DNA of 39,557 bases from Streptomyces coryli (GTDB lineage: Bacteria > Actinomycetota > Actinomycetes > Streptomycetales > Streptomycetaceae): positions 1-39,557 of the forward strand of contig NZ_JAAKZV010000051.1 of the NCBI RefSeq assembly GCF_011044975.1. The letters are read 5' to 3'. The notes under the pieces were generated by a model. The model saw only the letters and a list, made by a program, of their open reading frames with translations. It made no database searches and was not told the DNA's origin. A program made the position numbers and the translations under genes. Position 1 is the first letter of the stretch; each line of letters starts with the position of its first letter. This document shows positions 1 to 39,557 of this stretch, one piece after another.

Positions 1-581
1 TCCCCAATCCGCAGCACCGCCCCCGCCCGCACCAACACCGGGGTCTCCCCCACCACCGCCCCGTCCAGCCGCGTCCCGTTCGTCGAGCCCAGGTCGCACA
101 CCGTCAGCGTGCCGTCCTCCGCCACATCCAGGGCGCAGTGCAGCCGCGACACATCCGGATCGTCCAGCGGCACCTCGGCCTCCGCCGATCTGCCGATACG
201 GATCCGGCCGCCGTGCAGCAGATGGACACCCCCCGCATCCGGCCCCGCGGTCACCTGCAGCCGCGCCGCGGCACCAGCCGCCGGATCCGGGTCCGCCGCC
301 CCGCCGGCCTCCGGCTCCGCAGGACCGCCGAGGGCGAGGATCGCGCCGTCCACCAGCGGGGGCTCGCCCAGCAGCGCGCGGTCAGGGTCCAGCCGCCGCG
401 CACCGGAAAAAACCGGGACCGCCGCGCCACCGGCAGAGCCGCCGGAGCCCGCCCCCGCCACCGCGTCCGCGAGGCCGGAGGTGACGGCGCCGAGGGGCGT
501 GCCCGCGGGGGCGGTGACCAGCACGTCGCTGCCGTGCGCCGGGCCGCGCTGCGGCAGCTGGACGGTCAGCCGGATCTGCAT
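1..581 (-). CDS. FHA-domain protein, N-terminal part (runs off left edge)
   Basis: The reading frame starts at ATG 579-581 and is open to base 1, giving 193 codons of an incomplete protein. It begins MQIRLTVQLPQRG, followed by a low-complexity Ala/Gly/Pro stretch. A forkhead-associated domain then follows, with visible signatures GGRIRIGRS, DVSRLHC and DLGSTNGTRLDG, the hallmarks of a phosphothreonine-binding FHA fold. FHA domains commonly read out Ser/Thr kinase activity, and this gene is divergent from two Ser/Thr kinase genes, so a functional link is a reasonable inference. In actinomycetes similar N-termini occur on large FtsK/SpoIIIE-type ATPases of type VII-like systems, but the rest of this protein is outside the window, so that identity is only a possibility. 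Confidence 0.8.
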   Translation of the reverse strand, partial: MQIRLTVQLPQRGPAHGSDVLVTAPAGTPLGAVTSGLADAVAGAGSGGSAGGAAVPVFSGARRLDPDRALLGEPPLVDGAILALGGPAEPEAGGAADPDPAAGAAARLQVTAGPDAGGVHLLHGGRIRIGRSAEAEVPLDDPDVSRLHCALDVAEDGTLTVCDLGSTNGTRLDGAVVGETPVLVRAGAVLRIG

Positions 582-1062
582 GCCCCGTCACCGGTTCCCT
601 TCTGGCCGCGAGAGAGGCATCCGGCACACCTGCCGCCACCCCAGCCCGCCGCCTGCTCGCTCCTTGCCCTTCATGACCGTTCACGGCCGCTCACAGCCAT
701 ACCCGGCCGTACTCGCGGTCAGCGCCCCCCGGAGTCCGCTCGTGGAGGCATCTTTCCACCTCCCACCGACAGCCGGTGCCCAGGGCGTAGTTGAACGATC
801 TTGATTGACGGAAAGTTGCCGCATCGGAGCGTCCTTGTCACTACCTAGGCGCACGCCGGGCGCACAGATCGGCAACCATCCGCTCCGGTGGCGCGTCCTC
901 CACCGGAAGAACCTCGCCCGCACGGGGGAAGTCCGCAGGCGAGGGTGGACGCGACCGCCCACCTGGGCGGCACCACTAGAGTGGGGAAGATGGCGTCCGG
1001 GCCGTCCCGGCCAAGACGCGACTGCGACATTTACCGATGATCACGACCAGGGAGCGCATGAC
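582..1062. other. 481-bp divergent intergenic region
   Basis: No convincing gene lies here; open frames on both strands have shadow-like composition. It separates the divergent FHA gene and first kinase gene and must hold their promoters. The clearest element is an imperfect palindrome with a TAnnnT hexamer at 973-984. The stretch around 789-840 is relatively AT-rich and holds TTGATT, TTGACG and TTGTCA words. None of these sits at a good spacing from a -10 box. Confidence 0.5.
973..984 (+). promoter_or_regulatory. Putative -10 box inside an inverted repeat
   Basis: CCACT-AG-AGTGG is an inverted repeat with 5-bp arms. It contains TAGAGT (977-982), which matches the TAnnnT -10 consensus of vegetative actinomycete promoters. 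No good -35 hexamer is visible at 16-19 bp upstream. Transcription from here would give a leader of about 75 nt before the kinase start at 1063. A repressor or activator could overlap the -10, but this is inference. Confidence 0.3.
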
Positions 1063-2688
1063 GTGCGGCCGGTAGGCAGCAAGTACCTGCTCGAGGAGCC
1101 GCTCGGACGCGGCGCCACGGGCACCGTGTATCGCGGCCGTCAGCGGGAGACGGCGGGCGCCGAGGCGGCCGTGGCGGGCCAGCCCGGCGAGACCGTCGCG
1201 ATCAAGGTCCTCAAGGAGGAGCTGGCGAGCGATCCGGACGTGGTGATGCGCTTCCTGCGGGAGCGCTCCGTCCTGCTCCGGCTCACCCACCCGAACATCG
1301 TCCGCACCCGCGACCTGGTCGTCGAGGGCGACCTGCTCGCGCTGGTGATGGATCTGATCGACGGCCCCGACCTGCACCGCTACCTGCGCGAATACGGCCC
1401 CTTCACCCCGATCGGGGCCTCCCTCCTCACCGCCCAGATCGCCGACGCGCTGGCCGCCAGCCATGCCGACGGCGTCGTGCACCGCGACCTGAAGCCGGCG
1501 AATGTCCTGCTGGCCGGCAACGGCTCGGACAGCATGACGCCGATGCTGACCGACTTCGGCATCGCCCGGCTCGCGGATTCGCCGGGCCTGACCCGTACTC
1601 ATGAATTCGTCGGCACCCCGGCCTATGTCGCCCCGGAGTCCGCCGAGGGCAAGCCGCAGACCTCCGCCGTGGACATCTACGGCGCCGGCATCCTGCTGTA
1701 CGAGCTGCTGACCGGGCGGCCGCCGTTCTCCGGCGGCAGCGCCCTGGAGGTGCTGCACCGGCATCTGAGCGAGGAGCCGGTCCGGCCCGGCGGCATCCCG
1801 GACCCGCTGTGGACCGTGATCCAGTCCTGCCTGCGCAAGAAGCCGGAGGAGCGTCCGAGCGCCGAGAACCTGGCCCGCGCGCTGCGCACCGTCGCCGCGG
1901 GCATCGGCGCCGGCGCCACCCCCGAGCAGGCCACCGCCGCCATGGGCGTGGCCGCGCTGCTCGCGCCCGACCCGACGCCCGCGACGGTGCCGGGGAGCGG
2001 CGGCGGCGCGGGCGGGGACGCCGACCCGACGCAGGTGCTGCCCTCGAACGCGTCGTCGCAGTCCCCCTCGTACGACCCCAACGCGGCCACCTCCTTCCTG
2101 CCCGCCGCCGGCGCGGCCGGCCAGGGCGGCCCGGGCAGCGGCTCCGAGGACCGTACGACCGCGATGCCGCCGGTCCCGCAGCAGCCGCCGCAGCAGCAGG
2201 ACGGTCCGCACCCCTGGGAGACCCAGATGCGGGCGGCCAGGGACCGCAGCGAGCAGACCCAGCAGATGGGATACCTCGACCCGAGCGAGGACCCGCTGCG
2301 CCGCCGGCCGCGGCGCGAGGCGCAGCGCCGCCAGCAGCCGCCGCCGTACGCGCAGCAGCAGGCCCCGCGCCGGCAGCCCGAGCCGCAGCCGCAGCGCTAT
2401 CAGCGCCCGCAGCAGCCGCCCGCTGCCCCGCCGCCGCAGGAGCCGCCGCGGCAGCGCCGGGAGCGGAGCCCGAACCGGATGCGGATCCCGGGCCTCGGCT
2501 GCCTCAAGGGCTGTCTGTTCATGGTGATCGTCCTGGTCGTTGGGTCCTGGCTGACCTGGGAGTTCGCGATTCCGGAGGACTGGAAGACGAACGGCCAGAA
2601 CTTCTTCGAGCAGGCCTGGGACTGGACCGTCACCGTGAAGGACTGGATCTCCGATCTCGGCAAGGCCGGCGGTGGCGGCGGCAACTGA
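1063..2688 (+). CDS. Membrane-anchored serine/threonine protein kinase
   Basis: A 541-residue Hanks-type kinase. All core motifs are present: glycine loop GRGATGTVY (15-23), ATP-binding Lys48 in VAIKVLKEE, catalytic loop HRDLKPANVLL (Asp142), DFG at 164-166, and GTPAYVAPE at the end of the activation segment. About 16 extra residues separate the glycine loop from Lys48. After the kinase domain comes a long Gln/Pro/Arg-rich linker, one membrane helix at about 481-501, and a short tail rich in Trp. PASTA repeats are absent, so the ligand-sensing mode differs from PknB. I chose GTG 1063 because GGGAG lies 8 nt upstream and the kinase fold starts directly after it; an in-frame start at 805 would add 86 residues of unlikely composition. 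It is followed 91 bp later by a second kinase gene. Confidence 0.9.
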   Translation: MRPVGSKYLLEEPLGRGATGTVYRGRQRETAGAEAAVAGQPGETVAIKVLKEELASDPDVVMRFLRERSVLLRLTHPNIVRTRDLVVEGDLLALVMDLIDGPDLHRYLREYGPFTPIGASLLTAQIADALAASHADGVVHRDLKPANVLLAGNGSDSMTPMLTDFGIARLADSPGLTRTHEFVGTPAYVAPESAEGKPQTSAVDIYGAGILLYELLTGRPPFSGGSALEVLHRHLSEEPVRPGGIPDPLWTVIQSCLRKKPEERPSAENLARALRTVAAGIGAGATPEQATAAMGVAALLAPDPTPATVPGSGGGAGGDADPTQVLPSNASSQSPSYDPNAATSFLPAAGAAGQGGPGSGSEDRTTAMPPVPQQPPQQQDGPHPWETQMRAARDRSEQTQQMGYLDPSEDPLRRRPRREAQRRQQPPPYAQQQAPRRQPEPQPQRYQRPQQPPAAPPPQEPPRQRRERSPNRMRIPGLGCLKGCLFMVIVLVVGSWLTWEFAIPEDWKTNGQNFFEQAWDWTVTVKDWISDLGKAGGGGGN

Positions 2689-2712
2689 GCTGCCGATGTT
2701 GGTGATTTGTCG

Positions 2713-2744
2713 ACACCCAAAGGGTGTATAGCCCCCGTCGGGCT
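2713..2744 (+). terminator. Two tandem hairpins between the kinase genes
   Basis: ACACCC-AAA-GGGTGT (2713-2727) forms a perfect 6-bp stem with a 3-nt loop. AGCCC-CCGTC-GGGCT (2730-2744) forms a 5-bp stem. They lie 25-56 bp after the first kinase stop. No U-tract follows, as is common in high-GC actinomycetes. They may terminate or attenuate transcription from the first kinase, which would fit a separate promoter for the second. Confidence 0.4.
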
Positions 2745-2766
2745 CCACCCACCCCCTCCGTACGCG

Positions 2767-2772
2767 TAGCTT
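2767..2772 (+). promoter_or_regulatory. Putative -10 hexamer for a leaderless transcript
   Basis: TAGCTT matches TAnnnT and ends exactly 7 nt before the ATG at 2780. No Shine-Dalgarno sequence is visible upstream of that ATG. This geometry is what a leaderless mRNA would show, with transcription starting at or next to the A of the start codon. No strong -35 element is apparent. Confidence 0.35.
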
Positions 2773-2779
2773 TATCGCC

Positions 2780-4081
2780 ATGGCACGGAGAATCGGCAGC
2801 CGTTACACCGCTCACCAGGTGCTCGGCCGCGGCAGCGCGGGCACGGTCTGGCTGGGCGACGGCCCTGACGGGCCGGTCGCCATCAAGCTGCTGCGCGAGG
2901 ACCTGTCGGAGGACCGCGACCTCGTCGGCCGCTTCGTACAGGAGCGCCAGGCCCTGCTGAGCCTGGACCACCCGCGGGTGGTCGGGGTGCGCGACCTGGT
3001 CGTGGACGGCGACGACCTCGCGCTGGTCATGGAGTTGGTCCGCGGTACGGACCTCAGGACCCGGCTCGAGCACGAGCGCCGGCTGCTGCCGCAGGCGGCG
3101 GTCGCCATCGCGGCGGACGTGGCCGAGGCGCTGGCCGCGGCGCATGCGGCCGGGGTCGTGCACCGCGATGTGAAGCCCGAGAACGTCCTGCTGGACTCGT
3201 CCGCCCCGACCGGCCCCGGCGGCGCCCCGCCGGCGCTGCTCACGGACTTCGGCGTCGCCAAGCTGATCGACGCCCCGAGCCGGGCGCCGCAGGCCGCGGC
3301 GGGCGCGCGGATTCCGTCGCAGCGGCGGGTGATCGGCACCCCCGACTATCTGGCGCCGGAGATCGTCGAGGGCCTGCCGGCCCGCAAGGCGGTCGACATA
3401 TACGCCCTCGCCACGCTGCTCTACGAACTGCTGGCCGGCTTCACGCCGTTCGGCGGCGGGCACACCGGCGCGGTGCTGCGGCGGCACGTGACCGAGACGG
3501 TGGCGCCGCTGCCCGGCATCCCGGACGAGCTGTGGCAGCTGCTGCTGCAGTGCCTGGCGAAGGCGCCGGCCTCGCGGCTGCGGGCGGCGGAGATGGCGGC
3601 GGGCCTGCGGGCGCTCGTACCGGAGCTGGAGGACTTGCCGCGGCTGGACATCGACGAGCCGGCGGCCGACGAGCCGGAGCCGGTCCCGGCGGGCGCGGTG
3701 GACGCGTACGCCTCCGGCGCGGAGCAGGCGCCGCCGACGGACGGCGGACGGCCGCTGCGCGGGGCGGTTCCGCTGGTACGGGCCTCGGCCCCCGACTCGA
3801 ACCGGGACACCCACACCAGCATGCGGGTGCCGGACTCCGACGAGCTGGCGGGCGGCGCGCGGGGCACGGCCCGGGTGCCGAAGGTGCCAGGACAGCCGCG
3901 GCCCGGGTCGGCGCGGGCGCGGCAGCGGACGCCGGTCCGTACGCGACGGCTGCGGCTCGGCATTGTGGCGGTCGCGATCGCCGCGGCCGCGGGCATCGGC
4001 GGCTGGGTCGCCGCGTCCGGCGACAACGGCGGGGCGCCGCCCGGGGGGAACTCGGAGCAGTCGTCTCCCGAGGAGCCGTAA
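2780..4081 (+). CDS. Second membrane-anchored serine/threonine protein kinase
   Basis: A 433-residue Hanks-type kinase with glycine loop GRGSAGTVW (16-24), Lys36 in VAIKLLRED, HRDVKPENVLL (Asp130), DFG at 156-158 and GTPDYLAPE. A Pro/Gly-rich insert of about 10 residues precedes the DFG strand. The C-terminal third is a disordered acidic/Arg-rich linker, then one membrane helix (about 393-413, GIVAVAIAAAAGIGG) and a roughly 20-residue Gly/Pro/Glu tail outside. There are no PASTA or other sensor domains. It is clearly a paralogue of the preceding kinase, sharing the RDLVV-GDLALVM pattern after the helix C region. The start has no ribosome binding site and appears to be leaderless. The nearby FHA gene is a candidate partner, by position only. 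Confidence 0.9.
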   Translation: MARRIGSRYTAHQVLGRGSAGTVWLGDGPDGPVAIKLLREDLSEDRDLVGRFVQERQALLSLDHPRVVGVRDLVVDGDDLALVMELVRGTDLRTRLEHERRLLPQAAVAIAADVAEALAAAHAAGVVHRDVKPENVLLDSSAPTGPGGAPPALLTDFGVAKLIDAPSRAPQAAAGARIPSQRRVIGTPDYLAPEIVEGLPARKAVDIYALATLLYELLAGFTPFGGGHTGAVLRRHVTETVAPLPGIPDELWQLLLQCLAKAPASRLRAAEMAAGLRALVPELEDLPRLDIDEPAADEPEPVPAGAVDAYASGAEQAPPTDGGRPLRGAVPLVRASAPDSNRDTHTSMRVPDSDELAGGARGTARVPKVPGQPRPGSARARQRTPVRTRRLRLGIVAVAIAAAAGIGGWVAASGDNGGAPPGGNSEQSSPEEP

Positions 4082-4095
4082 GGGGCCTGCACGGG

Positions 4096-4107
4096 TTGGT
4101 ATACCAA
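4096..4107. promoter_or_regulatory. Perfect palindrome, GntR/FadR-type operator candidate
   Basis: TTGGTATACCAA is a perfect 12-bp palindrome lying 41 bp before the first amidohydrolase start. It fits the FadR-subfamily GntR consensus t.GTa.tAC.a. A TAnnnT-like hexamer TAGGGT follows at 4112-4117, so a bound repressor would cover the promoter. No GntR gene is in the window. It probably controls the amidohydrolase unit in response to a substrate, which is inference. Confidence 0.5.
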
Positions 4108-4147
4108 ATGCTAGGGTCGCTCTCCGACCGCGACCTTGGAGGCGCCC

Positions 4148-5617
4148 GTGCTCACCCGCTGGCGTGCCGCGTACATACTCGGCCATCAGGACGGCGGGCA
4201 TGCGCTGCTCCGCGACGGCGAAGTGGTGTGGGAGGGGGACAGTCTCGTCTACGTCGGGCCGCGTTACGACGGCCCCGTCGACCACGACGTCGACCTCGGT
4301 GAATCGCTCGTCCTCCCCGGCCTGATCGACCTCGACGCCCTCACCGACATCGACCACCTCGTGCTGGACTCCTGGGCCTCCCCCGAGCGCGGCCCCGGAC
4401 TGCAGTGGTCGCTCGACTACTTCGGCCGCCGCCGGGACGTCTTCACGCCCGAGGAGCGCGCGCTCGTACGCGAATACGCGCTCGTCCAGCTCGCGCTGCA
4501 CGGCATCACCACCTACATGCCCATCGCCTCCGAAGTGCACAGCTCCTGGGCGGAGACGTACGACGACTTCGTCGCCATGGCGACGATCTCGCGCCGGCTC
4601 GGCCTGCGCGGCTATCTCGGGCCCAGCTACCGGGCCGGGGTCAATGTCGTACGTCCCGACGGGACCCGCGACGTCGCCTTCGACGAGAAGGAGGGGCGGG
4701 CCGGGCTCGCCGGTGCCGAGCGGTTCCTCGAGTACGCCGACACCCTCGGCGATCCGCTGGTGCGCGGCGCGCTGCTGCCCTGCCGGATCGAGACGCTGAC
4801 CGAGGAGCTGATGCGGCAGACCGCCGCGCTCGCGCTGCGCCGCGACGTCCCGGTGCGGCTGCACGCCCTGCAGGGCTCGGTGGAGCGCGAGCTGATCCAC
4901 CGGCGGCACGGCTGCACACCCCTCGAACTGCTCGGCAGGACCGGCCTGTTCGGCACCCGGCTGCTCGTCCCGCACGGCATCGTCATCGACCGGCACCCCG
5001 ACGTGTACGGGGAGGACCGCGGCGACCTGGCGACGCTGGCCGGCGCCGGGATCTCGGTCGTGCACTGCCCGCAGACGTCGCTGCGTTACGGCAGCGTGCT
5101 GCACTCCTTCGGCGCGTACCGGGACGCGGGGGTGAACCTGTGCCTGGGCACCGACTCCTTCCCGCCCGACCTGATCCGCGGCATGGACACCGGCGTGCAC
5201 CTGGCCAAGGTCGTGGACGGCCGCGCCGACGCGGCGCCCGCGGAGGCGTACGTGGAAGCTGCCACGCTCGGCGGCGCCCGCGCCCTCGGCCGCACCGACC
5301 TCGGCCGCCTCGAAGCGGGCGCGCAGGCCGACCTGGTGGCGTTCCGTATCGACGATGTCCGGGACGGTGTCCGGGACGACCCGGTGCGCACCTTCCTCCT
5401 CAACGGCACCGCCCGGCAGGCCTCGCACTCCGTGGTGGCCGGACGGCCGGTGCTCACCGACGGGCGGCTGCCGGGCGTCGACCTCGGCGCACTACGGGCG
5501 CGGGCGCAGGGCCTGTTCGACAAGATGCGCGCCGCATACGGCGAGCGCGATACCCGCGGACGCAGTGCCGACGAGCTCTTCCCGCCCACCTTCCCGGAGT
5601 TCAAGGAGACCCAGTAG
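4148..5617 (+). CDS. Amidohydrolase-superfamily protein without the HxH motif
   Basis: A 489-residue protein of the AtzA/TrzN/SsnA-like amidohydrolase architecture. Short beta-rich segments at both ends enclose a TIM-barrel. Recognisable strands include LPGLIDLDAL (about 57-65), VPVRLHALQG, LLVPHGIVID, ISVVHCPQTSLRYG and LCLGTDSFPPDL. The His residues of the later strands and the terminal Asp are kept. The first-strand His-x-His, normally PGLIxxHxH, reads Asp61-Leu-Asp63-Ala-Leu65. Metal binding must therefore differ, or be lost, or the family may use another nucleophile. The start is GTG 4148, with GGAGG at 4138-4142. The stop is 2 bp from the next gene start, so the two are co-translated. 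The substrate is unknown; a nitrogen heterocycle or guanidino/amide compound is plausible. Confidence 0.75.
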   Translation: MLTRWRAAYILGHQDGGHALLRDGEVVWEGDSLVYVGPRYDGPVDHDVDLGESLVLPGLIDLDALTDIDHLVLDSWASPERGPGLQWSLDYFGRRRDVFTPEERALVREYALVQLALHGITTYMPIASEVHSSWAETYDDFVAMATISRRLGLRGYLGPSYRAGVNVVRPDGTRDVAFDEKEGRAGLAGAERFLEYADTLGDPLVRGALLPCRIETLTEELMRQTAALALRRDVPVRLHALQGSVERELIHRRHGCTPLELLGRTGLFGTRLLVPHGIVIDRHPDVYGEDRGDLATLAGAGISVVHCPQTSLRYGSVLHSFGAYRDAGVNLCLGTDSFPPDLIRGMDTGVHLAKVVDGRADAAPAEAYVEAATLGGARALGRTDLGRLEAGAQADLVAFRIDDVRDGVRDDPVRTFLLNGTARQASHSVVAGRPVLTDGRLPGVDLGALRARAQGLFDKMRAAYGERDTRGRSADELFPPTFPEFKETQ

Positions 5618-5619
5618 CC

Positions 5620-6819
5620 ATGTGGATCACGAACGTCCGCCCGTGGGGCCGCGAGCCCTCCGACATCCAGGTCGAGGACGGGCTGATCAGCTCGGTCGTG
5701 CCGCACGACCCGCACCGCACCGGGGACGTCGACGGCCGCGGCCGCCTCGCGCTGCCCTCCTTCTCGGACGTCCACTGCCACCTGGACTCCAACCGCGTCG
5801 GCCTGCCCTTCCGCGAGCACACCGGCGGCACCGGCATCTGGGGCCTGGTCATGAACGACCGCGAGCACTGGCGCGAGGACCCGCCGGTCGCGGAGCGTAC
5901 GACGAGCCTCCTCGGCCGCATGATCGCCCGCGGCACCACCCGCGTCCGCAGTTACGCCCAGATCGACGCCGACTGCGGCCTGGAGCGGTTCGAGGGCGTG
6001 CTGGCCGCCAAGGAGGCGCACGCCGACCGCTGCGAGGTCGAGATCATGGCCTTCCCGCAGGCCGGGCTGCTGCGGGAGAAGGGCGTACCGGAGCTGATCG
6101 ACGAGGCGCTGGCGAACGGCGCCGCCGTCGTCGGCGGCATCGACCCGTGCACGCTGGACCGCGACCCGGTGCGCCACCTCGACATCGTCTTCGAGCTCGC
6201 CGAGAAGCATCAGGCACCCGTCGACATCCACCTCCACGAGCCGGGCCACCTAGGGGTGTTCAGCACCGACCTGATCCTGGAACGGGTGCGGGCGCTGGGC
6301 ATGCAGGGCAAGGTGACGATGTCGCACGCGTACGAACTGGGGAACGTCGACGAGGCCACCACCCGCCGCCTCATCGAGGAGTTCGCCGAACTGGACATCG
6401 CGATGGCCACCATCGCCCCGGCCCAGCAGCAGCACGCCCTCCCGCTGGCCGACCTCACCGCCGCGGGCGTCCGCGTCGGCCTCGGCGAGGACGGCCAGCG
6501 CGACTGGTGGTCCCCGTACGGCAACGGCGACATGCTCGACCGCACCTGGCAGCTGGCCTTCACCAACCGCTATCGCTTCGACGAACTCATCGAGCACTGC
6601 TGGGCGGTGGCCAGCCGCGGCGGCGCCACCCTCATGGACCCGGCCCTGCCCCGGCTCACCTCGACGGCCGACCGCCCGGGCGTGGCCGCCGGCGACGCCG
6701 CCGACCTGGTGCTGGTCGCCGGCGACGCGGTCACCGCGGCCATCATGGACCGGAGCAGCGACCGTACGGTGCTGCGCCAGGGTCGGGTGGTGGCGGACGG
6801 GCTGGAGCTCGTCGGCTGA
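5620..6819 (+). CDS. CodA-like amidohydrolase (cytosine deaminase family)
   Basis: A 399-residue metal-dependent hydrolase related to cytosine deaminase and N-isopropylammelide hydrolase. Visible active-site elements are DVHCHLD (His52, His54), VDIHLHEPGH with the metal and substrate His/Glu, MSHAYEL, and GLGEDGQRDWWSPYGNGD, which corresponds to the Asp-containing loop of CodA. The metal set looks complete, unlike its neighbour. AAGGAG at 5603-5608 serves the ATG at 5620, immediately after the upstream stop. It probably removes an amino or alkylamino group from a ring compound in the cytoplasm. The true substrate cannot be read from the sequence. Pairing of two unlike amidohydrolases suggests two consecutive hydrolytic steps. 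Confidence 0.8.
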   Translation: MWITNVRPWGREPSDIQVEDGLISSVVPHDPHRTGDVDGRGRLALPSFSDVHCHLDSNRVGLPFREHTGGTGIWGLVMNDREHWREDPPVAERTTSLLGRMIARGTTRVRSYAQIDADCGLERFEGVLAAKEAHADRCEVEIMAFPQAGLLREKGVPELIDEALANGAAVVGGIDPCTLDRDPVRHLDIVFELAEKHQAPVDIHLHEPGHLGVFSTDLILERVRALGMQGKVTMSHAYELGNVDEATTRRLIEEFAELDIAMATIAPAQQQHALPLADLTAAGVRVGLGEDGQRDWWSPYGNGDMLDRTWQLAFTNRYRFDELIEHCWAVASRGGATLMDPALPRLTSTADRPGVAAGDAADLVLVAGDAVTAAIMDRSSDRTVLRQGRVVADGLELVG

Positions 6820-6874
6820 CCGGTCGCGGAGTCACGTCACGGTCACGATGCGCGACTTGACGCCGAAGGCGCTA

Positions 6875-6903
6875 TTGCGGGCGGGGCCCGAGCGGCGTAG
6901 GAA
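6875..6903 (+). promoter_or_regulatory. Putative promoter for the ABC transporter genes
   Basis: TTGCGG (6875-6880) and TAGGAA (6898-6903) are separated by exactly 17 bp. They lie 30 bp before the solute-binding protein start, within a 113-bp gap. This suggests that the transporter can be expressed apart from the amidohydrolases, although read-through is also possible because no terminator hairpin is evident after 6819. Confidence 0.35.
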
Positions 6904-6932
6904 CTTCCCCACGGGACACAGGGGAGGCTGTC

Positions 6933-8297
6933 ATGCGCAGTACCGGGAACGCCCGCAAGAGGGTCCGCACCGCCGCGGCGGCCGCCGCCGTACTGAGCCT
7001 CGCGCTGGGCGCAGCCGGCTGCGGGGACGACGACAGCGGCGGAGGTGGGAACGGCAAGGGCGGTGGTCAGGAGGAGACTGTCAAACTGCCCAAGCTCGAC
7101 GGCCAGTCGATCCAGGTCGCCGGCACCTGGACCGGGCCGGAGCAGAAGAGCTTCAAGGTGGTGCTGGACGAGTTCAGCAAGCGCACCGGCGCCGAGGTGA
7201 AGTTCGTGCCCACCGGTGACAACGTCGCCGGTTTCGTCGGCACGAAGCAGGCCGGTGGCGCGCCGCCGGACGTGGTCTTCGCACCGCAGGTGGGCGTGCT
7301 GCAGGAGTTCGTGGAGAAGGGCTGGGCCAAGCCCGTCAACTCGGCCGTGCAGAAGGAGCTGAAGCAGAACTTCGTCCAGGGCTGGCAGGACCTCGGGGCC
7401 GTCGACGGCAAGCAGTACGGCGTCTACTACAAGGCCGCCAACAAGTCCCTGGTCTGGTACAACACCAACGCCTTCGAGCAGGCCGGCGTGCAGGAGCCCA
7501 AGACCTGGGACGACTTCATCAAGACCGCGCAGACCATCTCCGACTCCGGCGTGGCGCCGGTGTCCGTGGGCGGCGCGGACGGCTGGACGCTCACCGACTG
7601 GTTCGAGAACATCTACCTCTCCCAGGCCGGGCCGGAGAAGTACGACCAGCTCGCCAAGCACGAGATCAAGTGGACCGACCCGTCGGTGAAGGACGCGCTG
7701 ACCACGCTCGGCGAGCTCTTCGGCGAGGACAGCCTGATGCTCGGCGGCAAGAACACCGCGCTGAAGACGCCGTTCCCCGACTCGATCACCAAGGCCTTCA
7801 CCCCGCCGGACGCCCCCAAGGCGGCGATGGTCTTCGAGGGCGACTTCGTGGCCTCGTTCATCGGCGACACCAAGGCCGAGGTGGGCAAGGACGCCAAGCT
7901 GTTCCCGTTCCCGGCCGTCGGCAATGAGTCGCCGGTGGTCAGCGGCGGCGACGCGGCCGTGATCCTCAAGGACAACAAGGCCTCGCAGGCGTTCCTGACC
8001 TTCCTGGCCTCGCCGGACGCGGCGAAGATCTGGGCCGAGCGCGGCGGCTTCGCCTCGCCGAACAAGAACCTGAAGATCAGCACGTATCCGAACGATGTCC
8101 AGAAGACGATCGCCGAGGCGCTCATCCAGGCCGGCAACGACTTCCGCTTCGACATGTCCGACCAGGCCCCGGCGGCGTTCGGCGGCACGAAGGGCGCGGG
8201 CGAGTGGAAGGCGCTGCAGGACTTCCTGAAGGACCCGAAGGACGTGGCGGGCGCACAGAAACAGCTGGAGACGGACGCCGCCAAGGCGTACAAGTAG
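6933..8297 (+). CDS. ABC transporter solute-binding lipoprotein, sugar type
   Basis: A 454-residue family-1 extracellular solute-binding protein. The N-terminus is a lipoprotein signal: Arg/Lys-rich start, Ala-rich helix, lipobox GAAGC with Cys30, then a Gly/Asp linker. The body has typical motifs GTWTGPEQKSF, GGAPPDVVF, VYYKAANKSLVWYN, WDDFIKTAQ and FEGDFVASFIG, resembling alpha-glucoside (AglE-like) binding proteins. It would capture an oligosaccharide or glycoside outside the membrane and deliver it to the two permeases that follow. GGGGAGG lies 6-10 nt before the ATG. It is followed 15 bp later by the first permease gene. Association with amidohydrolases is unusual for a pure sugar uptake system. 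Confidence 0.88.
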   Translation: MRSTGNARKRVRTAAAAAAVLSLALGAAGCGDDDSGGGGNGKGGGQEETVKLPKLDGQSIQVAGTWTGPEQKSFKVVLDEFSKRTGAEVKFVPTGDNVAGFVGTKQAGGAPPDVVFAPQVGVLQEFVEKGWAKPVNSAVQKELKQNFVQGWQDLGAVDGKQYGVYYKAANKSLVWYNTNAFEQAGVQEPKTWDDFIKTAQTISDSGVAPVSVGGADGWTLTDWFENIYLSQAGPEKYDQLAKHEIKWTDPSVKDALTTLGELFGEDSLMLGGKNTALKTPFPDSITKAFTPPDAPKAAMVFEGDFVASFIGDTKAEVGKDAKLFPFPAVGNESPVVSGGDAAVILKDNKASQAFLTFLASPDAAKIWAERGGFASPNKNLKISTYPNDVQKTIAEALIQAGNDFRFDMSDQAPAAFGGTKGAGEWKALQDFLKDPKDVAGAQKQLETDAAKAYK

Positions 8298-8312
8298 CGG
8301 TCGGGAACGTCC

Positions 8313-9641
8313 ATGACCTCCGCGGTCAAGCCGAGCGGCAAGCCGGCGAAATCGGTCATGGGCACCAGGCGGTGGGTGGCAATGCTGTTTCTGCTGCCCG
8401 CCGCGGTGCTCCTGCTGGCCATCGTGGCCTATCCCATCATCTACTCCATCATCCGCAGCTTCTTCGACCAGTCCGGCGACTCCTTCGTCGCCTTCGACAA
8501 CTTCCAGGCGCTGTTCACCGACGAGGACAACCTCACCGCGATCAAGAACAACGTCATCTGGGTGATCGTCGCCCCCTCGGTCTGTACGGCCCTGGGCCTG
8601 ATCTTCGCCGTGCTGACCGAACGGGTCAGCTTCGGCGCCGCGTTCAAGATGGTCATCTTCATGCCGATGGCGATCTCGATGCTGGCGGCGGGCGTGATCT
8701 TCTCGCTGGTCTACCAGCAGGACCCGGAGCGCGGCGTCGCCAACGCGGTGGTGACGGGCATCCATGACACCTTCTCGGAGTCCTCGGCCTGGCCGGGGGC
8801 GCGACCGCGGCCGAACGACGACGTCCTCGCGGGGCCCCAGAAGGGCCCGTACACCACGAAGGACACGGTCTCCGCGGGCAGCCCGGCGCTGCTGCCGCTG
8901 GTGGCCGTAAAGCCGCAGGACCTGGAGACCGCCAAGCCCGCCACCGAGCCCAAGGCCGCGTCCGGCGGCGGGATTTCGGGCACGGTGTGGGTGGACTTCA
9001 AACCGGGCGGCGGCGGCAAGCTCGGCGCCATCGACTCCGGCGAGAAGGCCCTGAAGGGCATCAAGGTCGAGGCGGTGAAGGACGGCAAGACCGTCGCCTC
9101 CGCGACCACCGGCGACGACGGGACGTTCACGCTGCCGAAGGAGGCCGACGGTGCGAAGCTCGCGCTGCCGGCGTCGAACTTCGGCGAGAAGTACAACGGC
9201 GTCGACTGGCTCGGCCCCTCCCTCATCACCCCGGCGATCATCGCCAGTTACGTCTGGATGTGGGCGGGCTTCGCGATGGTGCTCATCGCCGCGGGCCTCG
9301 CCAGCATCCCGCGCGAGCTCCTCGAAGCGGCGCGGGTGGACGGGGCCAACGAGCTGCAGGTCTTCCGGCGCGTCACGGTGCCGCTGCTGGCGCCGGTGCT
9401 CGTGGTCGTCCTCGTCACCCTGATGATCAATGTGCTGAAGATCTTCGACCTGGTGTGGGTGATCTCCCCTGGCGCGAACCTCAAGGACGCCAATGTGCTC
9501 GCCGTGCAGCTCTATCTGCTCGGCTTCGGCACCGACACCGACCAGGGGATGGCGAGCGCGATCGCGGTCGTCCTGCTGCTGCTGGTGATCCCGGTGATGA
9601 TCGTCAACATCCGCCGGCTGCGGAGGGAGACCCGCCGATGA
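8313..9641 (+). CDS. ABC sugar permease with an inserted Ig/CnaB-like domain
   Basis: A 442-residue MalF/AglF-type permease, about 130 residues longer than usual. Membrane helices occur at about 23-45, 80-101, 108-133, 305-330, 355-380 and 415-436. The coupling motif EAARVDGANELQVFRR lies at about 338-353. Between the helix ending near 135 and the next at about 305 there is an insert of roughly 150 residues. It has a Pro/Ala-rich linker and then a compact beta-rich stretch (about 220-292: ISGTVWVDF, KGIKVEAVKDGKTVASATTG, DDGTFTLP) resembling CnaB/SdrD-B or prealbumin-like modules. The insert is in frame with no loss of the permease core, so it is a real domain rather than a frameshift. The stop overlaps the next start by 4 bp (ATGA). 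Confidence 0.85.
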   Translation: MTSAVKPSGKPAKSVMGTRRWVAMLFLLPAAVLLLAIVAYPIIYSIIRSFFDQSGDSFVAFDNFQALFTDEDNLTAIKNNVIWVIVAPSVCTALGLIFAVLTERVSFGAAFKMVIFMPMAISMLAAGVIFSLVYQQDPERGVANAVVTGIHDTFSESSAWPGARPRPNDDVLAGPQKGPYTTKDTVSAGSPALLPLVAVKPQDLETAKPATEPKAASGGGISGTVWVDFKPGGGGKLGAIDSGEKALKGIKVEAVKDGKTVASATTGDDGTFTLPKEADGAKLALPASNFGEKYNGVDWLGPSLITPAIIASYVWMWAGFAMVLIAAGLASIPRELLEAARVDGANELQVFRRVTVPLLAPVLVVVLVTLMINVLKIFDLVWVISPGANLKDANVLAVQLYLLGFGTDTDQGMASAIAVVLLLLVIPVMIVNIRRLRRETRR

Positions 9642-10519
9642 CTGCCCTCCCGGACGTCGTCAAGGCCGAGCAGTCGCTCGGCTCCCGGATCGCCGGCGTG
9701 CTCGGCGGCACGCTGGTACGTATCTTCCTGATCGTCATCGGGCTGTTCTGGCTGCTGCCGTCCTTCGGGCTGCTGATGTCCTCGCTGCGTGACCGGGAGG
9801 ACATCAACTCCAGCGGCTGGTGGACGGTGTTCACCGCGCCGTCGCAGCTCACCTTCAGCAACTACGACGCGCTGCTGAGCAACGACGCCCTGATGGACTC
9901 GCTGGTCACCACCCTCCTGATCACGGTGCCGTCCACACTCCTGGTCGTGGTGATCGGCTCGCTGGCCGCCTATGCCTTCGCGTGGATGGACTTCCCGGGC
10001 CGCGACTGGTGCTTCCTCGCCGTCGTCGCGCTGCTGGTCGTCCCGGTGCAGGTGGCGCTGATCCCGATCTCCAGCCTCTTCGACAACCTGGGGATCTATC
10101 AGAGCCTGTTCAGCGTCATCCTCTTCCATACGGCCTTCGGCCTGCCGTTCGCGGTCTTCCTGCTGCGCAACTTCTTCGCGGAGATCCCGCGGGAGCTGCT
10201 GGAGGCGGCGCGGCTCGACGGGGCGAGCGAGGTGCGGCTGTTCACGCGGGTGGTCATGCCGCTGGGCGGGCCCGCGATCGCGGCGCTGGGGATCTTCCAG
10301 TTCCTGTGGGTGTGGAACGACTTCCTGGTCGCCTTCATCTTCGCCGACCCGGGCAGTCCGCCGACCACGGTGGCGATCCAGCAGCAGGCCCGGCAGTTCG
10401 ACAACAACATCGACGTGATCGCGTCCGGCGCCTTCATCTCGCTGATCATCCCGCTGGTCGTGTTCTTCGCGTTCCAGCGGCAGTTCGTGTCGGGCGTGAT
10501 GGCGGGGGCGGTGAAGTAG
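9638..10519 (+). CDS. ABC sugar permease, MalG/AglG type
   Basis: A 293-residue binding-protein-dependent permease. Six predicted membrane helices start with LVRIFLIVIGLFWLLPSFGL. The cytoplasmic coupling loop EAARLDGASEVRLFTRVVMP is intact. It forms the heterodimeric channel with the preceding permease. The ATG at 9638 overlaps the upstream TGA. No ATPase gene follows; in streptomycetes a shared ATPase (MsiK) serves many such importers, so the missing subunit is probably encoded elsewhere. The stop codon at 10517-10519 directly abuts the stop codon of the convergent glycosyltransferase gene. Confidence 0.9.
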   Translation: MTALPDVVKAEQSLGSRIAGVLGGTLVRIFLIVIGLFWLLPSFGLLMSSLRDREDINSSGWWTVFTAPSQLTFSNYDALLSNDALMDSLVTTLLITVPSTLLVVVIGSLAAYAFAWMDFPGRDWCFLAVVALLVVPVQVALIPISSLFDNLGIYQSLFSVILFHTAFGLPFAVFLLRNFFAEIPRELLEAARLDGASEVRLFTRVVMPLGGPAIAALGIFQFLWVWNDFLVAFIFADPGSPPTTVAIQQQARQFDNNIDVIASGAFISLIIPLVVFFAFQRQFVSGVMAGAVK

Positions 10520-12565
10520 CTAGCGCCGCCGGCCGACCAGCCTTGCCAGCGCCCGCCCGGCGGACCGGGCGGGCGCCGGCACGTCCGCGGGGCTGTCCGC
10601 GGGTCCCTCCTCGTCCGGGTTGCGGACCAGCAGCGAAAGCCCGTTGCGCACGGTGTAGAAGACCCGCACCCGGGCCCCGGCGTGCAGCACCGGCGGGTAC
10701 TGGTAGATCTGCTTCTTCACCATGACGTCGTCCAGGATCCGCCCGAGCCGCAGCGGCTTCTGCCCCTCGATCGCCAGGTACAGATCCCAGATCTCGCGGG
10801 TCTGCTGATCCTGCCGGCGCTCGGCCAGCGCCCCGTACGGGATCCGCGCCGCGAAGCTCCCGTCCGCGGCCGGCGCGACCGGCACCCTGAACTCCTCCTG
10901 CTCGCCGCGCCGCCGCACCACGAGCCCGGCGGCGGGCGGCAGCGCGATGCCGTAGAGCCGGCCGTGCACGGTGACGTCGGCGCCCCCGACGAGGACGTAC
11001 GCGACCTCGGCGTGCGCCTCCCGCAGCCAGGTGCGCAGGCTGAGATGGCCCTCGTCGGTGACATACGGCAGCCACACCTCGACCGGCCCGGCCTCGGGGG
11101 ACGGGGCGACCGGACGCAGGTCGCAGGCGGCGGCGCGGGCGCGGCGGACGGAGTCGTCGGCGCCGGACTCCAGCCAGAAGTCCCAGTGGCCTTCGGCGAG
11201 TTTGTGCTCACCGCGACGCAGCACCGCTTCGAGCCGGCCGCCGCTTTCGGTGTCCTTCGCGGCCGTGAACGGGATGCGCAGCGCCGCCGGGGCCTTGCCC
11301 GCCTGCTTGCGCAGCCCCCGGCGGCGGCCGATGAGATGCAGCGGGCCGCCGTCCGCGGCGCCCGCGGTGAAGAAGGTCAGCGCGTCGTCGCCGAGCCGGT
11401 GCGCGCCGAGCTCCTTCGGCGCCGCCTTCTCCGCCAGCAGGACGCCGATCAGTTCCTCGTAGCGGGCGACGACGGCCGCCGGGTCCCAGCGCAAGGCCTT
11501 GCGCAGCGCGGCCGCGGCCATCGTGCGGCGGCGCTCCTCGTCCCCGATCAGCGAGCCGAGCGCGGCGGCGAAGGCCGCGACGTCGTCGACCGGGACCAGC
11601 ACCCCGTCGGTGCCGTCGGTGATGATCTCCCGCGGCCCCTGGTCGCAGTCCGTGCTGACCACGGCGAGCCCCGCCCGCATCGCCTCGACCAGGGTGAGCC
11701 CGAAGGACTCGTACGCGGACATGGACGCCGCGATCGACGCCTTCGGCCACTCCGCGGCGAGCGAGGGGACGGCGCCCATCAGCAGCACGTGGTTGTAGAG
11801 GCCGAGTTCGTCGATACGGGCCCGCAGGGCGGCGCGCTGCTGGCCCTTGCCGTAGATCCGCAGCTGCCAGTCCGGGTGCTCGGCGGCGACCTTCGCGAAC
11901 GCCTCGATGAGCAGCTCGAACCGCTTGCCGGGGACGAGCCGCCCGGCCGCCGCGACGACCTTGGCGCGGCCGTCGGAGGGCGGCACCCCGGGGGCGGGGA
12001 CCGGGTTGCCGATGTGGGTGATCGTCAGGCCCGGCACCGCGACCTGCTCGCGGAAGGCGCGGGCATCCGCCTCGGAGACGGTCACGACCGCGTCGAGGAG
12101 GGCGTACTGCTCGGCCATGTCCTGCTGCAGCGCCTCCGTGTGCCGCTCCAGGCCGACGTGCTCCTGGCCGAGCCGGACGGCGTGCGCGGGGCCGAGGCGG
12201 GCGAGGTAGAAGTTGACCGAGGGGCGGGTGCCGATGACGACGTCGGCGTCGAGCGTCCGCAGCCAGGCGGCGACGCGGCGGTCGGCGAGCCGGCTGTAGC
12301 GGTCGGCGCGCGGCTCGGCCGGCGAGACGATCTCCGAGGGGAGATGGAAGTCGGGGTCCGCGCTGTCCTGGCCGCCGGGACGCAGATCGACCAGCTGGAC
12401 CACCGGGATCCGCGGGTCGACCGCGAAGGCCGGGGCGTCCTTGTAGCGCCCGACCGCGGCGATCTCGACCTGGTGCCGGTCGGCCAGCGCCGAGGCCAGC
12501 TTCAGGGTGCTGTGGATGGTGCCGCCAAGCCCGCACACGTCATGCGTCAGGAAAGCGATCTTCAT
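10520..12565 (-). CDS. GT4 glycosyltransferase with a C-terminal extension
   Basis: A 681-residue GT-B fold enzyme. The N-terminal half begins MKIAFLTHDVCGLGGT, an acceptor-side glycine loop. It contains the GT4 donor-site motif ESFGLTLVEAMRAG (about 290-303) after GRLVPGKRFELLIEAF and RIYGKGQ. From about 385 to the end there is a roughly 290-residue beta-rich extension with Trp/Leu/Arg patterns and no transferase motifs. Similar tails accompany teichoic-acid-type glycosyltransferases of actinomycetes (from memory). It acts at the cytoplasmic membrane face on a lipid-linked or polymer acceptor. AAGGGG lies 12-17 nt before the ATG at 12565. It sits 8 bp downstream of the TagF-like gene, so the two are co-transcribed. 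Donor and acceptor are unknown. Confidence 0.8.
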   Translation of the reverse strand: MKIAFLTHDVCGLGGTIHSTLKLASALADRHQVEIAAVGRYKDAPAFAVDPRIPVVQLVDLRPGGQDSADPDFHLPSEIVSPAEPRADRYSRLADRRVAAWLRTLDADVVIGTRPSVNFYLARLGPAHAVRLGQEHVGLERHTEALQQDMAEQYALLDAVVTVSEADARAFREQVAVPGLTITHIGNPVPAPGVPPSDGRAKVVAAAGRLVPGKRFELLIEAFAKVAAEHPDWQLRIYGKGQQRAALRARIDELGLYNHVLLMGAVPSLAAEWPKASIAASMSAYESFGLTLVEAMRAGLAVVSTDCDQGPREIITDGTDGVLVPVDDVAAFAAALGSLIGDEERRRTMAAAALRKALRWDPAAVVARYEELIGVLLAEKAAPKELGAHRLGDDALTFFTAGAADGGPLHLIGRRRGLRKQAGKAPAALRIPFTAAKDTESGGRLEAVLRRGEHKLAEGHWDFWLESGADDSVRRARAAACDLRPVAPSPEAGPVEVWLPYVTDEGHLSLRTWLREAHAEVAYVLVGGADVTVHGRLYGIALPPAAGLVVRRRGEQEEFRVPVAPAADGSFAARIPYGALAERRQDQQTREIWDLYLAIEGQKPLRLGRILDDVMVKKQIYQYPPVLHAGARVRVFYTVRNGLSLLVRNPDEEGPADSPADVPAPARSAGRALARLVGRRR
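10549..10576 (+). terminator. Perfect 12-bp hairpin after the ABC genes
   Basis: The arms at 10549-10560 and 10565-10576 are exact reverse complements (12 bp, all G and C but one consistent mix), with loop CGGA. It lies 30 bp past the transporter stop and inside the last codons of the convergent glycosyltransferase gene. No U-tract follows. It is well placed to end plus-strand transcription. Confidence 0.55.
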
Positions 12566-12573
12566 CGCGGGTT

Positions 12574-14766
12574 CTACCCCTTCAGGGTCGACGCGGACGG
12601 GCGCGCCGCGCCGCCCTGCGTGCCGAGCGCGCCCTGGGCTGCTGCCTGGGCCCGGTGACGACGACGGACGCGGGCGCGCTCGTCGGCGAGCACCTCCGCG
12701 ACCCGCAGGTTGAAGCGCTCGGTCGCGGGCAGCGCCGAGTCCCCGAGCAGATACGTGCGCAGACCGCCGCGGGCCTCGCGCCGGGTGTCGCGCTCGGGGT
12801 GGAAGAGCAGGTCGACCAGCGCCGGGACCTGGTCCTCGGCCGCCGGGTCGAGGACGTACGCGGCTTCCCCGACGGTGGTGTTCGGGCCGCGGAAGGCGGC
12901 CTCGTCAAGACCCGTGGTGTTGACGACGGCGTACGGCTTCAGGGTGGCGACGAAGTCGGCGACGACGCTGGAGATGTCGCTGATCAGCAGGTCGGCCCGG
13001 CCGAAGCACTCGTTCAGGTACGGCCGCTGCCCGCGGATGACCTGGTGCTCCCAGGCGGGCTGGGAAGCCCACTTGGCGCGGTGCCAGTCCGCGACGGCGG
13101 CGTCCCACTCGGCCTTCAGCGACGGATCCGCGACCGCTGTGTCCTTCATCCGCTGCACCTCGTCGACGCCGCGCGGCCACAGCCGGGCGGACAGCTCGGA
13201 CAGCCGCTGCCGGCAGGCGTCGAGCTCGGCGGCGGCCGCGGCGCGGGCCTGCCGGACGTCCTCCGGCTCGGCGAAGGCGGCCGCTTCCGCGCGCCGGGCG
13301 TTGTCCTTCTTCAGCAGCTCGGCGATGCGCCGGTGCGCCTCGCGGGCCCGCGGGTCGACGCTGCCGGTGAGGGCGTGCGGCTTGTAGTGGACGCGGACCG
13401 GCGGCTCGTGCTCGAGCAGCTGGCGGACGATGGTCTCGCCGGCGTCGATGACCGAGGAGTTCCCCGGCTCGTCGGTCCAGCCCTCCCAGGTGGGGGCGTA
13501 CAGGACGGTGGGCAGCTCCTGGCACGGCCGCTGCGGGCCCTCCTGGGGCTGCGCCCACAGCTCGTCGACCTGCGGGCGGCCGACCTCGATCAGCCGCTCG
13601 TCCGCGACGCCGACATCGGCCTCGGCGTAGCGGTCGCGGGCGGCCTGCCCGGCGACCCAGACCTCGTCGTAGACCTTCGTGTACGGATTGATGAAGGCGA
13701 ACTTGTCGCTGTCGCCGTGCCCGAGCATCACGTGCCGGGCGGTGGCGAGCCGCAGGATGTTGATGTTCCGGGCGGCGTTGGCCGCGTACATCACGACGCG
13801 CGCGCTGGACAGGTCGAGCTTCATGGTGCGCACCGACTCCGGCACGCACAGCACCGGCAGCGCGGTGTGCTTCAGCAGCGGCATCAGGTGCTTCTCGCGG
13901 AGCACCACCAGCACCCGGGCATCCAGCTGCTCGATGGTGTCCATCCACATGTTGACCTGGTACGCGGTCGCCTTGGACCCGCTGTGGTAGAGCACCACCT
14001 CGGGCCGGTACTGCCGCAGCCACTCCCCCACCGCCTCGTGCACCTCGCCCGCGCGCGGCATCCGCCCGGCGCGGCGGGCGGCCCGGGCCCGTACGACGAG
14101 GGCGACGGTGGCCGCGGCGAAGGCGGCGGCCGCGCCGAGCGGGGCGAGGGGGACGACGTCGGTGGCGAGGGCCGCGGCCGCGCCGAGCAGGGCGAGGGCC
14201 TCCAGGGTGAGCAGCCGGGTGCCGGGCCAGCCGGCGAGCCGGCGCGGGGCGGCGGCGGGGAGGTCGAGGCCGAGATCGATGTTCTTCGCCAGTACGGGCA
14301 GCTTCCGCCGGCCGCGCAGGTGCGCGCTCACCGCGACATGCGCCCCGTGGACGAGCACGAGCCCGAGCACCAGCACCGGATACGCCGCCCCCGCCGCGCC
14401 GAGGGCGCCGGTCAGCGGCAGTCCGAGCAGCACGGCGCGGGCGGCGGCGCGCAACGGCAGCCCCGCGCCGACCTGGCCGAGCCGGCGCACCAACCGCCCC
14501 TCGCGGCGGTGCAGATGCCGCTCGCAGGCGAGCCCGATGGCGACGGCGGCGACACAGCCGGCGGCGGCCGGCCAGGGCGCGACGACGCAGGCGGCCGCCG
14601 CGGCGACGGCGACCGTTCCCGCGAGCGCCAGGAAGGCGAGCAGTCCGCGGAGCCGGCTGACATACGCGTAACGCTTCAGCCTCCGGATCCGGTGGCGCCG
14701 CACCGCGCCGCGCTCGCCAGCCAAGGAAGCCACCTTCCGCTCACCGGCATGTCCCCGGGTGTCCAT
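12574..14766 (-). CDS. TagF-like polyol-phosphate transferase with membrane domain
   Basis: A 730-residue protein. The first 250 residues hold an Arg/Lys-rich start and several hydrophobic helices (about 40-62, 65-85, 108-145, 190-230). The remainder is a CDP-glycerol glycerophosphotransferase-type domain (Glyphos_transf family). Motifs seen are LYHSGSKATAYQVNMW, MLGHGDSDKF with the candidate catalytic His, GRPQVDELW, LYAPTWEGW, RVHYKPHAL and LLISDISSVVADF. A roughly 130-residue Arg/Glu-rich helical insert lies between KPHAL and LLISD. Known relatives polymerise glycerol- or ribitol-phosphate chains of teichoic acids. Here it suggests a polyol-phosphate or related phosphodiester in the surface polymer. 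The start is uncertain: no ribosome site precedes ATG 14766, and GTG 12 codons later is an alternative. Confidence 0.8.
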   Translation of the reverse strand: MDTRGHAGERKVASLAGERGAVRRHRIRRLKRYAYVSRLRGLLAFLALAGTVAVAAAAACVVAPWPAAAGCVAAVAIGLACERHLHRREGRLVRRLGQVGAGLPLRAAARAVLLGLPLTGALGAAGAAYPVLVLGLVLVHGAHVAVSAHLRGRRKLPVLAKNIDLGLDLPAAAPRRLAGWPGTRLLTLEALALLGAAAALATDVVPLAPLGAAAAFAAATVALVVRARAARRAGRMPRAGEVHEAVGEWLRQYRPEVVLYHSGSKATAYQVNMWMDTIEQLDARVLVVLREKHLMPLLKHTALPVLCVPESVRTMKLDLSSARVVMYAANAARNINILRLATARHVMLGHGDSDKFAFINPYTKVYDEVWVAGQAARDRYAEADVGVADERLIEVGRPQVDELWAQPQEGPQRPCQELPTVLYAPTWEGWTDEPGNSSVIDAGETIVRQLLEHEPPVRVHYKPHALTGSVDPRAREAHRRIAELLKKDNARRAEAAAFAEPEDVRQARAAAAAELDACRQRLSELSARLWPRGVDEVQRMKDTAVADPSLKAEWDAAVADWHRAKWASQPAWEHQVIRGQRPYLNECFGRADLLISDISSVVADFVATLKPYAVVNTTGLDEAAFRGPNTTVGEAAYVLDPAAEDQVPALVDLLFHPERDTRREARGGLRTYLLGDSALPATERFNLRVAEVLADERARVRRRHRAQAAAQGALGTQGGAARPSASTLKG

Positions 14767-14863
14767 GCCACAGCAAGGGGAGGTTTACATATAGAAGCCC
14801 GCTTTCCTCCTAAAACACGCCTAACTGCCTACCGATTGCACCGATACAGCGGCGGCCCGTCCG

Positions 14864-15766
14864 CTACCGCAGCCCGCGCAGCGCCCGTGTCACCACCGGC
14901 GGGAGCAGGTCCTTGGCGATCTTCTTCCCCCGCGAGGCCGGCACCCGGCCCGTGCCGGCCTCGCTCGGGGCCGGCTTCTCCCCGGCGTACCGCGATCGCG
15001 GCAGCCGCGGCTCCGGGACCCGGTCCGCGTTCACCCGCAGCACCCGGCCACCGGCGATCTCCTCCGCGCCGACCCAGCAGTCGTCGCGCTCACCCAGCGT
15101 CGCCAGCAACTCGTCCTGTATCGACGCCACATCCCCCCACGTCCCGTAGAACTTCGTGGACGTCAGGCACACCGGCTTCAGCCCGCCGGTGACGACCGCC
15201 TCCCACGCCGCGCACGCGACCCCCGGCGTGTGGTGCGCCCGGTAGTCGTCGAGCACCACGACGCCCTCCTCGCCCAGCGCCGCCCGCGCCGCGACGATGT
15301 CGCCGCGCACATGCTCGTAAAGGTGCGAGGCGTCGACATGCACGAAACGGCAGCTCGCGTCCGTCACCTCGTCCGGCACCCAGGACGTCGGCCCGTGGAT
15401 GATCCGCGGCAACTCCTCGTGGAACGCCCGGAAGTTGGCCTCGAAGGCGCGCCGGGTCAGCGTCGAGTACGACTTCTGCATCTCGCGGGCGTTCGGATTG
15501 TCGGGCGCCTCGCCGTCGAAGAGGTCGCAGACGGTCAGCCGCTCACCCGCCCGCAGATACGCCTGGAGGAAGATGGCGCTCTTCCCCATGTACGCGCCCA
15601 TCTCCAGCAGATCCCCGTGCTGTTCGAGCCGGTCCTGGCGGCTCAGGAACCAGTCGAACAGCACAATGTCAGCGTGCCGGAACCACCCCTTCACTTCGCC
15701 CAGGGACCGTGGTCGCCGGTCATGTACCTGTTCGGTGCCTGCGTCTGGCGTCGTGAGAGGTGTCAC
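14864..15766 (-). CDS. SAM-dependent methyltransferase (TylF/class I type)
   Basis: A 300-residue class I methyltransferase. Motif I is DLLEMGAYMGKSAIFLQAY, with VCDLFDGE as the acidic loop and RFVHVDASHLYEHVRGD further on. The VVVLDDYRAHHTPGV segment resembles the metal-binding DD of macrocin-type sugar O-methyltransferases. The last 60 residues are basic and probably disordered. It most likely methylates a sugar hydroxyl of the glycopolymer or a nucleotide sugar; the substrate cannot be assigned. It starts with GTG 15766 and has an excellent AAGGAGG 7 nt upstream, which lies inside a small hairpin. It is separated by about 80 bp from the PP2C gene and followed by a 97-bp gap before the TagF-like gene. 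Confidence 0.75.
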   Translation of the reverse strand: MTPLTTPDAGTEQVHDRRPRSLGEVKGWFRHADIVLFDWFLSRQDRLEQHGDLLEMGAYMGKSAIFLQAYLRAGERLTVCDLFDGEAPDNPNAREMQKSYSTLTRRAFEANFRAFHEELPRIIHGPTSWVPDEVTDASCRFVHVDASHLYEHVRGDIVAARAALGEEGVVVLDDYRAHHTPGVACAAWEAVVTGGLKPVCLTSTKFYGTWGDVASIQDELLATLGERDDCWVGAEEIAGGRVLRVNADRVPEPRLPRSRYAGEKPAPSEAGTGRVPASRGKKIAKDLLPPVVTRALRGLR

Positions 15767-15770
15767 GGAG

Positions 15771-15787
15771 CTGCCTCCTTAAGGCAG
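15771..15787 (-). promoter_or_regulatory. Hairpin overlapping the ribosome binding site
   Basis: On the minus strand CTGCCT-TAAGG-AGGCAG forms a 6-bp stem, and the Shine-Dalgarno AAGGAGG runs from the loop into the 3' arm. Folding would partly hide the ribosome site of the methyltransferase gene at 15766. It could instead be a weak terminator for the PP2C gene, whose stop is 61 bp upstream. Confidence 0.35.
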
Positions 15788-15847
15788 GGACGAGGAGTCG
15801 CTCCAGCCGTACCACGGGCACCAGAAGCACTGGGGAAACGCAAAGCG

Positions 15848-16939
15848 TCAGGCGGGTGACACTCGTTCAATGACAAGAAGCGCGGCATCGTCGTCCAGCC
15901 GGCCGCCCGCGTGCCGCAGCAGGTCGGTGCGCAGCCGCGCGGCCATGTCCTCGAGCGGGGCGGCGGCCACGGCGCGCGCCCCGTCCTGCAGCGCGTAGAA
16001 GCGGCCGCTCCGGTCGCGGGCCTCGATGAAGCCGTCGGTGTAGAGGACGAGGCGGTCGCCGGCGGCGAACTCGCGGCTGCTGACCGTATGCTCCGAGCCG
16101 ACCAGACCGGCGAGCCCGATGGGCGCGCCGGGCACCTCGGGCGCCCACGGCACCACCTGCCCGCCGCGCAGCACGAGCGGCTCCGGATGGCCGCAGTGCA
16201 CCATCCGCACCACGTCCTCGTCGCCCGGCAGCTCCAGCAGCAGCGCGGTGGCGAAGCGCTCGGTGAACTCCTCGTCGTAGACCTCGCCGATGCGCCGGCT
16301 GGCGGTCTCCTCCAGCCGCCGGCCGACATCGGCGAGGCTCGCCTCCTGGTACGCGGCCTCGCGGAAGCAGCCGACCAGGCCCGCCGTCGCCCCGACCGCC
16401 TCCAGGCCCTTGCCGCGCACGTCGCCGATGAGCAGCCGGACGCCGTACGGGGTGTGCAGCGCCTCGTAGAAGTCGCCGCCGATCTGCGCCTCCGACTCGG
16501 CCGCCAGATAGACGCCGCGCAGCTCCAGGCGGTCGATCTGCCGCGGCAGCGGCCGCAGCAGCACGCGCTGCGCGGTGGCCGCGACGGAGCGGACCTGGCG
16601 CAGCTCGGCCTCCCGCCGCAGCCGTACGAAGCAGGCGAGGACGCTGGCGAGGGAGACGGCGACGATCGCGATGACGGCGACGTCGGAGCCGGGCCCCCAC
16701 ATGTCGTGGACCCGGTACAGGCCGACGGTCAGCGCGAGCGCGGCCAGCGCGACGGCGGCCGTGAAGCGCAGCCCGGTGGCGGCGGCCGCGAGCACCGGAG
16801 CGGCCGCGGTCAGCGGGGCCAGCTCCAGCCAGGCGGGGGTGACCAGGTCGGCGAGCAGGACGACGGCCAGGAGGGCGACGGGCGGCAGATAGCGGCCTGC
16901 GATCATCCTGCGGGAAGCGCAGGCAGGCGGCTCATACAC
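15848..16939 (-). CDS. Membrane-bound PP2C-type (SpoIIE) protein phosphatase
   Basis: A 363-residue protein. Three or four hydrophobic helices occupy about the first 100 residues (LPPVALLAVVLLADLV, then VAVIAIVAVSLASVLA), followed by a SpoIIE/RsbU-type PP2C domain. Metal-binding motifs are GGDFYEAL, GDVRGKGLEA, VHCGHPEPLV, LYTDGFIEARD and a final DDDAALLVI. It would dephosphorylate Ser/Thr-phosphorylated proteins, often anti-sigma antagonists. The start GTG 16939 is chosen because GGAGG lies 6 nt upstream and it overlaps the FUSC gene end by 8 bp, implying translational coupling. A TTG start 20 codons earlier is possible but less likely. Its link to the polysaccharide genes is unclear; it could counter the Ser/Thr kinases at the left end. 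Confidence 0.85.
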   Translation of the reverse strand: MYEPPACASRRMIAGRYLPPVALLAVVLLADLVTPAWLELAPLTAAAPVLAAAATGLRFTAAVALAALALTVGLYRVHDMWGPGSDVAVIAIVAVSLASVLACFVRLRREAELRQVRSVAATAQRVLLRPLPRQIDRLELRGVYLAAESEAQIGGDFYEALHTPYGVRLLIGDVRGKGLEAVGATAGLVGCFREAAYQEASLADVGRRLEETASRRIGEVYDEEFTERFATALLLELPGDEDVVRMVHCGHPEPLVLRGGQVVPWAPEVPGAPIGLAGLVGSEHTVSSREFAAGDRLVLYTDGFIEARDRSGRFYALQDGARAVAAAPLEDMAARLRTDLLRHAGGRLDDDAALLVIERVSPA

Positions 16940-18011
16940 CGACGGCCTCCTTGCGGGCCTGCCCGGCTGGCGCCGGCTCGGCCTGGCCGAGGTCTTCAAG
17001 CGTCCGGTCGAGGATCATCAGCAGCCGGTTCTCCGGGGCGCGGGTCCCCAGCGCCCGCGAGTCGGCGGCGTCGGCGAGCCGCTCGCACTCCCGCCGGGTC
17101 ACCGGCAGCACCGGGTGCGGCAGCCCGCCGGTGCAGCCCCGCACGCACACCGCGGTGCCCCGCAGCAGGCGGGCGTAGCGCTGCCGGAAGGCTGCGTCGC
17201 GGGGCGTCCTGCGGTCCAGCGCCCGGCTGAGCGCGGCGACGTCGTCGGCCACCCGGCCGAGGGTGTCGAGGATCTCGTGGTCGACACGGCAGGCGGTACG
17301 GCCGGCCCCGCGCACCCTGACCCGCGGATTCCAGCGCAGGCTCTCGTGCGCCCGGTCCACCGCCCGGTGCGCCGCGCGCAGCGTCTCGGTCAGGTCCTCG
17401 CGCCACCCGCGGCCGAGGACGTCCTGCGGCCCGCGGTCCTCCGCGACGGCGGTGCCGAGACCGCGCAGCACACCGGCGAGCTCCCGCCGCAGCCGGTCCA
17501 GGGCGTCCTCGGCGGGCCGCAGCTGCAGCGGCGGGAACAGCAGGTTGCAGGTCAGGCCGCAGACCACGCCGATGGCGACCGCGACCAGGTGCCAGCTGAC
17601 CTCCTCGCCGAAGTGCCCGCGGCCGAGGAGGAGGACGAAGACGGCCGTGGTCGGCACGTGCAGCCCGCGGTGGCCGAGCCTGCTGTGGCCCGCGGCGAGC
17701 ATCGCCAGCAGCACCACGACGGCGAGGGCGGCCCAGGTGGGCCCGCCGAAGAGCAGCGCCGGTACGGCGATGAGCGCCCCGATCGCGCAGCCGCTGCCGT
17801 ACTGCATGCCGACGGTCACCGACTGATAGACGGTGGGGTGGACGGTCAGCAGGGCGGCGATCGCCGCGGGGTACTGCGGCCCGCCCGGCAGCAGCAGGCA
17901 CAGCCCCCAGGCGGCCACAGCCGCGACCGAGGCCCGCGCGGCCACCCGGAAACGCTCGGGCCAGGACGCCTCGGCGCCGTCCGGTGCGGCCGTGGCCCGT
18001 ATGGAGTGCAT
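16932..18011 (-). CDS. FUSC-family (aromatic acid exporter-like) membrane protein
   Basis: A 359-residue protein. An N-terminal half of about six helices (VAARASVAAVAAWGLCLLL, PAAIAALLTVHPTVYQSVTVG, ALIAVPALLFGG, LAVVVLLAMLAAG, TTAVFVLLLGRG, HLVAVAIGVVCGL) is followed by an Arg/Leu-rich cytoplasmic coiled region with Cys residues. This is half of the usual FUSC/ArAE layout, so it may work as a dimer. Relatives export aromatic acids or unknown small molecules; no substrate can be inferred here. GGGGG lies 8 nt before ATG 18011. The stop overlaps the PP2C start by 8 bp. It has no obvious task in glycopolymer synthesis. Confidence 0.75.
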   Translation of the reverse strand: MHSIRATAAPDGAEASWPERFRVAARASVAAVAAWGLCLLLPGGPQYPAAIAALLTVHPTVYQSVTVGMQYGSGCAIGALIAVPALLFGGPTWAALAVVVLLAMLAAGHSRLGHRGLHVPTTAVFVLLLGRGHFGEEVSWHLVAVAIGVVCGLTCNLLFPPLQLRPAEDALDRLRRELAGVLRGLGTAVAEDRGPQDVLGRGWREDLTETLRAAHRAVDRAHESLRWNPRVRVRGAGRTACRVDHEILDTLGRVADDVAALSRALDRRTPRDAAFRQRYARLLRGTAVCVRGCTGGLPHPVLPVTRRECERLADAADSRALGTRAPENRLLMILDRTLEDLGQAEPAPAGQARKEAVGV

Positions 18012-18034
18012 GGCGGCGCGGTCCCCCTAGCCTC

Positions 18035-18073
18035 AAGGTGCAATAAGTCCGTTTTCGACAGAAAACTCACCTT
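18035..18073. promoter_or_regulatory. Nested inverted repeats upstream of the FUSC gene
   Basis: Outer arms AAGGTG (18035-18040) and CACCTT (18068-18073) enclose an inner repeat TTTTC-GACA-GAAAA (18052-18065). The segment is AT-rich compared with its surroundings and lies 24-62 bp before the FUSC start. It may be an operator region for the FUSC-PP2C pair. Confidence 0.3.
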
Positions 18074-18086
18074 AAGGGAGTGACCT

Positions 18087-18102
18087 CCGTTACGCCAAAC
18101 GG
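18087..18102 (-). terminator. Short hairpin after the 178-residue protein gene
   Basis: CCGTT (18087-18091) and AACGG (18098-18102) form a 5-bp stem with a 6-nt loop directly after the TGA at 18104-18106 on the minus strand. It is weak but correctly placed to separate this gene from the FUSC-PP2C unit. Confidence 0.3.
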
Positions 18103-18103
18103 A

Positions 18104-18640
18104 TCACCCTCGGAGCACGACGAGCCGCCCCAGCGGATCCGTCGCCCCGCGCGCCGCGTGCCGCCGCAGCCGCCGCCGGTAGCGCACCTCGGGCAGCTCG
18201 AGCCCGGCCGGCACCGCGGCCTCCCGGGTCACCCCGAGCGCGGTCACCCGCAGCCCCACGGGCCAGGGCCGCTCGGGGAGCGTCCAGGGCAGGATCCGTA
18301 CGACGATGCGGGTCCCGTCGTCGACCGGCTCCAGGCTGACCAGATCCGCTACGGCCCCGTTGTTGAGGCGCACCGGCGCGTCGCCGAGGCACATCAGGTC
18401 CGGCAGCGAGCTGTGCGCGGTGATCATCAGCGCCCGCGGCCGCCCGCCCGCGTCCCGCTCCCAGCCGACGGAGGTGATCTCCAGCCGCTGCGCGTGCACG
18501 CGCTTCATGGTGAGGTCGGTGACCTCGAAGACCTCGTCCGGCGCGCTTCTGCCGGGCTCGAAGAACTCCTGCGATCCGGTGTACGCCCGCTGCCCGACCA
18601 CCACGATCTGGGACTCGGGTTCAACTCCTGCGACTGTCAC
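18104..18640 (-). CDS. Hypothetical protein, 178 residues
   Basis: I do not recognise this family. It starts with GTG 18640 (MTVAGVEPESQIVVVGQ), and GGGAG about 7 nt upstream supports the start. There is no signal peptide or membrane helix. The middle reads as alternating beta-strands (EVFEVTDLTMKRVHAQRLEITSV, ALMITAHSSLPDLMCLG, VRLNNGAVADLVSLEPVDDGTRIVVRILPW). Cys is rare, and the C-terminus is strongly basic (RYRRRLRRHAARG). It is flanked by its own hairpin and a 133-bp upstream gap, so it is probably transcribed alone. It lies between the LCP pair and the FUSC-PP2C unit, which gives little hint of function. Confidence 0.6.
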   Translation of the reverse strand: MTVAGVEPESQIVVVGQRAYTGSQEFFEPGRSAPDEVFEVTDLTMKRVHAQRLEITSVGWERDAGGRPRALMITAHSSLPDLMCLGDAPVRLNNGAVADLVSLEPVDDGTRIVVRILPWTLPERPWPVGLRVTALGVTREAAVPAGLELPEVRYRRRLRRHAARGATDPLGRLVVLRG

Positions 18641-18773
18641 GGCTGTCTCCCATTGGCGACGATATGAAGGGCCTTGCTCGGTGACGTCGAATGGGCCAAC
18701 TCGCCCTGCTGCATTGGAGTTACGTTTCCCCGAACGGATGCACTCATCTGGCCTAGCAGCGTGGGAATGGGAA

Positions 18774-19739
18774 TTACGAATTATCCTTCCGCAGCCGCGA
18801 AAAGAGCTTTCCCGCCGCCGGCTCCTTCAGCGCCAGCCGGTTACGGTCGGCGGGATGCGGCCGCACCGGGACCGTACGGAAGCGGAACTCGCTGTCCGGC
18901 ACCGAACGCACCTGACTCAGCAGGCCGTACAGCTCCTCCAGCGACCCGAGCCCGGGATCGGCGGTCAGCGCCTGGGTGCCGGCGTCGAGCACGCCGTAGA
19001 GCTTGTCGGGCCGGGTGAGCGTCCCGGCCTCACGCACCTGCCGCGTCGCCTTCTTGAGGAACGCCTGCTGCCGCCGGATCCGGCTGGAGTCACTGCCGTC
19101 GGCGACGCCCTTGCGGGTGCGCATGTATCCGAGCGCCTGGTCCCCGTTGAGCACCTGCTCACCGGCCGGCAGCGACAGCTGGGCACGCCGGTCGTGCAGC
19201 GGCTTCTTCAGCTTTACGGGCACGCCGCCGACGGCGTCGACGACCTCCTTGAAGCCGTCGAAGTCGACATTGAGATGGTGATCGACGCGCACCTTGGTCA
19301 GCTTCTCGATGGTCCGGATCGTGCAGGCCGCTCCCCCGTAGTGATACGACCAGTTGAGCTGCCCCTGCTTCCCGCCGGGCGCCCCGGCGCGATTGCCGAC
19401 CGCCTTGCAGCGCGGAATGTCCACCATCAGATCCCGCGGAAAACTGGTGACCGAGGCCCGCCCGCCCCCGTCGGCGACATGCAGCAGCATGATGGTGTCG
19501 GACCGCGCGTCACCCCGGCTGATCTCGTCACCGCGATTGTCGGACCCGAGCAGCAGAATGTTCTGCCCCGGGGTGTCGGCCACCCGCTCCCGCTCATCGG
19601 CGAGCGCGGCCACGGCGGAGTTGTCGATACGGATATTGCCGTCGAGCGAGGTGAACATGGAATGCCCGATGGCGGCGGTGGCGAGCACCGTACCGGCGAG
19701 CACGAAGGGCAGGGTCTTTAATACGGTGCGCGTCCTCAC
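18774..19739 (-). CDS. LCP-family glycopolymer ligase with a TTA codon
   Basis: A 321-residue LytR-CpsA-Psr protein: one N-terminal membrane helix (about 10-27), then an extracellular LCP domain. Key parts are ILLLGSDNR, RSDTIMLLHV, SFPRDLMVDIP, VDFDGFKEVVDAVGGV, and SSRIRRQQAFLKKA with the Arg residues that bind the polyprenyl pyrophosphate. LCP enzymes move glycopolymers from the lipid carrier to peptidoglycan at the outer membrane face. It starts with GTG 19739, overlapping the stop of the upstream LCP gene (GTGA), so it is translationally coupled. Codon 7 is TTA (19719-19721), a codon read by the developmental bldA tRNA in streptomycetes. The next in-frame start would cut into the anchor helix, so the TTA is almost certainly translated. 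Confidence 0.88.
   Translation of the reverse strand: MRTRTVLKTLPFVLAGTVLATAAIGHSMFTSLDGNIRIDNSAVAALADERERVADTPGQNILLLGSDNRGDEISRGDARSDTIMLLHVADGGGRASVTSFPRDLMVDIPRCKAVGNRAGAPGGKQGQLNWSYHYGGAACTIRTIEKLTKVRVDHHLNVDFDGFKEVVDAVGGVPVKLKKPLHDRRAQLSLPAGEQVLNGDQALGYMRTRKGVADGSDSSRIRRQQAFLKKATRQVREAGTLTRPDKLYGVLDAGTQALTADPGLGSLEELYGLLSQVRSVPDSEFRFRTVPVRPHPADRNRLALKEPAAGKLFSRLRKDNS
19719..19721 (-). promoter_or_regulatory. TTA codon (possible bldA dependence)
   Basis: Codon 7 of the LCP gene reads TTA on the minus strand (GTA TTA AAG, giving Val-Leu-Lys). I found no other in-frame TTA among the genes I assigned. In Streptomyces such early TTA codons make translation depend on the bldA leucyl-tRNA. 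Confidence 0.65.
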
Positions 19740-20746
19740 GCCCGGGACGCCGCCCGCCGGTCCGTGCGCAGCGCGGCGAAGAGCTGCTGCGCCTGCGGCT
19801 CGCGGGTGATGAGACGGTTGGGGTCCTCGGGATAAATCATGCTGGGCGTGGACCTGAAGGCGATCCGGTCCTCCGGGATCTCACGGAACTTCTCCGCCAG
19901 CGCGTACAGCTCGGAGACGGAATTGAGCCCCGGGTCGGTGGTCAGCGAAGAAGTCGCCGCCTTCAGGATGGCGTGCAGCTTGCGCGGGTCGCTGAGCGTC
20001 CCCTTGTCCTTCACCTTGTCGGCGAGCAGCCCGAGGAATTCATGCTGCCGGCGGATCCGATTCGCGTCACTGCCGTCACCGACGTGGACGCGGGCGCGCA
20101 CGTAGGCGAGGGCGTCCTCGTCGCGGAGCACCTGACGGCCGGCGGGCACATCGAGGCCGACATTGGGATCCTCCTCCGCCTCGGGGAGATCCACCTCGAC
20201 TCCGCCGACCGCGTTCACGATCTTCTTGAAGCCGGCGAAGTCGACGACCATGTGGTGATCGGCGCGGATATTGGTGAGCTTCTCGAAGGTGCGGACGGTG
20301 CAGGCCGTACCCCCGGTCTCAAAGGTCCAGTTGAACTGCGTCCGCTGCTCCTGCACCCACTCCCCCGACCTGCTCTTGCAGCGCGGCGTGTAGACCAGCA
20401 GATCCCGCGGGATATTGACCACCTCGGCCCGCTTCTGCCGCTCGGAGAGGTGGATCAGCATGACGGTGTCGGAGCGGACGCTGCCGGGGGTGGCATTGCC
20501 GTACCGGCCGTCGGGGGCCGAGCGGTCGTCGGAGCCGATCACGAGGATGTTCTGAGTGCCGGGCGGGCCGGCCGGTGGGCGGTCGCTGCCGGCGAGAGAC
20601 CGGGCGGCGGTCGTATCGGTGCGGATATTCCCGTCCAGGGAACGGAACATGAGCCAGGTGCCCAGGGAGCCGGTCACCACAAATGCGGCGGTGCCGATCG
20701 CGGCGATCCGCAGCGCCTTCCGTCGACTGATCGCGGGGATCCTCAT
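19736..20746 (-). CDS. LCP-family glycopolymer ligase
   Basis: A 336-residue LytR-CpsA-Psr protein, first of a tandem pair. A basic N-terminus (MRIPAISRRKALR) leads into one membrane helix, then the LCP domain: ILVIGSDDRS, RSDTVMLIHL, NIPRDLLVYTPRCKS, FNWTFETGGTACTVRT, VDFAGFKKIVNAVGGV, and ANRIRRQHEFL with the lipid-phosphate-binding Arg residues. Both paralogues share SLDGNIR just after the helix and the two Cys positions (PRCK and ACT.RT), which may form a disulfide outside the cell. ATG 20746 is chosen because GAGGTGG lies upstream; a GTG five codons earlier (20761) is an alternative. Unlike its partner it contains no TTA codon. Confidence 0.88.
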   Translation of the reverse strand: MRIPAISRRKALRIAAIGTAAFVVTGSLGTWLMFRSLDGNIRTDTTAARSLAGSDRPPAGPPGTQNILVIGSDDRSAPDGRYGNATPGSVRSDTVMLIHLSERQKRAEVVNIPRDLLVYTPRCKSRSGEWVQEQRTQFNWTFETGGTACTVRTFEKLTNIRADHHMVVDFAGFKKIVNAVGGVEVDLPEAEEDPNVGLDVPAGRQVLRDEDALAYVRARVHVGDGSDANRIRRQHEFLGLLADKVKDKGTLSDPRKLHAILKAATSSLTTDPGLNSVSELYALAEKFREIPEDRIAFRSTPSMIYPEDPNRLITREPQAQQLFAALRTDRRAASRA

Positions 20747-20862
20747 CACCGACCACCTCACTGTTGCCCATCCGAATTAATCGGAAAATAGCAATCAGTG
20801 TTGAAGTATGCCGGTATTACTTACGGGCATGTTCCCGAGGTGTACCGCAATGGCGCTGCTTG

Positions 20863-21675
20863 CTATCGGCGCCCGCGGGCGATGAGGCCGAAGGTCGTCC
20901 GCGGCCCGCGCCGCTCCCCCAGCTGCTGCAGCAACGGCGACTGGGTCGACCAATAGCGCTCCACGCCGACGTCCGCGAAGCACTCGGCCAGCAGGTCCCG
21001 CAGCGCCAGTTCGTCCACTCCATCGCGTACGACGTGGTACTCCACCATGTCCGCGGGGTTGCTCTCGTCGCGGATGCCCCGCAGCCGGCGCACCCGGGTC
21101 GCGAGCCCGCGCTGCAGCTGCCCCTGCCCCAGCCGCCAGAGGAAGTACGCCCCGCGGTCGGCGGCCATGGAGACGGTGCCGCGCCGCGGGTACCAGAGCG
21201 GGTCCTGGTAGCTGACGAACGCGCCGCCCGGCACGACGCGATCGGTCAGCCGGCGCACGCTGCGGACGTAGTCGGGGATGTGGTGCAGCACCGAGATGCA
21301 CACGACGAGGTCCACCGGGTCGCCGCGCAGGGCGCGCTCGCCGTCCGCGTCGTGCAGCACGGTGACGCGGTCGTTGTGGCGGAAGCGGCGGCGCAGGAAG
21401 GAGGCGCTCGGCTCGCTCATCTCGGTCACCGTCACCTCGGCGCCGGCCGCGACCAGGTGGTCGGTGAACGTGCCGTGTCCGGCGCCCACTTCCAGGACCC
21501 GGCAGCGGCCGTTCGTCTCCTGGATCTCGCCGATCACGCCGTGCAGCGAGCCGATCAGCCGCTCCCTCAGGCTGTGGTGGCGGATGTGCGGGGAGCCGGC
21601 CGCGTAGTCGTGGCCCTCCCCGTGTTCGTGCTCTTGCAGCGTGCCCATGGAGGGCGGCGTACGGAGATCAGCCAT
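20863..21675 (-). CDS. SAM-dependent methyltransferase
   Basis: A 270-residue class I methyltransferase (Methyltransf_11/25 type). Motif I is CRVLEVGAGHGTFTDHL, then VTVTEMSEPSASFL, DLVVCISVLHHIPDYV (motif II region) and GGAFVSYQDPLWYP. The region after it has an Arg-rich helix and ESNPADMVEYHVVRDGVDEL, as in small-molecule or sugar methyltransferases. The substrate is unknown. ATG 21675 is the best start on protein grounds, but no clear ribosome site precedes it; 21648 is possible. It lies 46 bp downstream of the tyrosine phosphatase gene in the same direction, so it is probably in that operon. It is followed by a roughly 116-bp AT-richer gap with the promoter of the LCP pair. Confidence 0.75.
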   Translation of the reverse strand: MADLRTPPSMGTLQEHEHGEGHDYAAGSPHIRHHSLRERLIGSLHGVIGEIQETNGRCRVLEVGAGHGTFTDHLVAAGAEVTVTEMSEPSASFLRRRFRHNDRVTVLHDADGERALRGDPVDLVVCISVLHHIPDYVRSVRRLTDRVVPGGAFVSYQDPLWYPRRGTVSMAADRGAYFLWRLGQGQLQRGLATRVRRLRGIRDESNPADMVEYHVVRDGVDELALRDLLAECFADVGVERYWSTQSPLLQQLGERRGPRTTFGLIARGRR

Positions 21676-21721
21676 GGCACCGGACGGTAGCCGCGGCCGG
21701 CGGCGGGGCGGGGCGGGCGCC

Positions 21722-22222
21722 TCAGCGCGTCGCCGCAAACAACCGTTCGGCGGAGCGGGATCCGAGCAGGCGCGCCAGCTCGCTCACCTGGCGGGCGATG
21801 CGGTCCGCGCAGGCGTGCATGACGTCCTCGGGGCGGCCGTACGGGTCCGCGATGTCGTCGGCGTCCGGGGCGGGCGGCGGCACCCGGGGGCCGCCGCCCA
21901 GCCGCACGTACTCGGCGAGGGTGAAGCAGCGCGCCATGGCCGCCGGGTGCAGCCGGACCGCGGCCTCGCGGTGCTCGCGGGCCATGCCGAGCACGAGGTC
22001 GGCGCCGGCCACCGCGGCGGATTCGAGGCGGCGGGCCGCGAAGCCTCCGGGATCGCCGCCCAGGGCGGCCAGTTGCGTCGCGGCCAGCGGCTCCATGGGG
22101 CTGCCGGGCCGGGCGTGGGTGCCGGCGCTGGCTGCCGCCGCCCCCGGCAGCATCCGCGCCAGCAGCCGCTCCGCCATCGGGGACCGGCAGATGTTCCCGG
22201 TGCAGACGAACAGGACCCGCAT
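21722..22222 (-). CDS. Low-molecular-weight protein tyrosine phosphatase
   Basis: A 166-residue LMW-PTP. The P-loop VCTGNICRSPMAE carries the CX5R(S) signature (Cys7, Arg13). The general-acid loop is present as DADDIADPYGRP, and the final helix is basic. In capsule and exopolysaccharide operons this enzyme (Wzb/CpsB-like) dephosphorylates the partner BY-kinase to cycle polymer export. Here it directly follows the Wzz/BY-kinase gene: GTG 22228 overlaps that gene's stop as GTGA, and ATG 22222 two codons later starts the canonical MRVLFVC. Either could be used. The residues visible are complete for activity. The middle contains Ala/Gly-rich variable sequence only. Confidence 0.9.
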   Translation of the reverse strand: MRVLFVCTGNICRSPMAERLLARMLPGAAAASAGTHARPGSPMEPLAATQLAALGGDPGGFAARRLESAAVAGADLVLGMAREHREAAVRLHPAAMARCFTLAEYVRLGGGPRVPPPAPDADDIADPYGRPEDVMHACADRIARQVSELARLLGSRSAERLFAATR

Positions 22223-22224
22223 CG

Positions 22225-23631
22225 TCACCGCGCCCCCGCCTTGTGCCGCTGCGGCTTGACCGCGCCGTCGGCGGGCTTGCCCTGCTGGCGCAGCGGGGCG
22301 TAGCCGTATCCGTAGCCGAGGCTCTTCGGCAGCACGGCGCGGTTGAGTACGCCGCCGAGCAGGTGCGCGCCGACCCCGGTGAGCGACGCGTGCGCGGCCC
22401 GTACCCGGTCCGCGGGGGTGTGGCCGGCGCGCACCACCATCACCACGCCGTCGGCGAGCGGCGCCAGGCCCGCCGTGTCCGCGACCGGCAGCACCGGCGG
22501 GCTGTCGACGACCACGACGTCGTATTCGTCGGCGAGTTCGCGGAGCACGTTGCGGATACGGTCCGAGGAGAGCAGCTCGGCAGGGTTCGGGGGGATCGGC
22601 CCGGCGGCCAGGACCCGGAGCTTGCCGCCGTCGGCGCCCTGCATCGTGCTCTTGATGTCGGCGGCGCCGATCAGCACGCTGGTGAGTCCGGCGTCCTCGA
22701 TGAGGCCGAGCGTGCGCGCGACCCGCGGGCGGCGCAGGTCGGCGTCGACAAGGCAGGTCTTCAGGCCCGCCTCGGCCAGCGACAGCGCCAGGCTGACGGA
22801 GGTGGACGTCTTGCCCTCGCCGGCCAGGGCGCTGGTCACGACGATGACCCGGGGCTCGCGGTCCACGAGGGCGAACTGCAGGTTGGTGCGCAGCAGCCGG
22901 AAGGCCTCGGCGCGGGCCGAGTAGCCGGCGCTGTTGACCAGTGGATTGTCGGAGCTGGTGCGCTCGTTGGGGATGGCGCCGAGCACGGTGAACTCGGTGG
23001 ATTCGCCCAGGCCCTCGGCGGTCTTGATGGTGGTGTCGAGGGTCTCGCGCAGCAGGGCGGCGGCGACGCCGGCGAAGAGCCCGAGGGCGAGGCCTGCCAG
23101 CAGGTTGAGCAGCGGCCGGGGCGAGACGGGTTCCTTCGGGGTGGCGGCGTCCTGCGTGACGCCGAGCTTCACCGGTGAGGACTTGGCGTCGTCGGGGGTC
23201 TCCAGGCGCTGGACGACCGTGGCGAGCCGGTCCGCGACCGCGTCGGCGATGCGCGCGGCCCGCTTGGGCTTCGCGTCCCTGACGGTGACGTCGATCAGGA
23301 CGGTGTTCAGGGCGGCGCTCGCCGTGATGCGGCCGGCCAGCGCGTCCGGGCTCATGCGCAGGCCGAGCTTCTTCACCACCGGCCCGGTGACCGCCCGGCT
23401 GGCCGCGATCCCGGTGTACGACTGCACCCGGTCCTGGGTGTACATGCCGCCCTGTTGCAGCTGGGCGGTGTCGTCGGCCGTACGCGTCGAGACGAACAGC
23501 TGGCTGCGCGCCTCGTACATCGGGGTCGTCGTGAGCGTCGCCACGCTGCCCGCGGCAAGCCCGAGGACGATCCCGAGCACGATGCTGGGCCAGCGCCGCG
23601 TCGCGACCTTGATGCACGCGCGAATGTCCAC
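22225..23631 (-). CDS. Wzz-BY-kinase fusion (chain-length regulator/tyrosine kinase)
   Basis: A 468-residue protein. It has a Wzz-type region with membrane helices at about 17-36 and 174-194 and an outside loop between them. A cytoplasmic P-loop kinase domain follows. Walker A is LAGEGKTSTS (269-278), Walker A' is LVDADLRRP (294-302) and Walker B is VVVVDSPPVL. The C-terminal Tyr cluster is short (Tyr440, 442, 444 in GYGYGYAP). This is the single-chain Wzc layout rather than the split CapA/CapB layout of many Gram-positives. The family couples autophosphorylation to polymer length. It starts with GTG 23631, preceded by AAAGGTGG. Its phosphatase follows with a 4-bp overlap. Confidence 0.9.
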   Translation of the reverse strand: MDIRACIKVATRRWPSIVLGIVLGLAAGSVATLTTTPMYEARSQLFVSTRTADDTAQLQQGGMYTQDRVQSYTGIAASRAVTGPVVKKLGLRMSPDALAGRITASAALNTVLIDVTVRDAKPKRAARIADAVADRLATVVQRLETPDDAKSSPVKLGVTQDAATPKEPVSPRPLLNLLAGLALGLFAGVAAALLRETLDTTIKTAEGLGESTEFTVLGAIPNERTSSDNPLVNSAGYSARAEAFRLLRTNLQFALVDREPRVIVVTSALAGEGKTSTSVSLALSLAEAGLKTCLVDADLRRPRVARTLGLIEDAGLTSVLIGAADIKSTMQGADGGKLRVLAAGPIPPNPAELLSSDRIRNVLRELADEYDVVVVDSPPVLPVADTAGLAPLADGVVMVVRAGHTPADRVRAAHASLTGVGAHLLGGVLNRAVLPKSLGYGYGYAPLRQQGKPADGAVKPQRHKAGAR

Positions 23632-23698
23632 CTGTCCACCTTTTCCGTATACGCCCGTTTCTCCGGGGCGAGATTACGTTCGGCTCGCTGCCGGTTTG

Positions 23699-24640
23699 CT
23701 ACGGCGCGCTGGGGGCGTCCGCGAACCAGGCGATGGTCCGGCGCAGCCCTTCCGCGACGGACGTGGACGGCTGCCAGTCGAGCTTCGTGCGGGCCAGCTC
23801 GATGTTGGGACGGCGCCGCTTCGGGTCGTCCTCGGGCAGCGGGATCATCGTGATGCCGGACGTGCTGCCGGTCAGCTCGCGGATCCACTCGGCGAGTTCG
23901 AGCATGGACAGCTCGTGCGGGTTGCCGAGGTTCACCGGGCCGGCGATGTCGCTGCCCAGCATCCGCATGACGCCGCCGACCAGGTCGTCGACGTAGCAGA
24001 GGGAACGGGTCTGGGAGCCGTCGCCGGTCACCGTCATGGGGTCGCCGGTGAGCGCCTGCCGGATGAGGTTGGGGACCACGCGGCCGTCGCCCGCGCGCAT
24101 CCGCGGGCCGAAGGTGTTGAAGATCCGGATGATGCCGGCGTTCGTCCCCCGCTCGCGGACGTACGCGGCGGCGAGGGCCTCGGCGTAGCGCTTGGCCTCG
24201 TCGTAACAGCTGCGCGGGCCGACCGGGTTGACGTTGCCCCAGTAGCCTTCGGTCTGCGGGTGTACCTCCGGGTCCCCGTACACCTCGGAGGTGGAGGCGA
24301 GCACGAAGCGGGCGTCGTTACGGGCGGCGAGCTCGAGCGCGTTGCGGGTGCCCTCGGCGCCGGTGCGGAGCGTGTACAGCGGCCGCTTCAGGTAGTCGAT
24401 GGGGGAAGCGGGCGAGGCGAAGTGCAGGACCGCGTCGACCTTCCCCGCGACGCCGATGCCGTGCACGATGTCGCCCTGCACGAGCTTGAAGCCGCGGCGG
24501 TGGGTCAGGCCCGCCACGTTGGCGGGGCGACCGGTGGAGAAGTCGTCCAGACACCAGACCTCGTCGTAGCCGCTGTCGAAGAGTCGCTCGCACAAGTGCG
24601 AGCCGATGAAGCCCGCCCCGCCGGTCACCACGGCTCGCAT
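23699..24640 (-). CDS. UDP-glucuronate decarboxylase (UDP-xylose synthase)
   Basis: A 313-residue extended SDR enzyme. The NAD-binding loop is TGGAGFIGSH (6-15). Characteristic UXS features are HFASPASPIDYL, STSEVYGDPEVHPQTE, YWGNVNPVGPRSCYDEAKR with the Tyr-x3-Lys pair, and IFNTFGPRM. These distinguish the family from UDP-glucose epimerases and dTDP-glucose dehydratases. The reaction converts UDP-glucuronate to UDP-xylose plus CO2 in the cytoplasm. It therefore predicts xylose, or a xylose-derived pentose, in the polymer. No UDP-glucose dehydrogenase is visible in the window, so UDP-glucuronate must come from elsewhere. GGGAG lies about 10 nt before the ATG. It is divergent from the adjacent GT2 gene. 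Confidence 0.85.
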   Translation of the reverse strand: MRAVVTGGAGFIGSHLCERLFDSGYDEVWCLDDFSTGRPANVAGLTHRRGFKLVQGDIVHGIGVAGKVDAVLHFASPASPIDYLKRPLYTLRTGAEGTRNALELAARNDARFVLASTSEVYGDPEVHPQTEGYWGNVNPVGPRSCYDEAKRYAEALAAAYVRERGTNAGIIRIFNTFGPRMRAGDGRVVPNLIRQALTGDPMTVTGDGSQTRSLCYVDDLVGGVMRMLGSDIAGPVNLGNPHELSMLELAEWIRELTGSTSGITMIPLPEDDPKRRRPNIELARTKLDWQPSTSVAEGLRRTIAWFADAPSAP

Positions 24641-24794
24641 ATCAGGTCGTCTCCCAGTTGCTCATGTTCGGTGCCAGGTCGAGCCCGCGGAGTGGCTGTG
24701 GTCGGGGCCCAGGCACATCGTGAGAGGATCAGACCCCGATTACGCACCATTTGTTCCGAATAGTCGTGATCTTTGCTCGAAAGGACCAGCCGGA

Positions 24795-25706
24795 ATGGCG
24801 AGGATGGCGGTACGCAGCGTCGTGATCGCGGTGCCGACCCTCGGAGCCCGGCCGCTGCCCGCGCTGCTCGCCGCCGTCGCCGGGCAGGCGGCCCTGGCCC
24901 GGCAGCGCGGGTACGAGGTGCGGGTCGCGCTGCTCGACAACTCCCCCGCCGGCAGCGCCGCCGCGCGCCGGGCCGCGGCCGGGCACGGCGTCGAGTACGT
25001 CCGCGTCCCCGAGCGGGGCTTCGCCCAGGTCCGTAACGCGGCGCTGGACACGGCAGGCGACGCGGACGTGCTGGTCTTCATCGACGACGACGAATTCCCG
25101 GTCCCCGGCTGGCTCCTCGCCTTCCTCGACGGCGCCCGCACGCACGCGGCCGACGTGGCCGTGGGCCCGGTGCGGGTGGCGGTGCCGGAGCGGGCGCCGG
25201 CGTGGGTGGCGGACGGCGCCCTGCTGCGCAGCTGCGGCGGAAGCCGGCCGGACGGCCCGCTGACCGGGCCCGCCTATTCGGGGAACACGCTGCTGCGGCT
25301 GGCCCCGGTGCGCGCGGCCGGGCTGCGCTTCGGCGCCGAATTCGACCGCGTGGGCGGTGAGGACACCGCGTTCTTCGGCGAACTCGCGGAGCGCGGCGCC
25401 CACATGGTGTGGATCGACGCGGCCGCTGTCGCCGAGACCCCTGACCCGGACCGGCTGACGCTGCGCGGCCTGGTCCGGCGCTTCTATCTCTCCGGATACG
25501 GCAATGCGCTCGCGGACCGGGCGGCGCGGCGGCCGCTGCTGCACCTGGGTGCGCGTCGTGCGGGCCGGGCGCTGCGCGGTCTGGGGCGCCTCGCGGCCGC
25601 GGTGGTGCTGGCCCGCGCGCCGCTGGCCGCGCGCGGGCTGGCGGATGTGGCGTTCGCGGGCGGCTGGTGGGCGGCGCTGGCCCGGCCCCGTACGGGCCGG
25701 GGCTGA
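24795..25706 (+). CDS. Family 2 glycosyltransferase
   Basis: A 303-residue GT-A enzyme. Motifs are VVIAVPTLGARPLPALLAAV at the donor-site strand, ALLDNSP, LVFIDDDEFPVPGW with the metal-binding Asp cluster, and GGEDTAFFGEL with the catalytic acidic pair. The C-terminus is Arg/Ala-rich and possibly membrane-associated. It starts at ATG 24795, with AAGGA 9 nt upstream; an ATG at 24804 is an alternative. It lies on the plus strand within a mainly minus-strand locus and converges on another GT2 gene. The donor sugar cannot be inferred. A hairpin overlaps its last codons. Confidence 0.82.
   Translation: MARMAVRSVVIAVPTLGARPLPALLAAVAGQAALARQRGYEVRVALLDNSPAGSAAARRAAAGHGVEYVRVPERGFAQVRNAALDTAGDADVLVFIDDDEFPVPGWLLAFLDGARTHAADVAVGPVRVAVPERAPAWVADGALLRSCGGSRPDGPLTGPAYSGNTLLRLAPVRAAGLRFGAEFDRVGGEDTAFFGELAERGAHMVWIDAAAVAETPDPDRLTLRGLVRRFYLSGYGNALADRAARRPLLHLGARRAGRALRGLGRLAAAVVLARAPLAARGLADVAFAGGWWAALARPRTGRG
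25681..25701 (+). terminator. Hairpin at the end of the plus-strand GT2 gene
   Basis: CCCGGCCC (25681-25688) and GGGCCGGG (25694-25701) are a perfect 8-bp stem with loop CGTAC, ending 2 bp before the TGA stop. It sits in the convergent junction with the next gene. Confidence 0.45.
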
Positions 25707-25731
25707 GCGCCGCCGCACCAGCCCACCCGGC

Positions 25732-26490
25732 TCAGCGCTGCAGCGCCACCTTGGCCGTGGCCCGCATCGCGAGCCGCGCGGCGGGCGCCCACAGCGGACG
25801 GCTGCCGCGCAGCCAGCCGGGCATCTGCTGCACCAGGCAGTCCTCGCACTCCGCCTGCGACGTCTGCTGGTGACGCACCGTCAGGCTGCCGGGGTGCTCG
25901 CGGGCTTCACCCAGCAGCTCCGGTACGTAACGGGCCCGCTGATGCCCGATCAGCCGGCGGTGCAGGTCCACGTCGAAGGCGAGCGGGAAGCCGGGGTCGA
26001 TGCCGCCGATGGCCTCGATGGCGCTGCGCCGGTAGACGCACCCGGGCTGCAGGATGAGGTTGTGGCCGAGCTTGATGAGCAGCCGGCCGGCCCGTCCGGG
26101 ACGCAGCACGGACAACTGCTCGCCCGCGTCGTCGATCCAGCGGGTCTGCCCGTACACCATGCTGCAGTCGGGCCGGTCGGCGAGCGCGGTGAGCGCGGTG
26201 GCCAGCGACCCCGCGGGCAGCCGGTCGTCGTCGCCGAGCCAGGCGAGCGCGTCGACGCGGTCGCCGAAGTGCCGGAAGCCGGTGGTGATGGCGGCGGCGA
26301 GGCCGCGGCCTTCCTGGGCGATGACCGGGAGGTCGTAACGCTCGGACAGCCGGGCCACCGCGGACTCGACGGTGACGATGACGAGGTCCTGCTCGACGCC
26401 GGCCTGGCGGCGGAGCGAGTCCAGGCATTCGTCCAGGAGGTCGGGGCGCTCTCCCAGCGTGGGCACCACCATGCCGATGCGCATGCTCAT
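25732..26490 (-). CDS. Family 2 glycosyltransferase
   Basis: A 252-residue GT-A enzyme beginning MSMRIGMVVPTLGERPDLLD. The donor-site signature is ALAWLGDDDRLPAGSL, with a three-Asp metal cluster. Later come GCVYRRSAIEAIGGIDPGF and FDVDLHRRLI, which take the place of the usual acceptor/catalytic-base segment. There are no membrane helices, so it acts at the inner membrane face on a lipid-linked sugar. ATG 26490 overlaps the stop of the polymerase gene (ATGA), so it is translationally coupled to it. Its C-terminus has two spaced Cys residues (ECEDCLVQQ). The linkage formed is unknown. Confidence 0.82.
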   Translation of the reverse strand: MSMRIGMVVPTLGERPDLLDECLDSLRRQAGVEQDLVIVTVESAVARLSERYDLPVIAQEGRGLAAAITTGFRHFGDRVDALAWLGDDDRLPAGSLATALTALADRPDCSMVYGQTRWIDDAGEQLSVLRPGRAGRLLIKLGHNLILQPGCVYRRSAIEAIGGIDPGFPLAFDVDLHRRLIGHQRARYVPELLGEAREHPGSLTVRHQQTSQAECEDCLVQQMPGWLRGSRPLWAPAARLAMRATAKVALQR

Positions 26491-27761
26491 GTTCCTGTTC
26501 TTCCTTTCCGGAGGGTTGCGAGATAGACGACGGCCGCGGCCGCGGCGGTGCCGAGGTAGGTGCCCATGAGCCGGGGCGCGGGGGAGAACAGCAGGTCCCA
26601 CGCGAACTGGCAGGCGAGGTAGCTGAAGATGAGAATGCGCGGGCCGGAGGCGGCCCGTACCGCCGCCAGGGCTGCCGCGAAGACCAGCACGATGGGCGCG
26701 AGGAGCCCCGGTACGGCGAGCGGGCCCATCTCGGCCCACAGCTGGAACAGCTCCGAGTGGAGATAGAGGCCGCGGCCGAAGTAGTACTCGACCATGCCCT
26801 CGTGCACGGGCACCCGCTGGTCGCTCAGCCGCTTCAGGAACGCCGCCGCGGTGGCTCCGTCCACCTCGGGCGAGACGCCGCGGCCGAGCAGCGGGGATTC
26901 GGCGATCAGCCCGACGGAGCCGACCAGCTCGGGCCGGGCGCCGATGAGCAGCCCGCCCTCGACGTCGGACTGCAGGACCCAGCGATGCCGCTGCTCCTCG
27001 CCCAGCGTGCCGTCGGCGGCGAGGGTGTTGTAGCCGTAGGACAGACCGGCGGCGAGCGCGGCCAGGACGCCGCAGGCGACTACGAGCCGGAGCCGGCTCG
27101 CGCCCGCGGCCCGCCGCGCGCACAGCACGGTCAGCCCCATCGCGATCGCCGAGACCACGAACTCGGCGCGGAACCCGGTCACGAGGCTCACCGCGCTCGC
27201 CGCCGCGGCCGGCAGCATCGCCACGGGCAGCGGGACCCGCTCGATCAGCAGCGCCGAGCACAGCATCGCACCGGTGGTGACGACGGGCCCGAGGGCGAAC
27301 TTCCACGGGTCGGTCGCGAAACCGGGGCTGCGGTAGAGGAGTTCGGCCGCGCACAGGCCGAGGACCAGCGCGACCAGGAAGGCCCGGATCACCCGCCGGT
27401 CCTGCCGGAACACCCACACTCCGGCCACCAGGCTCAGCGCCAGGGTGCACGGCTGGGCCACCGCGTAGGCGAAGTGCCGGAACGTGTCGCCGACCAGCAG
27501 CGTGGTGAAGCCGACCGCACATCCCCACAGTCCCAGCAGCACCGGCACCCAGCCGGTGCCGCGCACCCCGCGGGCGGCGGGCAGCAGCGCCGGCAGCAGC
27601 AGGAGCACGATCAGGTGGGCCACCGTCACGCCGCCGTGCGGATAGACGGACACCGCGACCCCGCCGCCGAGGGCGACGGCCGCCGGCGCGTCGGCCCGGG
27701 AGCCGGCCGCGGCGTCCGGCCGGGCCGGTGCCGCCGGTGCGGCAAGGGTGGTGTCAGCCAT
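26487..27761 (-). CDS. Wzy-like polysaccharide polymerase
   Basis: A 424-residue polytopic protein with about ten to twelve hydrophobic helices and a large loop in the second half (about 255-345). That loop holds GRGVSPEVDG and HSELFQLWAEMGPLAV. The last is a recognisable Wzy_C/O-antigen ligase-like signature (HNxxLQxLxExGxxG type). It sits between the flippase and a glycosyltransferase gene and overlaps both (8 bp and 4 bp), the expected place of the polymerase of a Wzx/Wzy pathway. It would join lipid-linked repeat units at the outer membrane face. O-antigen-type ligase activity is the main alternative. Confidence 0.75.
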   Translation of the reverse strand: MADTTLAAPAAPARPDAAAGSRADAPAAVALGGGVAVSVYPHGGVTVAHLIVLLLLPALLPAARGVRGTGWVPVLLGLWGCAVGFTTLLVGDTFRHFAYAVAQPCTLALSLVAGVWVFRQDRRVIRAFLVALVLGLCAAELLYRSPGFATDPWKFALGPVVTTGAMLCSALLIERVPLPVAMLPAAAASAVSLVTGFRAEFVVSAIAMGLTVLCARRAAGASRLRLVVACGVLAALAAGLSYGYNTLAADGTLGEEQRHRWVLQSDVEGGLLIGARPELVGSVGLIAESPLLGRGVSPEVDGATAAAFLKRLSDQRVPVHEGMVEYYFGRGLYLHSELFQLWAEMGPLAVPGLLAPIVLVFAAALAAVRAASGPRILIFSYLACQFAWDLLFSPAPRLMGTYLGTAAAAAVVYLATLRKGRTGT

Positions 27762-29124
27762 GACGGAAGGCCCTTCGGTGGCAGGGGACGGCGACGCAGA
27801 CCGCGAAGGCGAGCGCGGAGGCCAGCACGGGCCCGGCCGGGCCCAGTGCGATGGCCAGCGGTACGGAGAGCGCCAGGCTGACCGCGGTCATCGCCACCGC
27901 GCCGCGGGCCTGGAAGCGCAGGCCCGGTGCGTCGGACAGCCACATGCCCACCGGATGGTTGACCGCGTGGACGAGGATGAGCAGCCCGAACGCGGCCATC
28001 AGGCCCGGCCCGACGGGGGCCTCGCCGTGCAGCATCCAGTCGGCGACCGGCGGCCCGCAGGCGACCAGTCCGCCGCCGACCACCAGGGCGGCGCCCGCGA
28101 ACCAGGCGACCAGGCGCGCCAGCTCGCCGCGCGGGGTACCGCCGCCGGCGCCGCGCCGCTGCACGTACCGCCCCCACAGCGGCAGCGCGGCGGAGCTGAG
28201 CAGCGCCGCGGCGGGCCGGTACAGCTGGGCGCCCGCCGAGTAGACGGCGACCGCGGCAGCGCTGGTGGTGTGGCCGAGCACCAGCCGGTCGGTGCCGTAA
28301 GTGAGGGCGGAGGTGGTGTAGATGACGGTCATCGGGCCCGCCAGGTGCATGATCCGCGTGCCCTGCTGGCCGGGTCGGACACTCGCCGCGACCGTACGCA
28401 GCATCGGCATGCCGAGCGCGCGCGCCGCCAGGGCCAGGGCGGCAGCGCCCGCCGCGCACTGGCCCGCCAGCGGCCCCGCGCAGTACACCGCGGCGTGGGC
28501 GTCGAGCCCGGCGGCCACAACGACCAGGCCGAAGCCCGCGGCGCTGCCCGCGGCTTGGAGCAGCAGCGCGACGTGGTAGCGGTCGATGGCGGCCAGTGCC
28601 GACGCCCCGAGTCCGAGCGGCAGGGTGCAGCCGATCAGCACACCGGCGACGGCCACACAGGCGCCCGCGGACGGGGTCGCGGCGGTGCCGAGCAGCCAGG
28701 TGTGGGTGCCGGTGCCGGCCAGCACGAGACCGGTGGCCGCGACCGCCGCCCCGGCGAGGTTCAGCATGCGCGCCCCGGAGATCAGCGTCCCGCGGGTGTG
28801 CGCGCGGGCCCGCGGACTGCCGTCGTCGGCGGCGACGGCGTCGAGCAGTGCGGCGCCGGCGCCCAGATCGCCGAGCGGCAGCAGCGCGGGCAAGGTGGTA
28901 ATGAGGGCGAACAGGGCGTATCCGGCCAGGCCCAGCTCGTCGGTGACGATCCGCGCGGAGAGCAGCGCCGCGAGCCCGGCGATGGGCAGCCCGGCCGCCT
29001 TCGCCCCCAGGGCCAGTCCGGGAGAGTTGGTCCGTTCCTGGTCCGCCGGACGTGCGGGCGGCGCGGCGACGGCTCCGGAGGCGCCGTCGCCCACATTCGA
29101 GGTGATATGCCTGTTTTGCCGCAC
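27754..29124 (-). CDS. Wzx-like polysaccharide flippase
   Basis: A 456-residue membrane protein of the MOP/polysaccharide transport superfamily with twelve or so helices. Conserved features include a first helix pair around GAKAAGLPIAGLAALLSARI followed by LGLAGYALFALITTLPALL, and YGTDRLVLGHTTSAAAVAVYSAGAQLY near the centre. It moves lipid-linked repeat units across the membrane. The GTG at 29124 is taken as the start. It has no ribosome site, but a -10 hexamer lies exactly 6 nt upstream, suggesting a leaderless mRNA. A GTG at 29094 is possible. The frame stays open far upstream, but that part overlaps two other genes and has shadow composition. It is followed by the polymerase gene with an 8-bp overlap. 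Confidence 0.8.
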   Translation of the reverse strand: MRQNRHITSNVGDGASGAVAAPPARPADQERTNSPGLALGAKAAGLPIAGLAALLSARIVTDELGLAGYALFALITTLPALLPLGDLGAGAALLDAVAADDGSPRARAHTRGTLISGARMLNLAGAAVAATGLVLAGTGTHTWLLGTAATPSAGACVAVAGVLIGCTLPLGLGASALAAIDRYHVALLLQAAGSAAGFGLVVVAAGLDAHAAVYCAGPLAGQCAAGAAALALAARALGMPMLRTVAASVRPGQQGTRIMHLAGPMTVIYTTSALTYGTDRLVLGHTTSAAAVAVYSAGAQLYRPAAALLSSAALPLWGRYVQRRGAGGGTPRGELARLVAWFAGAALVVGGGLVACGPPVADWMLHGEAPVGPGLMAAFGLLILVHAVNHPVGMWLSDAPGLRFQARGAVAMTAVSLALSVPLAIALGPAGPVLASALAFAVCVAVPCHRRAFRHG

Positions 29125-29130
29125 TAGCGC

Positions 29131-29140
29131 AGCATAATGT
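29131..29140. promoter_or_regulatory. Overlapping divergent -10 hexamers
   Basis: On the minus strand TATGCT (29136-29131) ends 6 nt before the flippase GTG. On the plus strand TAATGT (29135-29140) would give a leader of about 47 nt for the glycosyltransferase at 29194. The two hexamers overlap, so polymerases for the two genes would compete. Neither has a convincing -35. Confidence 0.35.
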
Positions 29141-29193
29141 GATTCGCTCCTGTGCCTGCCGGTGGCACGACGACGTATCCGGAGTTGACGGCG

Positions 29194-30138
29194 ATGCCCC
29201 CTTCCGCCCCCTCGGCCCGTCTCGGTGTGATCCGACCGCCGGAGCGCGCACACCCGTCGGACTATCCGGTACGGGACCTCGTGGACGAACTCGTCCGCCA
29301 GGGTGCCGCCGAGCGGCAGGCGCCGGCGGGCGAGCTGTTCGGCCGGGTGCTGGCGAAGGGGCGGCTGGCGCCCGCACGCAGGGGGCACCCGGTCGTCGTG
29401 CCGCTCATGGGCGCCCGGTTCGACCTGCTGTACCGCGCGGCGCTGCGCGGGCCCGTGGTGCCGTACTGCTGGGATGTGTGGGAACCGAACTGGCCGCTGT
29501 GGGAGCAGCGGTTGCGGGCGGTGCGGCCGCGGGCGGTGTTCGTCACCGCGGAGCAGTCCGCGCGCCACCTGGCCGAGCGCCTGCCCGGCATCCCGGTGCG
29601 GCATCTGCCGGAGGCCGCGCGGCTCGACGGCTACCGAGCCGGGCCGCCGCTCGCCGAGCGCCCCATCGGACTGCTCGAGCTGGGCCGCCGGTACGAGCCC
29701 TGGCACGACGCCGTACGGGACGCCGCGGCGGCCTCGGGGCGCGCACATCGCTACCAGGCCACCCCCGGACAGCTCGTCTTCCCCGATGAGGCGGCCCTGC
29801 GCGCCGGACTCGCCGACTCCGTCCTGCTCGCCTGCTTCCCCTCCTCGCTCACCCACCCCGAGCGCTCCGGCGGCGTGGAGACGATGACCCTGCGCTATCT
29901 GGAGGGGATGGCCTCCGGCTGCCTGCTGATCGGCCGCGCCCCGGCCGAACTCGTGCGGCTGCTCGGCTTCAATCCGGTGGTGGAGGCCGACCGGGACGCG
30001 CCGGAGCGGCAGGTGCGCGAGATTCTCGCCGACCCCGCGCACTGGCAGCCGCGGGTGGACCGGGCCCGCGAGCGGGTCAGGGAAGTCGGGGACTGGCGGG
30101 CTCGGGTGCGCGAGCTGCGCGCTGCCCTGGGGTGCTGA
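29194..30138 (+). CDS. Glycosyltransferase, GT-B / CgeB-like
   Basis: A 314-residue protein resembling the short GT-B enzymes grouped as glycosyl transferases group 1 (CgeB-like). Identifiable segments are YCWDVWEPNWPLWE, VFVTAEQSARHL, LLELGRRYEPWHDAV, and a C-terminal donor-site part, FPSSLTHPERSGGVETMTLR then YLEGMASGCLLIGRAPAEL. No membrane helix or signal is seen. It starts at ATG 29194 with GGAG 9 nt upstream; an in-frame GTG at 29152 is less likely. Its last 62 bp overlap the convergent methyltransferase gene. The donor is unknown. Confidence 0.7.
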   Translation: MPPSAPSARLGVIRPPERAHPSDYPVRDLVDELVRQGAAERQAPAGELFGRVLAKGRLAPARRGHPVVVPLMGARFDLLYRAALRGPVVPYCWDVWEPNWPLWEQRLRAVRPRAVFVTAEQSARHLAERLPGIPVRHLPEAARLDGYRAGPPLAERPIGLLELGRRYEPWHDAVRDAAAASGRAHRYQATPGQLVFPDEAALRAGLADSVLLACFPSSLTHPERSGGVETMTLRYLEGMASGCLLIGRAPAELVRLLGFNPVVEADRDAPERQVREILADPAHWQPRVDRARERVREVGDWRARVRELRAALGC

Positions 30139-30856
30139 CCGCACCTGCCGCCTCCCGCGGCGGCACCGGCCGTACGCCCGGCAACGCCTCGACCGCCGCC
30201 GCGAGCTCCGCGCTCGCCAGCACCAGGCAGCCACGCTTGCAGCCACCCTCCTCGGCGGCGCTCAGCGCGGGGAAGAACATCTGCCAGCCCGGCAGCTCCG
30301 GCAGGTAGTCGAGGTCCAGCGGGCGGCCGTGATACGTCTCGTGCCCGTAGCCGGGGTCGTCGTGGACCCGGAAGTCGTCGATGATCACCACGGCCCGCGA
30401 CCAGCGCTGATGAATGGTCAGCAGCTCCTCGTAGCGCGGCACGTCCTCGCCCCAGTGCGCGTCGAGGTAGCAGAAGAGGGCCGCGTCGCCCTCGCGCTCC
30501 GCGAGCCGCCGCAGCAGGCCGCGGGAGTCGCCGTGGTGCAGCGCGATGCCGGGCCGGTCGGCGCAACGCACCTGCGCATAGCGGAAGAAGCGCTCGGCGG
30601 TCTCGGCGGAGTGGACCGGCAGCCCGGACACGTCGCTGAGGAAGGTGGTGGTGACCCCGCGGTACGTCCCGGTCTCGACCACCTCGTCGAAGGCGATCTC
30701 GCGCAGGATGTCCCGCACCAACTGCTGCCTGCCCGGCTGGCCGTTCATGGGACCGCCGTAGAGCCGCATCGGCCGCAGCAGATCCTTCCGGTACGCCACC
30801 CAGGTGGGCAGCGTCTGGTCGACCGTGCGTCGAACGCGGTCCCTGAAGCGCATCAT
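30077..30856 (-). CDS. Macrocin-type SAM methyltransferase
   Basis: A 259-residue class I methyltransferase related to TylF/MycF sugar O-methyltransferases. Motif I is EVVETGTYRGVTTTFL, with HHGDSRGLLRRL, CYLDAHWGEDVPRYEEL, and VIIDDFRVHDDPGYG holding the metal-binding Asp pair. Cys residues near EEGGCKRGC are unusual. Such enzymes methylate sugar hydroxyls, which fits decoration of a polymer repeat unit. ATG 30856 is preceded by GGAAGG; it is followed directly by a second ATG. The final 20 residues are encoded in the 62-bp overlap with the convergent glycosyltransferase, so the tail may be recently extended. It is divergent from the phosphoglycosyl transferase gene. Confidence 0.8.
   Translation of the reverse strand: MMRFRDRVRRTVDQTLPTWVAYRKDLLRPMRLYGGPMNGQPGRQQLVRDILREIAFDEVVETGTYRGVTTTFLSDVSGLPVHSAETAERFFRYAQVRCADRPGIALHHGDSRGLLRRLAEREGDAALFCYLDAHWGEDVPRYEELLTIHQRWSRAVVIIDDFRVHDDPGYGHETYHGRPLDLDYLPELPGWQMFFPALSAAEEGGCKRGCLVLASAELAAAVEALPGVRPVPPREAAGAVSTPGQRAARAPEPASPRLP
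30131..30165 (+). terminator. Tandem hairpins around the stop of the GT-B gene
   Basis: GGTGC-TGACC-GCACC (30131-30145) has the TGA stop in its loop. TGCCGCC (30146-30152) pairs with GGCGGCA (30159-30165). They follow directly on each other at the convergent junction, inside the methyltransferase coding end. Confidence 0.4.
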
Positions 30857-30984
30857 CCTGGCCTTCCATAGCCGTTGCCCGGAGTGGCTGCCCCGGACGC
30901 CGCACCCATCATGTAAGAGTCTCTGCACCGTATGTCATATTTCGCTCAGTTCTGCGGCTTTCATCCACGAAGGAGGTAATCGAC

Positions 30985-31593
30985 GTGTCATTCCGGGCGG
31001 CTCCCCGGCGCAAGCGACTCATCGACATTACCGGGGCGTCCTTTCTGCTGCTGCTGACCGCTCCGCTCCTGGCGCTGATCGCGCTGGCGGTGGCGGCCAC
31101 TTCGCCGGGCGGCTGCCTGTACCGGCAGGCGCGCGCCGGGCAGGGCGGCGCTGCCTTCACGATGCTGAAGTTCCGCACCATGCGCTCCGGCGCGGCCGCC
31201 GAGCGGGACGCGCTCGCCGAGCGCAACGAAAGCGACGGCCACCTGTTCAAGCTGCAAGACGACCCACGGGTGACGCCCGTCGGTCGGCTGCTGCGCCGCT
31301 GCTCGCTGGACGAACTGCCGCAGCTGGTCAATGTATTGCGCGGCGAGATGTCGCTGGTCGGCCCGCGTCCCCTGCCCGTGACCGACTCCGACTACACCGG
31401 CGAGGCCCGCCGCCGGCTGGCGGTGCTCCCCGGCGTCACCGGCCCCTGGCAGGTCAGCGGCCGCTCCGAGCTGAGCTGGGACGACATGGTCCGGCTCGAC
31501 CTGGATTACGTAGACAACTGGCGGCTGCGCCGCGACCTGTCCATCCTGGCCCGCACGCTCCCCGCCGTGCTGGCCGCGCGCGGCGCCCACTGA
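30985..31593 (+). CDS. Phosphoglycosyl transferase (sugar transferase, WcaJ-type core)
   Basis: A 202-residue monotopic bacterial sugar transferase consisting of the catalytic core only. An N-terminal basic segment (APRRKRLIDI) and one re-entrant membrane helix are followed by FTMLKFRTMRS, DPRVTPVGRLLRR with CSLDELPQL, MSLVGPRPLP, and PGVTGPWQVSGRS. This enzyme puts the first sugar-1-phosphate on undecaprenyl phosphate and so starts the repeat unit. The four-helix N-terminal half of WcaJ/WbaP is absent, as in PglC-like small forms. It starts with GTG 30985 and has an ideal AAGGAGGT 7 nt upstream, the strongest ribosome site in the locus. The first sugar cannot be stated. It ends in a strong hairpin. 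Confidence 0.9.
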   Translation: MSFRAAPRRKRLIDITGASFLLLLTAPLLALIALAVAATSPGGCLYRQARAGQGGAAFTMLKFRTMRSGAAAERDALAERNESDGHLFKLQDDPRVTPVGRLLRRCSLDELPQLVNVLRGEMSLVGPRPLPVTDSDYTGEARRRLAVLPGVTGPWQVSGRSELSWDDMVRLDLDYVDNWRLRRDLSILARTLPAVLAARGAH

Positions 31594-31603
31594 GGGCGCC
31601 GCG
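31579..31603 (+). terminator. Perfect 10-bp hairpin with the stop codon in its loop
   Basis: CGCGGCGCCC (31579-31588) and GGGCGCCGCG (31594-31603) are exact complements, with loop ACTGA, whose TGA is the stop of the phosphoglycosyl transferase gene. It lies at the convergent junction with the next gene, whose stop is at 31610. Confidence 0.6.
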
Positions 31604-31609
31604 TCCCGT

Positions 31610-32662
31610 TCAGACCGACCGCATCCCCGCGTACGCCTGCACCATCCGCGTGTACACCGGCTTCAGCCGCCGCTGCATGCCCTCGGTGGTGAGCTTTTCG
31701 ACCACGGCGCCGCAGGAGTTGAGCAGCGCCCGCTGCGGGGCCTGCCGGGTTACGGACATCATCGCCCCGGCCTGCTGCCGGAACGCGTCGTCGGAGGCCG
31801 TCCAGAACCACGACGCGGGGTCGGCGGCGTCCCCGTACATCCGCTGGAAGCCCAGGTCCTTCTCGTGGATCAGATGCCACATGGTCAGCCGCAAGATCGC
31901 CTCGGGGTCGGTCAGATAGCGGCGCCACGGCGCGGTCGGGATGTTGCGGACGTGGGCGCTCAACTCGACGGTCGGCAGGGCGCGCAGGGCGTAGGCCATG
32001 AAGTGCTCGTCGATCCACAGCCGGCTGCGGCCCTCGGCGAACCGGCCCAGCGACCACTGCCAGGCCCGCTCCAGGCGCTCCAGCAGCGGGGGCAGCGACC
32101 GCTCGGGCACGGAGTAGTAGTAGCCGCCGTAGAACCGCCACCCGTCCATCGGCTCGCCGAAGTCGCGGAACATCTCGGCGCTGATCTCGCGGATCTCGCG
32201 CGACTTGTCGGAGCCGGGCTTGCCCAGATCGGCGATGTTCTCGGTCTGTACGCCGATCCGGTCCCCGGCCAGTTCCAGCAGCGGCGCCAGTGGCCGTACG
32301 CACAACTGGTCGGGGTCGCCCATCACGATGTCGCCGCGGCCGCGCAGCGCCGCGAGGGCGTCCAGGAGATACGGGGTCGCCTGCCAGCCGCGGGAGAAGC
32401 CCTCGGGCGGGCAGTGCCGGAACGGGGTGAGCAGCGTCTCGACGCCGATCCGCCGGTACTCCCCGGCGAACTGCTCCGGAATCGGCTCCGTGGTGACCAG
32501 CACCAGGTCCACATCCGGGTTGAAGCGGCGCAGCGAGGCGTAGGCCACCAGCATGCACCGGTAGTACGTGTACGCCTTGGGCTCGCCCTTCCGGCCGCGG
32601 CACTGCGGGCTCTGCCCCTCGTCCCGCGGCGTGAAGGCGATCGCGGCGGTCAGCTGCGTCAT
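31610..32662 (-). CDS. Putative GT-A-like transferase of unknown family
   Basis: A 350-residue soluble protein. I do not recognise a named family. Features consistent with a GT-A nucleotide-sugar transferase are AIAFTPRDEG, YYRCMLVAYASLRRFNPDVD, and GDIVMGDPDQLCVRPL with a DxD-like DPD. A Trp/Tyr-rich central part (WRFYGGYYYSVPERS) and WIDEHFMAYAL follow. The end is basic, with no membrane helix. It starts at ATG 32662 with AGGAG upstream and overlaps the GT4 gene stop as ATGA, so it is co-translated with recognised glycosyltransferases. A role adding a sugar or modifying group to the repeat unit is inferred from context. Several Cys residues occur (QCRGRKGE, CPPEGF). Confidence 0.6.
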   Translation of the reverse strand: MTQLTAAIAFTPRDEGQSPQCRGRKGEPKAYTYYRCMLVAYASLRRFNPDVDLVLVTTEPIPEQFAGEYRRIGVETLLTPFRHCPPEGFSRGWQATPYLLDALAALRGRGDIVMGDPDQLCVRPLAPLLELAGDRIGVQTENIADLGKPGSDKSREIREISAEMFRDFGEPMDGWRFYGGYYYSVPERSLPPLLERLERAWQWSLGRFAEGRSRLWIDEHFMAYALRALPTVELSAHVRNIPTAPWRRYLTDPEAILRLTMWHLIHEKDLGFQRMYGDAADPASWFWTASDDAFRQQAGAMMSVTRQAPQRALLNSCGAVVEKLTTEGMQRRLKPVYTRMVQAYAGMRSV

Positions 32663-33825
32663 CGGGTCTCCTGGTGTCGGGGGTGGTCGCGGAGCGCGGA
32701 CCGGTAGAGGGCGGTCGCCTCCCGCAGCCAGCGCTGCTCGCCGTAGCGGTGCTCGTAGACGGAGCGGCAGTGGGCGCGCTGCGCCGGGAATGCGCGGCCC
32801 GCCTCGGCGAGCGCCCGGCCGAGCGGCTGGTCCCATGCGGTGACGTGTCCGGTGCCCTCGTCCCGTACGGCCTCGGCGACGGCGTTGCCTTCGAAGGCGA
32901 GGACGGGCAGCCCGGCGGCGAGCGCCTCGAGGTAGACGACGGTCGGCCCGGCCTCAAGCCAACGGCTGGGGAACAGCAGCCCCTTGGCGGCGGCCATGCG
33001 GCGGCGCAGCTCCGGCCGCTCCAGGGAGCCGAGGAAGCGTACGGAACCGGGCGCCGCCGCCCGGCAGGCGGCCTCCAGTTCGCCGCTGCCCGCCACGTCG
33101 AGCGGCTCGCTCTTCGGCCAGGACCGCAGCAGTTCAAGGATGCCCTTGGCCGGGCTGAGGCGGCCGGCGAAGAGCCACGCACCGGCGTCCGGCGCCGGCT
33201 CGCACGGCGCGTCGGCAACGAAGTTGGGCAGCACGGCCAGACGCTCCGCGGGCACTCCGGAGCGGGCGTACACGCGGCGGTTGAGCTCCGAGATCACCAC
33301 CACCCGGTCCGCCCGCGCCAGCAGCGGGTCGGCAGCGGCCCCGCGGCGGTTCGCCCAGGCCAGCGGCAGCGTGGCGGCGCGCGAGTCCCGGTAGCAGGCG
33401 TGCCGCAGCCCGGCCCAGCGGTCGCCGTCGAGGCAGCGGGTGCAGTCCGCGCCGTCGCGGTAGAGGCTGCCGCCGGCGCACAGCGGGCGGAAGTTGTGCA
33501 GGGTGGCGATCAGCGGGCTGTCGTGCCAGCTCCGGGCCCAGCCGCGCCCGAAGTTGGGGAAGAGGTTGTGCACGTGGACGACGTCGGGACGGAAGGCCCG
33601 CAGCCGCTCCACCGGCGAGCGGCCCCGGCCGCTGAGCACGACCACGGCCGAGCGCAGCGCATACAGCCGCTGCCGGGACAACTCGTCCGTATGCGCTCCG
33701 ACCAGCGCCACCTCGTGCCCCGCCGCGGCGAGCGCGGCCGCCTGCTCGGCGACCACGGCGTTCTCGCCGCTGGGCTGCCCCGAGGCGTAGAAGCTGTGCA
33801 CGAGGGCGATGCGCAGAGGGGTCAC
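32659..33825 (-). CDS. Family 4 glycosyltransferase
   Basis: A 388-residue GT-B enzyme starting TPLRIALVHSFYASGQPSGE after GTG 33825. Segments are VVHVHNLFPNFGR, TLHNFRPLCAGG, a Cys group DCTRC and HAC (seen in one GT4 branch), VVVISELNRRVYARSG, FAGRLSPAKGILELL, and FPSRWLEAGPTVVYLEALAA (donor-site EX7E-like region). It transfers a sugar from a nucleotide donor to a lipid-linked acceptor in the cytoplasm. The start overlaps the upstream gene stop by 4 bp (GTGA), and the stop overlaps the next start by 4 bp, so three genes form a tightly coupled row. Confidence 0.85.
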   Translation of the reverse strand: MTPLRIALVHSFYASGQPSGENAVVAEQAAALAAAGHEVALVGAHTDELSRQRLYALRSAVVVLSGRGRSPVERLRAFRPDVVHVHNLFPNFGRGWARSWHDSPLIATLHNFRPLCAGGSLYRDGADCTRCLDGDRWAGLRHACYRDSRAATLPLAWANRRGAAADPLLARADRVVVISELNRRVYARSGVPAERLAVLPNFVADAPCEPAPDAGAWLFAGRLSPAKGILELLRSWPKSEPLDVAGSGELEAACRAAAPGSVRFLGSLERPELRRRMAAAKGLLFPSRWLEAGPTVVYLEALAAGLPVLAFEGNAVAEAVRDEGTGHVTAWDQPLGRALAEAGRAFPAQRAHCRSVYEHRYGEQRWLREATALYRSALRDHPRHQETR

Positions 33826-34595
33826 GGCTGCGGCCACTCCCGCACCAGCCGTGGCGGGCGCAGCGCGATCCGGGCCAGATAGGCCGGGTTGTTGCGCAGA
33901 TAGCGCCGCCACAGCCGCCGGGGCTCCTTGGCCAGCCGGTAGCTCCACTCCAGACCGCGCTCCGCCATCCACGCCGGGGCCTGCGGCTTGAGCCCGGCGT
34001 GGAAGTCGAAGGCCGCGCCCACGCCCAGCAGCACGGGCGCTTCGAGCCGCTCCCGGAAGGCGGCCATCCAGCGCTCCTGCTTGGGCGTGGAAAGCCCCAC
34101 CCACACCAGGTCCGCGCCACTGGCGTTGATCCGGTCCGCGGTCTCGCGCTCCTCCCGCGGCGTGAGCGGGCGGAAGGGCGGCGACCAGGCGCCCGCCACC
34201 TTCAGCCCCGGGAGGCGGCCGCTCAACTCGCTTCCCAGCAGCTCCGGCACGCCGTCGGCGCCCCCGTAGAGATACGAGCTCCAGCGCCGTTCCACGGCCC
34301 GGTTCAGCACGTCAAGCATCAGGTCGGGCCCGTAGACCCGGCGCATCCAGTGGGCGCCGGCCCGCTGCCCGGCCCACACCATCGGCATCCCGTCGGGGAC
34401 GGTCAGGCCCGAGGCGTTGTGGACGCGGCGCAGCGCCGGGTCACGCTGGGATTCCATCACCCCGTGTACGCCGGTCACGCAGACGTAGTGCCGCTCGCGG
34501 CGCTCGATCCAGCCGGTGACGGCTTCCAGAGCGCGGGTGCGGTCGACGGCGCTGACGCCGACGCCGAGCACGTCGACACGGGGGATGGATTCCAT
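33822..34595 (-). CDS. WecG/TagA/CpsF family glycosyltransferase
   Basis: A 257-residue GT26 enzyme. Conserved segments are VCVTGVHGVMES, LTVPDGMPMVWAG, RVYGPDLM, LYGGADGVPELL, DLVWVGLSTPKQERWMA, LLGVGAAFDFHAGLKPQAP and GLEWSYRLAKEPRRLWRRYL. Family members add the second sugar (often ManNAc-type) to an undecaprenyl-diphosphate-linked first sugar in teichoic acid and enterobacterial common antigen pathways. It therefore probably acts right after the phosphoglycosyl transferase. ATG 34595 has no clear ribosome site; only 23 bp separate it from the epimerase stop. It overlaps the GT4 gene downstream. Confidence 0.9.
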   Translation of the reverse strand: MESIPRVDVLGVGVSAVDRTRALEAVTGWIERRERHYVCVTGVHGVMESQRDPALRRVHNASGLTVPDGMPMVWAGQRAGAHWMRRVYGPDLMLDVLNRAVERRWSSYLYGGADGVPELLGSELSGRLPGLKVAGAWSPPFRPLTPREERETADRINASGADLVWVGLSTPKQERWMAAFRERLEAPVLLGVGAAFDFHAGLKPQAPAWMAERGLEWSYRLAKEPRRLWRRYLRNNPAYLARIALRPPRLVREWPQP

Positions 34596-34618
34596 GGCGG
34601 GGCGGGCCGGTCGGCGGT

Positions 34619-35614
34619 TCAGTTGACGTACGCGCGGCCGTCGATACGGGCGGCGACCTGGTCGTAGATCCAGCGGTAGGTCTGCTCCAGGCCGGCCCGC
34701 AGCGTGATCGACGGGGCCCAGTCGAGCTCCTTGGTGATCCGGGTGTTGTCGCTGTTGCGGCCGCGGACGCCGAGGGGGCCGGGGATGTGGTTGTACGTCA
34801 GCTCGATCCCGGCGATGTCCTGGACCAGGGCGTACAGCTGGTTGATGGAGACCAGCTGGTCCGAGCCGAGGTTGAGCGGCTCGGTGACCTCGCTGCGGGC
34901 GATGCGCAGGGTGCCCTCGACGCAGTCGTCGATGTACATGAAGCTGCGGGTCTGCTCGCCGTCGCCCCAGATCTCCACCTCGCGCTCGCCGGTGAGGGCG
35001 GCGATGGCGATCTTCCGGCAGGCGGCGGCCGGGGCCTTCTCGCGGCCGCCGTCCCAAGTGCCGTGCGGGCCGTAGACGTTGTGGTAGCGGGCGACGCGGC
35101 TGGTCAGGCCGTAGTCCTCGCGGAAGTGCCGGGCCATGCGCTCGCTGAAGAGCTTCTCCCAGCCGTAGCCGTCCTCGGCCATCGCCGGGTAGGCGTCCTC
35201 CTCGCGCAGCGGGAGCACCTCGGTCTCGGTCTGCTTGTCGGCGGCGTAGACGCAGGCGGAGGAGGAGTAGAAGTAGCGCTCGGCGCCGGCGTCGCGGGCG
35301 GCGATCAGCATGTGGGTGCTGGAGAGCACGGAGAGCATGCAGGCAGCCTTGTTGGCCTCGATGAAGCCCATGCCGCCCATGTCGGCGGCGAGGTGGTAGA
35401 CCTCGTCCGCGCCGCCGTCGACCACCCGCTCGCAGAGCGGGCGGAGCGAGACGTCCGCGACCATGTTGTCCGCCCCGTCGTGGACCTGGTACCACTCGGT
35501 GAGCGGCTTCTTGTCCACGGCCCGTACGCTCTTGCCCTCCGCCAGCAGGGCGCGGGTCAGATGCCCGCCGATGAATCCTCCGGCCCCGGTTACGACGGCG
35601 TTGATGCCCGACAT
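34619..35614 (-). CDS. GDP-mannose 3,5-epimerase-like enzyme
   Basis: A 331-residue extended SDR protein with NAD loop TGAGGFIGGHL (9-19). Signatures of plant GME are strongly present: LAADMGGMGFIEANKA, YFYSSSACVYAADKQ with Cys121, EDGYGWEKLFSE with Tyr150 and Lys154, YHNVYGPHGTWDGG, and REKAPAAACRK with Lys193. The distances Cys-Tyr (29) and Lys-Lys (39) match those I recall for Arabidopsis GME (Cys145, Tyr174, Lys178, Lys217). It would convert GDP-D-mannose to GDP-L-galactose or GDP-L-gulose. ATG 35614 is preceded by GAGAGGTG. A related bacterial NAD epimerase with another substrate is the alternative. No GDP-mannose synthesis gene is in the window. Confidence 0.8.
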   Translation of the reverse strand: MSGINAVVTGAGGFIGGHLTRALLAEGKSVRAVDKKPLTEWYQVHDGADNMVADVSLRPLCERVVDGGADEVYHLAADMGGMGFIEANKAACMLSVLSSTHMLIAARDAGAERYFYSSSACVYAADKQTETEVLPLREEDAYPAMAEDGYGWEKLFSERMARHFREDYGLTSRVARYHNVYGPHGTWDGGREKAPAAACRKIAIAALTGEREVEIWGDGEQTRSFMYIDDCVEGTLRIARSEVTEPLNLGSDQLVSINQLYALVQDIAGIELTYNHIPGPLGVRGRNSDNTRITKELDWAPSITLRAGLEQTYRWIYDQVAARIDGRAYVN

Positions 35615-35717
35615 CCCTACACCTCTCACTTATGTCTGAATTGCGGCATTAGTTAATATCGGGAGGGAGGTCTTGATCGTCTTCACACGCCGGTCGGCCG
35701 AAGCCGCGCCGATGCCT

Positions 35718-36530
35718 TCACCCGGTCGTACGCGCGGCGGGCAGTTTGGAGCCGGCGGCGGACGGGTCGTGCAGCAGGACGACGCCCACCATCATGTTGC
35801 CGAGCCGGTTGAAGGGCGTCAGCGCCGCGTAGACCGCCTTGGCCGCGGGCAGCCGCCAGCGCCCCGGGACGCAGCGGCGCACCAGCTTCCCGACGGCGAG
35901 ATTGTGATCCCACAGCCGGCGCGGCAGCACGGTGGCCCGGTCGCGGAGCAGATAGCTGAGCGTCACCTGCTTCAGGAAAGAGCCGTTCCAGCGGAAGACG
36001 TAATTGACCGCGGTCCCCTGCACCTCCCATTCGGTGCCGATCAGGCGGCCGACCAGGCTCTCGTGCGGCTCGATGAGAATGACCGCGGTACGGGCCACCC
36101 TGAGCATCTCGGTGAATCCCAGCGCGGGACGCGGTAGATGGTGCAGCCCGTCCTGCACGACGACCAGGTCAAAGCTGCCGTCCGCGAGCTCGGCCATGGC
36201 CTCCGCGTTGAGGCAGCGCGTCTTCAGCTCGGGGTCCAGCTCGCGGCAGACCTCCAGCGTGGCGGGCGAAAGGTCGGAGACGGTGACGTCCGCGAAGCCC
36301 TCGCGGCGCAGCATGATGCCTTCGCCGCCGGCCCCGCCGCAGACCACCAGGACGCTCTGGTTCGCGGGGTCGAGCGCCCCGCGGCGGCGCAGTTGCTCGA
36401 GGCCCGCCTTCAGACGCCGGTCCCGCAAATAGCGCACCAGCGGATCCGCCGTGACGTGATAACCGAAGTCGTAGCCGTCGCCGACCAGCTCGTCCGACGC
36501 CTTCCGCTGTGCCTCGATGCTCGTCTTCAT
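35718..36530 (-). CDS. SAM-dependent methyltransferase
   Basis: A 270-residue class I methyltransferase. Motif I is VLVVCGGAGGEGIMLRREGF, with Cys replacing the usual Asp/Glu before the glycine loop, then VTVSDLSPATLEV, FDLVVVQDGLHHLPRPALGF and ARTAVILIEPHESLVGRLIG. The C-terminal part is basic and hydrophobic with Phe/Tyr. No substrate can be assigned. ATG 36530 follows GAGGAAG at about 9 nt. It lies 14 bp downstream of another methyltransferase gene, so the two probably act on one pathway. A 103-bp AT-richer gap separates it from the epimerase gene. Confidence 0.78.
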   Translation of the reverse strand: MKTSIEAQRKASDELVGDGYDFGYHVTADPLVRYLRDRRLKAGLEQLRRRGALDPANQSVLVVCGGAGGEGIMLRREGFADVTVSDLSPATLEVCRELDPELKTRCLNAEAMAELADGSFDLVVVQDGLHHLPRPALGFTEMLRVARTAVILIEPHESLVGRLIGTEWEVQGTAVNYVFRWNGSFLKQVTLSYLLRDRATVLPRRLWDHNLAVGKLVRRCVPGRWRLPAAKAVYAALTPFNRLGNMMVGVVLLHDPSAAGSKLPAARTTG

Positions 36531-36544
36531 GTGTGCCGCTTCCT

Positions 36545-37198
36545 CTACTTTCGCGCGACGAGAGACTTGGGCAGTCCGGCGAAGCGCTCGAACCACAGAT
36601 CCGATTCCGGAAAATAGGCGCGCATCTCCGTGGCCGAGAGCAACTCGACCTCCGCCACATCCCGAATCGCCTTGGCCCGCCCGCCCGGGCGGATATGCCC
36701 GTACGGCCACCGCTGTGAGATCTGCACCCGCACCTGGAACGGCAGCCACTGCATGCCGGGGAAGAGCCAGTGCGGTTCGACGGGGAAATAGCGGTACGGC
36801 GTCTGGATCCAGTGATGACTCGCCGACGCGGCTACGACCTCGGCGAGGCGGGCGCGGTTTGCGTGGCCGCCCAGATGCTCCAGCAGAGAATTGGAGTACA
36901 CCAGGTCGAATTCAACTCCCGGGAGCAGCGCGGGCAGCTGGCACGCATCCGCCGCCAGGAACTGCACATCCGGCTCCGGGTCGCCTGCGACGCCCGGATC
37001 GATGTTCACGACCGTCACCTGCGCCGGGCGTACGGGGGCGGCGCGCCAGGAGGCCGGGGTGCCACCGAGGTCCAGCACCCGCATCTCGGCAAGGTCGGGG
37101 AACGTGCGCAGGAGCTCTGTCCACCGCCGGGCACGCGTCCGGTGCGCCAGCGAGCCCGCACGGTCCGGATTGGCAGCACGCGTGCTGAGTAGCGTCAC
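36545..37198 (-). CDS. SAM-dependent methyltransferase, small
   Basis: A 217-residue class I methyltransferase-like protein. Motif I reads MRVLDLGGTPASW, where the usual GxGxG loop is replaced by GGTPASW. Next are VTVVNIDPG, VQFLAADACQLP, FDLVYSNSLLEHLGG and HHWIQTPYRYFPVEPHW. The PYRYFPVEPHW segment with following Trp/Phe residues resembles sugar or lipid methyltransferases of cell-surface loci. It starts with GTG 37198, with GAGAGG upstream. Function as a methyltransferase is probable despite the unusual loop, because the DPG and LEH motifs are intact. It forms a pair with the next methyltransferase gene. Confidence 0.72.
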   Translation of the reverse strand: MTLLSTRAANPDRAGSLAHRTRARRWTELLRTFPDLAEMRVLDLGGTPASWRAAPVRPAQVTVVNIDPGVAGDPEPDVQFLAADACQLPALLPGVEFDLVYSNSLLEHLGGHANRARLAEVVAASASHHWIQTPYRYFPVEPHWLFPGMQWLPFQVRVQISQRWPYGHIRPGGRAKAIRDVAEVELLSATEMRAYFPESDLWFERFAGLPKSLVARK

Positions 37199-37273
37199 TC
37201 GGTCTGCCTCTCGGTGCGGATCGTTATCGGGAAAGCGCGCCTCCCATCATGACCGCAGGCCCTTTCCCCTGGA

Positions 37274-39557
37274 TCATTCCGACACTCCGGAGCTCCGCTC
37301 GTATGGCCCTTTGACAGGGAAATAGGCCTCCAGGAATGCGCGCATCACCTGTGCCTGTTCGGTCTCGGGGACCTCGGATTCTGCGCCCTCGCCCAGGCAG
37401 AAGACGTCTTTCGCGCGGTTGGCGAGGAGGCGGGTGAGCAGGTGTTGCTGTTCGTAGCGGCCGGTGTCGACGTAGCCGCAGCGGATTCCGCCCGGTTCTG
37501 CCGTGCCCGTCAGGTAGCCGTAGTGGTGGTGCAGGGAGGAGACCAGGGAGACGTCGCGCCAGTCGCGTAGCGCCGAGCGCGAGGTGCGGGCGAGGGGCTC
37601 GGCGAATTCCTCTGTGATACGGGACAGGACGCTGCGGCGGAGGGGGTACGGGGCGTGGAGGAAGCCGTGGGTGACCGTTACGCCGAAGCGGTCCTTCAGG
37701 AGGCGGCGGTTGTTTTTCGCGGCGGCGAAATAGCCCTCGTCCGTCGGTGTCGCCTCGCCTGCCGGGATCGCTGTCGGGGACCAGAAGAAGCGGCTGTTGC
37801 CGTTCGAGCGGAAGAAGCGGTTGGGGGCCACCGGGCGGCCCAGGAAGAAGTCGTCGTTCAGGTAGAGGAAGTGTTCCGACAGGTCCTCGATGTGGTGGAG
37901 GCGGGATTCGATGGCGTGGGAGTTGAAGACCGGGAGGGCGGCCGGGTCGTCCCACAGGGCGCGGTGGTCGACGATTTTCAGGCCGGGGTGTTCCGCCTTC
38001 AGCCAGGACGGGCGCTGGCCGTCCGTGACCAGGTAGATGGTGCGGATCCAGGGGGCGTACATCGCCAGGGAACGGAGGGAGTAGCGGAGCTCGTCGCGGT
38101 TGCGGAAGCGGACCGAGGCGTCGCCGGCCACCTCCGCCTGCGGCTTCGGGGGCAGGCCCAGCTCCGCGCGCCGGGCGTTCAGGCGCTCCTGCCACTCCGG
38201 GTCCGCGTCGTCGACCCAGGTGTAGACCGCGTCGACCGGGAAGTCGAGGTCCGTCACCAGCGGTTCGTTGAAGTCCTCCAGGGTCGGATACGCGCGGTCG
38301 CGGACCCGCGTCACCGCGTTCGGCACCACCGTCCGCAGCGTCGGGCCCAGCGCGGCCGGGCGCCTGGGAGCCGTATAGCCGCCGAGGAGTTCGTCGTACG
38401 GCCAGAACTCGATGTCGCAGCCGAAGGCGGGCCCGTAGCGGAGGGTGCGGCCGCTCGTGAGATACGGGCGGCAGACCCGCAGGCCGCGGACCTCGCCGAC
38501 GCCGCCGAGGCGCTCCGCGAGCACCGCGCCCGGCGCGTCCGTCACCGGGCCGAGCAGCTCCGCGTACACCGCCTGTCCGGGATACGCCCGCGCCAGCGCC
38601 GCCCGGACGTCCGCCTGCAGCGCCGCGTCCACCGCGAGGCGGCGGTGCGGGCTGTCGTCGCGGTCGCGGAGGAGGACGTACGGGATGTCGGCCGCCTCCA
38701 GGGCGTCCGCGGCCAGGCGCAGGTTCTCCTCGTACGCGCGGGCGGCCGGGAGGTCGTCGCGTACGTAGGCCAGCTGGCCCGCCGAGCGGACCAACGACGC
38801 GTCGCCGGCGAGGAGTTCGTCCTCGCGGGCGCGCTGGCCGCCGGCCGACGGGGAGATCTTGGACGCGGGGGCGGAAGGCTGGAAGCCGCCGCCCGCGGTG
38901 ACGGCCTTGCGGTGGCCCGCGCGGTCGGCGCGGGCGGTGAGCCGGGCCGGGTCGCGGCGGGTCGCGTAGAGCTCCGCGAAGAGCCGCTCCCAGGTTTTGT
39001 TGATACGGGCCGCGGAGAAGCGGGTCGCGCCCTCCAGCGCCGCCGCGCCCATGCGGTGCAGCAGCGCCTCGTCCGCCATCAGCCGCGCCATCGCGGCGGC
39101 GAGCGCCTCGGTGTCGGCGGCCTCGACCAGCAGCCCGTCGACCCCGTGCCGGATGATCTCGGCGGGCCCGGTCGGCACGTCGTACGCCACCGCCGGCACC
39201 CCGGCCGCGAAGGCCTCCACGAGGACGAGGCCGAAGCCCTCGGTCTCGGAGGGCAGGACCGTGAACGCCGCCTTCGCCCACTCGTCGGTCATGTGCCGGG
39301 TCGGGCCCATGATTTCGACGGAGTCGTGCAGCCCGAGTTCCTCGACGAGGCGGCGCATGCGACCGGTGAGCGGGCCGTCGCCGAAGATCCGCAGCTTCCA
39401 GTCCGGGTGCTCGATGACCGCCTTGCCGAAGGCGGTGATGGCGTGGTCGACCTGCTTGTCCGGGACAAGGCGGCGCGGGACGACGATGGTCTTGGACGTA
39501 CGGGAGGAACGGGGGCGGAAGCCGTCGGGGATGGCGTTGGAAATGGTCTCGAGGCGG
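37274..39557 (-). CDS. GT4-Stealth phosphotransferase fusion (N-terminus off right edge)
   Basis: The frame is open from the right edge, giving about 760 visible residues. The first part is a GT4 domain: TIVVPRRLVPDKQVDHAITA, LRIFGDGPLTG, and SETEGFGLVLVEAFAAGVP. After a linker come the conserved regions of Stealth proteins: VDAVYTWVDDADPEW (38194-38242), RFRNRDELRYSLRSLAMYAP and TIYLVTDGQRPSWL (37996-38107), HHIEDLSEHFLYLNDDFFLG (37829-37918), then THGFLHAPYPLRR. Stealth enzymes such as capsule polymerases transfer hexose-1-phosphate and so form phosphodiester links between sugars. The fusion suggests alternating glycosyl and phosphoglycosyl transfers by one polypeptide. A 75-bp gap follows before the small methyltransferase. 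Confidence 0.85.
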   Translation of the reverse strand, partial: RLETISNAIPDGFRPRSSRTSKTIVVPRRLVPDKQVDHAITAFGKAVIEHPDWKLRIFGDGPLTGRMRRLVEELGLHDSVEIMGPTRHMTDEWAKAAFTVLPSETEGFGLVLVEAFAAGVPAVAYDVPTGPAEIIRHGVDGLLVEAADTEALAAAMARLMADEALLHRMGAAALEGATRFSAARINKTWERLFAELYATRRDPARLTARADRAGHRKAVTAGGGFQPSAPASKISPSAGGQRAREDELLAGDASLVRSAGQLAYVRDDLPAARAYEENLRLAADALEAADIPYVLLRDRDDSPHRRLAVDAALQADVRAALARAYPGQAVYAELLGPVTDAPGAVLAERLGGVGEVRGLRVCRPYLTSGRTLRYGPAFGCDIEFWPYDELLGGYTAPRRPAALGPTLRTVVPNAVTRVRDRAYPTLEDFNEPLVTDLDFPVDAVYTWVDDADPEWQERLNARRAELGLPPKPQAEVAGDASVRFRNRDELRYSLRSLAMYAPWIRTIYLVTDGQRPSWLKAEHPGLKIVDHRALWDDPAALPVFNSHAIESRLHHIEDLSEHFLYLNDDFFLGRPVAPNRFFRSNGNSRFFWSPTAIPAGEATPTDEGYFAAAKNNRRLLKDRFGVTVTHGFLHAPYPLRRSVLSRITEEFAEPLARTSRSALRDWRDVSLVSSLHHHYGYLTGTAEPGGIRCGYVDTGRYEQQHLLTRLLANRAKDVFCLGEGAESEVPETEQAQVMRAFLEAYFPVKGPYERSSGVSE

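Follow-up and report, generated by a model that had tools for sequence, protein, structure and literature searches.

A Wzx/Wzy polysaccharide module probably lodged in a teichoic or phosphodiester polymer locus of Streptomyces coryli

Does a run of surface-polymer genes in Streptomyces coryli encode one polymer or several? The question was raised by a stretch of 39,557 nucleotides (contig NZ_JAAKZV010000051.1; the window), for which an initial annotation had proposed that a single, possibly undescribed system makes a wall-linked, phosphodiester-bearing heteropolysaccharide. Genes were called in the region 10520-39557 and their products were compared with Pfam at the curated cut-offs using hmmscan, with an extra NCBIfam scan. 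As summarized in Table 1, eight of the ten parts named in the annotation passed the Pfam cut-offs, namely the phosphoglycosyl transferase (PGT), WecG/TagA, Wzz/BY-kinase, LMW-PTP, GT4-Stealth, both LCP proteins and, by a small excess, the TagF-like polymerase. Its statement that the parts belong to known families thus held for these eight, while the Wzx-like and Wzy-like proteins had no family match. The scans added five methyltransferase genes (MTb below cut-off only), the SpoIIE-type phosphatase, the FUSC-type membrane protein, two GT2 genes, a GT-B-like gene, the GT4 gene adjoining TagF, GT4b and two nucleotide-sugar epimerase/SDR genes, none of which had been listed before. The protein encoded between PGT and GT4b gave only chance-level PDB matches and is possibly, at a guess, a glycosyltransferase.

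Table 1. Features of the window, with the evidence for each assignment
Feature	Coordinates	Strand	Evidence
Two Ser/Thr protein kinases, STK1 and STK2 (left flank)	1063..4081	+	PF00069
Sugar ABC transporter, SBP-BPD1-BPD2 (left flank)	6933..10519	+	Pfam/NCBIfam and orthologues
GT4a, GT4 glycosyltransferase with C-terminal extension of ~300 residues	10520..12565	-	PF00534
TagF-like polyol-phosphate or sugar-phosphate polymerase with N-terminal membrane part	12574..14766	-	PF04464
MT24 methyltransferase, teichoic acid locus type	14864..15766	-	PF13578; adjoins GT2-TagF genes in relatives
SpoIIE-type phosphatase and FUSC/ArAE-type membrane protein, overlapping	15848..18011	-	Pfam
178-aa protein, no assigned family	18104..18640	-	No Pfam match
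LCP1 and LCP2 ligases, overlapping tandem pair, 48% identical	18774..20749	-	PF03816
Methyltransferase MTa	20863..21648	-	Pfam
LMW-PTP and Wzz/BY-kinase, overlapping	21722..23631	-	Pfam, NCBIfam, motifs
UXS-type NAD-dependent nucleotide-sugar epimerase/decarboxylase	23699..24640	-	PF01370
GT2a	24795..25706	+	PF00535
GT2b	25732..26490	-	PF00535
Putative Wzy-like polymerase	26487..27761	-	44% relatives; weak profile match to Wzy_C-type proteins
Putative Wzx-like flippase	27754..29124	-	47-50% relatives adjoining Wzy; no family match
GTf, GT-B-like glycosyltransferase	29152..30138	+	PF13524, 24.7 vs cut-off 25
MTb, methyltransferase-like	30077..30856	-	Weak PF13578, below cut-off
Small phosphoglycosyl transferase (PGT), initiating enzyme	30985..31593	+	PF02397
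Protein without family between PGT and GT4b	31610..32662	-	No Pfam/NCBIfam match
GT4b, WecG/TagA/CpsF and SDR, most conserved core	32659..35614	-	Pfam and relatives
Methyltransferases MTc and MTd	35718..37198	-	Pfam; 64-73% relatives in other polysaccharide loci
GT4-Stealth fusion, sugar-1-phosphate transferase, N terminus beyond window	37274..39557	-	Stealth CR1-CR4 and GT4

The Stealth, MTd, MTc, SDR, WecG and GT4b genes share a strand and either overlap or are separated by 14-103 bp, and this close spacing suggests that Stealth is co-expressed with the Wzx/Wzy core. The genes from UXS to GT4a likewise all run in the same direction, and no gap between them exceeds 133 bp; the left half, too, could therefore be a single unit. 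A promoter and terminator scan for operon limits returned nothing above chance. An alternative GTG start of the TagF-like gene is possible at 14703.

The middle of the region (~18.8-37.2 kb) was then characterized by its individual enzymes. PGT matched PF02397 with 209 bits and carries the motifs KFRTM, DELPQ and GPRP, and its nearest NCBIfam model was TIGR03025 (EPS_sugtrans; 256.8 bits, under the cut-off of 295.55). WecG matched PF03808 (195 bits) but passed only the superfamily model TIGR00696 (158 vs 69), and it scored higher with EPS_EpsA (141 bits, cut-off 500) than with the TarA equivalog (83 bits, cut-off 350). Since both scores were below cut-off and EpsA was the higher, WecG was rejected as evidence for a teichoic route and was not recognized as a TagA/TarA-type linkage-unit transferase. 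The Wzz and AAA_31 BY-kinase domains, at 27.6 and 44.8 bits, exceeded their cut-offs of 25.5 and 27, and motifs of the Walker and YGYGY types were present; LMW-PTP scored 81 bits, giving a Wzz/BY-kinase accompanied by a phosphatase.

Nine Wzx/Wzy-type loci contained relatives of this middle part; WecG identity was 72-79% in five of them and 40-46% in the other four. Five loci with both flanks share SDR-WecG-GT4b, an opposite-strand PGT, one LCP, BY-kinase and LMW-PTP, and three membrane proteins from two of these five were identified as Polysacc_synt_3 or Wzy_C by Pfam. Identities in the WecG-type loci were 57-64% for GT4b, 72-79% for WecG and 74-81% for SDR, versus 53-55% for GT4b and 40-41% for WecG in Wzy-type loci, where SDR had no close match. 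Two loci retain the Wzy-Wzx|GTf order of the window together with PGT, UXS, WecG, GT4b, GT2b, BY-kinase and LMW-PTP (GTf 58-59% identical), and the UXS-type epimerase has 60-73% identical counterparts in the modules of several relatives. Judged by family matches and synteny, PGT, WecG, GT4, the epimerase, the other glycosyltransferases, Wzx/Wzy and BY-kinase/LMW-PTP are a Wzx/Wzy polysaccharide module that recurs in other Streptomycetaceae-like genomes. In a contig scan of genomes, the Wzy peptide found no locus and the BY-kinase peptide eight distant ones, and plasmid searches gave no locus-wide match. FUSC had no match in the modules of relatives and SpoIIE only weak, distant ones.

The flippase and polymerase calls needed separate evidence, as neither protein matched Pfam or NCBIfam. 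A simple scan predicted nine hydrophobic segments in each, and two other polysaccharide loci retain the overlapping Wzy-Wzx pair (identity 44% for Wzy and 47-50% for Wzx), the Wzy relatives occurring in 2 of 239 genomes. Profile comparison of Wzy with Wzy_C-type proteins gave a weak colinear match with an hhalign E value of 0.009 but a probability of 4%, and three other pairings gave E values of 0.28-0.68. The Wzx profile matched neither recognized flippases nor PDB entries; a Wzx AlphaFold model built without an alignment was not used (mean pLDDT 41), and a search of 16 genomes with teichoic or Stealth loci, run without a positive control, found no Wzx. Thus, the two calls made in the annotation remain putative, based on topology and conserved synteny and, for Wzy, also on the weak profile match.

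On the left side, the TagF-like protein barely passed PF04464 (22.7 vs 22.1 bits), with no single stretch passing alone. All seven aligned members matched this family at E values up to 0.01, and the stretches HGDSDK, PTWEG, YKPH and SDISS are largely invariant among the seven sequences. A sequence search of the PDB gave no match and no TagF stood among PDB matches; hits of the TagF profile to ribosomal protein eL8/L7a (E 0.004-0.6) were dismissed as chance. Full-length GT4a loci place this gene near or adjoining TagF in five of the seven fetched (G445, G506, G638, G435 and G172) and next to Stealth and an LCP gene, not TagF, in the other two (G764 and the second locus of G765). In G445, the GT4a/TagF neighborhood also contains an IspD-like gene and is bounded by L21-obg and proB/proA-like genes, an arrangement that matches the Streptomyces wall teichoic acid (WTA) locus as outlined in PMC13274773 (TagF SGR_4957, TarIJ SGR_4956, L21/L27). 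TagF-like, GT4a and GT4-Stealth are related to Streptomyces wall-polymer enzymes, whose genes occupy the obg-proBA site in 5 of 10 loci examined.

The flanking genes point to a different teichoic site. STK1 shares 67-81% identity with kinases that neighbor this ABC transporter in three loci, and in 14 of 18 chosen loci orthologues of the transporter (62-76%; best permease identity 71% in 150 genomes) stand before MT24. In relatives, ABC-MT24 is accompanied by GT2-TagF genes, and because these adjoin MT24 we rejected the idea that MT24 is foreign to polymer loci. By these comparisons, the left-flank kinases and sugar transporter, together with MT24, correspond to a teichoic acid locus backbone. 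No gene for CDP-polyol synthesis (TarIJ/TagD type, IspD-like) was found among the window proteins scanned, a set that excludes the partial gene 3-581; GT2b gave a sub-threshold NTP_transf_3 match, and a CDP-polyol gene may be sited elsewhere or past the window end.

On the right side, CR1-CR4 of the GT4-Stealth protein, which is cut by the window end, all exceeded the Pfam cut-off, as did GT4, and the protein matched the CpsY structure 8j2n at E 1.2e-79. Matches spanning both parts were found in 21 of 249 genomes, one of them only to residue 627. Of 31 genomes, nine have Stealth and MT24 within 20 kb of each other, and in every one of these nine a GT2-TagF gene lies between the two. A second Stealth gene follows in G765, G415 and G577. 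GT4-Stealth directly precedes MTd, whose relatives occupy other polysaccharide loci.

We next asked if these parts are kept together in relatives. Neither TagF nor Stealth was present in any of the nine Wzx/Wzy-type loci (40-60 kb searched in each), and TagF was absent (E 1e-10) from six of eight module-bearing genomes and on another contig in the remaining two. WecG and Stealth were within 20 kb in 0 of 15 genomes listed with both (in seven they are on different contigs, at indeterminate distance), and WecG and MT24 in 0 of 20. G675 illustrates the separation, with Wzy at 1.42 Mb, ABC-MT24 at 6.18 Mb and the Stealth fusion at 6.52 Mb. The whole gene set was not found in synteny in the genomes searched. 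The lack of co-conservation expected of unrelated loci was observed in part; yet the neighbourhood is not random, given the Stealth-MT24 clustering, GT4a with Stealth and LCP in two loci and the teichoic backbone.

With gene content, family membership, the synteny of the middle module and the separate locations of the modules among the relatives searched directly observed, we favor, with moderate confidence, a composite in which a Wzx/Wzy module is lodged in a teichoic/phosphodiester polymer locus. PGT would transfer the first sugar phosphate to undecaprenyl phosphate; WecG, GT4b, GT2a/b and GTf would lengthen the repeat unit, which the methyltransferases and epimerases may tailor; Wzx would flip it and Wzy then polymerize it, with Wzz/BY-kinase and LMW-PTP presumably setting chain length. 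TagF-like and GT4a, which sit where the kinases, ABC transporter and MT24 indicate a teichoic acid site of Streptomyces type, may form a teichoic-type pair making a polyol- or sugar-phosphate chain with glycosyl units, and GT4-Stealth would add sugar-1-phosphate. By default, we infer separate polymers rather than joined products; a single joint polymer is unproven.

The LCP pair bears on the fate of these chains. LCP1 and LCP2 matched PF03816 with 152.6 and 140 bits and contain PRD and RIRRQ, which we take to be the conserved arginine motifs of LCP ligases. The wzg gene of streptococcal cps loci is an LCP gene. Pneumococcal Cps2A, whose gene opens a cps region, belongs to the LCP proteins (PMC7831098). 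The pair in the window could join a locus-made chain to peptidoglycan, probably the Wzx/Wzy chain and possibly the Stealth/TagF chain, as both G764 and G765 have an LCP gene together with GT4a and Stealth. An LCP match was present in five of the nine Wzx/Wzy-type loci and absent (40-60 kb) from four, including the two closest by Wzy, which weakens the case for wall linkage of this polysaccharide. Of the annotation's proposal, the named modules are real and the LCPs make wall linkage plausible, but co-conservation as one system was not seen in the genomes searched.

One system, with Stealth (and TagF) phosphodiesters in the Wzx/Wzy repeat and LCPs attaching a single heteropolysaccharide to the wall, would account for the contiguous, codirectional genes with short gaps and for GT4-Stealth standing before MTd. 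Streptococcal cps loci, as described in PMC5111408, already combine wzg, Wzx, Wzy and a Stealth phosphotransferase in one locus, much as predicted for the window, so "undescribed system" was an overstatement. We nevertheless regard this reading as unlikely, as the modules are separated in the WecG-Stealth, WecG-MT24 and TagF counts above and in all nine loci. A conjugate of the Wzx/Wzy polysaccharide with the TagF/GT4a chain would resemble the TUA-WTA hybrid published for S. griseus (PMC13274773), where chains similar to teichuronic acid (TUA) are attached to WTA, and would suit the adjoining teichoic backbone, TagF/GT4a and polysaccharide module; it is improbable, since the TUA route is assigned in that account to the stepwise transferases UtrC, UtrF and UtrG, not Wzx/Wzy, and no linking enzyme or IspD-like gene was evident among the proteins scanned. 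Little credence is given to the still more inclusive proposal of one hybrid wall polymer, a Wzx/Wzy heteropolysaccharide with Stealth phosphodiesters and a TagF/GT4a polyol-phosphate chain, LCP-ligated to peptidoglycan as the Wzy-route counterpart of Streptomyces TUA-WTA. That recombined or misjoined genes are accidental neighbors without shared function is very doubtful, for although SpoIIE/FUSC and the 178-aa gene separate the halves and the modules lie apart in relatives, nearly all other genes from 10.5 kb are of surface-polymer families, and the combination of MT24/TagF with Stealth recurs.

For the composite we favor, the parts have precedents, Stealth with Wzx/Wzy being known from streptococcal capsules and polysaccharide-teichoic hybrids from S. 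griseus. The wps-1 cluster of Actinoplanes missouriensis (PMC13390465) has Wzx and Wzy, like the putative pair of the window, and shares Wzz, WecG/TagA, GT2 and a methyltransferase with it; wps-1 contains sulfotransferases, and a Stealth-domain protein of A. missouriensis lies in a separate GtrA-type gsf cluster. The ebosin ste cluster of Streptomyces sp. 139, in the account of PMC8902715, resembles the window in Wzz-type ste8 and a DasABC-type sugar ABC transporter. Relative to these exopolysaccharide clusters (wps-1, imp; ste), the window adds the LCP pair, BY-kinase with LMW-PTP, TagF/GT4 and Stealth, and relative to the available streptococcal cps descriptions, TagF/GT4a/MT24 and the actinomycete WecG-SDR core. 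Streptomyces WTA/TUA-WTA loci (L21/L27/obg; SCO2979-SCO2998), as presented in PMC13274773 and PMC3937824, share TagF homologues (42-46%), a paired GT4a and ABC-MT24, whereas the window has an adjoining Wzx/Wzy module and no IspD-like gene was seen in it; its TagF and Stealth resemble obg-site genes yet occupy the other Streptomyces site. Streptomyces surface polymers are umbrella toxin receptors that differ between species, which the authors of PMC13274773 read as a sign of an arms race. If a Wzx/Wzy module has indeed settled in a teichoic acid site, the locus would exemplify modular reassembly of Streptomyces surfaces, and it offers a direct test of coupling between Wzy-made and TagF-made chains in actinomycetes. 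In the capsule polymerases Cps3D and Cps7D, as reported in PMC5974469, a TagF-like domain works with a GT-B transferase, while in this actinomycete the TagF-like protein and the glycosyltransferase are separate proteins encoded by two adjacent genes.

Genes were called with a codon-position scorer, and their products were then scanned against Pfam and NCBIfam. Eight of the ten parts named in the initial annotation scored above the curated Pfam cut-offs, the TagF-like protein narrowly so (22.7 versus 22.1 bits), but the Wzx-like and Wzy-like proteins matched no family in these scans. The BY-kinase, LMW-PTP, phosphoglycosyl transferase (PGT) and LCPs each carried the motifs expected for them. 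The two LCPs form a tandem pair (48% mutual identity), and the GT4-Stealth fusion is truncated by the window end (760 residues versus 935-969 in four relatives called whole).

Features of the window
Feature	Position	Description
GT4a	10520-12565	GT4 with C-terminal extension
TagF-like	12574-14766
MT24	14864-15766	methyltransferase
SpoIIE-type phosphatase, FUSC/ArAE-type protein, orphan	15848-18640	phosphatase overlaps the membrane protein; 178-aa orphan adjoins
Middle module	~18.8-37.2 kb	PGT, WecG, GT4b, UXS, Wzx/Wzy, LCP pair, BY-kinase/LMW-PTP
350-aa protein	31610-32662	overlaps GT4b
SDR	34655-35392	stretch of the gene matching plasmid DNA; gene adjoins WecG
GT4-Stealth	37274-39557	fusion, truncated

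Linkage between the modules was assessed from match lists for WecG (249 genomes, E up to 1e-30, distant WecG included), Stealth (249 genomes, E up to 1e-60) and MT24 (175 genomes, E up to 1e-40), with distances measurable for same-contig pairs alone. Stealth and MT24 occurred together in 31 genomes, 17 with both on the same contig, and lay within 20 kb of each other in nine, all of which were fetched and had a GT2-TagF gene between the two. No pair within 20 kb was found for WecG and Stealth (15 genomes with both, 8 same-contig; nearest 231 kb) or for WecG and MT24 (20 genomes, 9 same-contig; nearest 132 kb). Thus, the outer parts of the window are recurrent partners and the middle part stands outside that partnership. 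Judged from these comparisons, the window resembles a teichoic/Stealth neighbourhood that harbours a Wzx/Wzy module. A compact locus recurring in nine genomes (L135-L146) combines MT24 and Stealth, whose matches are 6.7-12.6 kb apart, with a GT2 gene and with one or two GT2-TagF genes; it merits separate description.

We read the middle module as a polysaccharide locus of the Wzx/Wzy type. Among 249 genomes of one family, which we take to be Streptomycetaceae (~5-12 Mb), six carried WecG at at least 73% identity, and flanks on both sides were fetched for five, the locus of genome G568 running off its contig. All five kept SDR-WecG-GT4b together with a PGT on the opposite strand, a single LCP and the BY-kinase and LMW-PTP genes, and each carried its own membrane proteins, three of which (from two loci) were scanned and matched Polysacc_synt_3 or Wzy_C. 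WecG of this type was found in 2 of 70 genomes of the genus of G648 (E 1e-90), and therefore the module is patchy. Relatives of the window Wzy were found in 2/239 genomes at 44% identity; in both loci Wzy and Wzx share a strand and GTf lies on the opposite one, in the window's order, together with PGT, UXS, WecG (40-41%), GT4b, GT2b, BY-kinase and LMW-PTP. With the G676 and G649 loci (WecG at 40-46%), these make nine Wzx/Wzy-type loci of 40-60 kb each, none of which contained a TagF or Stealth-domain match at E 1e-4. An LCP was present in all five high-identity WecG loci and in none of the remaining four (40-60 kb). This pattern indicates that the window mixes two locus types, its sequence apparently combining the WecG/LCP core of one with the Wzx/Wzy set of another. 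Capsule loci often mix core and Wzx/Wzy sets of different types. The SDR gene is 74-76% identical over ~730 bases to Azospirillum and Skermanella plasmid DNA, an unusual closeness given the other phylum, which may be a sign of wide transfer of the SDR-WecG core.

On its left flank the window corresponds to a teichoic acid site. In 14 of the 18 loci compared, MT24 comes after the orthologous ABC transporter; this ratio is not a frequency, since 14 of the loci were picked for close MT24 and permease matches and the other four had no such pair. GT2-TagF proteins adjoin MT24 in relatives (399, 400 and 329 bits for the three scanned). In S. coelicolor, SCO2973/2974 are presumably kinases and SCO2978-2980 presumably an ABC transporter. 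Two teichoic gene sets are named for this species, SCO2589-SCO2590 and SCO2979/SCO2998, along with the transferases SCO2981-2983 and SCO2997 (PMC3937824). The window's site carries TagF and GT4a of the type found at the obg site, on the strand opposite to the ABC transporter.

TagF, GT4a and Stealth are members of teichoic-type or Stealth loci. Among 296 genomes of a phylum sample, 17 carried TagF relatives at E 1e-3, and TagF lay beside or near a full-length GT4a relative in five of seven fetched loci (G445, G506, G638, G435, G172); the other two (G764 and one G765 locus) had Stealth genes and an LCP, with no TagF match. In L095-L098 (G764, G765), three consecutive Stealth-like genes precede the GT4a relative with an LCP gene ~1-2 kb off, which we read as a locus for a Stealth polymer that has a ligase of its own. 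In G445, GT4a and TagF are flanked by L21/obg and proB/proA-like genes and separated by an IspD-like gene (first 263 residues alone scanned), in agreement with the published Streptomyces wall teichoic acid locus (TagF SGR_4957, TarIJ SGR_4956, anchors L21 and L27; PMC13274773). BLAST to the flanking genes placed 5 of 10 fetched loci at this L21/obg-proBA site, G445, G506 and G435 with TagF/GT4a and G765 and G415 with GT4-Stealth; these flanking genes were absent from the stretches fetched for the other five. Matches across both GT4 and Stealth were found in 21/249 genomes, and the G765 fusion lies ~8 kb from a TagF. The window Stealth is 62-63% identical to the obg-site fusions versus 44-49% to Stealth genes beside MT24. 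In L088-L094, a second Stealth gene accompanies the fusion (G765, G415, G577, G533), and a gene of 276-361 aa lies between the two or next to them, which suggests a two-Stealth machine.

In the proposed mechanism, the middle module would make, flip and polymerise a lipid-linked repeat unit, and TagF/GT4a, by analogy with TagF/GT-B polymerases that build polyol- or sugar-phosphate chains (PMC5974469), would synthesise such a chain. Stealth, whose nearest solved relative is CpsY, would transfer sugar-1-phosphate, and the LCPs would link one or more of the window's chains to peptidoglycan. The scanned window proteins include no cytidylyltransferase, and thus a CDP-polyol donor, if TagF uses one, would come from genes elsewhere. 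Wzx/Wzy together with Stealth and wzg is already known in streptococci (PMC5111408), Wzx/Wzy clusters containing WecG in Actinoplanes (PMC13390465) and polysaccharide-teichoic hybrids in S. griseus (PMC13274773); a literature search, with slight coverage of subscription journals, listed no paper on a Streptomyces locus joining Wzx/Wzy with TagF.

The phosphatase-FUSC-orphan segment has the teichoic part on one side and Wzx/Wzy on the other, and neither FUSC nor the orphan had a match in the relatives' modules searched. The 350-aa protein, which has no family match, is a candidate new glycosyltransferase family.
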